A stretch of 64,000 nucleotides of DNA from Tolypeutes matacus (taxonomy: Eukaryota; Chordata; Mammalia; Cingulata; Chlamyphoridae), in assembly GCA_026826555.1 (NCBI GenBank), contig JAKSZT010033739.1:1386613-1450612 (forward strand), read 5' to 3'. Shown here piece by piece: positions 1 to 64,000 of this stretch; the stretch's first letter is position 1, and each line of letters starts with the position of its first letter. The notes beneath the pieces are model-generated. The model searched no databases, was not told the origin of the DNA, and saw only the letters and a list, made by a program, of their open reading frames with translations. The position numbers and the translations under genes were made by a program.

Positions 1-78
1 ACAAAGGCACAACAGAATTACATTCCAAGACACGTGGCTGGAGGACAGAGAAGTTTTTTTTTTTTGTTTGTTTGTTTT

Positions 79-240
79 ACTTTTTTTTTTAGCAAATCAA
101 TTTTATTGATATATATTAATGAACATAAGATACATCCAAAGTGAACAATCAGTGGTATTTGCCATAATCATATCATTGTGCTTTCAGTACTTCATCATTC
201 TGATTATACTAAAAGCCATTGATTATATACTTAGGATTGA
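79..240 (-). mobile_element. Old L1-like 3' end fragment (antisense)
   Basis: A poly-T run (about 80-91) is followed by AT-rich sequence of the kind seen when an old mammalian L1 3' end is read on the opposite strand (TTTTATTGATATATAT, then a stretch with CATTGTGCTTTCAG). The poly-T would be the element's poly-A tail. No ORF remains. The assignment rests on the general appearance of L1M-type 3' ends and is tentative. Confidence 0.4.
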
Positions 241-279
241 TTAGCCAGAAGTAGCAGCTATGTACAGGGGGGAAGTATA

Positions 280-400
280 GTGAGATTGAGAGGTGAGGAA
301 TTTTCTCGTCTATCTGGTTTTTGTTTGTTATTATTATTGAAATAATGAAAATGCTCTAATAACAATAGAAAATAAATGTTCTTTTATACAGAATAGGGAA
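280..400 (+). repeat. L1 3'-tail-like segment
   Basis: The stretch containing GAGAGGTGAGGAATTTTCT and then TTGAAATAATGAAAATGCTC closely matches 10,998-11,080, just after L1-A. The two places share a repeat, probably the tail of a second xenarthran L1 3' UTR type. Its ends are not sharp. Confidence 0.45.
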
Positions 401-1715
401 AAGAATGATATATAGGTTCCCAGTATGCTACTGGATTTGCAGAAGCTAAATTTATTCCAAATACAAAAGGCATGAAGCATAAAACTTTACCCTAAAATAG
501 ATTGAATTAAAAGAACAGTTGGCTTAAAATGACACACTAACAATTCTCTTTACAAAAGCATCCCATCTGGTTCAGCTCTGGACATGGCAACCTAAAGCCA
601 ACTGGCAAGGTCTAGCAATGACAAATACAAGGAATTAGCTTATTTATTCATTTTCCCTCTATTTCCATCAAAAAGTACCACCCAAATGACCACCCCCTCT
701 CTACCCAAAATAAAGACGCTAAAATGAAGACTTCCTTACATATTATAGCAGTGATGCTGAATGGTTTAGCAAGAAAATCTTTGTAGATATGCTAAAGGTA
801 CCCTGCTGTTACTGGGATTCTGAGCTCCCTCAATGGGCTCCTGGTTGCTTGGCTAGATTAAGGCAGCAAATAATCCAACCTCTCTCATCTCCTAAAAGTC
901 CCTGACAGTTCTGTTTAATTTGATTACCTTGTCCACATCCCACCCTCCCCTCCTTCTCTTCTTTTCCAAATAATTACCCAACTGGATAATTCTTTCTCAA
1001 AAAACATATAATCCTAGATAAATCAGTGTTTCTATTACATTGCTCAAATCCCCATTTCAACGTGTTTGTAGGCTCAATCTTAATCTAGCCCCCAAACACC
1101 CTCACACACATGGCCAGTCCATCAGCCACTGTGTCCTGTGGCAGGAACTTCCTATTTTTTACTCTCAGAACCATTTGTTTGAAAGAAATCTCAGGAGGAA
1201 GCACAAATGTAAAGCACACAGGACGACCCTCTCCTCCCAATCCACAAGGAGCTGACCTGAAACCTCACTGTCCTACAAAGTCACTAGAGGGGTTCTGGCC
1301 AAACACAACCCCTGTATTGACTCCAACTTGCCAGCGTATCACAAGAATCCATATGAGTGCTAAGTGGAGGCTCCACACCACTCATGCTCCAGTGTACATT
1401 TATCCTGAAAGGCAAATCTCATTAGCTCTGATTACAAACCATTCCTGTTCAAACTCACTGGACTTTATAAAAACAATCTTCACATTGTGTAGAAAAAAAA
1501 TCTGTTAATGGTGTAACTAAATATATGTGTAGATCTATAGATTTTTTAAAGTAAAATTTCCAGTGTTGTCTTTCTATTATATAACTATTCTTTTATTTAC
1601 AATCTTACCTAAAACAACATCAGGATGAAAATATGGTTGGGGAATGGGCCCATGCCCAATCCACAGTAGAAATTCCCAGGACTCTAGAAAGAACTCAACC
1701 ATTTGCAAAAGACAA
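401..1715. other. Unassigned sequence, no gene seen
   Basis: About 1.3 kb before L1-A. The longest open frame (1,110-1,508, 132 codons) resembles no protein I know and has no coding signature. I see no RNA gene, and no repeat I can name beyond short A/T runs. It could be a decayed 3' UTR or unique intergenic DNA. Confidence 0.5.
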
Positions 1716-3500
1716 TCCTTGAGAGGACTTTCAAGATGGCGTTAGTGTAGAAGGGCACACACTGCAAGCTCCCAGAGCAAGGCGGATTGTGGACGGGGTC
1801 CTGCCTTGGGGTCTGTGCTGTGCACACGAGGAGTGAGAAGTGCGGATCAATGGCGTGGATGGAATGGTGGAGATTTGTGAGTTTTAAGGCTGCTGGTGGG
1901 AGTTGGCACAGACGGCTGAGCCCCGCGGTTAGGGAGAAAATATAAAATAAAATAAAATGGCCACTTGGAGCCATGAGCAGGCGAGAAAGTTTTATTTTCT
2001 GGGGATCTGGCTGCCTGGCGCCCCTTGGATCTTGCGTGAACAGAACAAATGAGCTAATTGGCACCCGGTGAACCAGAGCGGGGATTCTGGTTGGGGGGGA
2101 CGGAGCTCATTTCCTTGGAGACCCAGGGATAAGACCCGGGCCGCTGCGGAGCCAGGAAGAAGGGACACTTCCCAAAAGAGGGAGGGTTCTGTTGGAGGAC
2201 AGGGAAGGGTATTTTTTATTTCTAGACATCGATCTGGCTGCCTGCACCGCCCCATAGCTTTGGGGAGCAGATAAGCCGACCTGAACCAGCATCAGGCTGA
2301 GAGCAGACGCAAATCTGCACTCAAACTGACTTACTTAGCAACCCGGTGACGCTGGAGCTCGGCTCCAGAAGGGGTGGAATCGACCATCTTTAGCACTCCT
2401 CACTGACTAACATCAGAGCTACAGCTACCCTGGGGAGTCCAGGAAGTGGGATGTGCTTGATTAATTTCCATGGCCCCGGCTAGGGTCCTTCCGTAAGGGG
2501 ATTGGTTTAGAGGAGAAATTATTTTGGGTCCTGTATTTCGCTAAAAAATAAAAATTAAAATAAAAAAAAAAGTGAGACGGTCACTTCAATAAATGAAAAT
2601 AAATTCTTTTTAATTTAGTTTAATAGCTAAAAGCTGCTTCATGACCTGCATATAGAACCCTGTGGGGAAATTGATTGATAAACACAAGTAGGCAGGAAGG
2701 ATCCACTTGGACCCTAGGGAAATCATTGACCCCCCCTTAGCTTTGTTTGACTGCTTGCATGTGTGGATCTTTGGTTTCTCTGTTTCTTTCTGGTCCCTTG
2801 CTTTTCTTTCCTCTTTCCTACCCCCTTTCTTTTTTCTTCCATTTTTTTTAAACTAGGTGCTGCTAGCTTGTCGCTTCTTTGCTGTGCTTCTTTTTTCAGT
2901 GATTTCCCACTAGCTGAAGATATTGATTTTGTATTACAAACTATCGCTTATCCTTCCTGCATCTTTCTGCCTTCTGTTTTCTGTTGTGGCTCTTAGATAC
3001 AACATTTTTTCAAGGCCCAAAACTCAAGGGTGTCAATTTCTACTCCATCTATTTTGTTTTCTTCTTTTTTTTATTAGTATTAACTTTTTCCTCTCAGACC
3101 TTTCTTTACTATTTCTCTCCCTCCTCATAATTCTAGCCTTCTAAATCATTATATATATATTCCTACATTTGTTTTCCCAGTCCATTGTAGGAACTCCATT
3201 TTTTTTTCCTGGTACTCTGCACTGCCTACACAAGTTAAATATTCATCTCATTAAGTCTCATTTTGCCCCTCTTCTGACTTTTATCAATATTACTATTATC
3301 CTTCTGCCTTCCTTACATCTTTTGATTTCTCTGACGCTAACCTTTTGCCTTCAAGGGATCATAGAAAGAAGCAAGGAAATAAAACAAGAAGAAAAACTGC
3401 CAAAGAGAAAACTTAACACACACGCAAAACCAACAGCTAAATAAAACTCTAGAGCATAGAGAAAAGCTAATCAACTGAACAAACCCATCAAGATAATATA

Positions 3501-4410
3501 ATGACCAGAGGGCAACAGAAAAATACAAATGACTCTGAGAAACTGGAAAACATTGTCCAGTCCAATGCACAAAATAAAATCCAGGAAGCAACGCAGAACA
3601 TTGAACAAATAATGAAAGCTATGGAAACAAATATCATGGACCAACTTAAAGAACTGAAGGAAGAGATTAAGGATATAAAGAAGACACAGGGAGAACATAC
3701 TGAAGAAATACCAAACATGCCTAAAAAGGTAATGGATATGATGGTGAACAATGGCACAAGCCAAGAAATGGAAAAGACGGTGAACTCATATAACAGCAGA
3801 TTTGTACAGGCAGAGGAAAGAATTAGTGATATAGAAGACAATACAGCTGAAATTAAAGAGATTGTAGAACAGATAGACAAAAAGATAGAAAAAATCCAGC
3901 ATGGACTCAGGGAATTAACCGATAATGCAAAACGCACAAACATACGCATTATGGTCATCCCAGAAGGATAAGAGAAGGGAAAGGGAACAGAAGGAGCGTT
4001 GAAGGAAATAATGGCTGAAAACTTTCCAATGCTACTGAGAGAGATGGATGTGAAGATCAAGGAAGCACAGCACACCCCAAATAGTATAAATCCCAACAGG
4101 CCAACTCCAAGACATATAATTGTCAAAATGTCCAATGCTTAAGACAAAGAGAAAATACTCAAGGCAGCAAGAGAAAAGAAACCATCACATACAAGGGAAG
4201 CACAATAAGATTAAGTGCTGATTTCTCAGCTGAAACCATGGAGGCAAGAAGACAGTGGTATGACATACTCAAAATACTAAAAGAAAAAAAACTTCCAGCA
4301 GCAAATTCTCTATCCAGCAAAATTGGCATTCAAAAATGATGGAGAGTTCAAAATATTCACAGATAAACAGAAATTAAGAGAGTATGTCAAGAAGAAACCA
4401 GCACTTCAAT
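3501..4410 (+). pseudogene. L1-A ORF1 (RNA-binding protein), broken
   Basis: ORF1 normally makes an RNA-binding trimeric chaperone that coats L1 RNA. The start at 3,501 begins MTRGQQKNTNDSEK, the same start as in the other copies here. Residues ~35-150 form a charged heptad-like coiled coil (LKELKEEIKDIKK, then AEERISDIEDN), leading to the RRM-like start NIRIMVIPEG. A TAA at 3,969-3,971 ends the frame after 156 codons. The rest of the coding sequence continues to about 4,410 (AENFPMLLREMDVKI, then NPNRPTPRHIIVKMSNA), with a further one-base deletion near 4,175 relative to the copy at 24,040. About half of a normal ~300-residue protein remains open. Confidence 0.85.
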
Positions 4411-4542
4411 AAATACTAAAGGAATCTTTGCAAGTTGAAAGGAAAAAACAAGGGAGAGAGAGTTGGAGGAGAGTTTAAAAAAAACTGAAAAGACAAAAAG
4501 AGAAACAAAACAACATGTGACATACATTAACCCAAAGAAAAA

Positions 4543-7500
4543 ATGGCTGAAGTAAGAAATTCATTACGAGTAATAACACTGAATGTTAATGGATTAAATT
4601 CACCAATCAAAAGACACAGATTGGCAGAATGGATAAGAAAATATGATCCATCTATATGTTGTCTACAAGAAATCCACTTTCGACCCAGGGATTCAAGGAG
4701 GCTGAAAGTGAATGGCTGGAAAAATATTTTACCGGCTAATAATAGCCAAAAAAGGGCAGGAGTAGCTATTCTAATATCAGACAAAATAGACTTTAAATGC
4801 AAAACTATTGTAAGAGACAAAGATGGACACTACATATTAGTAAAAGGAGTAATCTCTCAAGAAGAGAGAACAATCATCAACATTTACGCACCTAACCAGG
4901 GTGCCTCAAAATACGTGTGGCAAACTCTGGAAAAACTAAGAGGAGAAATAAATGCCTCTACAATTATAGCAGGGGACTTCAATACACCACTATCATCATT
5001 AGACAGAACATATAGACAGAGAATCAATAAAGAAACTAAGGCACACAACAATACATTAGAAGATCTGGACTTAATACACATATACAGAACACTACACCCA
5101 AATACAGCAGGATTTACATTCTTCTCAAGCGCACATGGAAAATACTCCAAAATAGACCACATGCTAGGCCACAGAACAACAGTCAATGAATTCAGAAATA
5201 TTGAGATTATACAAAGTAATTTCTCTGACCACAACCGAATGAAGTTGGAAATCACTAAGGGCCAGAGAAACAGGTTAGGCACAAGGATATGGAAGTTAAA
5301 CAACACTCTTAGACAAACAGTGGGTCAAAGAGGAAATCTCAAAAGAAATCAGTAACTACCTTGAACCTAATGAAAACGACAGCACAAAATATCAAAACCT
5401 ATGGGATGCAGTGAAAGCAGTCCTGAGAGGGAAGTTCATAGCCATAAATTCATATATTAAAAAAGAAGAAATAGCTATAATTGAAGACCTAACAGCACAC
5501 TTGAAGGAATTGGAAAAACAACAACAAACTAAACCTAAAGGAAGTAGAAAGCAGGAAATAACAAAAATTAGAGTAGAACTAAATGAAATAGAGAATAAGA
5601 AAGCACTGGAAACAATAAACAAAACAAAAAGTTGGTTCTTCAAGAATATCAATAAAATTGATGAACCCTTAGCCTGACTAACAAAGAAAAAGAGAGAACA
5701 GATGCAAATATAATAAAATAAGGAATGAGCAAGGTGATATCCTTACTGACTCCACAGAAATAAAGAGTATCATAAGAGGATATTTTGAAAAATTATATGC
5801 CAACAAGAATGACAATTTAGAGGAAATGGACAAGTTTCTAGAAACCCACAAACAGCCGACATTGATGAAAGAAGAAATATATGAACTCAACAGTCCAATT
5901 ACAAGTAAAGAGATAGACTCAGTCATCAAAAACCTCCCAACTAAGAAGAGTCCAGGACCAGATGGCTTCACATCTGAATTCTACCCAACTTTCCGGAAAG
6001 AGCTAACACCAATTCTACTTAAGCTCTTCTAAAAAATAGAAGTAGAAGGAATATTGCCTAACTCATTCTATGATGCCAAAATTACTGTAATACCAAAACC
6101 AAATAAAGATACCACAAGAAAGGAAAATTACAGACCAATTTCACTAATGAACCTAGATGCTAAAATCGTCAACAAAATACTCGCTAATTGCATTCAACAA
6201 ACTTATCAAAAGGATTATATACCATGGCCAAGTGGGTTTCAACCCCGGTATGCAAGGATGGTTCAATATAAGAAAATCAATCAATGTAATACACCACATA
6301 AACAGATTGAATGAAAAAAATCACATGATCATCTCTATAGATGCAGAAAAAGCATTTGACAAAATACAGCACTCTTTCCTCATAAAAACACTACAAAGAT
6401 AGGAATAGACAGAAACTTTCTGAAAATGGTAAAGGGTATATATGAAAAACCCAAAGCTAACATAATTTTCAACGGTGAAATCCTAAAAACCTTCCCTCTG
6501 AGATCGGAAACAAGACAAACATGCCCACTAACACCACTCCTATTTAACATTGTCTTAGAAGTACTTGCATGAGCTCTGAGACAAGAAAAGGACATAAAAG
6601 TCATCCAGATTGGAAAAGAAGAAGTAAAAATTTCATTATTTGCAGATGACATGAACCTATACATAGAAAGCCCTGAGAAATCTACAACAAGGCTTCTAGA
6701 ACATATAAAGGAGTTCAGTAATGTTGCAGGCTATAAGATCAATGCTCAAAAATCAGTAGCACTTCTGTACACCAATAATCAGCAAACTGAGGAGGAAATC
6801 AGGAAAAAAATACCATTTACAATAGTAATCAAAAGAATCAAACACCTAGGGAAAAAATTAACTAGAGATGTAAAGGACTTATATAAAGAAAACTACACAA
6901 CACTGGTAAAGGAAATCAAAGAAGAGTTAAATAAATGGACAAATATTCCCTATTCATGAATAGGAAGACAAAACATCATCAAGATGTCTATCCTACCTAA
7001 ACTAATCTACAAATTTAATGCAATCCCAATAAAAGTCAACACTGTATTTTTTAAAGAACTGGAAAAACTAACCACAAAATATATTTGGAGAGGCAAGACT
7101 CACCAAATTGCCAAAACATATTGAAAAAGAAAAATGAAGTTGGAGGTTTCACACTTCATGACTTTAAAACATACTAAAAGCTACAGTGATCAAAATTGCG
7201 TGGTATTGGCACAAGGATAGACCTACTGACCAATGGAACCGAATTGAGAGTTCTGACATAGATCCTCGCATATACAGTCATCTGATAATGACAAGGCCAC
7301 GAATCCCACTCAGTTGGGAGAGAATGGCCTCTTTAACAAGAGGGGCTGGAGAACTCGATATCCATATCCAAAAGAATGAGAGAAGAATACCATCTCTCAC
7401 CTTATACAAAAATCAACTCAAGATGGATCAAAGATCTAAATATAAGAGCCAAAACCATAAAGACCGTGGAAGATAATGTAGGGAAGCATCTACAGGACCT

Positions 7501-8393
7501 TGTAATAGGAAATGGTTTCATGAACTTCACAGACAAAGCACGAGCAGCAAGAGAAAATATAGATAAATGGGATATCATCAAAATAAAAAACTTCTGCACC
7601 TCAAAGGATGTTATTAAGACAATAAAAGGCAGCCTAGGCAATGGGAGAAAATATTTGGCAACCATTTATCTGATAGGAGCCTAATATCCTGCATATATAA
7701 AGAAATCCTACACCTTGAAAATAAAAGGACAAACAACCCATTTAAAAAATGGGCAAGTGACCAGAAAAAACAATTCTCCAATGAAGAAATACAAATGGCT
7801 CAAAAGGACATGAAAAAATGCTCAACATCACTTGCTATCAGGGAAATGCAAATCAAAATTACAATGAGATATCATCTTAGACCCATCAGAATGGCAGCTA
7901 TTAAAAAAACAGCAGACAATAAATGTTGGAGAGGATGTGGAAGAATGGGAACCCTCATCCACTGCTGGTGGGACTGCGGTATGGTCCAGCCACTGTGGAG
8001 GACAGTTTGGCAGTTCCTCAGAAAACTAACAATAGATCTTCCATATGATCCAGCAATTCCACTGCTGGGTATATACCCAGAAGAACTGAAAGCAAAGACA
8101 CAAACAGATATATGCACACCAATGTTCATAGCGGCATTGTTCAACATTGCCAAAAGCTGGAATCAGCCCCGGTGCCCATCAACTGATGAAAGGATAAGCA
8201 AATGTGGTATATCCATACTATGGAATATTACTCAGCTGTAAGAAGGAACAAAGTGGTAACACATGGAATAACGCGGATGAATCTTGAAGACCTTATGTTG
8301 AGTGAAGCAAGCCAGGCACTGAAGGATGAACAGTATATGACTTCACTGATCGGAACTGAGGAAAGTGAGCAGTCTCTGAGAACCATTGTCTGA
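4543..8393 (+). pseudogene. L1-A ORF2 (endonuclease/reverse transcriptase), broken
   Basis: ORF2 normally makes the endonuclease and reverse transcriptase that copy L1 RNA into a nicked target. The first 270 codons (4,543-5,355) are an open APE-type endonuclease region with [30 protein letters not shown] and SDHNRMKLEI. A frameshift then closes the frame near 5,310. Reverse transcriptase pieces follow in changing frames: [13 protein letters not shown] (5,950), [14 protein letters not shown] (6,126), [14 protein letters not shown] (6,330) and the catalytic FADDM (about 6,640). The C-terminal part includes the zinc-knuckle-like [18 protein letters not shown] (7,925) and ends [17 protein letters not shown] to a TGA at 8,391. 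There are at least five breaks, so no active protein is possible. Confidence 0.92.
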
Positions 8394-10978
8394 AAGATAG
8401 GTTAACAAGGGAGAGTAAGAGAAGAACAGACTTTGTGCCATCACCCATATGGACATAATCTATGGTAAAGGGATAGAGTGTGGTTGCATGTTGGGGGATG
8501 GGGCAGATGGTGTTCCTGGGTTTGGTGGTGCAGCACTGGTGGGTGGGTGGATTAGGAAGGGCAGGTTCAATTTCCCAGGGCATGTAACTGTGAATCTTGA
8601 CATTCCATGGGTAGGGATAGGGTGGTGTCATGGGCCCTGGGGGGCTGGAGGGAAGGGAACAGTCAAGATCTAATGGGGTGTTTGGTGGTCATGGGTAAGG
8701 TTTTGCATTACCTTACAGTAATGGACACAGGACATGGTAAATATCATCAAAATTATTAAACTATCATATAAATTGTAAACTATACTGTAAATCATAGACA
8801 ATGTTTAGTTGCTATATTTTACTTTTTGTATAACAGTTATAACAATGCTATCATCCAAAAAAAAAAGAGGGGGGTTTAATATGGGGTGGGGAAGCGGGGG
8901 CGGTTTGGTATATGGGAGTGTCTGGCACTCCATGTGTGACTTTGCTGTGACCTAAAACTTCTTTGAAAATTAAATGAAAAATTGGGAGAGAGTGGGGATT
9001 GAGAGGGGGAAGATGTCAAGGCACACTGGATATCCAATAACACAGTGATAAAAGGAAGGCAAAAATGAAAAGAGAAAGGGGACAAAAATAAGAATATATA
9101 TATAAAAGATATTTCCTTTGATTTTTTGCCCATTTTTTTGAATGTCCAATTTTGCTAATTATATTTTGTTTTGTTTTGTTTTGTTTGTTCGATTATTTGT
9201 TTTTGTTTTTTTTCTTGTTTTTTATTCCTTCACTTTTTTTTCCCTGAGTTTCCTTATGTTTGTCTCTTGCATGTAAGCTTATCATAGTTGTTTCTTTTTC
9301 TTAGTAAATGTATTTGATTATTTTATGGACTACATGTTAATGGAGGTTTGGATCACAGAAGGGTTACAATGGGTACTGCAGGGATTTATTGGTGGGGGGT
9401 GTCTGGAAGGGGGAATTCATGGGAATTAGTTCATCTGAATATAAATGAAGATATACAAAATCGTTCTAAAGATCAAAAGATGGGGCATGGTCACAATGGG
9501 TGGACAATCACAGAATAAATGAGGGAATCTGAATTCCTAGCCTGGAGAGCTCTGCCACAGTCTCCAAGGGAGCAGCAATAGTCCTCTGAGCACAGGGACA
9601 GTGTCTGTCAAAAGAGGATGACCCACTGATGTGTTCTTTTTGTTGATGACTACTCTTGTGAGTCTTTGCTCTTGTAACTGAGACTTAGCCTGCAGTTGTT
9701 GGGTGCCTAAGGGTTGCCACCTGAGAGCCTCCTTGTTGCTCAAATGTGGCCTCTCTCTAAGCCAAACTCAGCATATGATTGCCTTACCTTCCCCCCAATG
9801 TGGGACATGACTCCCAGGGATGAGCCTCCCTGGCAATGAGGGATTAATACCAAGTGCCAACTGGCAACACAACTGGAAAAAGACCTTGAATAAAAGGAGG
9901 AAAAGGTAAAGACAAATGAGTTCAAGTGGCTAAAAGACTTCAAAGAGAGTCCGGAGATCATCCCAGAGGTAACTCTTATGCACACCTCAGTAGGAGCTCA
10001 TAGAACATCTAAGTGCCCATCACCCCACACAGAGGGGCTCCTGAGAGCTCTGGAGACACCCAGGTCCTATATAAGTGGGGATAGCCCCAGAGACTGATGA
10101 CTTATCAGTGGGCTCTCCTTTGGAATCTGTGCTCCTGAGAGTGACAGAATTGGACTCAAATAAGTCCTCCCTGCACAGGGTTCATCAGTCCCTTCTATTC
10201 AAACCTATATGTCATGCAGAAATTTTTAGGTATACTTTCAGAGACTGGAGCCTCTGGCCTACCTATGTGCCAGGTGTGCATGGAATCTCGGTGGAGCTGC
10301 AATTCCTACCCTACAGCTCAGTGGACTCATCCAAGACACCTGGTGAGGAGACAACGATGGGCAACAGCCATCTCAGGGAATGGAGAGGGCCTGCCTCTGC
10401 AGGCAGGATCATCCCACCCACCATATCCATGGGATATAAGCCCTCTCTCACTTGGAGCTGGAGTGGACATCACCATCCCAGTCCCCTCAGGATTGGGGGG
10501 AGATCTATGGGGCTAGAATGGACTTGATGGTATTCTGTTGTACACATATGGTGATTCTAGCAATGGAAGAAGTTATAACAATGAGGTGGAGCCAGTGGCC
10601 ACTTGACACTTTTGGGGTAGGGAGGGGACGAGTAGTTGAAATACAGGGGCTTCTTTGGGATTTGGAGGTTGTCCTCAGTGCCGTTGTGGCAACGGATGTA
10701 GGCCATTTTAAATCAGCACACACCAGTCAGACCTGTGTGGGAGAGAGTGTGGTCTAAGATGTGAACTGTGGTCTAGGGTTGGTGGCAAGGCCCCAGGATG
10801 TGTAAGTCCATTGAAGGTGGTGGGCCACACTTGTGGGAGATGTTTGTGTGGGATGTGGTGGGAGGTGTGGGGGGTGGGCAACATGGGAATCCCAGGGGGT
10901 TCTGTGTAGTATTTTCGGTAATCTAAGCACCTCTTAAAATATATTTATATATAAATAAATAAATAAATAAATAAATAA
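8394..10978 (+). other. L1-A 3' UTR (about 2.6 kb)
   Basis: Non-coding 3' part of L1-A. It begins with a G-rich zone (8,490-8,660, runs such as GGGTGGGTGG and CTGGGGGGCTGGAGGGAAGGG) and ends with (AAAT)n. It is alignable with L1-B from 30,660 to 32,760, for example the shared GAGCCTCCTTGTTGCTCAAA at 9,726 and 31,560. This is much longer than the roughly 0.2-0.5 kb usual in primate L1s. Open frames such as 10,075-10,527 are not conserved between copies. Confidence 0.75.
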
Positions 10979-11225
10979 GTGGAAACAGAGAGATGGAGAG
11001 GTGAGGAATTTTCTTGTTTATTGTTTGTCATCTTTTGTTTACTATTATTGTTGAAATAATGAAAATACTCTAATAATGATTGAAACAATGAATGCACAAC
11101 TATGAGATTATACCAAATACTATTATTGTACACATTGAATGAATTGTATGCTTTGTTTGTACCAATAAAAGTATGTACCAATAAAATAGATTTGTTTAAA
11201 AATAAAATAAAATAAAAAAAAAATA
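10979..11225 (+). repeat. Second L1-type 3' tail abutting L1-A
   Basis: Directly after the (AAAT)n tail of L1-A comes GAGAGGTGAGGAATTTTCTT and a further A-rich tail (11,195-11,225). It matches 280-400 and looks like the end of another xenarthran L1 3' UTR, either the insertion target or an extended end. No clear target duplication separates the two. Confidence 0.5.
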
Positions 11226-11342
11226 AATTCACTATAAGTTCCAAAAATAAAAATAAAAAAAGACCTTCTTCACTTGTCTGAATTGCATTAGCTAGTGGGT
11301 CTTATTTTTATAATTGTGAGCTCAAAAATGTTAACTTTGAAA
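11226..11342 (-). repeat. Possible old L1 ORF2 scrap
   Basis: Reading the - strand, CTAGCTAATGCAATTCAGAC resembles the L1 ORF2 stretch that encodes the RALARAIRQ-like segment of the reverse transcriptase. It is only ~110 bp and diverged. Confidence 0.35.
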
Positions 11343-11394
11343 ATCAACCTCAATGAACTTACACATCCTGGAGCCTTGCCACCAACCATAGACC
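11343..11394 (-). mobile_element. L1 3' UTR fragment cut by assembly gap 1
   Basis: These 52 bases are the reverse complement of L1 3' UTR sequence at about 18,095-18,146 (CATCCTGGAGCCTTGCCACC on +). The fragment runs straight into the N run. The next stretch of young minus-strand L1 starts only after gap 2 (39,457), which suggests the body of one L1 is missing here. Confidence 0.7.
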
Positions 11395-11494
11395 NNNNNN
11401 NNNNNNNNNNNNNNNNNNNNNNNNNNNNNNNNNNNNNNNNNNNNNNNNNNNNNNNNNNNNNNNNNNNNNNNNNNNNNNNNNNNNNNNNNNNNNN
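11395..11494. other. Assembly gap 1 (100 N)
   Basis: Exactly 100 N, a placeholder length rather than a measured size. L1 sequence on both sides suggests that reads could not cross a young repeat. Confidence 0.99.
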
Positions 11495-12834
11495 GACTTA
11501 CATCTCTTTTCCACTTTAATATATGTATTCAATGCTATAAAATTCCAGGTACTCCTTTTGCAGAATCTAACAAATTGTAATAGTTATATATTTATTTCCA
11601 AAATATCGTTTCTATTTCTCTTGAGACTTCTTTGACCCATGTGCTATTTAGAAGTGTTTTGTTCAATCTCTAGAGATGTTGGTATTTCCAGCCATCTTTC
11701 TGTTTTTACTTTCTAGTTTAATTTCATTGTGGTCTGAGAGCATACTTTGCATTATTTCTATACTTTTAAATCTGTTAAGGTGTGTTATATGATACATCTA
11801 GGTGAATATTTCATGTGAAATTGAGAAGAATATTCCTTCTCTTGTTGACAGATGAAATATTTCATAAATATCAATTAAAAACTAGTTGATTGATGGTGCT
11901 GCTCACTTCAGCACTATCCTAACCGAATATATGCTTGTGGATTTGCCAGGTACTGGAAGAGGTGCATTAACTTCTTCAAGTCTAATAGTGGATTTGGCTT
12001 TTTCTCCTTACAGTTGCATCCTTTTTTGTCTAAAGTATATTTATGTGCTCTTGTTACATGCATACACATTAAGTACTGTTATGTCTTTTGGAATATTGAC
12101 TCCTTGGTCATTATGTAAAATTATCCCTGATAAATTTCCTTTTTCTGAAGTCTGTTTTATCTGACATTCAATATAGCTACTTGTACTTTCTTTTAAGTAG
12201 TTTTTGCAGGTTATTGATTTCTCCATTCTTTTATTTTCATTGTATTTGTTTTTTTAATTTAAAGTCAATATCATGGACAACATATAGATGTGTTTTTTTA
12301 TGCACAGTCTCTATCTTTTAATGGATTATTACTCCATTCACATTTTAAGTGATAATCAATATACTTGTGTTAATATTTATCATATTTTTGTTTTCTTTTC
12401 TTGGCCTGTGTTCTTTGATTTTTTTTTTCTTTCACTTGTTTTCAGCCTTCTTTTATTTAATTAAACATCAGATATGACTCTATTTTTCTCCTGCTGAGGA
12501 TATCAATTCTATCTTTTTAAAATCATTTTTGTGGTTTCCCTAAAGTTTATAATACACATTTACAAGTAATCTAAATATATTTTCAAATTTCATATAGCAT
12601 AGCACAGGTAGTGTAGGTGATACATAACAGAGTATTCTCATTTCCTCCTTCCTGTCTCTTGGTTACATTCATTTCATTTACACATATGCTATACCATCAT
12701 CCAATATCATTGATCCTATTATTTTGAACAAACTGTTATCAGTTATATAATTACAGATAGGGCAACAAAATATTTCATTTTACTTTTATTTATTCCCTCA
12801 GCACTTTTCTTTGTATACATTTGAGTTTCTCACT
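11495..12834 (-). mobile_element. Old L1, ORF2 5' part and upstream spacer
   Basis: AT-rich, heavily mutated L1 on the - strand. The left end reads (on -) GGAATTTTATAGCATTGAAT, the ORF2 stretch after the endonuclease domain. Moving right come the endonuclease end (Tyr/His-Asn region near 11,650-11,760) and, near 12,480-12,830, the ORF1-ORF2 spacer. Frames are closed everywhere. The 47 bases at its left edge also occur at 39,310-39,356, where the neighbouring downstream part of the same ORF2 lies. Confidence 0.75.
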
Positions 12835-12997
12835 GTGATAGTTTGGAGCTATGTGTTCCAAAAAGCATGGTATTAAAGCTAACAATTTCTGTGAATGTAA
12901 GCCTATTTTACAAAGGATCTTTTTGATCCTTAGTTAAGATTGGTGTAGAGTGGTTATTAATCCTATTATTGAAGTTCTTTATAAACTGGGTGAATAT

Positions 12998-13001
<4 letters not shown>

Positions 13002-13043
<42 letters not shown>
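13002..13043. repeat. (GA)n microsatellite
   Basis: Forty-two bases of perfect GA dinucleotide repeat inside TIR-type copy 1. Confidence 0.97.
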
Positions 13044-13044
<1 letters not shown>

Positions 13045-13265
13045 AAGCGCCATGGAAGCAGAAGCTGAAAGCAATGAAATTTGGAAGAGACAGGAGAGAC
13101 TAGAGACACCATTATGTGCTTTGCCATGTGACAAAGATCCATGATCACTGGAACCCAGTCTTTGAGGAGAAAACACCACTGATGATGCCTTGATGTGGAC
13201 ATTTTCATGACCTCAGAACTGTAGGTTTGTAAGCTAGTAAATCTCTATTGTAAAAGCCAACCCAT

Positions 13266-13465
13266 GGGCAACATGGGAATCCCAGGGGGTTCTGTGTAAT
13301 ATTTTCGGTAATCTAAGCACCTCTTAAAATATATTTATAAATAACATTTTTGTAAACAAATGCACATATATGCATATATATTTATATATCATTTTACAAA
13401 TAGTGGTATGTATTGTGAAAATTTTGATTTTTACCCACAATAAAAAAATAAATTAATTAAAAAAA
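13266..13465 (+). mobile_element. 5'-truncated L1 3' end with target duplication
   Basis: Only the last ~200 bases of the young L1 type are present, ending in a poly-A. The insertion is flanked by the 14-bp direct repeat AAAAGCCAACCCAT at 13,252-13,265 and 13,466-13,479, the mark of target-primed reverse transcription. It landed in the right part of TIR-type copy 1 and is therefore younger than it. Confidence 0.92.
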
Positions 13466-13523
13466 AAAAGCCAACCCATTACTCACATAATGCTTTCATA
13501 GCTGTAGCAGACTAGAACAATAA

Positions 13524-14251
13524 ACTTTATCATTTTCTTTCTAACTGAAGAATATCTTTCAACATTTCTTGCAAGGCAGAAATTTATTATATATTATGCT
13601 AGTTGTGTTGTCTGGTAGTAAGTATATTTTAATGTAATTTGGCTTTTATGGCAACAGGGATTAAAAGAAATAGGGGAAAAAGAAAAAAAAGTTTTGTTTG
13701 ATAAGGCCCCTTGTAAATAGTTGTCATCAGCTGTAGGTTGGCTGTCCAGACTGATTCTGCACCCTCATTCTCATTTGTGAAGGTTTTTCCTTCTGGTTTC
13801 TTATTTTAATTAAAAACAGTGCATCTTTTCATCTGGAAAGTAGGTGCGTTGTTGGGCAATGGGGAGAAGTTGACTTGGGTGCGAGCTGAAGAGTGCTGTA
13901 GCCTCTTGGTTACTTGGAGGTTTCCCACAACTTAATTGGCTGATGTTCAGAATGACAGGTAACCTCACTATAACTCAGTAAACTGTGGCACTTACACCTG
14001 CCTGAGATAATTCTACTTCAGATTTAATTTCTTAAGCAAATGGGAAGCAGTGATTAATGCTTTTAACATTAAAACATTTCTGTGAATCTACCCTGTCCTC
14101 AGGGTGCTCTGTGGTCAAGGAGCAGGTATGTGAAAGGGAGTCCCTCCCATTCTCAGCAAAGATGGCCATCTACCCCACTCCTACCCCAAAGGTCTGTGGA
14201 TTCTGGACCCTGCCTGATGGGTACATCCTCACCCTTTGGGTGTGTGGGCAC
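13524..14251 (+). other. Flank of copy A, possibly mRNA-derived
   Basis: About 700 bases of moderately complex sequence with no coding frame worth naming. It directly precedes the block shared with copy B but is absent from copy B, where the ACVR2B coding relic sits instead. If copy A is a piece of the ACVR2B 3' UTR, this would be its more upstream part. That is inference. Confidence 0.4.
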
Positions 14252-17200
14252 AAGGTGCTGTGGGGGTGAGCTGCTCTCAGAGCTCAGTTTTTGCTTCACA
14301 GGTCAGAACATGGGCTGGCCAGGGTGGTTACAGGGACAGCATTTTGTTGTTGCTGTTAAATGTGTCTTTTTTTTTTTTTAAGAGCAAGCAGGCCTTAAAG
14401 CAGTTGCTTTTCTTTTCCACTTATTTCTTTAAGAAGCTTTAAAATATTTCTTGAAATGTACCATATCTAATTTCTTGAGTCCTCTCCTCAGGCAGTGCTG
14501 GGCATCTCTCCTTGTCACCCCCAGAAGAAACAAACAAGCCTAACAGATGTAGCTAATTGACTGCAAGAGTGACCTACTCACTGATCCTGCCCAGTGCTGG
14601 ACCCTGCCCACCCCACCCCAGGGTGTTGGATTTCTTCTGGTGATCCTTCTTCTGTGTGTGTGTCCTGGCTTGAGGCTAGGGAGGACACATTTTGGCCTGG
14701 CCATGGGCAAAGTTGACCTGGGCCCTGGTTTGTGGTCTGCTGGTCACGCCTTTCTGTTGGCCACATCCTCTTATCCAGGTTGGCTCCCTCTTCACAGGCC
14801 CTGTGCTCAGCTGTTGTAGTGTCCCTATGGGACCATGGATCTGGAAGGAACTGTCAGGAAACAGGACCTGTTTGGAAGATGGGAGTGGGAAAATGGACCA
14901 AGGGCCTGTGCCAGCCCTTTGGGCTTCCGGCTGTCTTTTGCCCTTGTGCTGAGGTGTGCAGTGTGCCCATTGGTCAGCTCTTCTGGCTGCCCACAACAGA
15001 GGCTGGGCAAATTCCTTGTAAGTAAAGCTTTTCCTTGTAGAAAAGCCTGGCTTTGGGCCTTTTCTCCCAGATAACATGTCCTTTGCCATCTTACGTTCTT
15101 TGGGGACTGAGCTACCTAGAGCTCTGCTCTGCATTTATTAGGCCTGAGGTCTGCAGCCTTCACTCTTCTCCACAAAGATTTCATGTGACATCCACTTCCA
15201 GGGATAACAGGTATCTGCTCCTTTAAAAAAAAATTTGCCCAAAGTTGCTGGCAGACTGGCAGGAGTGGAGTGAGGCCTGGATCACTTCTGCTGCCCATGG
15301 GAGGGGCTGATCCACCTAGGGCAGGAAACCAAGGTGGGGGAGAGGCCACAGAGCTTGCTCCATCCTGCCTAGAGCACTGTCATCCAGGCAGGCTCCTGGG
15401 TATGGGATGGGTCTTGAGGAGATTTCTGTTCTGTTTGTAATTGCCCAGGATCACTGTAGGGAGGTCTCTAGCTGGGGAAATACAGGAGTGAACAGGAGAA
15501 AGAGGAAAATGTGGGCACTGAGGCCACCACTGCAGTGTCCTGTAGCTGGGGGCAGGCCTGGCCATGGGCAAGGCTACCTTAGTGTCCTGGTCTGGCTGAA
15601 GAGTTTATTCTATGGGGGCCACCCATGACTAGCAGTGGTGCTTCTTCAAGTGAGGGACCTGGGGGTAGCAGGGACTGCAGGTGGGCTGTGCTCAGGGGAG
15701 AGCATCATCTCTCTGTGTTGTCCAGTGTGGCCTTCCTACCCTGTGGGCTATGGGTGGGCTCACAGAAGGGTCAGTCCCCATGTGTGCCAGCTGCTTCTGA
15801 CTCTGAGTTCATCCTGCTTTGTCTCTGAGGGCATTTGTGCAGAGAAAGAAGGTCACAGTCCAGTCTTGAACATCTTTCAGAGGCTAGTGCCCTCTCACTT
15901 GTTCTCAGCAAATGGCAGCATCTCATCTGCAGGCCACCTGGGGAGTTCTTCCACTGCCCCAAGGGGCAGGGTCCACCTCTTGACACTGCTCAATGCTGTA
16001 GAAAACCAAGTTAAGCATGACCTGCAGTCCTGCTGTCCCCTTCTCCCACCAGCCATGCTCTTGCTCCCAGCTGACCTGCCCTCTACACTGGGTGCCTGGG
16101 CTGTGTGGGAGTCTCCTGGTGGTAAGTCTGGCTGTGTATGAGAGCCCACCACATTCAGCCTTGCCCCTCTGAGCCTTTTGAATTGAATTTTGTCTTTTTT
16201 AATATTAAATGTAAATTTCCCAGCACCTCCTGGTAATATAAGGATTTGATATTTTAAAATTATATAGTGAGACTAGGTACATGAGTTTTTGAAATGATAC
16301 TAATAATAGCCCACTAGTCAGGCATTATTCCTGAGAACTTGGCTCACTGAAGAGAAATATCTAAATTGGAAAGCAGGTTTCCAGGAATTGGCTCAGTTTG
16401 TGTTTCTGTTCCTGTTATTTCAGCCTGTTGGGTGCTGGTGGTTCACCTTTGCATAGTTGGCCAGGCCTAGTTCCCATCACAAGGACCAGACCACACTTGT
16501 CAAGAGGCACAATGAATCTGCTCCCTCATCCCCAGCCTGGTGAAGCAACTGGGAAGGGAATAAGTGGGGGTGTTTTTTTCTCCTCATTTGTATTATATGA
16601 ATTCTCAGTCAGTGGCTGCTTGCAAAACTGAAATAATAGAAAACTCAGCCTTTATGTGCTCAAGCTAGGGATAATGGGTTTTAGATAAAGAAACAGACCC
16701 AGTAATTTCAATTGATGATCCATATGCCTTATCAGTCTAGACTTGAAAATGTTCAATAAATTCAGGGTTAGAAGCATAGTGCTTCAAGATCCTTGGTAGT
16801 TGATTTGTAACCACCTATGAATGTATCCCAAACATGTGGAAGGTTTGGGAAAGTTTTTTTAGATGATTTTAGATGATTGAAGTTTAAAATGCCCCCTTGG
16901 AAATTATTTCAGTTGACTCAACCACCTTTTTTTTTGTTTTTGTTTTTTTTTTTTTTTTTTTTTTAGCTAAAATGACTTTTATTTTATGTATATTTTACCA
17001 GAATTAGAAATAAATATATTTAATGAAAGAAAAATGGAACTAAGGAGAAAATATGTATAAAAGACAGGGTGTAACTTTTTTTTTTCCCCCACCTCATTGT
17101 TAAAATGTTGCTTCATTAAAGAAGCCTTTATACTATCAAAAATTATCTGGTGGAATTTCTTAAGCAATTTTTTGAAATATATTCATATATCTAATGGGAT

Positions 17201-17550
17201 ATTTTTAATGTTCCTATTTTACACTCATTTTGGATCCACTGAAAACCTTGGTTTGGAAAAGATTTTGATTTAAAGGTATTTACCAATATTTAAATTTTTC
17301 CCAAGTTTTTACATTTTTCATGACAGTATCTTCCAGGTTTGAATGAAGCAAGACATTTTGATTGTGGTACTCCATGTATCCCTGTAGTGCCAAAACTAGT
17401 GATACTTTATTTGCTACTATGGAAGCTTGTAGAAATAGCATAAGTTCTTTTTGTTGATGTTTTGTTTTCCTCATATGACTTAAAAAACCTGTTCTCTAAA
17501 TGCTGTTCTGTGGTGACTTGCCCTGCACTGCCCTTTGTTCTTGAAGAGCA
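14252..17550 (+). repeat. Copy A of a 3.3-kb inverted duplicated block
   Basis: This block matches 57,488-61,178 on the opposite strand along its whole length. Anchors are AAGGTGCTG (14,252 and 61,178), GCAGTGCTGGGCATCTCTCC (14,492, with a near match at 60,885), the run around GATCCACCTAGGGCAGGA (15,308 and 59,575), and GGTACTCCATGT (17,366 and 57,667). In a 78-base sample near 17,370 I count roughly 11 differences (~14%), so the split is old. Orientation follows ACVR2B as sense. Because copy B continues directly into an ACVR2B retrocopy, the block may be ACVR2B 3' UTR; I cannot confirm this without a search. A 168-codon open frame (15,635-16,141) lies inside; see findings. Confidence 0.88.
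16929..17085 (-). mobile_element. Small antisense retro-insertion in copy A
   Basis: A long poly-T (16,929-16,964), then AT-rich sequence ending near a T-rich run at 17,077-17,086. The matching place in copy B (about 57,935-57,960) lacks it, so it entered copy A after the two blocks separated. The short CCACC on both sides could be what is left of a target duplication. I cannot name the source. Confidence 0.45.
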
Positions 17551-17693
17551 TCTGTGGATTCTCAAGGACCCACTACTACAAGCCAAGCACAGGACACTGA
17601 AGAAATGTACACATAGGCACATACATGTATACACTGGATTATACAGACATGAGCTACTCTGGACAATTGCAGAAAAGTGGTACATTGATTTTC

Positions 17694-18415
17694 TTTTTTT
17701 TTTTTTTATTATGGGTAAAAATCAAAATTCTCACAATACATACAAACATTTGCAAAATGATATATAAATATATATGAATATATGTGTATTTGCTTACAAA
17801 AATGTTATTTATATATATATATATATACATATATTTTAAGAGGTGCTTAGATTACCTAAAATATTACACAGAACGCACTGGGATTCCCATGTTGCCCACC
17901 TCCCACACCTCCCACCAGTGGCCACTTGACAGTTTTTGGGTAGGGAGGGGATGAGCAGTTGAAATACAGGGGCTTCTTTGGGAGTTGGAGGTTGTCCTGA
18001 GTACTGTTGTGGCAATGGATGTAGGCCATTTTAAATCAGCACACACCTCTCAGAACTGAGTGGGAGAGAGTGTGGTCTACAGTGTGAACTGTGGTCTATG
18101 GTTGGTGGCAAGGCTCCAGGATGTGTAAGTTCATTGAGGGTGGTGGGCCACACTGTGGGAGATGTTTGTGTGGGATGTGGTGGGAGGTGTGGGAGGTGGG
18201 CAACATGGGAATCCCAGTGGGTTCCGTGTAATATTTTAGGTAATCTAAGCACCTCTTAAAATATATGTGTATATATATATATATAAATAACATTTTTTAA
18301 GCAAATACACATATATGCATATATATTTATATATCATTTTGCAAATGTTTGTATGTATTGTGAGAATTTTGATTTTTACCCATAGTAAAAAAAAAAAGTA
18401 AAAAAAAAAAAAAGA
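17694..18415. mobile_element. Two L1 3' ends in inverted arrangement
   Basis: Left arm (17,694-17,918) is the last ~225 bases of the young L1 3' UTR on -, starting with poly-T. Right arm (17,919-18,415) is ~490 bases of the same 3' UTR on +, ending in poly-A after TTTTTACCCATAGT. The terminal ~225 bases are present in both arms, so the segment is an imperfect inverted repeat with tails facing outward. Ordinary 5' inversion during L1 insertion would not place the same terminal piece twice. Confidence 0.82.
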
Positions 18416-18453
18416 ATATAGTTTAATTTCTTCTTCCCCAATATGTATAACAT

Positions 18454-19163
18454 TTGTTTTAGTTTGCCAAAGGTCTGCTGATGCAAAGTTCCAGAAATCT
18501 GTTGGCTTTTATAAAGGGATTTATTTGGGGTAGAGGCTTACAGTTCCAAGGCCATGAAAAGTTCAAATTGAGGAATCATCAGAGATGTTTTCTCACCAAA
18601 ATCACCTACTGCTGATCTTAATGTGTTGGCAAGAGGTGAAGCAAGATGGCTTCCAAATTCTGTCCAGGTTTTAGACTCCCCCTCCACCCCTTGGGCTCAC
18701 CCTACTCTTTTGAGCTCTGTGAGTCCAGTCTCTTGATTCTCTCATTTAAATTATCCAGTAGCCTCTCTCTCCTGGCAAAGGGCTTTTTTCTTTCCTGTCC
18801 TCCTATATAGTCTTGGCAGTTCTGCTTTCTTCCCGACATTGGATCTAAGCTATCATGTCAATGGCTCATCTCTGTGACCCTCATCACACAGCAGGATCAA
18901 CAATGGTTGAGCTCTCTCTTCTTTTGTCTGAATAAATGGCCATTTACTTCAGACTGAGCAAGGGAGTGAGGACTCAACCTGTGTCCCACCTCACTGACAT
19001 AGTCCAATGAAAAGCCTTATAACAATCTTAATAGATAATCTAATCAAAGGTCTCTCAGCTAAATTTAATGCAGTCAAAGGGTGTCACACCCAGAGGAATA
19101 GATTAATTTAGAGACATAATCTTTCTCTTTTAGGATTCATAAAATAATCTCAAACTGCTACAC
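18454..19163 (-). mobile_element. Non-autonomous TIR-type element, copy 2
   Basis: About 700 bp starting TTGTTTTAGTTTGCCAAAGG and ending TCTCAAACTGCTACACC, in the opposite orientation to the element at 12,835. The paired edges (AGTTTG...; ...CAAACTGCT) look like degenerate terminal inverted repeats. No coding capacity. Family not named with certainty. Confidence 0.55.
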
Positions 19164-19164
19164 C

Positions 19165-20460
19165 ATTTATGTCCTTTTCCTGTCTTATTGAACTATCTAG
19201 GATTCCAAGTAATAGTTTACAAAGAAATGATTAGAAAGTACATATTTCCCTTCTTCATAAATTGTGGAGAAAGTGTTCTGTTTCACACCATTTTGTACTG
19301 GGTTCAGTATTTTTAGATAGTCTATTAATTTGGGCAGTTTATTACTCTAGTACATTTGCTGAAAGTTTGTATCATGAAAAGATACTGGATTCTGTCTTAT
19401 TTGTTCATGGCATATAATTCTTTTTGTACATTGTTGGATTCAATATACTAATATTTTCTTAATGATTTTTCCATCCATGTTGATTAGAAATATTGGTCTG
19501 CAGAATTCCTTTCTTGTAAGGTCTCTGTCCACTTTTGGTGTTAAGGTTATCCTGGATACATAGAAAATTAGGAAGTGGTCCCTTGATATTCTTGTATAGA
19601 AGATGTTGTGGTGAATTGGTATTATTTCTCCCTTCATAGCTTGGTTGATTTCACCAGTGAAACAATCTGAATAAGGTGCTTTCTCTTTAGGAGATTATTA
19701 AATATTGTTTCAATTTCTTTAATAGCTATATACCTATTAGACTTATCTCTATTTCCTTGAGTGAATTTTGGTAGGTACTGATTTTCAAGGGATTTTTCCA
19801 CATGATTTAAGTTATCAAATTTGTGGAGACAGTGTTATGCATAGTATTCCTTTATTAAATTTTGATGTACATGGGACCAGCAGTGATGACTCCTTTTTCA
19901 TTTCTGCTATAAGAAATTCTTCTATCTTGAGTCGCACTAGAAGTTTATCAAAATTATCAATGTTTTCAAAATAAAAAGTCTTTGCTTTTGTTAATTTTCT
20001 CCATTGTTTCCTGTTTTCAATTTCATGTATATTTCCTTTTAACTAATTATGTATTTCCACTTGCTGCAGGCATAAATGGTTCTTTCTCTATTTTCTGAAG
20101 TTGGAAATTTAGATTACAGATTTTTCATATCCTTCTTATTTCATACTTTTAATGCTAAAAATTCTGTCTAAGCATTGCTTTTGCTGCTTTTTACATTTTG
20201 GTGAATTACAGTTAGTTCAATTTTTTTTTTCGTTTGAGAATTTTTCATCTCTGTTTTATTTTAAGTGTTTATTTAATCTCCATATATTTTGGGAGTTCAT
20301 AGTTGTCTTTCTGCTATTGAATTCTAGATTAATTCCATTGTGTTCTGACAATCATATCTTACATGATTTCTATTATTTTAAATTTATTAAAGTGAGTTTT
20401 ATGGTCCAGTATCATTCTATCATGGCAAATTCTGGGCTACTCTTGGAGTTTTTGTGATAT
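19165..20460 (-). mobile_element. Old L1 ORF2 fragment
   Basis: On the - strand the frame from 19,637 reads LTPKVDRDLTRKEFCRPIFL then NMDGKIIKKIL, the reverse-transcriptase segment that precedes the catalytic palm motif. Endonuclease-side sequence extends to 20,460. It is strongly mutated and truncated at both ends, and older than L1-A, L1-B and L1-C. Confidence 0.75.
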
Positions 20461-22630
20461 TCTGGTTTCTGATTCCTGCTCCAGAGACTGATTCTCTTCA
20501 CCCTTTAACCCAACACTAAGTTCTGGTGAGAAGAGTGTGAGGAAAGAAATGGGAGAGAAACATCTGATCACCCTACATTACAAAGCAGTCAAAGCGTTTG
20601 CTCAGGAAAATTTATACTAAAACCCCTGAAGCTGTTTCATTCTTAGTGCAAGAGGAAGATCATGGGAAGAAGGTAAAGTTGTGTGCACACCCGGGAGCAC
20701 TGGGGATAGACCACATACTGGCTCTCTAGCTTTTATGGACTGCAATTATGTTCTCCGATATCTGGGAGAGATTTTGGTGTTGAGTGTCAGGTGACTGACC
20801 CTATGGCAAAGAAACTGGGGTGGAGAGATGGCTGTGCATTACCAGCTCTTATAACATTTATACAGGCAGAATTTTCAAAGCCTTTATGTTGCTAGGTGTG
20901 GGCTGCACTGGTGTTTCTAAATATAACTCCAATAGTCTTCTATGCAGTTGATCCCCAGCCCAAACTAAGACCAACACACTTTTTTATATAGCATTGATTT
21001 TAGTAGCAATAATTTTAGTGTTTTCATCATGGTCAGGTTAATATTATATTTAGAGGTGGGTACATGCTTTGGGGCACAGGAAACCAAGACCCTGTTTACC
21101 AACACTCAGAAGAGTGAGGGTCAGAGTCATGAAGAAGCCAAAATAAATAATTGTGAGTTGTTAAACCTCTCGACAGCTGGGAAAGGCTCCCCTCCTCCAC
21201 CCCTGAGATATTAAGCAAAGGTAAAACTCTTGGTGACTTGTATCTAATGGAGAGTAGAGCAGATGTCTACCACCACTGGAAGGTTCTCTGAGTCATCTAG
21301 GATGGTATTGAACAGTAGGGAAGCCAGGAATAACCGTGAGTTGCTTACCTCCATGGCTGGAAGAGGCACACATAGCTGGCCTTCAGGGTGGACAGACTAG
21401 GTTGAGACCCTAACCCCCTCCTCCAAACATGAGTGTGATGGCATATTCCCTCCAAGGAAGAGGGGTCTGGGAGAGTGGAGATTGATTTTTGCTATGAGTT
21501 TAGTCAGCTGGGTCCCCCTTGAATATCAGAAGGAACCCCAACTCAACAAGGAGAGTGGAGGGGGATTGCTTCAGGCTGGTGGTCATATCCAGCCACCTAT
21601 GTAAAGAGAGGAATTACATCAGTGAGGAGGCAGAGACCGACTGATAAGCACCACTCCATCTGACTGCAGGGGATCTAACCTGCCTGAGGGAAAAAGGAGC
21701 CAACAGTCTTCTGAGGAGGCTAATCAACCCAAGGATTCAGAATAGCTCAGTGAAAGAATTCCTGTATAGCATATATGAGGTCCCTGGTTCTATTCCTAGC
21801 TATTCCTTGAGAAGCGATTCAAGCATCCAGGTGAAACTTTGTGACAGGGAATATATAGACATTTTCTTTGTATTAGCTTTTCTTGGATCTGTTATTTTTT
21901 TTAAAAAAAAAAGTTCATTTTCTTTTATTTCGCTTACTTTACTCACCAAAACCTAGTTCAAAACCTGCAAAGGGTAGGCTGCAGGGTGAGTGATTGAGGA
22001 ACACCAGCAGCCTGAGAAGGTCCTTAGGGATCTAAGAGAGAAGACTGTTTATCCATGTTAATTTTTTTCTTCTGTCTCCTTTAAAAAAACAATGAGTTGC
22101 TGCTGTCTTCTTTCTTGCTTGTTTTACATCCCCTCCCCTTCTTACTCTGCTTGTTTATTTTACTTTCTTTTCTTTTTTTCTTTTGGTTCCTGATCTATTC
22201 TTTATAGTCTATTTCTTTTCACTCCTTCATCTTTTTTCCCCCACTGTTGTTTTTTAATTCCATCTTTTATTTGGTCTCCAATTTTTCTTATTTGTATTTC
22301 TCCCTCTCTCTTTTTATCTCTGTATTCTCTCCCTTGTTTTACTTTTTTCTTTCTCTCATTTCTTTTTTCTTTTACCCTCTTCTTGCCATTCCAGCCTTTT
22401 AATTCATTCTATATTATTTTTCTCTCTTCTGTTTCTTGTTTCACTTTTTCTATTCCACTTCCCTAATCTTAATCCTCTATGCTTCTTACTCATTTTAGTC
22501 TTTCAATTTCCTAGGTTTTGTATGGTTCCTCTCCTACCTTTTACTATTACCATTACTATTATTCTGTCTTCCTATCTCTTTCATTTTCTCTGGTCTTAGT
22601 TTTTTTTCTTTCAAAGGACCATAGACAGAT
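20461..22630 (+). mobile_element. Probable 5' UTR of an older L1
   Basis: A richer stretch (20,461-21,720) is followed by a long pyrimidine-rich strand (22,050-22,610) ending TTTCAAAGGACCATAGACAG. The same order and a similar closing phrase (TTCAAGGGATCATAGAAAG) precede ORF1 in L1-A at 3,350. Around 21,960 AAACCTGCAAAGGGTAGGCT parallels AAACCTGCAGATAGAGCCCT in L1-B (24,997). ORF1 does not follow; another L1 5' end starts at ~22,650 instead. Confidence 0.5.
21735..21815 (+). repeat. tRNA-like SINE remnant with A and B boxes
   Basis: TAGCTCAGTGAAAGAATTCC resembles a pol III A box followed by spacer, and GGTTCTATTCC (about 21,785) fits the B-box consensus GGTTCNANNCC at tRNA-like spacing. No poly-A tail or target duplication is clear. 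It is likely a decayed tRNA-derived SINE head rather than a tRNA gene. Confidence 0.42.
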
Positions 22631-22649
22631 CTTTCTCACCAAAAAATGG

Positions 22650-24249
22650 TTGAAAGGGGACAAGATGCCGTTTGAGTGAGTTGTTTGTGGAACCCACAGA
22701 GAAGGAGGCTTCAGGGCATTGATATGAAGGGAGATGGATGAAGAGATAAATTCTTCAATGTGCTGCTGTCTTGATCCTTGCTTGCTGTATTTTCTTTTCC
22801 TTGATTATCGCTTTTCTGTGTATACAGATTTTTTCTACCAACACTGTCTCTTTTCCTTCCTTCATCATTCTATCTTCTGCTTTCTGTTGTTGTTCTTACA
22901 TTCCACCTCTCTTTACTTAGTCTTCAATTTTTCTAGATTTTATTTCTATATCGTATATCCTGTTTTCTTTCTTTTATTAATTTTTTTTCTTTTTATCTTT
23001 TCTCTTTCCCTCTCTCCTCATCATCCTGGGAATTTAATTCATTCTATATATTTTTCTTTATTTGGTTTCCCATTTCATTGTTGGTACCACACTTTTTTAT
23101 TCCTATTACTATATACTGCTTAAATGAGTTAAATTTTCATTTTGCAAGGTCTTATATGGATCTTCTTCTAACAATCACTATTATCCATTTACTTTTATTA
23201 CCTCTTTCACTTTCACTGGCCCAAATTTTTTCCTTCAAGGGAACATAGACAACAGCAATGAAATAGAATAAGAAGAACAAAGTGTCAAAGAGAAAACTTA
23301 ACACACACAAAAACAGCAATTAAATAAAACCCTAGAGAAAAGACAGAATATAATCAACTGAGTAAATCCATCAAGATAAAAAGATGACCAGAGGGCAATA
23401 AAAAATTACAAACCATACTAAGAAACAGGAAGACAAGGCTCAGTCCTATGAATGAACTAAAAACCAAGAAGAGGTACAGAACATAGAACAACTAATCAAA
23501 GCTGCCCAAGAAATATCAGGGACCAACTTAATGAAGTGAAGGAAGAGATTAAGGATATTAAGAAGACACTGGGAGAACAAAGAAATTGTAAATGTACATA
23601 AAGAGATAATGGATATGATGGTGATGAATGGCAAAATCCAAGAAATCAAAAAGATACTGGAAGCACATAACAGCAAATTTGAACAGGTGAAGGAAATAAT
23701 TAGTGGTGTAGAAGACAATACATCTGAGTTCAAATTGATAGTAGAAGAGATAGATAAAAAGATAGAAGAAATCCAGCAGGAACTTAGGGATATGAATGAC
23801 AACACAAAATGCATGATAGGCATCCCAGAGGGAGAAGAGAAGGGAAAGGGGACAGAAGGATTGTTGGAGGAAGTAATGACTGAAAACTTCCCAACCCTAT
23901 TGAGGGAGATGGATGCAAATGCCCAAGAATCACAGTGCACACCAAATAGTATAAAGCCCAACAAGCCTTCTGAAAGACATACACTCATGAAACCTTTCAA
24001 TACTCAAGACAAAGGGAAAATACTCAAGGCAGCAAGAGAAAAGAGAGCCATTGCATACAAGGGAAGCTCAATCAGAATAAGAGCTAATTTTACATCTGAA
24101 ACCATGGAGGCAAGAAGGCAATGGTATGACATAGTTAAGGTACTAAAAGAAAAAAACTTCCAGCCAAGAATTCTCTATCCAGCAAAACTGGCATTCAAAA
24201 ATGAAGAGTTCAAAGTATTCAAAGATAAACAGATATTAAGAGAATATGA
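22650..24249 (+). mobile_element. Host L1, 5' half (interrupted by L1-B)
   Basis: Starts near a CAAGATGCC box (22,661), has a shortened pyrimidine-rich leader, then a broken ORF1 from about 23,384. The open part 23,609 onward reads MDMMVMNGKIQEIKK, FEQVKEIISGVEDNTSEF and MTENFPTLLREMDANAQ. Early stops (CAATAA just after the start) and deletions around 23,500-23,590 make it a relic. The element stops at the 11-bp repeat AGAGAATATGA (24,239-24,249) and resumes at 32,907. Confidence 0.86.
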
Positions 24250-25849
24250 CAGGGAGAGGAAAGATGGCATCAGTTTAGGAGGGTACTCACTGAATAGCAC
24301 TCTGGGGATGGCCGATTGTGGACAGGGTCCTGCCCGAGGGTCTGTGCTGTGGGATCATGGAGCAAGAAGCTTGGGTCATCTAGCAGTGGGCTGATTGATG
24401 GCATGGAGTGACCAGTGGAGATTCGTGAGTTTTGAGCCTGCCTGTGGTGGTTAACACAGATGCCTGAGCCCCACCCACAAGGAAAATAACTGGTTTGAGC
24501 CACGAATCCTGCACCCACAACCCCCACTCTCGGTGCGAGGGAGCATATTCTGAGGGAGGGAGGGCTCTGACAAAGGTGGAGAGGGGTTTAACTTCTGGAG
24601 ATTTGGCTGCCTGGACCCCCTCATAGCTTTGGGGAGCAGATAAGATGGCTTGAAACAGTGCCAGGCTGAGGGGAGAGGTTAATCTGCTGAGGAAACATGA
24701 TTTACCCAGCAGCCCAATGACACTGAGGCTTGGACACAGAGGGGGAGGAGTTAGTCAATTTTATTGCTTTGCACTGACAAGCATCAGAGCTTCAGCTCCC
24801 CTGGGAAGGCCAGGAAGTGGGAAGGGCTTGATTAGGTTTCACGAGCTTATTTAGGGTCCCCTCGGTGAAGAGGGTGATCTAGCAGAGGACTAATTTTGGG
24901 TCCCTTATATTGCCAAAAAAAAAAAAAATAGTAGACAGTCACTTTATAAAATGAATTCCTGTTCTTAATTTAGTTTAATACTGAAAATCTGCCTCAAAAC
25001 CTGCAGATAGAGCCCTGAAGGGAAATTGATAAATGCAAGCAGGCTGAGAGGATCCGCAAGGACCATAAAAGGAACACTTCCTCCTTAGCTTTGTTTGACT
25101 GCTTGCTGGTGTGGTTGTTTGGTTTCTCTCTGTTTATTTGTTGTCTCTTGCTTTTCTTTCCCCTTTCTCCCCCCCTTTTGCTTTCCTTCATTTTTTTTTT
25201 TTTTAATTAGGTGCTGCTAGCTTACTTCTTCTTTGCTGTTCTTCTCCTTCAGTGAGTTCCCATTCTCTGTCTATATTGATATTGTATCCCAAGCTATTTC
25301 TTATCCTTCCTTTATCTCTTTGCCTTCTGCTTTCTGTTGTGGTTCTTAGACACTAAGCTTTTTCATTAGCCCACAATTAATGGGTGTCAATTTCTAGACT
25401 ATTTTGTTTTCTTCTTCTTTTTAAATTAATATTAGCTTTTTCCTTTTAACCCTTTATTTACTCTTTCTCTCCCTCCTCATCATTCTAGCCTTCTAAATCA
25501 TTATATATATGTTCCTCTATTTGGTTTCCCAGTCCATTGTAGGTACTCCAGTTTTTTCCCCATTACTCTACATGCCTACACAAGTTAAATATTCATTTCA
25601 CTAAGTCCTATTTGGCCCCTCTTCTAACTTTTATCAATATTAGTATTAACCTTCTTCCTTTCTCACATCTTTTGATTCCTCTGGCACTAATTTTTTTGCT
25701 TTCAAGGTAAACATAGAAAGGAGCAAGAAAACAAAATAAGAAGAAAAAGTGTCAAAGAGAAAACTTAACAAACACTCAGAACCACCAGCTAAATAAAACT
25801 CTAGAGGAGAGAGAGAAGCTAATCAACTGAATAAACCTAGCAAGATAAA

Positions 25850-26760
25850 ATGATGACTAGAGGGCAACAAAAAATTACAAACCACACTGAGAAACAAGAA
25901 GACATGGACCACTCCAATGAACAAACTAAAACCCAGGAATATATGCAGAACATCGAACAACTAATCGAAGATTCCCAAACAAATATCATGAACCAACTTA
26001 ATGAAGTGAAGGAAGAGATTAAGGATATAAAGAACACACTGGGAGAACATACTGAAGAAATTGTAAATGTACGTAAAAAGATAACAGATAAGATGGTGAT
26101 CAATGGCACAATCCAAGAACTAAAAAAATGCTTGATTCACATAACAGCAGATTTGAACAGGCAGAAGAAAGAATTAGTGACGTGGAAGACAATACAACTG
26201 AAATCAAACAGTAGAACAGATAGACAAAAAAAAAATAGAAAAAGTACAGCAGGGACACAGGTATTTAACTGACATCACAAAGTGCACAAACATACGCATT
26301 ATGAGCATCCCAGAAGAAGAGAAGGGAAAGGGAACAGAAAGAGTGTTGAAGGAAATAATGGCTGAAAATTTCCCAACCCTATTGAGAGAGACGGATGTGC
26401 AGATCCAGGAAGCACAGTGCACCCCTAATAGTATAAATCCCAACAGGCCAACTCCAAGACATATACTTGTCATAATGTCCAATGCTCAAGACAAAGAGAA
26501 AATACTCAAGGCAGCAAGAGAAAAGAGAATCATCACATACAGGGGAAGCACAATAAGATTAAGGGCTGATTTCTCATCTGAAACCATCAAGGGAAGAAGA
26601 CAGTGGTATGACATAGTCAAAGTATTAAAAGAAAAAAACAGTCCAGCAAAGAATTTTTTATCTAGCAAAACTGGCATTCAAAAAATGATGGAGAGTTCAA
26701 AATATTCACCGATAAACAGAAATTAAGAAAGAATGTCAATAAGAAACTGGCACTTAAAGA
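25850..26760 (+). pseudogene. L1-B ORF1, broken
   Basis: Starts MMTRGQQKITNHTEKQEDM, with the coiled-coil part NQLNEVKEEIKDIKNTLGEHT in the first 100 residues. A frameshift near 26,120 disrupts the coiled coil. The C-terminal part is open at 26,301-26,726 in another frame (AENFPTLLRETDVQIQEAQ, then NPNRPTPRHILVIMSNAQDK, then ADFSSETIKGRRQWYDIVK). It normally encodes the L1 RNA chaperone; here about 300 codons are spread over at least two frames. Confidence 0.86.
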
Positions 26761-26770
26761 AATACTAAAG

Positions 26771-26876
26771 GGGGCATCGGATGTAGCTCAACTGGTTGGG
26801 CGTCCATTTCCCATATGGAGGGACCCAGGTTCGATTCCCGGGATCTCCCGGTAAAAAAAAAAAAAAAAAAAAAAAA
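26771..26876 (+). mobile_element. tRNA-only SINE inserted in L1-B
   Basis: An 82-base tRNA-like body plus poly-A, bounded by a ~15-bp target duplication (AAAGAAATACTAAAG at 26,756; AAAGAAATATAAAG at about 26,874). The body has an A box (TAGCTCAACTGG), a B box (GGTTCGATTCC), and a possible anticodon arm TCCAT-TTCCCAT-ATGGA whose loop would present CCC. Unlike the SINEs at 41,861 and 51,190 it has no extra 3' body. It sits in the ORF1-ORF2 spacer of L1-B and is the youngest layer of that nest. Confidence 0.9.
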
Positions 26877-27007
26877 GAAATATAAAGGAAGTTCTACAAG
26901 TTGAAAGGAAAAATAAAGGGAGAGAGAGTGGGAGGAGAGTTTAAAAACAACTGAAAATACAAAAACAGAAACAAAACAACATATGATATACATTAAACCA
27001 ATGAAAA

Positions 27008-30000
27008 TATGGCTGAAGTTAGAAATTTGTTGTGAGTAATAACAATGAATGTTAATGGATTAAATTCACCACTCAAGAGACAGATTGGCAGAATGGATGA
27101 AGAAATATGATCCATCCATATGCTGTCTACAAGAAAACAACCTTTGACCCAGGGACTCAAGGAGGCTGAAAGTAAATGGCTGGGAAAAAGTTTTACAAGC
27201 TAACAATAGCCAAAAAGGGCAGGAGTAGCTATTCTAATATCGGAAAAAATAGACTTTAAATGCAAAACTATTGTAGAGACAAAAAAGGACACTATTTATT
27301 AGTAAAAGAGGTAATCTCTCAAGAAAAGAGAACAATCATCAACATTTACACACCTAATCGGGGTGCCACAAAATACCTGAGGCAAACTCCTGAAAAGCTA
27401 AGTGGAGAAATATATGCCTCTACAATTAGAGCGGGGGACATTAATACACCATTATCATCATTAGACAGAACATCTAGACAGAGAATAAATGAAGGAACAA
27501 AGTCTCTCAACAATACATTAGAGGACCTGGACTTAAGAGACATATGCAGAATATTACACCCAAATATAGCAGGATTTACCTTCTTCTCGAGTGCTCATGG
27601 ATCATGCTCCAAGATAGAACACATGCTAGGCCACAGAAAAATTCTCAATGAATTAAGAAAGATTGAAATTATACAAAGTAATTTCTATGATCACAATGGA
27701 ATGAAATTAGAAATCACAAAGGGCCAGAGAAACAGGTTAGGCACAAGGATATGGAAGTTAAACAACACACTCTTAGACAAACAGAGGGTCAAGGAGGAAA
27801 TCTCAAAAGAAATCAGTAACTACCTTGAAACTAATGAAAATGACATCACAACATATAAAAACCTATGGGATGCAGCCAAAGCTCTCCTGAGAGGGAAGTT
27901 CATAGCCATAAATACATGTATTAAAAAAAGAAGAAAGAGCTAAAATTGAAGACCTAACTGCACCCTTGGAGGAATTGGAAAAACAAAAACAAACTAAACC
28001 TAAATGAAGTAGAAAGAAGGAAATAACAAAGATTAGAGCAGAACTAAATGAAGTAAAGTATAAGAAAACCTAGAAAAAAATAAACAAAACCAAAAGCTGG
28101 TTCTTCGAGAATATCTATAAAATTGATGAACCCTTAGCCAGACTAACAAAGAAAAAGAGAGAATAGAAGCAAATACATAAAATAAGGAATGAGCAAGGTG
28201 ATATCACTACTGACCCCACAGAAATAAAGAGTATCATAAAAGGATACTTTGAAAAATTATATGCCAACAAGAATGATAATTTAGAGGAAATGGACGAGTT
28301 TCTAGAAACTCACAAACAGCCTACATTGATGAAAGAAGAAATTGATGAACTCAACAGTCCAATTACAGGTAAAGAGATAGACCCAGTCACCAAAAACCTC
28401 CCAACTAAGAAGAGCCTAGAACCAGATGGCTTCACATCTGAATTCTACCAAACATTCCAGAAAGAGCTAACACCAATTCTGCTTAAGCTCTTCCAAAAAA
28501 CAGAAGTAGAAGGAATATTGCCTAACTGATTCTACAATGCCAACATTACCCTAATACCAAAACCAAACAATGATACCACAAGAAAGTAAATTTACAGGCC
28601 AAATTCTCTAATGAACCTAGATGCTAAAATCCTCAACAAAAACTTGCTAATCGCATTCAGCAACATAGAAAAAGAATTATACACTATTACCAAGTTGGTT
28701 TCATCCCAGGTATGCAAGGATGGTTCAATATAAGAAAATCAATCAATGTAATACACCACATAAACAGAATGAAAGAAAAAAATCACATGATCATCACTAT
28801 AGATGCAGAAAAAGCATTTGACAAAATACAGCACATTTTCCTGATAAAAACACTGAAAAGATAGGAATAGAAGGAAACTTTCTGAATATGATATATATGA
28901 AAAATCCAAAGCTAACATTGTCTTCAACGGTCAAATCCTAAAAGCCTTTCCTTTGAGATCAGGAACAAGACAAGGATGCCCACTATCACCACTCCTATTT
29001 AGCATTGTCTTAGAAGTACTTGCTTAAGCACTGAAGCAAAAAAAGGATATAAAAGCATCCAGATTGTAAAAGAAGAAGTAAAAATTTCATTATTTGCATA
29101 CGAAATGATCCTATACATAGAAAACCCAGAGAAATCTACAACAAAGCTCCTAGAACTTATAAAGGAGTTCAGTAATGTTGCAGGCTATAAGATCAATGCT
29201 TAAAAATCACTACCATTTCTGTACACCAATATTGAGCAATCAGAGGAGGAAATCAAGAAAAAATGTCATTAACAATAGTAACTAAAAGAATCAAATACAT
29301 AGGAATAAATTTAATTAAAGATATAAAGGACTTATATACAGAAAACTACACAACACTGGTAAAGGAAATCAAAGAAGACTTAAATAAATGGAAAAATATT
29401 CCCTGTTCATGGATAGGAAGACTAAACATCATCAAGATGTCTGTCCTACCCAAACTAATCTACAGATTTAATGCAATCCCAATAAAAATCAACAGTATTT
29501 TTTTTAGGTACTGGAAAAAACTAACCACAAAATATATTTGGACATGTAAGAGGCCCCGAATTGCCAAAGACATATTGAAAAAGAAAAATGAATCTTGAGG
29601 TATCACATTACCGGACTTTAAAACATATTACAAAGCTACAGTGATCAATCTGCATGGTATTGGCACAAGGATAGACCTACTGACCAATGTAATTGAATTG
29701 AGAGTTCTGATATATATCCTCGCATATACAGTCATCTAATATTCAACAAGGCTACCAAGCCCACTCAGTTGGGAGAGAATGGCCTCTTTAACAAGTGGTG
29801 CTTGGAGAACTGGATATCCATATCCAAAAGAATGAGAGAAAAAATACCATCTCACACCTTATACAAAAATCAACTCAAGATGGATCAAAGATCTAAATAT
29901 AAGAACCCAAACAATAAAGACATTGGAAGATAATGTAGGAAAGCATCTACAGGACCTTGTAATAGGAAATGATGTCATGACCTGCAAAGCCAAAGCAAGA

Positions 30001-30625
30001 GCAGCAAGAGAAAAAGTAGATAAATGGAATCTCCTCAAAATTAAAAACTTCTGCACCTCAAAGGATGTTATTAAGAAAATAAAAAGGCAGCCTACCAAAT
30101 GGGAGAAAATATTTGTCAACCATATATCATATAAGAGCCTAATATCCTGCATATATAAAGAAATCCTACACCTTGAAAATAAAAAGACAACCCATTTAAA
30201 AAAAAAATGGGCAAGTGACCTGAAAAGACACTTCTCCAAGGAAAAAATACAAATGGCTAAAACGCACATGAAAAAATGCTCAACATCGCTTGTTATCAGG
30301 GAAATGCAAATCAAAACTACAATGAGATACCATTTTACACCCCACAAAATGGCAGCAGAATGGCAGCTAATATATATATATATGCATACCAATGTTCAAA
30401 GTGGCATTGTTCACCATTGCCAAAAGTTGGAATCAGCCCCAGTGTCCATCTACAAATGAATGGATAAGCAAAATGTGGTACATACATACAATGGAATATT
30501 ACTCAGCTGTAAGAAGGAATAAAGTGCTAACACATGGAATAACGTGGATGAGTCTTGAAGACCTTATGTTGAGTGAAGCAAGCCAGGCATTGAAGGATGC
30601 ACAGTATATGACCTTACTGATTTGA
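27008..30625 (+). pseudogene. L1-B ORF2, broken
   Basis: The endonuclease start is damaged by several indels. A 227-codon open part (27,260-27,943) keeps [28 protein letters not shown] and [11 protein letters not shown]. Reverse transcriptase pieces follow: [20 protein letters not shown] (28,350), [10 protein letters not shown] (28,806) and an altered palm motif near 29,093 (FAYEM where FADDM is expected, losing the catalytic aspartates). The C-terminus ends [17 protein letters not shown] to a stop at 30,623. The zinc-knuckle region between 30,350 and 30,390 is deleted relative to L1-A. Confidence 0.92.
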
Positions 30626-32906
30626 ACTGAGGAAATTGAGCTGTCTCTGGGAACCATTGTCTGAAAGATAGATTAACAAGGGAGAGAAGAGTAGGCTGTG
30701 AGCCATCACCCTTATGGACATAATCTATGGTAAAGGGATAGAGTATAGTTGCATATTGAAGGATAGGACAGATGCCTAGTGATATTATGGGTTTGGTGGT
30801 ACAGGGTTGACAGGTGGGTAGATTAGGACGGGCAGGTTGGAATGCCCAGGGCATGTAACTATGAATCTTATCATTCCATGAGTCAAGGGTTACAATGGGT
30901 AATGAGTGGAGGATGGTGTCACGGTACACTGGACATCTGATAATGCAGTGATAAAACGAAAAAAGAATAATATTTTTTTAAAGGAATTTTTTTGTTTTTT
31001 TTTTTCACATTTTTTTGAATGTCCCAATCCGCTAATTATATTTTATTTTTAGTTTAGTTTTTTTTTTGTGTGTGTGTGTGAATTTCCTTGTACTTATGTT
31101 TTGCATTTAACCTTATAATTATTATTTCTTTTTCCTATTAATTATATTTGGTTATTATATGGGCTTCATCTTCAAGGAAGGTTTAGATCACAGAAGGGTT
31201 ACAATGGGAACTGCAGAGGATCATTGGTGGGGGGTGTCTGGGGTGGGGGCTTCATAGGAATAAGTTTATCTGAATATCCATGAAAGATATATAAAATTTT
31301 TCAAATGATCGAGGGATGGGGCTTGGTCACGGTGGGTAGACAATCACTCAATAAATGAGGGAATCTGATTTCCCAGGCTGGAGAGCTCTGCCACATTCTC
31401 CAAGAGAGCAGCAACAGTCCCCTGAGTGTAGGAGCAATATCTGACAAAAGAGGATTGCCCACTGATGGCTTCTTGTTATTGATGACTAACCTTATGGGTC
31501 TTGGCTCTCGTAATTGTACCTTAGCTTACTGTTATGGGGTGCCTAAGGGTTGCCACCTGAGAGCCTCCTTGTTGCTCAAATGTGGCCTCTTTCTAAGCCA
31601 AACTCAGCATATGAATGCATTACCTTCCTCCCAACGTGGGACATGACTCCTGGGGATGAACCTCCCTGGCAACAAGGGATTAATACCAAGTGCCAACTGG
31701 CAACATGATTGGAAAAAGACCTTGAATAAAAGGAGGAAAAGGTAAAGAGAAATGAGTCCATGTAGCTAAGAGACTTCAAAGAGAGTCAGGAGCTCAACCC
31801 AGAGGTAAAGCTTACGTACACCTCAGTAGTATCTCATAGAACAGCAAAGTGGATATCACCCCACACATAAGGGCTCCTGAGGGATCTGGAGACACCCAGG
31901 TTCTATATAAGGGAGATAGCCCCAGAGATTGATGCCTTATTAGTGGGCTCTACTTTGAAATCTTTGTCCTGAGAGTGACAGAGTTGGACTCAAATAAGTC
32001 CTCCCTGCACATGTTCCATCTGTCCCTTCGATTCAAACCTATATTTGGTTCTGGAGTTTGTAGGTGTACTTCCAGTGCCTGTAACATTTGACCTGCCAAT
32101 GTACCAGCTGTGCCTGGAACCTCAGTGGAGCTGTAACTTCTACTCTAAAAATCAATGGGCTCACCAAGCCATCGGGTGAGGAGATAATGATGGACAACGG
32201 CCATCCCAGGGAATGGACAGAGTCTGCAACTGCAGGCAGAATAATCCCATCCATCTTATCCAAGGGATATAAGCACCCTCATATGGACGTGGAATGGACA
32301 TCACCATCCCAGTCCCCTGAGGATTGGGGAGAAGCTATGGACTAGAGCAGACTAAATGGTATTCTGTTCTAGACATATTGTGATTCAAGCAATGGAAGAA
32401 ATTATAACAGTGAGATGGAGCCTGTGGCCACTGGATGCTTTCGGGGCAGGGAGGAGAAGGGCAGTTGAAATATAGGGGCTTTTTCAGGACTTGGGGGTTG
32501 TTCTGAGTGGCGTTGCGGTGACAGATGTAGACCATTTTACATCAGCATATACCATGCAGAACTGTGTGAGAGAGACTGTGGTCTATGATGTGAACTGTGG
32601 TCTATGCTTGGTGGCAAGGCCTCAGGATGTGTATATCCATTGCGGGTGATGTGCCACACTGATGAAGGATGTTTGTGTGGGATGTTGTGGGAGGTGTGGG
32701 AAAGGGGGTACATGGGAATCCCTGTTATTTCCGTGTAATATTTAGGTAATCTAAGCACCTATATATATATATATATAACATTTCTGTAAGTAAATGCACG
32801 TATATGCATATATATTTATATATCATTTTACAAATATTGGTATGTATTGTGAAAAATTTTATTTTTACCCACAATAAAAAATTAATTGATTAAAAATAAA
32901 AGAGAT

Positions 32907-34885
32907 AGAGAATATGAGAATAAGAATCCTGCCATCAAGAAATACTAAATGGAGTACTTTAGGTTGAAAGGAAAAAGAAAAAAACAAGAGAAGAGAGAGT
33001 AGGAGGAGGGTATACAAACAATTAAAAAGACAAAAAGAAAAATAACAATATATGACATATATAAACACAAAGAAAATATGGCTACCATAATTAATTCCTT
33101 GAAAGTAATAAAACTGAATGTTAATGGATTAAAATAACCAGTCAGGACACACAGATTGGCAGAATGGATAAGGAAATATGACCCATCTATATGTTGTTTA
33201 CAAGAAACCCACCTTAGAGCCAGGGATTGAATGGCCGAAAACAACCTTACAAGCAAACAATAACCAAAAAAGGGCAGGAGTAGCTATAGTAATATCACAC
33301 AAAATGGACTTTAAATGCAAAATTATTGTAAGAGACAAAGATGGGCACTATATATTAGTGAAAGTGGTAATCTTTCAAGAACAAAGAATAATCATAAACA
33401 TTTATGCACCTAACCAGGGAACCTGAAAATACATTACACAACACTGGAAAAACTAAGTGGAGAACTAGATACCTCTACAATTATAGTTGGGGACTTTAAT
33501 ATACCATTATCACCATTAGACAGAACATCTTGACAGAGAATCAATGAAGAAACAAAGACTTATTAATACATTAGAGGATCTGTACCTAATATTCATATAC
33601 AGAACACTACACCCAAATACAGCAGGATATACATTCTCCTTAAGTGTACATGGATCATACTCCAAGATAGACCACATGCTAGGCCACAGAAAAAATCTCA
33701 ATGAATTCAGAAATATTGAGATTATACAAATTAATTTCTATGACCACAATGTAATGAAATTGGAAATGAGTAAGGACCAAAGAACCAAAATAGGCACAAA
33801 TATAAGAAAGTTAAACAACACACTCTTAGACAAACAGTGGGTCAAAATAAATCCGTAAAAATCTTGAAATGAATGAAAATGACAACACAACATATCAAAA
33901 TCTATGGGATGCAGCAAAAGCTGTAATAAGAGGAAAATTCATTTTCATAAATGCATATATCAAAAAAGAATAAAGAGCTAAAATCGAAGACCTAACTGAA
34001 CACTTGGAAGAATTAGAAATAGAACAACAAGGTAACCACAAAGGAAGTAGAAAGAAGGAAATAAAGATCAGAGCAGAACTAAATGAAATAGAAAATAAGA
34101 AAGCACTAGAAAAATAAACGAGACCAAAAGTTGGTTCTTTGAGAAGATCAATAAAATTGAAAAACTCTTACCCAGACTAACAAAGAAAAAAAGAGAGAGG
34201 ATGCAAATACACAAAATAAGAAATGAGGAATGGGATATCAAACTGACCCCACAGAAATAAAGAGTATCATAAGAGGATACTTTGAAAAATTATATGCCAA
34301 CAAGAATTATTTAGAGGAAATGGGCAAATTCCTAGAAACTCACATGCAGCCTACATTGACAAAAGAAGAAATTGATGAACTCAACACACCAATTACAAGT
34401 AAAGAGGTAGACTCAGTCATCAAAATCCTCCCATCTAAGAAGAGTTCAGGACCAGATAGCTTTACAAGTAAATTCTACCAAACATTATGGAAAGAACTAA
34501 CACCAATCTTCCTTGAACTCTTACAAAAAAATAGAAGTAGAAGGAACATTGCCTAACTCATTCTATGATGCTAACATTACTCTAATACGAAAGCCAAAGA
34601 TGTCACAAGAAAGGAAATTTACAGACCAATCTCTCTATTGAACCCAGATGCTAAAATCCACAAAAAGTACTTGCCAATAGCATTCAACAACACATCAAAT
34701 AAATTATACATCATGACCAAGTGGGTTTCATCATGGTATGCAATGATGGTTCAACAAAAGAAAATCAATCAATGAAACACACCACATAAAAAGATAAAAA
34801 CAAAAATCACATGATCATCTCTGTATATGCAGAAAAAGCATTTGACAAAATACACCATTTCCTGATAAAAACACACAAAATATAT
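32907..34885 (+). mobile_element. Host L1, 3' half (ORF1 end and ORF2 to RT)
   Basis: Continues the L1 broken at 24,249: the end of ORF1, the spacer, then ORF2 from about 33,078. Readable pieces are DFKCKIIVRDKDGHYILVK (33,310), GYTFSLSVHGSYSKIDHMLG (33,629), TSKEVDSVIKILPSKKSSGP (34,400) and [11 protein letters not shown] (34,825). It stops within the reverse-transcriptase region at about 34,885, so the element is truncated or deleted at its 3' side. The many stops fit an older insertion than L1-B. Confidence 0.9.
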
Positions 34886-37800
34886 GTTGTTCAAGTAACT
34901 AAGAATCTTGTCATCCAAGGAGTAAATCCAGGGGGTTGCCATGGGTCCCAAGGAGAGGGGGGAGGGAGGAATAGAATAGATGGAACAGGGGGTATTTAGT
35001 GGGCAATGGAAGTGTTTTACATGATCTTGCAATGATTCCAGGTTCTTCCTGCTCTCAGGGCTGATTTCAAGCTGCTTGTTCTCCTGGAAGTTTTCCTTCA
35101 TTCTACATACAACCCATGCAGAGGGAGGTGTCAGCATTGTCTCTTCTTATCAAATTCTTCCCATAAACATAAGATGAAGCCATGTGCATGTAGCTGTGTG
35201 ATGTCTTGCCCAGGAAGGACTCTGATTTCCACCTCCATCCCACCCCACCTTAGCCTCACCCCCCACAACGAATGCCACAGTTGTTCACCTTCCTTGTTTT
35301 GTCAAAATTGATCATCCTCCCCTGGAAGGCATCCAGTTTGTATCCATTATAATGGGGACCCCAGCCATTACCATCTCCACTCCCCCTCCCTCAGTCATGC
35401 TGCGCTACTGCAGGGTCCACCAAGGGCTGGGATGGCCAGACCAGGGATGCACCCAGGCAGGCTTCAGAGATTCAGGAGAAGGGACCAGGATCAGAGAAAA
35501 GCAGAACCTCCAGTCCCACCCTATGATGGCAGATGGAGAGATGACCCCTTGGACCAGCCTCAGTTTGCAGGTGTGTAAGATCGTCTTGGCTCTCCTCCTC
35601 CCAGGAAAGCTGTGAAGCTCTCATGAGACTCAGTGTGCCCAATTCTGAGAGCTCAGGTCTCAGGGAGGGGACTGTCCTCGCAAACATCAGGGATGCCTCA
35701 CTACCCTTATGCAGGGCCCAGGCTCACTCACATCCACATACTCCTACATCACTTAGTCCACCAAAATCAATTGGGTAGAGAATGTCCCCAGATACAGGAC
35801 AGTGCCCTGGATGTCATCCTGAAAATTCTTCAGCCTCAGACACTTAGGACCACCTGGCCTTCCCCTGGGACAGTCTGAGAATCTTAACTGCCTCTCCCTA
35901 AATTCTCCTCCCAACTTCCAAGGATCCAAAACACCTTACCCATCACCTTTCCAGACCAGCTTTTGGTAAACCATGAAATTTACTCCCTGCCTCCCAAGTC
36001 CACACTGATTTGGGCTGTTCGAGTCTCTTACTATGACTGGCTGTGACTTGTCCCCCCCAGGATTATAGCTGCTCATGGCCATAAAGGCTCCAGAAGTGGG
36101 AACATTGGATGGGTGCTTTCCAGGCATGTTGGCACATGGAGGGAAGGGAACAACCAAGACCCCCACCCTGAAACCAGCTGGGTCTCCTCTTAGCCATAGC
36201 TTGAGATGCACCCAGACCTTACCAGGGAGCTGTAGGGAAGGGTGTGTTGGCACAACTGTGTCCAGTTAACAGGATGATCTAGGTGAGGAAGCCAGACAGT
36301 AATGCAGAGGGTCCTTCATGGAGTTCTTATCTGTTGAAGGGGCACAGGTAAGGGGACCTAAGAAGGTGACCTTACTTCCTTGGTGAGAGAACCCAACAGA
36401 GCTTGGAACCCTGGTAACCAGGCACCCAGATTCCACAGGCAACCCCTTACCCAGTTCACTTGGCAGGAGACACTCAAGATAGCAACATGTTCTCCTGCTG
36501 CATTCCTAGATCCTGAGGCTCCAGCCTCAAGAAAACTAAGAATGAGTCCTTTTTCCATCACTTTTGATGTTAATTAGCCCTCAGCCATGAAAAATCTGGT
36601 CATCAGCCAGGAGGTACCCAAAGGTAGCACAGGTTGGCCCAGGGCTCATCAATTCAGCACATGCCACCATTGTGATCCTTCCTGGAAAACTCCACATCCC
36701 ATCACCCTCCCAGTATGTGGGAGGCATGAGCAGTGGGACCACCCTGGGCAGGAGCAGGCCATCAGTGGTGGGAATCCAGTATGTTCTTCCTTTTCACCTC
36801 CCAGTTCATGGATGGTAGGTTGGGAGGGCACATGTTGGGGGTGGCACCATGTGTACCAGTGTTAATCTTGAGCTCTCAAGTTGCCAGCGAAGGAGGGGAA
36901 ACCAGGGTGATGAGCAGGGGGAACAGAGGAAGTGGCTGGAGGCAGTTTTGCTCTGGGGCATTGGAACCCACACTTCTTACAACATACCATTGGACTCATA
37001 TATGGGGATGGGGAAATATGCCAAGCTGATGGGCATAGGGATCCCCAAGATTCCAGGGCACACATGACTGGTGCCAGCACTAAGAAAACCTTGAAATGAT
37101 AGGCCTTGGGACAGAGGGTCTCCAGATACCTGGGACTTGTAGCATTGTTTTCAATACTGCATCCATCCCTTTCTTGTAAGTCTTCTATGTCTAAATGTAT
37201 GTGATAGGTACATGTGAAACAAGCCTATACAGTTTACAGTATTCATCCTGAATAGACTTGATGATATACCCAGGAAGCAGATGCTAGAATATTTCCCACT
37301 GTGCCATGGAAGATATTAGCCAGCTTCGGTGACTATTCTCAGTTCACAAACCTAAAAAAAGAAGTAAGCAGGTCTGTTCCAGGTGCCCAGAGCCTCTCTG
37401 CCCTCTCTTCTGGATATCTGGCACCATGGAAGAGGGTGTCAGGGACTGTCCAAGCCATCTTGGAACTGAAAGCTGGGGAACAGTAGAGTTGGGGCTACCA
37501 ACATGGTATGTGATGACCCATAGATGATGATGAGGTGTTTTGGAAATATGAAAATGCACCCACTCCAGAGGGGCAAATCAAGGCAGGCTTCCTGGAGGAG
37601 TGGACAGCAAAGTGAGTCACTGGGAATTGTTCAGATGGTGAGAAAGGCATGTTGGGAATATCATACCTGTCTGGTGACCAGCATGGGCATGGAAGTGCTG
37701 GAAGAGTTCCCATAGGCTGTGAGTGATGTTTGACTGTAACTTTAGTGGAAGGTGGCCTTAGCCATGAAGGGAAGAACTGAAGATTAAGATGTGGGGCCCA

Positions 37801-38510
37801 TTGCAAATGTGGCTGCAGGCATGTCTTACCTGTGGTTCATTAAGGTGGAACCCCCAAACATTAAAGCTTCAGTGACCACAAAACTTTGATCTGTCCTGAC
37901 ACCTGTATTTACAGAAACTTTAGACCTGCTGCTCTAGTGGCAGGGCTGAGGTCTCCCAGCTTGGATTCTGCCCCACATACACCCAAATTTTTTGCCTCTT
38001 TTTCCTGCCATTAACCCACACCCAGGCCATTTATTTCTTCCCAATGTGAAGAATAATGTAGACTTGCCAAGAGCGGAACTAATAGGTGTGGAATAGTTGA
38101 TTAAGACAAGCTGTAATGAACATAGCAGTCAAATATTCAAGGGTTTCCTGCATGCATATAAGCAATAGGCTAAAAAGGGAAAGTGCTGACTCCCATTTTA
38201 CACGATTTTCCCAAGAAAATTGCTTTGTAAGCTCATATGTCTCAGTGCAGATGAAGGCAACTGTCTCGGTGATGCAGGAGCCCTTAACAAAAATTTACTG
38301 TCTGTTTATGTAAGTGGAGCCTGGGGGTTGGGGAACAATGGGGTGGGGAAGTATGGAAAAGAACTGAGAAATGATCCCACTTGAAAAATGTGCCTTCTGA
38401 ATTCTCCCACACCACACAGGAAGGTCTCAGCTTTGCCTGGGTCAACCCAGCTAATGGGCACTCACCAGTTCCAGGTAGCTGTAGACTGGTCCTCTTGCTC
38501 CCATTCTGTC
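34886..38510. other. Unassigned, fairly GC-rich sequence
   Basis: About 3.6 kb with clearly less A/T than the surrounding L1s and no L1, SINE or TIR signature I can recognise. Open frames up to 105 codons occur on both strands (for example 35,936-36,253 on - and 37,495-37,806 on -), but none resembles a known protein or has convincing exon borders. It may be unique intergenic DNA, a lost gene, or a decayed duplicate. Confidence 0.55.
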
Positions 38511-38935
38511 TTTTAAAGTGCACAAATCAGTGGATTTTTGTATAAGCACAAGGTTGTTCAATCATCACCACTATCTAGTACCAGGGTATTTTCATCAACT
38601 TAAAAGGAAACCCTGGACCCATAACAGTCATTTGCCCCCACTTCTTTTCCCTTATCCTTTAGTGACCTCTAATCTATTTTCTGTCTCTATGTGTTCACCT
38701 ACTCTGTACAGTTTACATAATTGTAGTCATACATATGTCTCTTTTGTCTCTTGCTTTTTCACTTAGCATAATATTTTCAAGGACTCTGATTGTTGCAAGT
38801 ATCAGTACTTCATTACTCTTTATGGCTGATAATATTCCATTATAAGGATTTACTGTATTTTAAAAATCCATTCCTCAGTTGATTAATATTTGGATCACTT
38901 GTTCATCTTGGTTGTTATGAATAATGCTACTTTAG
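38511..38935 (-). mobile_element. Old L1 3' UTR fragment
   Basis: On + it reads AAAGTGCACAAATCAGTGG, CAATCATCACCACTATCTAG and TTTTTCACTTAGCATAAT, the well-known antisense reading of old mammalian L1 (L1M-type) 3' ends. No coding part. Confidence 0.65.
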
Positions 38936-39079
38936 GTATTCTAGAAAAGGTTTTATGAGAAAGGCTGAATTAATTTTGCCACAATATTAGTCAAATGCTT
39001 GCAAACTAAATTTCAGTATAAGATCCTTATGTTTTTGACAATGATAAAACCATGAAAACAAAGTAAGCTCACAAATTTA

Positions 39080-39220
39080 AATGATTTCATTTGACAAATA
39101 TTTATTGATCATTTACTGCATATCTAGGGTCCTGGAGATACAACACTGAACTAAAGATAGATCTCCTTCCTTCTTGGCTTGCACTGGCCTGGGGGTGCAC
39201 ACAGTGAACAAGTAAAGAGA
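39080..39220. repeat. Possible LINE-2 remnant
   Basis: GACAAATATTTATTGATCAT with CTGGAGATACAACACTGAAC resembles the ancient L2 3' region seen across mammals. Too short and diverged for certainty. Confidence 0.35.
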
Positions 39221-39221
39221 C

Positions 39222-39356
39222 AGACTCCTTATCTATTTCTTTTCTCAGCTTACTTGATGTTTATATAGCTCTTCTTTCCCTAGTTTCCTAAGGTGGGGAT
39301 TAGACGATTGACTTACATCTCTTTTCCACTTTAATATATGTATTCAATGCTATAAA
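39222..39356 (-). mobile_element. Old L1 ORF2 fragment ending at gap 2
   Basis: On the - strand this reads GTCTAATCCCCACCTTAGG, then GAAACTAGGGAAAGAAGAGC, the ORF2 stretch directly downstream of the part at 11,495. Its last 47 bases (39,310-39,356) are identical to 11,495-11,541, so the two fragments join into one continuous L1 if the contig ends are overlapped. Confidence 0.65.
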
Positions 39357-39456
39357 NNNNNNNNNNNNNNNNNNNNNNNNNNNNNNNNNNNNNNNNNNNN
39401 NNNNNNNNNNNNNNNNNNNNNNNNNNNNNNNNNNNNNNNNNNNNNNNNNNNNNNNN
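39357..39456. other. Assembly gap 2 (100 N)
   Basis: Exactly 100 N. The left side is old L1, the right side is young minus-strand L1-C. Confidence 0.99.
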
Positions 39457-40086
39457 TTTGACAAGTATATGTCTTGGAGTTGGCCTGTTGGGATTTATAC
39501 TATTTGGGGTGCGCTGTGCTTCCTGGATCTGCACATCCTTCTCTCTCAATAGAGTTGAGAAGTTTTCAGCCATAACTTCCTATAACACTCCTTCTGTTCC
39601 CTTTCTCTTCTCTTCTCCTTCTGGGATGCCCATAATGCGTATGTTTGTGCGTCTTGCATTATCGGTTATTTCCCTGAGACCATACTGGATTTTTTCTATC
39701 TTTTTGTCTATCTTTTCTACAATCTCTTTGATTTCAACTGTATTGTCTTCCATATCACTAATTCTTTCCTCTGCCTGTTCAATTCTGCTGCCATTTGAGT
39801 TCAGTATCTTTTTCATTTCTTGACTTGTGTCTTTGTTCGCCATCATATCCATTACCTTTTTAGGTGTGTTAGCTATTTCTTCAGTATGTTCTCCCAGTGT
39901 CTTCTTTATATCCTTAATCTCTTCCTTCAGTTCTTTAAGTTGGTCCATGATATTTGTTTGGATAGCTTTGATTAGTTGTTCGATGTACTGCATTACTTCC
40001 TGGTTTTTATTTTGTGCACTGGACTGGTCCATGTTTTCCAGTTTTTCAGATTCATTTGTATTTTTCTGTTGCCCTCTGGTCATCAT
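39457..40086 (-). pseudogene. L1-C ORF1, one nonsense codon, cut by gap
   Basis: Starts MMTRGQQKNTNESEKLENM at 40,086. The coiled coil spans residues ~40-125 (LKELKEEIKDIKKTLGEHT, then RIEQAEERISDMEDN), followed by the RRM entry NIRIMGIPEGEE. The 168-codon frame ends at a TAG (39,580-39,582) where related copies have AAG. The same frame then stays open (AENFSTLLREKDVQIQEAQ, then NPNRPTPRHILVK) until the gap. With a single nonsense change in the visible part, it is the least decayed ORF1 here. Confidence 0.88.
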
Positions 40087-41860
40087 ATTTTCTTGATGGG
40101 TTTGTTCAGTTGATTAGCTTTTCTCTATGCTCTAGTATTTTATTTAATTGTTCGTTCTGCGTGTGAGTTAAGTTTTCTCTTTGGCAGTTTTTCTTCTTAT
40201 TTTATTTCCTTGCTTCTTTCTATGTTCCTTTGAAGGCAAAAGGTTAGGGCCAGAGGAATCAAAAGATGTAAGGAAGGCAGAAGGATAATAGAAATATTGA
40301 TAAAAGTTAGAAGAGGGGCAAAATGAGACTTAATGAGATGAATATTTAACTTGTGTAGGCAGTGTAGAGTACTAGGAACAAATATGGAGTTCCTACAATG
40401 GACTTGGTAAACAAATGGAGGAATATATATATATATATATAGTGATTTAGAAGGCTAGAATTATGAGGAGGGAGAGAAATAGTAGAGAAAGGTCTGAAAG
40501 GAAAAAATTAATACTAATAAAAAAAAAAGAAAAAAGAAGAAGAAGAAAACAAAATAGATGGGATAGAAATTGACACCCTTAAGTTGTGGGCCTATGAAAA
40601 AATGTTGTCTCTAAGAGCCACAACAGAAAACAGAAGGGAGAAACATGCAGGAAGGATAAGCGATAGTTTGTAACACAGAATCTATATATACAGCAAGTGG
40701 GAAATTACTGAATAAGAAGCCCAGCAAAGAAGCGACCAGCTGGCAGCACCTATTTAAAAAAAAATGGAAGAAAAAAGGAAGGTTGGAGGAAAATGGGAAT
40801 AATAGCAATATACCAGAAAGTAACAGAGAGAAACCAAAGATCCACACAGGCAAGCAGTCAACCGAGCTAAGGGGGGTTAATGATTCCCCTAGGGCTCACG
40901 TGGATCCTTCCTGCCTACTTGTGTTTATCAATGAATTTCCCCACAGGGTTCTAGATGCAGGTCCTGAAGCAGCTTTTAGCTATTAAACTAAATTAAAAAG
41001 AATTTATTTTTCATTTGTTTATGTGACCTCGCTTTTTTTTTTTTTTTTAGCCAAATGCAGGACCCAAAATAATTCCTCTTCTAGACCAACCCCCTTATGG
41101 AAGGGACCCTAGCTGGGCCCGTGGAAATTAATCAAGCACGTCCCACTTTCCGGACTCCCCAGGTTAGCTGAAGCTCTGATGTTAGTCAGTGAGGAGTGCT
41201 AAAGATGGCGGATTCTGCCCCTTCTGGCGCCGAACTCCAGCGTCACCAGGCTGCACAGTAAATCAGTTTGAGTGCAGATTTGCGTCTGCTCTCAGCCTGG
41301 TGCTGCTTCAGTTCGGCTATCTGCTCCCCAAAGCCACGGGGCGGTGCAAGCAGCTAGATCAATGTCTAAAAATATAAAATACTCTTCCCTGTCTTCCAAC
41401 CGAACCCTCCCTTCTTTGGGAAGTGTCCCTTCCTCCTGGCTCCGCAGCGGCCCGGGTCTTATCCCTGGGTGGCTAGGTAAATTAGCTGCGTTCCCTGACC
41501 AAAATACCCCCTCCGGTTCACCGGGTGTTGACTAGCTCGTTTGCTCTGTTCACACAAGGTCCAAGGGGCGCCAGGCAGCCAGCTCCCCAGAAAATAAAAC
41601 CCACAGCTCCAAATGGCCGTTTTATTTTTTTTTCCCTAACCGCGGGGCCCAGCGGCCTGTGCCAACCTCCACTGGCAGCCTCAAAACTCACGAATCTCCA
41701 CCGTTTGGTCCACGCCACTGATCCACGCAGATAGATGTCCCAAGCTTCTCACTCCAGGCGTGCACAGCACAGACCCCCGGGCAGGACCCCGTCCACAATC
41801 CGCCTTGCTCTGGGAGCTTGCAGTGTGCGCCCTCCTACACCAACACCATCTTGCCGCTCC
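39457..41860 (-). mobile_element. L1-C: 5' UTR and ORF1 of a young L1
   Basis: Reads 5' to 3' from about 41,857 (GGCAAGATGG box) leftward: a CpG-rich 5' UTR (41,050-41,857), the pyrimidine-rich leader, and ORF1 starting at 40,086. It is cut by gap 2 inside ORF1. The 5' UTR is closely alignable with L1-A (AAGCTCCCAGAGCAAGGCGG in both) and retains more CpG (for example AGCGGCCCGGGTC at 41,446), suggesting a young copy. The rest of the element is not in the assembly; a 52-base L1 3' UTR piece on the same strand sits at gap 1. Confidence 0.92.
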
Positions 41861-42177
41861 TCCCTCCCATTGTTTTTCACTTGCTCTCCGCTCTCTCTGT
41901 GTTCTTCTGTGTCTGATTGTCTTTCCTTTAGTCAGCATTAGGAACTGATCCTGGGACCTTCCAGAGTGGAGAGAAGCTGCTCAATCTCTTGTACCAACTC
42001 AGCTCCCTGATTTGCTGCATCTGTATTCTGTGTTTCTTTTTTGTTGTATCATCTTGCTGTACCAGATTTCCATGTGGCCCAGCGCTCTTTTCACCAGGAG
42101 GCCCTGGGGATTGAACCCTGGACCTCCTAGATGGTAGACAGGAGCCTAATCAATTGAGCCATATCTGCTTCCCCAAC
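41861..42177 (-). mobile_element. Full-length tRNA-derived (DAS-type) SINE
   Basis: On - it begins GGGGAAGCAGATATGGCTCA at 42,177 with an A box (TGGCTCAATTGA) and B box (GGTTCAATCCC), then a long non-tRNA body (AAATCAGGGAGCTGAG; CTCTGGAAGGTCCCAGGATC) and a purine-rich end toward 41,861. Such tRNA-Ala-derived SINEs are known from armadillos (DAS-SINEs). It abuts the 5' end of L1-C, so one of the two landed at the edge of the other. Confidence 0.82.
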
Positions 42178-45075
42178 AGATTTTATATAAAACTTCCTCT
42201 GTGTCAGAGACAGCAGTAAGCATAAAGTAACTATTAATTCACATTTAAACTTAGATTTATCACAAAAGGTGGTATATTTACCAATTCCTAAGTATCTTCT
42301 TTCTAAATTGGCCAGTTCTGACAAAGCACAGTTGTTGGCTTAAACGTTTGGACACTCTCCTCCTGATTGTCTTTCAGCTTGTCCCATAAACTTTCAGCTT
42401 GACTCTACGGTGTTCAAATTGTCCATCTAAATGTGTGCAGCTCTACCTACCATAGTTCTTTATAATTGCAAACACCCCCAAATATCAGGATAATGAAACT
42501 ATAACAGGACAGTTCTATAGCTTGCTCACTTTTAATTTTAAGGTAGGAAGTCTTGCTAAGGAGTGAGACCTGATTGAAGCAATTGCTCAGGAACTCAGAG
42601 ACCCACCAAATTGTAACATGACATCCTTAACTTGTGGACAGAAATATAGATTCAGAATGGGAGATTATGTGGGAATCCAGGTGGGGTATAATCTTATTGA
42701 CAAGGCCTGCAGGCAGCATAGGTTATAGTTGTGCACTTTCCATTTGGCATAATCCATCATATGGCCTTCCCTGCTATCAAGGGCCTGGAATGTATGTTAA
42801 CTGTCACCCCAGGAGGAAGATGAACAATAGGTGTGGGTGTGTTGAAAGGACATGTCTGCACACTAATACACTGTCACTTCTCTCTTATTGCACACACATA
42901 TACACAGTGACACTAACTCTTTTCTATGGCAAGATACCATCCAGAAGTTTGAAATATGTATATAATATTGTGAACACAGTAAGGCATTTGGGCAATGGTG
43001 TGTCCAGAGGTCAGTACTAGGGACTGTCCTATTTTCTGATTCATTTTCAATTGGGTAATGAATGGAAATGAACACTGGGAGTGTTTTCTGTGACACTGAG
43101 GCATTAATTGAGCTGCTTCTGGCTAATGTAGTGAAAAGTCTATGTAAAATTGGCAGCAAAACCATCCAAAATCTGAGAAGAATGAGGAGACTGGAGGCTA
43201 GGGCAGGTCAGTTTTACTGTGGTGCAAGTGTCCAGCAAGCATGGGGAGATGGAGTCAGGAGAACAGCTAGAGACATGGAGCCCATTTATAAAGCAGATCC
43301 CAATAAGATGGCAACAGGACTGTTGGAATAGCCCATCTGTGTCTGGGGATAGTGAGAAATAGCAAAGGGGGAATCCATGGGGTGCTCCCTGGAGTAGTGG
43401 AGACTACTAAATGCCTGTGGAGGGAGCAACAAGCAACCAGAGGCAGGGGGAACATATGATCATTCTGCTTCCAGGAGTGAAACCAGACGTTACCATGATG
43501 GGGAGGATGGGGCAGAGACAAGTTGGGGAGGGGAGCACAGGGGTGCAGACTGAGGACAGAGAGAAAAGGACATGGGTTTGATGCTCCAGAGCTTGTTACA
43601 AAGGGGCAGGCTAAGCAACTAAGGTCTCATAGCCTCATGCATGGGCATCCATCAATACATCAAAGATAAACTAAGAGTTTCTTCCCAAACTGACAAGATC
43701 CTAGAATGAAAAAAGAGATATGGGCTGCCCTAAGAGAGGAAGGCCTGGGTCCTGCCAGTAACCCCTCCTCCCCTCCCCTTCCCTGTCCTCCCTCCCCTGT
43801 AGCCTGGAGATTCCTGTCCTCATCCTGCAGCAGGAGCTTGGCCCAGTGCACAGAACACTCAGGAGTTTCCCCAGAACATTTAATTAACTTGAGCATGAAT
43901 CCATCATTTTCAAATAGTTTATCTATCTACTTCTCATGAGTATATTCACAAAATTTTAGGGGACATAAATAAAATTGAAGGCACTAACATTATTTTCAAA
44001 ATGAAAAATTCTCTCCTAAGTGCCAGTGCTGGAATGACTTTCTCCTGTTTTTGAATGAAAGAAGATAGCCAAGATTATCAATGATTATACATTCCTTATA
44101 TACATTATATACATTCCTTATATACATTATACATTCCTTACCATATATTGAAAAATCACTGTTTTGATGATGTTATTACATCAATTCAGCAGATTCTGAG
44201 GATAAAGGGGATCAAATAAATGCCAGCACTTGTTTATAATCAAATTGTAGCAAGTAAAAAAGAGAAACATGTGTTAGGAGGACGGAGAATAAATTACAAC
44301 TTCTATTTCCTAGGCTTGTGTGTCACAGAAAGAGCTGAGGTGTGACAGCCTTATGAGGTTCCTAATTCTGAACTCTTCATTAGATAGACATAAGCAGCAC
44401 TCAATGGCAGGGGCTGCTCAGGGTCTCCCAACATGAGGAAAACCCTGACTCTATTTATTAACAGCTGGTGTTGTCTGCAGACTCTGAGGTTTGCACGATC
44501 CATGTCTTCCCCACACTGAGCAGTTAGGTAAATCTTTGCTATTGTGATGGGGAAGCAGGGGTTAGTATGGGGAAAGGGACCATCTTAGTCTCTTACAATA
44601 TCTCTGTACAGGGAGAGGAATCAATGAAGTTGGGAGCACATGTCAGTACTTTACAGTTAACAATTCTTAATGAGACAGACAGTTTTAAGCAACAGCATAT
44701 AGCACAGGATCAAAGAATTATGTCATTGGTTAATGTGATCAATTAAATTTGTTTGTGGCCATATGTTTGATTTTATGTCATCAAAAAGAATAAATTAAAT
44801 CTTGTTTTCTTGTATTAAAAGAAATATGTACTGTTCTGGCCCAGAGAATGCACCTCTCATTCCTCCACATGCAGGGAAATAAAGCACCAGGGGCCCAGCT
44901 CTGTGCTCTGAGCTCATCCCCATGTTGGTGTGAAATGCAGGAGACTTGAGGGCTACTCTGAGCCAAGGACCAAGCTTGGGGGCAATCCTAAGGCAGACCA
45001 GGTCCTGGGAGACACAGGATTCATTTGATGTGAAATTTCAGCTGACTGGATCCCATAGCTTTGCTAAAACAGGGA
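42178..45075. other. Unassigned intergenic sequence
   Basis: About 2.9 kb without a gene I recognise. A phrase near 44,359-44,430 (CCTAATTCTGAACTCTTCAT, then GCACTCAATGGCAGGGGCT) resembles 51,482-51,550, which lies 3' of the V pseudogene, so part may be related V-segment flank. The open frames (up to 128 codons at 42,634) look accidental. Confidence 0.5.
44089..44147. repeat. Short tandem repeat
   Basis: About 2.7 imperfect copies of a ~22-base unit built around TACATTCCTTATATACATTA. Confidence 0.85.
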
Positions 45076-48000
45076 AGAATAAAATGGATTATGGAAAAAA
45101 ACAGTAAGAGTTTTACTTCCTCTTTTCCTATTTGGATGACTTTAAATTTTTTTCTTGTCTAATTTCCCTAGCTAGAACTTCTAGTACAATGTTGAATAAT
45201 AATGGTGTTTGTGGGCATCCTTGTCTTGTTCCCGATCTTAGAGGGAAAACTTTCAGCCTTTCACCATTAAGTATGATGTTGGTTGTGGGTTTTTCATATA
45301 TGTATGCCTTTTATCATATTGAGGAATTTTCCTTTATTCCTATCTATGGAAGTGTTTTTATCAAAAAAAACAGTGCTGGATTTTGTCAAATGCCTGTACT
45401 GCATCTATTGAGATAATCATGTTTTTTTTTCCTTCAATTTGTTAATGTGGTTTTATACATTGATTGATTTTCTTATGTTGAACCAGCCTTGCATACCAGG
45501 AATAAATCCCACTTTGTTGTGATGTATAAGTCTTTTGACATGCTGTTGGATTAAATTTGCAAGTATTTTGTTGAGATTTTTTCCATCTATGTTCATTAGA
45601 GAGATTGGTCTGTAATTTTCTTTTCTTGTGGAATCTTTATCTGGCTTTGGTATTAGGGTGATGTTGGCTTCATAAAATGTGTTGGGTAAATTTCCCTCCT
45701 TGTCAATTTTTTGGAAGAGTTTAAACAGGATTGGTGTTAATTCTTTTCAAAATGCTTGGTAGAATTCACCTGTGAAGTCATCTGGTCCTGGACTTTTCTT
45801 TGCTGGGAGATTTTTGATGACAGATTCAATCTCCTTCAATGTGATTGCTTTGTTAAGTTCTTGTATTTCTTGTAGCGTCATTGTAGGTTGTTTGTGCATT
45901 TATAGAAATTAGTCCATTTCATCTAGGTTGTCTGGTTAGTTGGCATATAGTTTCTCATAATACCCTCTTATGATTCTTTTTATTTCTGTGAGGTCATTTG
46001 TTTCTGATTGTAGTTATTTGCATCTTTTCTCTTTTTTTCTTTGTTAGTCTAGCTAGGTGTTTGTCAATTTTATTGATCTTCTCAAATAACCAGCTTTTGG
46101 TTTTGTTGATTTTCTCTATTGTATTTCTGTTCTCATTTTCATTTATTTCTGCTCTAATCTTTATTATTTCTTTCCTTCTGCTTGCTTTGGGATTGGTTTG
46201 CTGTTATTTTCTAGTTTCTCTAGTTGTTCAGTTAAATCTTTGAATTTAGCTCTTTCTTGTTTTTTTAATATAGACATTTAGGGCTATAAATTTCCCTCTC
46301 AAGACTGCCTTCGTTGTATCCCAGAAGTTTTGACAAATTGTGTTCTCATTTTCATTTGTTTCAATATATTTACTGATTTCACTTGCAATTTCTTCTTTGA
46401 CCCACCGATTATTTAGGAATGTGTTGTTCAGTCTCCACACATTTGCAAATTTACTTTTTTCCTGTCTATTATTGATTTCTAGTTTCATTCCATTATGATC
46501 TGAGAAGGTGCTTTGTATAATTTCAATCTTTTTAATATTCGTTGAGAGCTGAATTGTGACCTAATGTGGTCTATCCTGGAGAATGATCCATGGGCACTTA
46601 AGAATGTGTAACCCATTGAGTTTGACTGTTAGGTCTAACTTTTTTTATCATATTGTTCAAGTTCTCAGTTTCTTTGTTGATCTTCTGTCTTGTTGTTCTA
46701 TCTAATGATGTGAGAGGGGTGTTGAAGTCTCCAATGATTTTTGTAGAAATGTCTATTTCTCCCTTCAGCTTTGCCAGAGTTTGTCTTATATATTTTGGGG
46801 CACCCTGGTTAGGTGCATAGATATTTATGACTGTCAAATCTTCCTGGTGGATCATCCCTTTTATTATTATATAATGACCTTATGTATCTCTTATAACTTT
46901 TTAGCATTTAAAGTCTGTTTTGTCTGATATTAGTATAGCTACCCTGTTCTTTTCTGGTTACTATTCACATGGAGTATCTTTTCCAAGCCTTTCACTTTCA
47001 GCCGGTTTGTATCCCTGGGTCTAAGGTGAGTTTCTTGTAAGCAGCATATGATGGCTCATGTTTTTTTATCCATTCTATCAGCCTTTATCTTTTTATTGGG
47101 GAGTTTAATCCATTCACATTCAATGATATTACTGTAAATGCACTATTTACTTCCTCCATTTTATTCTTTGGTTTTCACATGTCATCTTGGCTTTGTCTCT
47201 CTTTTTACTCTTTTGGTTATCCTTTCTGCTATTCTTTCTTCTATTCTCTCCTCCAGGCCTCTCTTTCCTGTCTTTTTCTTTCAGGTTATAAGGCTTACTT
47301 CAATATTTCCTGCAAAGTTGTATTCTTTTTTGAAAACTCTCTTAGTTTCTGTTTGTGAATATTTTATACTCACCTTCATATTTGAAGAGCAGTTTTGCAG
47401 GATAAAGAATTCTCAGCAGGCAGTTTTTCTCGTTCATTTTCTTAATTGTATCCTACCACTGTCTTCTCACCACCATTGTTTCTGAAGAGAAAACTGCACT
47501 AAGTTTTACTGGACATCCCTTGTACCTGATTATTTCTCTCTTGCGGCTCTGGGAATTTTCTCTTTATCTTTGACATTTGACATTCTGAGTAGTATGTGTC
47601 TTGGTGTAGATCTATTTGGATTTATTCTGATTGGGGTACAGTGTACTTCTTGGACATGTAAGTTCATTTCCTTCATGAGAGTTGAGAAGTTTTCAGCTAT
47701 TATTTCCTCAAATACGCTTCTGCCCCCTTTCCCTTCTCTTCCCCTTCTGGATCTCCCATGACACATACGTTGTCACATTTTGTGTTGTCATTCAACTCTC
47801 TGAGCCCATGCTCAATTTTTTCCATTCTTTTCTTTCTTCAATTTTAGCTGTTCTGTCTTTGGTATCACTTATTCTTTCTTCTATCATTTTGAGTCTTCTG
47901 TTGTATGCTTCAAATGTGTTTTTGACCTCACCTATTGTGTCTTTCCTTCCCATGAGCTGTTACTTTTCCCTTCAGGATTTCAAATTCTCCTCTGTATTTG

Positions 48001-49350
48001 CTCAATGTCTTTTTGATGTCATTTATCTCTTTAACTATATTGTCTTTCAACCATTTAATTTGGTTTTTGTAAATTTGTACTCATCTCACTGATTAGTTCT
48101 CTCAAATTCTTCACCTCTTCTGGGACTTTGATGTATTCCTTTCCTTGAACCATGTCTTCTATTTTCTTAGTATGGCTTGTAATTTTTTTGCTGGTGTTTA
48201 AGCATCTGGTTAGGATGCAGTTTACTCAGGTGCTCAATCTCTTTTTCTTTTATAGGGATTTAGCAGCAGGATGCTGAGTTACCACAGCTCTTTGATTTTT
48301 AGTTCTACCTGGATTGTTAGGATTGTCCTTATGGTTGCTTCAAAACTGAGCACTGGACCCAGTAATTGGTTATAGAGTCACTTCCTAAGGCCTTGGGCAG
48401 GGAGGCTATAGAGGCCAGGAAAAGCCTCTCCTACTTATTTTTAAATTTCTTATATACACTTCCTTGGTCTGCCAGGATATGGCACTCTTTGGCAGCTCTC
48501 AATTCAATGCCTGGTCAGAATGTATTTGTTTTGACACAGACGAGATCAATGTGACAGAGCTTCCTGTCCGGATGCTAAGAGTCTTGTAATTCAAACTCTC
48601 TGAGACAGTTCACCTGTCTTCTCTGGCAGCCCCCTCCATTGTTCCAGCTAGGAAATATTTCCACTCCCCTCCGAGTCCTCAACAATCTGTTCCTGTTAGT
48701 AGAACAGGAGATTGGGGGTTTTATATATTTTTAACCCCTAGTAGGTTTCAAGGCAAACAATGGCACAACCCCACTTGGCCTGGAAGTGCTCTCAGGACAG
48801 GGCAGACCAAACCTGTGAGTCAAAAGGTGAGTCAGCCCAAGCTTTCCCTCCACTCTCCTGTGGAGTCCTCAACAATTAATCCAGGCTAGAAGAGAGGGAG
48901 ATTGTGAGTGTCGGATTACTCCAGTCTTTCACTGGCTCCCATGGCAAACCACCGTGTGGTCCCACCTGGCCTGGAAGGGCCTGTGTACACTGCAGCCCAA
49001 ATTTGTGTGTCAGAACCTGAGTCAGCCTTAGGCTGTGTCCCTCTCTCTCCCCTTTTCTGGGGTGGTAGATCCCTTGAGTCTTCTTTGTCTGTATTCACAG
49101 GCCAAGAGTCCCAAGAATTCTAAAGAGTCTTTAATGTGGGGGAGGGTGCTGGCAGCAGCAGCTACTGCTGGTTCCAACTCATGGTTCTTCTTTGCAATTT
49201 CCCTCCTTTGTCCCTCTCTCCTCTGGATGGTATGCAGACTTCACCTGCTGTCCTAAACCCTAGAAGATCTTTTTTGGGGCTGTTTCAGCCTGTCTTCTAC
49301 CTATTTTTCTGGAGAAGAGATTCCCGTGTCTTGATAGTCTGCCATCTTCC
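45076..49350 (-). mobile_element. Old L1, 5' UTR to reverse transcriptase
   Basis: Element start at about 49,348 (GGAAGATGGCAG on -), 5' UTR to ~48,300, ORF1 remnants 47,530-48,150 (AENFSTLMKEMNLHVQEVH, then NPNRSTPRHILLRMSN), then ORF2 from ~47,000. Readable ORF2 parts: INIYAPNQGAPKYIRQ and IGDFNTPLTSLDRTTRQK (46,700-46,850), KFANVWRLNNTFLNN (46,440), and the catalytic region near 45,180-45,420. It is cut just past the RT palm at 45,076. The 5' UTR differs from L1-A/B/C and looks like an older, broadly mammalian type. Confidence 0.87.
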
Positions 49351-51176
49351 TAGAAGTCAAGCACTCCAGAGCTTTTTACCATCTTATTTGAGAAAGTGGA
49401 AGGATCTCTAATGGAGGAAAATTTAATAATTTTTTAGCTACTCTGTGGGTCTCTATCCAGGAAACATATCTATGGCAACCAGGATACCTTTATATCTCAT
49501 AGATGTATCAAGCCATATAACTTTCAAGATGTTCAAAAGGCCATTTGTGTGAGGACACCTGACCATATCCCATCCTTCATATTTAATTCCATTATCTCTT
49601 ATGGGCTTTTATTTTATCAGTATACAGTTGTATCCTGAGGTCCCTGTATTAATTTTATTTTTCCACTGGAATGTCCAATTGTTACAACAACATTTAAAAA
49701 AACATATTATATTCTTTTCACTGGAGTTCCATTCAATATTGTAAAAGAACAGTCACCTTTTGTGTCAGTGTATCTCTGGGCTCTCTTTTCTGTTTCCCTA
49801 GTTATTGTGTAAAATTTTTTCCTATATTATATTTCAAATTATCAATAAGGTATATATGTTATAATTATATTCTCACAATATTCAGCCATTTATTTCTTTT
49901 CTTAAATGGATTTTTCAAGTATCAAACTTTATTTTCATTTTTGTGAAAGAAAACATTGATTTTTTCATGGTCTGTGTTTGCTATGTCAATGTATATGGAA
50001 AATTCACTTATCCAGAGTCATGCATATTGTCTTCAATTTATGTAGCTGTCTCTCCATCAACCAATACCTCAAAGTCTTGTTTATTGTAACTATCTAAAAA
50101 AGGCTCTAACAACATTCTCAGTCATCCATTATATTTAAAAGCCTATTGGGTTGGTGAATTTGTGGAGGGTCCAGGGAAGGCTGCAGGCACAACCTCACTC
50201 TCCGTTCTCAGTCATCATTGTCTATATCAAAGCAGATACCCTGATCAGAGGTTTAGGCTGACTGATCCTTCATTACACATGGAATCAAAAGGCAACTTCA
50301 AATCCTCTGGATGTCAAGCTTGGGGTTATTTGATTCTCACAGGTGTGTACTTCCTGGCTATGCATCCCTGCCTTATTTGGTATTGTCCATAATGATACAC
50401 AATGTAACATTTGAATGGCCATTGACCATTTTCAGCATGGCATGGAGGACAGCAGAGCTTATCTTGGAAAGTCCTGAGCTTGTTTTCACTCCTCCCACTA
50501 AGGTAGCTGCACAGAGTTGAGTTCAGGTTACAGGAGCCCCAGGACTGGTGCTTAGATCCCTGACCCTAGAACCTTGGAAAGCCATCCACCTCAGTACAGG
50601 TGGAAAAGGAAAGTGGGGGAGCCAGGGCAGTAGTAAATCTAAGATGAGGGAGGAGCAGAAAAGAGGAAAGCATGCTTCCTGTGGTAATATCTGCTTGCAG
50701 AGATCTGTTTGATGAAAAAGGAGAGATGTTATGTTCAACAAAGAGGACTTCTACTATTGTAGTTTATGTAACTTCTCTTAATTCTATCCAGAATCCCTTT
50801 AAACCTTGTCTTAAGTAATCTCCCTCAGAAAACTTCTACTGAGAGTCAATTGAGGAAAAACACAGAGGCCATACTGGGGATCTCCAGACACAAAACAGTG
50901 ATCAAAGAATGTCTTCCCTCTTCCTCACTGACACTCTGTGTTCTATCCACATCTGATGACTGTTCATTCCAAAAATAAAAATCATGAGTTTCAGTCATGC
51001 CCGGTGCATGTAGCAACCAGGAATTTTTCACAATTCTTTTATGTAAATCAAGCATGAATTCAGAAAAACCCAAGTTGTCTTCTGGTCATTAAGAAATTAT
51101 ATGACTTTCCCAAGTTTCAGCATCAAAGTGCTGAAATATAGGTTTTATTGTAAATGGGGTTCTAGATACCACATTA
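49351..51176. other. Unassigned intergenic sequence
   Basis: No gene or clear repeat. AT-rich to 50,120, then mixed composition. It lies between an old L1 and a SINE, upstream of the V pseudogene region on this strand. It may belong to V-cluster spacer DNA; nothing in it proves that. Confidence 0.5.
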
Positions 51177-51189
51177 AAATTCCCAAACA

Positions 51190-51370
51190 GGGAAGCGGCT
51201 GTGGCTCAATCAGTAGGGCTCCCGTTTACCATATGGGAGGCCCCGGGTTCGGTTCCTGGGGCCTCCTGGTGAAGGCAAGCCCGCCCGCACGGCGTGGTTA
51301 GCTGACCCAGCGAGCACAAGCAGCAAGGGGTGGATAAATGAATAAATAAATAAAATCTTTAAAAAAAAAA
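51190..51370 (+). mobile_element. tRNA-derived SINE with target duplication
   Basis: Body starts GGGAAGCGGCTGTGGCTCA, with A box TGGCTCAATCAG and B box GGTTCGGTTCC, a short GC-rich non-tRNA part (GCCCGCCCGCACGGCGTGG), and the tail ATAAATAAATAAAATCTTT plus poly-A. It is flanked by AAATTCCCAAACA at 51,177-51,189 and 51,371-51,383. The perfect 13-bp repeat and surviving CpGs show a fairly recent insertion. The tail type is a hallmark of armadillo-group SINEs. Confidence 0.94.
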
Positions 51371-51383
51371 AAATTCCCAAACA

Positions 51384-52259
51384 TGCATCACTGTCAGTAC
51401 AATAGAGATAGAATCATGAACACTATTTCTAAGGATAGAAAGATACACAATGTATTACAAGGGTTCATGCCTAATAGAGTCCCTAATTTTGAACTCCACA
51501 ATTATATATACCTAAGAAGTACTCACTGACAGCAGGGCTCTCTCTGCATTTTCTCTCAGACAGTATTTCACCAAAAAAATTTCACATAATTCAGACCAAT
51601 CTTGTTGTCTGTTCATCTCTAAGTGCCTAAATTATCACATATTCTTTAACAGTTACAGAAAATATGAACCCATCAACATCATCAAGTATAAACAGTATAA
51701 AAACCCATTAATTAGGTGGATTTGTTGAAATACAGAGATAGAAAATGTATTAAGGGAAAAAAGAAAGCAGACTGGTGCTATTTCTGAGATGCCCACTTTT
51801 TCATGTGGCGGAGAGTCAGAAATGGTGTTTACTGTCTTGGCGTAGCTGCCCCCTTGGCCCTAAACTGAATCCCAAAGAGTGTCCTAATCAGGAAATGCCA
51901 TTGAGGTCTCTGACCAGATACTGATTAGAAAACACTCACCAATCTGCCCGGAGCTGCCTCAGAACTCTGGCCCTGGTGAGCAATGGCAGAGTCATTTCTG
52001 CTTCCAAAAGGGGCCTTCAGCTTTGTTGTTCATGTAAGAAGTTTTCCTCTTAATATATAGAAAGATTTTCTCATCAGAGATTTCAGTGGAAAGCACAGAG
52101 TAATAATACTAGAGGTGTCCCCTTGGGAAACTTCTAAACATAGAGGAAGCACCAGAATCAGACAGGAAAGCAGCCCTTAACTTCCCTCTTCACTTGCCCT
52201 GGGCAGGTGCTTATGATTGGTGGGTCGTGTGCACCCCCTTGTGGTGATACTGTAGGAGA
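51384..52259. other. 3' flank of the V pseudogene
   Basis: Mixed-composition sequence on the downstream side of the IGHV pseudogene. No exon or second recombination signal was found. Confidence 0.6.
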
Positions 52260-52298
52260 GGTTTTTGTCTCAACTCTCCTTGCATCCACTGCACTGTG
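52260..52298 (-). promoter_or_regulatory. V(D)J recombination signal, 23-bp spacer
   Basis: On the - strand, heptamer CACAGTG (52,292-52,298) directly follows the V coding end. A spacer of exactly 23 bases (52,269-52,291) follows, then nonamer ACAAAAACC (52,260-52,268). The heptamer is consensus, and the nonamer differs from ACAAAAACC-type functional VH signals in nothing I can see. The 23-bp spacer is the type used by IGHV segments. The site looks competent for RAG cutting although the gene is dead. Confidence 0.95.
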
Positions 52299-52759
52299 TA
52301 TCTAGCACAGTAATACATGACTGTGTCCTCTGCTTTCAGGCTGCTCATTTGCAGATATAGTGTGTTCTTGGAATTGTCTCTGGAGATGGTGACTCATCCT
52401 TTTAGTGATAGTGCATAATTCTGTGTTCCTCCATTAAGGTGAATTTCTCCAACCAACTCCAGCACCTGCCCTGGAGCCTGTCATATCCAATGCATCCTGT
52501 GGTTACTGAAGGTGAATCCAGAGGTTACATAGGAGAGCCCCAGTGATCCTCCAGGCTGGACCAAATCTCCTCCAGATTCCAAAAGTTGAATTTCACACTG
52601 AACTCCTACAGAACCAAAAATATCCTGGTCAGAAAAACTGTCACTCATATGAAATATTTCTCTCACTCATATCCACTCACATACTCAATATCTTGTGTTC
52701 TCTACAAAATTACCTTTTAAAATAGCAACCAAGAAAATCCAGATCATCCTAAACTCCAT
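52299..52759 (-). pseudogene. IGHV: Immunoglobulin heavy variable segment, IGHV3-like
   Basis: Encodes in outline an antibody heavy-chain V region. Leader exon 52,714-52,759 starts MEFRMIWIFLVAILK and ends at AAAAG/GTAATT. The intron is 108 bp (52,606-52,713). The V exon 52,299-52,605 follows acceptor TTCTGTAG. FR1 reads [23 protein letters not shown]1 [11 protein letters not shown]2 IHLNGGTQ, FR3 [20 protein letters not shown], ending YYCAR at the recombination signal. Three defects: TAT for the first conserved cysteine (52,529-52,531), TGA in FR2 (52,481-52,483) where WVRQ needs Arg, and TGA in FR3 (52,394-52,396) where GRFT needs Arg. Both stops fit CGA-to-TGA decay. FR1, the leader and the short intron place it in the IGHV3/clan III group. 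I cannot tell whether it sits in the main IGH locus or is a dispersed copy. Confidence 0.96.
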
Positions 52760-52861
52760 GGTGAATCTTCTTTGTTCAGTCCCAATCCTGGGTTTCGTGT
52801 TCTCTTGAAGAGCTGCTGGGTTTGGGCTGCACTGGTTTTCATAAGCAAATGGTAGAGCCCT

Positions 52862-52869
52862 ATTTGCAT
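52862..52869 (-). promoter_or_regulatory. IGHV promoter octamer
   Basis: ATGCAAAT on - lies 103 bases upstream of the leader ATG, the usual place for the Oct-1/Oct-2 octamer of IGHV3 promoters, followed by AGGGCTC-type sequence as in other mammals. It is a perfect octamer. Confidence 0.9.
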
Positions 52870-53430
52870 ATCTTCTTCCTATATAGTAGTTTCTGGGGTT
52901 GGAGACTTGCCAAAATGCTGTACCCAGGGCAGATATGGCTGTCCTTGGGGAGATGGGTGGCATTTGGGAAACTATGAATCCTCATTATGAGATTGTCTTG
53001 GGCTAAATACTTAACATCATTTATTTTTCTTCATTTTTAAATATCTACAGAGAAATGTGAAGAAAGTGTTGATATTAATTTTACAGACCTAAATTGACAC
53101 AAAGAAGCATAGAGAGATGAGTGATATGTCCAAGAGCTCATATATCATAAGGATGAGCCCCAGTGCCTGGGCATTGGCTCCTCACCTCTGACCCTGACAG
53201 CAATGATCTTCCACTACCATAGTTGCAACCCTTCTGTGATGCAAAACTTCTTCCAAAATGAAGCCAAGAAGATTGCCAAAGACAATTAATAGGAAAATGA
53301 ATTAAATATGACAGATTTAAACATAAGAAATAAAATGCATAGTACTTTAGAAAAATTAAAATGTAAATAGAATTAAAAATTAATTGGGATATTATAAAAT
53401 AATGAAAAATATTAAAAAAAATTTTTTTGA
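52870..53430. other. 5' flank of the V pseudogene, no gene
   Basis: Upstream of the octamer; mixed then AT-rich. A 117-codon frame on - (53,138-53,491) has no recognisable domain. I see nothing further. Confidence 0.55.
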
Positions 53431-56400
53431 TGTTTTGCCTTTCATCACTGTAATATCTGTTGTCTTGTATGTATGGTGGCAATTTCTTCAATTTTTCCCC
53501 TGTGTCTTATTTTCTTTTCAGTTTTGTCTTCAAAGAACTTTAGGTCACAGTAAATCACAAACAAAATACAGGGGACTCCCATATACCCGACATCCTCCCC
53601 TTTTTCCCCCTTCCCATATTAATAAACTTTTTATATGTGGATGGTACATTTGTTACAACTGATGTACATATATTGAAACATAGCTAATAACCATTGTCAG
53701 TGGTTTACATTATGGTTTACATTTTAGGCCATATACTTTTAGAAATTTTTGGTGTAAAATAAAATGTCCTGGATCCATTACTGCAAGATCATGCAGAACA
53801 CTTCCATTGCCCCCTAAATACCCCTCTTCCATTTATTCTATTTCTCCCTCCCCCTCCCTTGGTGCCCATGGCAACCACCAGGCTTCACTCCTTAAGAACA
53901 AGATTCATAGTTACTTGCAACAAAACTGAGGGCTTGACATACTGGACTGACTTCCTTTATTAGGAACCACCCAAGCTCTCGAAAGACACCCACCTCTCTG
54001 TTTGAAAACATATCAGGCCTCCTCAGGATGAGAGTCCAACTCCTTCCCGCTCATTATGTGCATCTGCACCCCCTGATGCAATGCACCATGACAAAATGAT
54101 CCCTCACATATTCTATAGAAGACTGCCTTACATGTGCCTGTCCCAAATGCCTGCCATCCCACACCCTAAACCAGTAACCCTTCTCTGTTATCGTGCCAAA
54201 AAAGCTTTCTCAACATTGTAGTTTCAACCACATATCTGACAATCCCCAGTGTTCACCTGCTCCTTTCCCCATCCCTACCTTCAGTTTCATGGACCATACA
54301 ACCGATCCTCCCCACCCTACCCACTGTCAACCTTGCACTGCCCAACCCAATAGGATCACTCCACCCCTGTCATATCCTTTCACTGCACAACTACTCACTT
54401 CCACCTTATCATAGATTTTGCCATATTGCCATTAACTCACAACTTTCTTCTCCCTTTTGATTTCCTGTAAACCTATCTTTCAGACACTAGCTCTCTGAGT
54501 CTGCTCAATTTGCTTAATTAATATCAGACAAGTCATGTAATATTTGTCCTTCAATGTCTGGCTTGCTTCGCTAACCTTAAGTTCCTCAAGATTCAACCAT
54601 GTTATCCCGTGTGTTAGTACTGTATTCCTTCTTACAACTGAGTAATATTCCATTGTATTCACATTTGTTTATTCATTCATCTGTTGATGGGCATTTGGGT
54701 TCAGTCCAACTTTTGGGAATAGTGAATAAAGCTGCTATGAACTTTGGTGTGCATATATCTGTTTGTGTCTTTGCTTTCAATTCTTCCAGGTATATACCCA
54801 GCAATGGAACTGCTGGATCATATGGTAGATCCAGAGTTATTTTTTTGGGGAACCACTAAACTTTCCTCCAAAATGGCTGGACAATTCTGCATTTTCACCA
54901 GTGTGGTTGAGTGTTCCCATTCCTCCACATCCTCACCAAAACTTGTAGCACGCTGTTTTTTTAATAGCCCCCAGTCTAATGGGTGTAAGATGATATCTAA
55001 TTATAGTTTTGATTTGCATTTCTCTAATACCTAGTAATGTTGAGAATGTTTGCATGTGCTTTTTAGACATTTGTATTCCTTCTATGGAGAAGTATCTGTT
55101 CAAATCATATGCTCATTTTTTAAATGGGTTGCTTGTCTTTTTATTTTCAAGATATAGAATTTCTTTATATACGCTGGATATTAGGTTCCTATCAGATATA
55201 TGATTACCAAATATTTTCTCCCACTGGGTAGGCTAACTTTTCACTTGACAAACTCCTTTGAGGCGCAAAAGGTTTTAATTTTGAGGGGGTCCAATTTATC
55301 TATTTTATCTTTCGGTGCTTGTGCTTTGGGTGTGAAGTTCATTAAGCAATTTCCTATTACAAGGTCCTGTAGATGCTTTCCTACATTATCTTCCAAGGAC
55401 TTTATGGTCTTCACTCATATTTAGATCTTTGATCCATGTTGAGTTGATGTTTGTCTAAGGTGTTAGATGGTGTTCCTCTCTCATTCTTTTGGATATGGAT
55501 ATCCAGTTCTCCAAGCACCACTTGTTGAAGAGGTCATTCTCTCCCAGTTGAGGGGGATTGGTGGCCTTGTCGACTATCAGATAAATGTATATGTGAGTAC
55601 CTATATCAAAACTCTCAATTCTGTCCCATTGGTTGGTATATCTATCCTCATGCCAGTACCATGTAGCTTTTACCACTGTAGCTTTGTAGTGTTTTAAAGT
55701 CAGTGTGATTCCTCCAATTTTATTTTTATTTTTCGATAGGGCTCTTGCCCTTCCAAATAAATTTCATGGCTAGTTTTTCCAATTTGGTAAAAAATACTGT
55801 GTTGATTTTATTGGGATTACATTAAATATGTAGAACAATTTGGGTAGGATAGACATCATAATGATGTTTAGTCTTCCCTTCCATGAACAGGGAATATTCT
55901 TCCATTTATTTAATTCTTCTCTGATTTCCTTTAACAGTGTTGTGTAATTTTCTGTGTATAAGTCATTTATATCTTTACTTAAATTTATTCCTAGGATTTT
56001 GAATCTTTTACTTGCTATTGTAAATGGGATTTTTTTTCTTGATTTCCTCTTCAGATTGCTCATTATTGGTGTTCAGAAATGCTACTGATTTTTGTTCATT
56101 GCTCTTATAACCTGCAACATTACTGAATTTATTTATAAGCTCTAGAAACTTTGTTGTAGATTTCTCAGGTCTTTCTATGTATAGAATCATGTCATTTACA
56201 AATAGTGAAATTTTGGACCCTTCCTTTCCAATTTGGATGCCATTTATATTTTTTCTTTGCCTAAGTGCTTGAGCAAGTACTTCTAAGACAATGTTTAATA
56301 GGAGCAGTGATAGTGGGCATTATTGCCTTATTCCAGATCATAGAGGGAAAGTTATTAGGATTTCACCATTATATATGAAGTTTGCTGTGGGTTTTTCATA

Positions 56401-57471
56401 TATATCCTTTAGCATGTTCATAAAGTTTCCTTCTATTCTTATCTTTTGCAGTATTTTTATCAGGAAAGGGTGCTGTATTTTGTTGATCACTTTTTCTGCA
56501 TCTATAGAGTTGATCACATGATTTTTTTTCTTTCAATCTGTTTATATGGTGGATTACATTGATTGATTTTCTTATGTTCAACCATCCTTGCTTATCTAGG
56601 ATGAAATCTACTTGGTCAGGATGTATAATTCTTTTGATGTGTTGTTGAATATGATTAGCAAGTATTTTGTTGAGGACTTTTGCATCTTGTTTCATTAGCA
56701 AGATTGGTCTGTAATTTTCCATTCTTGTGGCATCTTTGTCTTTGGTATTAGAGTAATTTTGGCATCATAGGATGAGTTAGGTAATGTTCTTTCTACTTCT
56801 GTTTTTTGGAAGAGTTGTAAGCAGGATTGGTGTTAGCACTTAGTTTATTGAGCTTCCTTTGTTTGCGATAGTTCTCTTTTCACTTGCTCCTTTCAGTATT
56901 CTCTCTATGTCATAAGCATTGGACAATTTTACAAGTATATATATTAAGTGGGCCTGTTGGGATTTGTACTGTTTGGGGTATGCTGCACTTCCTGGACATG
57001 TACATCCCTCTCCATCAATAGAGTTGGGAAATTTTCAGCCATTATTTCCTCCAACACTCCTTCTGTCCCCTTTCCCTTCTCTTCTCCCTCTAGGATGCCT
57101 ATAATGTATATGTTTGTGCATTTTGTGTTGTCGTTCAGACCTCTAAGTTCCTGCTGGATTTTTTTACTCGTTTTATGTATCTGTTCTACTATCTGTTTGA
57201 TTTCAGATATACTGTCTTCTGCATCACTAATTCTTTCCTCTGCCTGTTCAAATCTGCTATGTGCTTCCAGTGTATTCTTGATTTCTTGGATTGTGCCTTT
57301 CATCACCATCATATCCATTACCTTTTTACATATGTTTACAATTTCTTCAGAATGTTCTCCCAGTGTCTTCTTAATATCCTTAATCTCTTCCTTCACTTCA
57401 TAAAGTTGGTTCATGATATTTTCTTGGACAGCTCTGATTAGTTTTTCCATGCTCTGCATCTCCTCCTAGTC
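53431..57471 (-). mobile_element. Old L1 with internal deletion
   Basis: 3' UTR at 53,431-54,480 (antisense phrases such as GGTCACAGTAAATCACAAA and TGGTACATTTGTTACAACTG). ORF2 runs from the C-terminus MEYYSVVRRNTVLTHGITW (54,653) back through [15 protein letters not shown] (56,030) to [19 protein letters not shown] (56,720). ORF1 is at 56,930-57,459 (EVKEEIKDIKKTLGEHSEE; AENFPTLLMERDVHVQEVQ). Between about 56,830 and 56,930 the sequence jumps from mid reverse transcriptase to late ORF1, so the endonuclease and spacer are deleted. The 5' end is truncated inside ORF1 at ~57,471, next to copy B. Confidence 0.87.
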
Positions 57472-57487
57472 TCTGGAAGTACAACAC

Positions 57488-60400
57488 TCCTCAAGAACAA
57501 AGGGCAGTGGGCTAATCATCACACCCTGACATTTAGGTAACAGGCATTTTAAGTCATATGAGGGAAACAAAACAACAACAAGAACACACATGCTATTTGT
57601 ACAAGCTGCAATAGGAGCAAATAAAATATCACTAATTTTGGGACTACAGGGACACATGGAGTACCACAATCAAAAAGTCTTGCTTCACTCAAACCTGGAA
57701 GATACTGTCATGAAAAAGTAAAAACTTGGTAAAAATTTAAATAGTGGTAAATTCTTTAAAATGAAAATCTTGTCCAAACCAAGGTTTACAGTACATCCAA
57801 AATGAGCATAAAATAGGAACATTAAAAATATCCTACTAGATATATGGATATATTTCAATAAATTAAAAAAAAAAAAACACTAGATAATGTTTTGATAGTG
57901 TATGGGTTTCTCAAATGCAGCAAACTTTTAAAAAATATGGTTGAGTCAAATGAATTAATTTCCAAGGGGGCATTTTAAAAATGTTTTTTTAAACCTACAA
58001 AATGAAATCATCTCAAAAACATTTTCCAAACCTTCTTCAAGTTTGGGAAACATTCATAGATGGATTGCTGGTTACTAATCAACTACCAGGGATCTTAAAG
58101 AACTATGCTTCTAACCCTGAATTCATTAAATATTTTCAAGTCTAGACTCATAGGTCATTGGTTCATACATAGAAAGACTGGGTCTGTTTCTTTATCTAAA
58201 ACCCATCACCACTAGCTTGAACACATAATGGCTGAGCATTTTATTCACTTTTCCAAGCAGCCATTAACCAAGAATTCATATCTCACAAGTGAGGAGGAAA
58301 AGCCACCCCTACTTCTTCCCTTCCCAGCTGCTCCACCAGGCTGGGGGTGAGGGAGCAGATTCACTGTGTCTCTTGGACTGGTGTGGTCTGGTCCCTGTGA
58401 TGGGAACCTGGGCTGTCCAGCTACCCAAAGGCGAACCACCAGCACCCAACAGGCTGGAAAAAACTGGAACCAAAGAGCTTACTGAGCCAACTCCTGTAAA
58501 CCTACTTTCCAATTTAGATAATTCTCTGCAATGAGCCAAGTTCTCAGGAATAATGCCTGGCTGTTCAGTTAATATTAGTATCAATTAAAAAAAACTCATA
58601 TACTTAGTCTTATTACATAATTTTAAAACATTGAGTCCTTATACTACCAGGAGGTGCTGGGAACTTTACATTGAATATTTTAAAAAGACAAAATTCCATT
58701 CAAAAAGGTCAGAGCAGAGGGGCCAGGCTGCATGTGGGGCTCTCATACACAGCCAGCATTACCACCAAGGAGACTCCCACACAGCCTGGGTGCCCAGTTT
58801 AAAGGGCAGGGCAGCTGGGAGCAAGAGCCTGGCTGGCAGTAGAAGAAGGGGACAGCAGAACTGTAGGTCATGCTTCACTCTGCTTTCTACAGCATCAAAC
58901 AGTGTCAACAGGTGGACCCTGGTGCTTAGGGCAGTGGAAGAGCTTCCCAGGTGGCCTGCAGATGAGACCCTACCCTCTGCTGGGAACAAGTGAGAAGGCT
59001 CTAGCCTCTGAAAGATGTTCAAGGCTGGACTGTGCCCTTCTTTTTCTACACAAATGCCCCCAGAGACCCAGCAGAATGAATTCGGAATCAGAAGCAGCTG
59101 ACACACATGGGGACTGACCCCTCTGTGAGCCCACCCTCAGCACATAGGGCAGGAATGCCACACTGGACCACACAGGGAGATGATATGCTCCCCTGAGAAC
59201 AGTCCTCCTGCAGTCCTCATCCCCCAGGTCACTAACTTGAAGAACTACTACTGCTAGGCATTGGTGGTCCCCACAGAAGAACCTCCTCAGCCAGCTCAGG
59301 ACACTCAGGTGGCCGTGCCCATGGCCACCCTGCCCCCAGCTGCAGGACACTGCAGTGGTGGCTTCAGTCCCTGCTTGCTTCCTTTTTCTCCTGTTCACTC
59401 CTGGGTTTCTGCAGCTAGGGACCTCTCTACAGTGATCATGGACATTTACAAACATAACAGAAATCTCCTCTGAGGCCTGTCCCAAAACCAGGAACCTGCC
59501 TGGATGACTGGGCTCTAGGCAAGATAGATCAAGTTCCATGGTCTCTCCCCTGCCTTGGTCTCCTCCTGCCCTAGGTGGATCAGCCTTTCCCATGGGCAGC
59601 AGAAATGATACCAGGCCTCATTCTACCCCTTACAGTCTGCCAGTGACTTTGGGTAAAACAGTTTAAAAGGGAGAAATTATGACAGGATGAACACTCACAT
59701 ACTCCCCAGAAGCCTACTCCAGATGCACACCTTCCTGAGTGTGAATTATATCTCAATAAGATGTTATTTTTAAAATGACCATTAAAAATTCACATGCAAA
59801 AAAAAAATTAAAGTAAACAAAGAGTTAATCTCATAATCTGTATAGGATTCTTACAAATAATTATAGAAAGGAAAAACACCACACACAAAAAAATATGCTG
59901 AGGACATTAGTTTGAAATTTAATAAATAAAAATACCAATAAGCAATAAGCATATTAAAGTGTTGAAGCTCACTGGTAACAAAACACATTCAAATTAAAAC
60001 AAGATGCCCCTTACCCATTTTGCCTATCATATTGGCAAAGATTATTTTTCATTATAATCTCAAGTGTTTGGGAGAATTAAAAAAATGTGCTCCTCATAAA
60101 CTTCAGTCTGGAATGAAAAGACAAAAAACAAAAATACAAATAAAATAAAATAAAAACTTTGAAAGAAAAAAAAATGGAGCAATTATCTGAGCTCCCTGGA
60201 AGTGGATGTCACATGAAATCTTTGTGGAGAAGAGTGCAGGCAACATCCCTGAGGACTAAGAAATGCAGACCAGAGCTCTAGGTGGCTCAGTTCCCAAGAA
60301 AGTATGATGGCAAAGCGTACTTTGTCTGGAAGAAAAGGTCCCAGCCAGGCTCCCAGCACTGTACATGCAAGGAGGTTGCCCAGCCTCTGCTGTGGGCAGC

Positions 60401-61178
60401 CAGGAGAGCTGACTGATGGGCACACTGCACACCTCAGCACAAGGGCAAAAGGCAGCTTGAAACCCAAAGGGCTGGCACAGACCCCTGGACCTTTTCTCCT
60501 CCCCAACTTGCCAATCAGTCCTATCTCCTGATGCTTCCTTCTGGGGCCAAGTTCCCATAGGGACACTACAATGGATGAGCACAGGGTCTGCGAAGAGGTA
60601 GCCCACCTGGGGAAGACGACACAGCCAACAGGAAGGCCTGACCAGCAGGCAACATACCAGACCCCAGTTCAACTCTGCCCATGGCCAGACCAAAATGTGT
60701 CTTCCCAAGCCTCAAGTGAGAACACACAGGAAAGGATCACCAGAGGAAATCTAACAACAGGGGTGGGGGTGGGCTTTGTCTAGCACTGGGTAGGAGTAGT
60801 GAGCAGGTTCTTGCAGTCAATCAGCTACATGTGTTAGGTTTTTTTGTTTCTTCTCAGGATGACAAGGAGAGATGCCCAGCACTGCCTGAGGAGAGAGCTC
60901 AAGAAAGTAGATATGGCATGTTTCAAGAAATATTTTAAAGCTTCTTAAAGAAATAATGGAAAAGAAAAGCAACTGCTTGTAAGGCCTGTTTGCTGTTAAA
61001 AACAAAAAATACCACAGCACAAAATCAAAGTTAAAAATAATAATAATAAGACACAGCTAACAAAACAACAAAACACTGTCCCTGTAACCACCTTGGCTAG
61101 CCCATATTCTCACCTGTGAAGCAAAAAGTGAGTTCTGGAAGTTCTGAGCTCTGAGAGAACTCACCCCTACAGCACCTT
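57488..61178 (-). repeat. Copy B of the inverted duplicated block
   Basis: Reverse-complement counterpart of 14,252-17,550. On - it begins directly at the broken end of the ACVR2B coding relic (AAGGTGCTGTAGGGGTGAG) and runs to 57,488, where an old L1 takes over. It is ~390 bases longer than copy A, mainly because of an insertion at 59,664-60,175. Its direct continuity with ACVR2B on the same strand suggests it is retrocopied 3' UTR joined to the CDS after loss of the last ~45 codons and some 3' UTR. I could not verify this against the parent gene. Confidence 0.86.
59664..60175 (+). mobile_element. Old L1 fragment inserted in copy B
   Basis: Absent from the matching place in copy A (about 15,215-15,235). 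It includes AGCAATAAGCATATTAAAGT, then AACACATTCAAATTAAAACA, which resemble the late ORF2 part of old L1s on +, and ends in an A-rich stretch (60,110-60,175). Confidence 0.5.
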
Positions 61179-62602
61179 GGGACACCCACTCCTCCACACA
61201 GCCTGCAGACAGGCAGCCTCCATGTCAGTCTCAGCACTCCTCGATGGTCATGCAGAGCTGGGCCAGGTCTGGGTGCTTCAGCCAGTGATCCTTACTGGTG
61301 GGCTGCATCTTCTTGTACAGACCACATCCTGTAGTTCCTCCAGCAAGAGGTGCTGGCCAATCTCCTCCTCAAAGGACAGCAAGTACTCCTGCATGGGTCC
61401 ATCTGCAGCCATGCAGCAGGACATGAGCTCCCAGAGCACCAGCCCCATGGCATGCATGTGGATGCACAGGAAGGCTTCCTTCTGGAAGTTGATGGCACCT
61501 TCGAGCACCTCGGGCACCATGTACCACAGTGTGCCCACCTGCCTGAGGGTGTCCCCTGGAGGGTTTCCTGGCTCAAACCAAACAGCCAGACCCAGTTTGC
61601 AAGCACAGCTGTGAGGCCACTCTTGAGCAAGGCATTCTTGCTTTTAAAGTCCCTGTGGGCAACATAAGGCTTATGGCCTTCACCACATCACCAGGGCATG
61701 TCCTCGTGCAGGTACAAGAAGCTTCTTGACATTGTCTCTGCCACATGATAGGTCATTCCAGGTGACGATGTTCCCCTTGAGTTGTTGTAACCCCTGAGGG
61801 AGCCCTTGTCATGAAGGCCATGATGAGCCACAGCTCACTTCTCAAGGCAATGAATAGCATCAGGTGCTTGTGCTTAATGCCAGGTATACTGAAGCTCTCC
61901 CTTTCACTCTGCCATGACTTCTTGCCCTGCAGTGGGAAGATCTTGACGGCCACAAAGTGATTCATGAGCTGTGCCTTCCAGACACAGAGGAAGCTCCCCT
62001 GAGCCTTGATCTCCAGCAGCTGCAGCAGCTTCAGGCCCACCAGATAGGACTGGGGTGGAGGCCCGGGGTCCTCATAGATGTCCACATGGCAGTAGGGGGC
62101 TTGCGATGTCCATACATCCAGAAGGCCAGCGGGATGATGAGGGAGAGGCCCATAATGGGCACCAGCGAGTAGGCCAGCACCGTGAGCAGGGTGAGGGCTG
62201 TCAGAGGTGGCTCATACAGGACTTCTGGGCTCCTAGCCTCCGGCAAGTGGGTGAATCGTTCCTTGCAGAAGTTGCCTTCACAGCGGCAGAAGTACACCTG
62301 GAGGTTCTCTTCGGTGGCCTCACGCTCCTGCCTGTCGCAGCAGTTGAAGTCATCCAGCCAGCAGCGCTTCTTGACAAGCTCTGTGGTGCCGGTGCTGGAG
62401 CTGTTGCGCCCGGAGGCATAGCAGTGTAGTCCCTTGTCTCCTTCACCCTTGCAGTGCTCCAGGCCTCTCTGGGTGGTGCGCTCCAGCCACCACTTGTCCT
62501 TGAACTAAATGCATCCTCGCGTCTCGGCCTCCCCGCACCTACAACCAGCACATAGGGATACCCAGAGGAGCGCGAGGGCAGCCCAGGGCACGGCCAATTT
62601 CC
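61179..62602 (-). pseudogene. ACVR2B: ACVR2B retrocopy (activin receptor type-2B)
   Basis: ACVR2B is a membrane serine/threonine kinase that binds activins and related TGF-beta ligands. The relic reads on - without introns from the signal peptide (PWAALALLWV-like bases near 62,590) to the late kinase domain. Recognisable parts: ectodomain end [19 protein letters not shown] (62,290), transmembrane run (about 62,190-62,112), IYEDPGPPP, the kinase lysine in [10 protein letters not shown] (codon 61,942-61,944), HRD (61,649-61,657), [19 protein letters not shown] (61,510) and FEEEIGQH (61,370). Defects: no start ATG, an early TAG in the signal-peptide region, a lost C near 62,098 shifting frame after HRKPP, internal loss around 61,790-61,830, Asn and a frameshift at the DFG site (61,595), and loss of the last ~45 codons at 61,179. 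Lack of introns across many exon junctions marks a processed copy. Confidence 0.96.
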
Positions 62603-62890
62603 GCGGCACCGCCCTGCAGATGCCAGGGCCTGCCGGCAGGACCACATGTGGCTCCGGGTGCGCGCAGGGCTGGGCGGTGGCTGCGCTCTGCTTCCCGCGC
62701 CTTCCTGGGATCTAGTTCCCCGCGCGCTCCCTGCGCCTTCATTCCTAGGCAGCATGCGGGCTCCAAGGGTTTCCCGGTGGTTCAGAGGCTCAGGGCCGCT
62801 GCGGTCGCTGGAGGCTGCGGCCCGGGCTCCGGGACGATGCCAGGAAACGGGACCAGGAGCGGGGCACGCCTGGCTTAGGCATAGCACGGC
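62603..62890 (-). pseudogene. GC-rich leader of the ACVR2B retrocopy
   Basis: About 290 bases with many CpGs lie directly upstream of the lost start codon, then composition drops abruptly to AT-rich at ~62,890. This is what a retrocopied 5' UTR from a CpG-island promoter looks like. The retrocopy therefore seems nearly complete at its 5' end. The 249-codon frame crossing it (62,950-62,201 on -) is out of frame with ACVR2B and accidental. Confidence 0.65.
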
Positions 62891-63049
62891 AGGGAAAATG
62901 TGGATTTTTAATATGTGATTGTGCTCAGCTAAAATCTCAGCACTCACCAACTAAATTTATTATTATGCATGAACACAATGTCTGTAATGAGGGTTCAAGG
63001 TCCTCAACATGCGCTTCAATGATACAGATTTAAGGTTCAATATTAGTAA
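62891..63049. other. AT-rich flank, nothing recognised
   Basis: Sequence between the retrocopy and an old L1 fragment. No feature seen. Confidence 0.5.
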
Positions 63050-63430
63050 TTATATAAGGAGTGTAGAGGTATGTAATTGTGGTTTTAATTTCCATTTAAT
63101 AATGTTGAGCGATTTTTACCTTGCTTATTACAAATTTGTATATTTTTGTTGGCAATATGTCTATTCATACATTTTGCCTATTTTGTTTTTTATTTAACAA
63201 TAAGTCTTTATACATTCTGGACATAAGAACTTTATCAGTTATATGTCTAGTGAATATTTTCCAGTGCATATTATTTTAATATTATTAATAATGCCATGTG
63301 AGGCATAAATTTTAATGATTTTGATAAATACCTATTATAATTTTCATCTTTTTCATTATGCCTTTAGTATCACATCTATTAAATTATTGAAGAATCCATT
63401 TGGTTGTGGTTGCTGGTATAAGGGTCATTA
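63050..63430 (-). mobile_element. Old L1 ORF2 C-terminal fragment
   Basis: On + it reads GTGGTTTTAATTTCCATTTA, TGTTGAGCGATTTTTACC and TTTATACATTCTGGACATA, the familiar antisense form of the late L1 ORF2 region. Strongly decayed. Confidence 0.7.
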
Positions 63431-64000
63431 TAAAGCACATTAAAAGAGACTAGTATCATGATGATGATAAAAAGACACAAATATATCCAATTTTCCAACT
63501 TCTTATAATTATTTCATATAATAAAATCTTTTTTATAAGGCAAATTTTGACAAAAATCAAATTCCAAAATAAAAGACAGCTCTTCACAATGTCCTATTCT
63601 CTGTAAGCTAAGTGCTTATGACCTTGATTTTACACAACTACCTTCTCTGCCTACTCAGGCTTGGGGGCACCTGGGTCTTGATGTTGAGATTGCATAATTA
63701 TGTCTAAGCTCTGTGCACATATATCCCAGTAACCAGCCCATGACATACACCAGAAGGCCCTATTTATTTACCTGAGAAAGGATGGGTTTTATGTTCAGAA
63801 GAGATAAAAATACCACAGGGACTATGTATTGATATAATCCAGCTTCAGCCAAGTTTTCAAATAACGATGACAGAGAAGGAACAGACAGACATGTTTTCTT
63901 AGAGTATGGCTTTATAAAGGAAATTCAGTCTAATAGGCTAGATCATGGAGGTGGTCCCGGGTATAGATTTGTCCATGTCTAAGGAAACCACAGACACTGA
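63431..64000. other. Unassigned end of window
   Basis: No gene, RNA or repeat that I can name. Moderately AT-rich. Confidence 0.5.

Follow-up and report, generated by a model that had tools for sequence, protein, structure and literature searches.

According to its description (PMC5411770), the assembler Supernova builds a graph with k = 48 in which abutting edges overlap by k-1, raises the effective k to about 200 by means of read pairs, writes 100 Ns for a gap bridged by read pairs and represents an unresolved cycle as a path followed by 10 Ns. For the twin-primed (5'-inverted) L1, PMC2837659 describes a layout with target-site duplications around two inverted fragments of one L1 and an internal deletion. 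Collapsed tandem duplications and extrachromosomal circular DNA would also yield a contig with overlapping ends, and a self-closing contig is easily mistaken for either circular DNA or a duplication.

Here, we describe such a contig in a stretch of 64,000 nucleotides from Tolypeutes matacus (contig JAKSZT010033739.1 of assembly GCA_026826555.1), referred to below as the window. Printed between two gaps of 100 Ns (11,395-11,494 and 39,357-39,456), it starts and ends with the same 47 bases, named D. With a probability of about 90%, the circle suggested by these ends is an assembly artefact: the 27.8-kb contig would be a linear genomic segment, presumably present in a single copy, that was misjoined via the 3' pieces of two L1 elements, opened as a loop at D and reversed. 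The features that bear on this reading are as follows.

11,339-11,347, plus strand: left target-site duplication GAAAATCAA, directly before the inverted L1 piece
11,348-11,394, plus strand: left-flank copy of the 47-base sequence v, the last 47 bases before the gap, belonging to an antisense L1 3' piece
11,495-11,541, plus strand: left copy of D at the contig start, from base-for-base comparison and whole-assembly search; by our reading of the letters it presumably lies inside ORF2 of an old minus-strand L1
11,495-39,356, minus strand as judged from the order in paralogs: the contig, whose loop measures 27,815 bp
17,685-17,693, minus strand: right copy of the target-site duplication GAAAATCAA, which immediately follows the poly(A) once the contig is reversed
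17,694-18,139, minus strand: twin-primed L1, with an inverted upstream piece (17,915-18,139) and a sense 3' piece with poly(A) (17,694-17,914)
18,093-18,139, minus strand: interior copy of v, a probable 47-base vertex at the switch between two L1 3' ends, next to the putative false junction 18,139/18,140
18,140-18,413, plus strand: poly(A)-bearing 3' end of a second L1, apparently inserted between 18,414 and a sequence named Q
39,310-39,356, plus strand: right copy of D at the contig end, from base-for-base comparison and paralogous loci

The two copies of D are identical base for base over exactly 47 bases and each adjoins one of the 100-N gaps, just as the initial annotation had stated. In the animal's own assembly (3,625,713,217 bases; 3.63 Gb), D occurs exactly three times, and every occurrence is located at the edge of a gap. 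The third one, C4781:71,820-71,866, differs from the contig at the 48th base. Three gap edges of this kind are the signature expected of a 47-base graph vertex, that is k-1 for k = 48, and the overlap had already been recognised as K-1 for K = 48. For k itself, 48 would be the value suggested by two independent overlaps of exactly 47 in the window, the second being that of v, together with the gap edge in C4781. Five other L1 copies in the window share only 29-34 of the 47 bases with D, which makes it implausible that two unrelated old L1s would both carry all of its private changes; a chance sharing of D by two separate old L1s was therefore ruled out. The same applies to the idea that an L1 lying in the gap had D as its long target-site duplication, since no copy of D follows the 5' end of the L1 in the right flank.

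When overlapped at D, the contig ends had been read as one continuous L1, with a junction leading from 39,356 to 11,542. Such continuity alone proves little, because any two in-register L1s sharing a 47-mer look continuous. Independent proof that the reading is true was obtained from paralogous loci. A search with the left end of the contig gave 39 matches besides the window, and among the eight loci that were read (L002-L008 and L048) seven run unbroken across D, entering on the side of 39,356 and leaving on that of 11,542, with 83-96% identity, the eighth, C4781, being interrupted by a gap exactly on D. By the evidence of these loci, the adjacency of 39,356 and 11,542 is true chromosome sequence.

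The key to the layout is a second 47-base overlap, which the initial annotation, correct about the overlap of the ends, had missed. Read in reverse complement, 18,093-18,139 gives the last 47 bases of the left flank (11,348-11,394); the match is exactly 47 bases long and starts, in the left flank, right at the L1 boundary. Next to it, the nine bases of GAAAATCAA are duplicated on both sides of an L1, linking 11,347 to 17,685. The inverted upstream piece of this L1 corresponds to positions of about 10,592-10,814 of L1#1 and the sense 3' piece runs from 10,859 to the poly(A), about 44 bases of L1 being absent between the two. With a target-site duplication on both sides, an inverted upstream piece, a sense 3' piece with poly(A) and an internal deletion, the element is of the same kind as the twin-primed L1s described in PMC2837659; it is ordinary in kind, except that its print is divided, with the left edge in the flank on that side and the remainder in the contig. 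Because of the duplication of GAAAATCAA around the element and the overlap of v, the left flank would continue into the contig at 18,092 and downward, in reversed direction.

The same arrangement was found from the side of the paralogs. A search with window positions 17,540-17,690 revealed five matches, one of them the window itself and the others the paralogs C1801, C951, C4007, and C4752. In all four, 17,691 leads directly into 11,347-11,258 and then from 1,719 downward, without either L1. A model of this empty site aligned over its full length across the join in each of them, with 163 of 175 identical positions in C1801, 151 of 175 in C951, 146 of 175 in C4007, and 141 of 178 in C4752. When a piece of the left flank served as query, C1801 was the only one of these four to be matched besides the window. 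The contig thus most likely belongs beside the left flank, in opposite orientation, as far as paralogous sequences can tell. The true order beside the left flank then reads from 18,139 down to 11,495, through the D join to 39,356 and down to 18,093. That the contig is printed back to front follows from the left-flank join in the four paralogs and is independent of any analogy in orientation. The left flank also harbors a full-length plus-strand L1 (1,708-11,257), which is absent from the four paralogs of its site and is bounded by an imperfect target-site duplication beginning AAAAGAC at 1,707 and 11,258.

On the other side, the homologues of 18,414 upward in C2010 and C4781 stop at the edge of the poly(A) and are followed by Q, a sequence of 687 bases that is 94% alike between these two contigs and has no match in the window. 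Q from C2010 gave 43 matches as a query, spread over many contigs, and 12 loci were fetched, C2010 included; in all 12, the 18,414 side passes straight into Q with no L1 between. These loci were picked by their match to Q and not by the adjacency of 18,414 and Q, and the count covers 12 of the 43 matches. In two of the contigs, C4168 and C4169, the coordinates of the Q match coincide (1,284-1,743), and these two may be duplicate records or haplotypes. Going by these loci, the right-hand neighbour of the contig would be something other than 17,691, and the paralogs do not show it to be the printed right flank, though that flank presumably follows Q. The body of the second L1 probably lies outside the window, in missing sequence. 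Two further L1 features of the contig and its right flank are relevant here.

22,760-34,884: nested L1s, a full-length plus-strand L1 (about 24,251-32,900) in an older L1, with AGAGAATATGA at 24,239 and 32,907
39,457-41,877, minus strand: right-flank L1, the 5' half of another L1, comprising what we take, by our own reading, to be ORF1 and the 5'UTR, cut in ORF1 at the gap edge

A common insertion of the right-flank L1 and the L1 that ends at 18,413 was considered and rejected, as no matching target-site duplication was found; since the two have no such duplication in common, sequence must be missing between them. The full-length L1 at about 24,251-32,900 was examined as a chimera, and hence as the false join, and ruled out as well, the older L1 being present on both sides and AGAGAATATGA at both edges. 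A short L1 3' end was also observed at 13,254-13,479, between two copies of AAGCCAACCCAT at 13,254 and 13,468 that represent its target-site duplication.

The contig could have arisen from these elements in the following way. At its true left end, the segment would carry the short twin-primed L1, whose insertion at GAAAATCAA separates the left flank from 17,684, and at its true right end the second L1, inserted between 18,414 and Q. Both L1 3' pieces would point the same way and would have in common at least v, and perhaps up to the 225 bases of 17,915-18,139. A direct repeat of 48 bases or more at the ends of a segment would turn it into a loop in a k = 48 graph; as for such a repeat here, v is printed at 11,348-11,394 and 18,093-18,139, and the empty sites put one L1 3' piece on each side. 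The assembler, most likely one for short reads, would have joined the 3' end of the second L1 (18,140-18,413) to the body of the first, closing the loop, and this wrong resolution would have severed both Q and the left flank, whose last base is also the last of v. The loop would then have been opened at D, a vertex because the C4781 paralog shares exactly 47 bases, and laid reversed in the scaffold.

Compared with the graph cycles of Supernova described in PMC5411770, the contig is alike in that its ends have exactly 47 bases in common, a third gap edge carries D again and v lies in the interior. It differs in that the loop is placed between two 100-N gaps instead of being written as a path with 10 Ns, and in that it was cut away from the causative repeat; the use of Supernova itself would be our reading of the overlaps. 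By the same source, an effective k of about 200 should resolve a repeat of 47 bases, and the two L1 pieces would therefore have to be alike over most of the 225 bases. The conventions of 100 and 10 Ns do not fit the proposed layout neatly. A 10-N gap, the mark of unresolved cycles in the Supernova paper, is present at C4304:42,269-42,278. Among the titles found by a literature search, none names this artefact, and the word Supernova is absent from a sloth and anteater genome paper.

It is quite unlikely that this animal underwent a true recombination of the two L1 3' pieces, with a 27.8-kb tandem duplication or a circle as its product in a segmental duplication that bears an immunoglobulin V, and with the junction at 18,140 being real beside the linear form. 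The same contig would result if a real duplication or circle had arisen later in this animal, and the paralogs, about 79-98% alike over the joins, would point to the ancestral order, from which the window copy could have been rearranged afterwards. Taken by itself, a real tandem duplication is quite improbable; its 27.8-kb unit would stem from unequal recombination of the two L1 3' pieces, with the copies collapsed by the assembler. Recombination could act on the direct repeat v, segmental duplications make up the region and the path of the contig through v is continuous, although a short repeat should be resolved at the effective k of about 200 given in PMC5411770. However, a repeat in common is enough to force a loop in a k = 48 graph, which makes the duplication superfluous, and the printed junction 18,139/18,140, which occurs in the window contig, has no full counterpart among 31 other loci (5 of them all N): the neighbourhood 17,691/18,414, compared with them after removal of the L1s, gave matches in six, none along the whole length. 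In L031 and L033, loose alignments extend 37 bases beyond the 17,691/18,414 join, and both loci follow the left flank there.

That the contig is correct as printed, its two D copies stemming from two different duplicated units, we regard as very unlikely. Paralogous units do exist, D is exactly common to C4781, and the 100-N gaps may mean read-pair links; if the assembler was Supernova, such bridges, as defined in its description, would favour the printed neighbours over the proposed layout. Yet the printed order requires a real 17,691/18,414 neighbourhood, contradicted by all four paralogs on one side and by all 12 fetched loci on the other, and leaves the 47-base overlap of the left flank and the target-site duplication unexplained. 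It is extremely improbable that the segment exists as a real extrachromosomal circle, whether through recombination of the L1 pieces or as an excision circle of an immune receptor. Though the contig ends do close up in a true D join and an immunoglobulin V pseudogene is present in the window, the paralogs show the neighbours of the segment on both sides as ordinary sequence, the join points are L1s, and no recombination signal was found in the window with five heptamer forms, a spacer of 22-24 and at most two nonamer mismatches; moreover, one would expect an assembly to show the linear form in preference to a rare circle. A collapsed tandem duplication and an extrachromosomal or circular form had both been put forward in the initial annotation, and for neither was positive evidence found here, the paralogs accounting for the loop without either. 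Its remaining candidate, a graph circle wrongly placed, came closest of the three; the left neighbour is right, as seen in the four paralogs, but the contig most likely belongs there in the other direction and opened at about 18.1 kb, not at the gaps. The putative false join near 18,140 sits where nothing had been flagged.

The assembly artefact, our preferred reading, concerns a region that belongs to a family of segmental duplications, and two pseudogenes of the window are part of its context.

52,301-52,759 (V part 52,301-52,594), minus strand: immunoglobulin heavy V pseudogene with leader and two stops, which we take to be VH3-like from 67% identity to a human germline protein
57,487-62,880, minus strand: processed pseudogene of activin receptor type 2B (ActRIIB) with 3'UTR, containing a stretch of 102 amino acids that matches ActRIIB chains (best E 1.8e-19); its outer limits and 3'UTR are presumed, being assigned by eye

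A second copy of the 3'UTR part of the ActRIIB pseudogene, 79-83% alike, was found in the contig at 14,240-17,548, and a Pfam search with one pseudogene piece gave no family. The segmental-duplication family comprises 11,495-39,356 and 57,487-64,000 of the window together with C1962, C2010, C4304, C4781, C1993, C4453, C951, C4007, and C1801. Its members share, in partial combinations, V segments, the ActRIIB pseudogene, the D region, and Q.

As a further clue to orientation, V segments were sought in the contig by tblastn with human V proteins and none was found above chance, so the V segments of C4304 and C2010 were used instead. These contigs carry one and two V-like pieces, respectively, on the minus strand (E < 1e-6), the strand of the window's own V pseudogene, and the homologous segment is found there with window positions descending; in C4781, the part that was fetched revealed no V-like piece. 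Further along the same scaffold, a copy of the D region (C1962:1,463,440) has the direction opposite to that of the contig as printed. Q, with three copies on C1962, is of mixed direction there, with 1,367,536 and 1,493,296 on the plus and 1,344,440 on the minus strand, and because they point both ways, orientation by analogy is a weak, supporting argument.

The true order on the left and across D could be read from paralogs of the same genome, with no need for reads, and the combination of gap-edge 47-mers, target-site duplications and empty sites in paralogs provides a recipe for other such contigs. About 27.8 kb are most likely printed back to front and wrongly opened, and gene order, orientation or rearrangement taken from this stretch of the scaffold would be wrong. 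The feature is most likely ordinary in kind, ordinary mammalian DNA and not a real circular feature, and the locus may be a greatly expanded or fragmented immunoglobulin V region.
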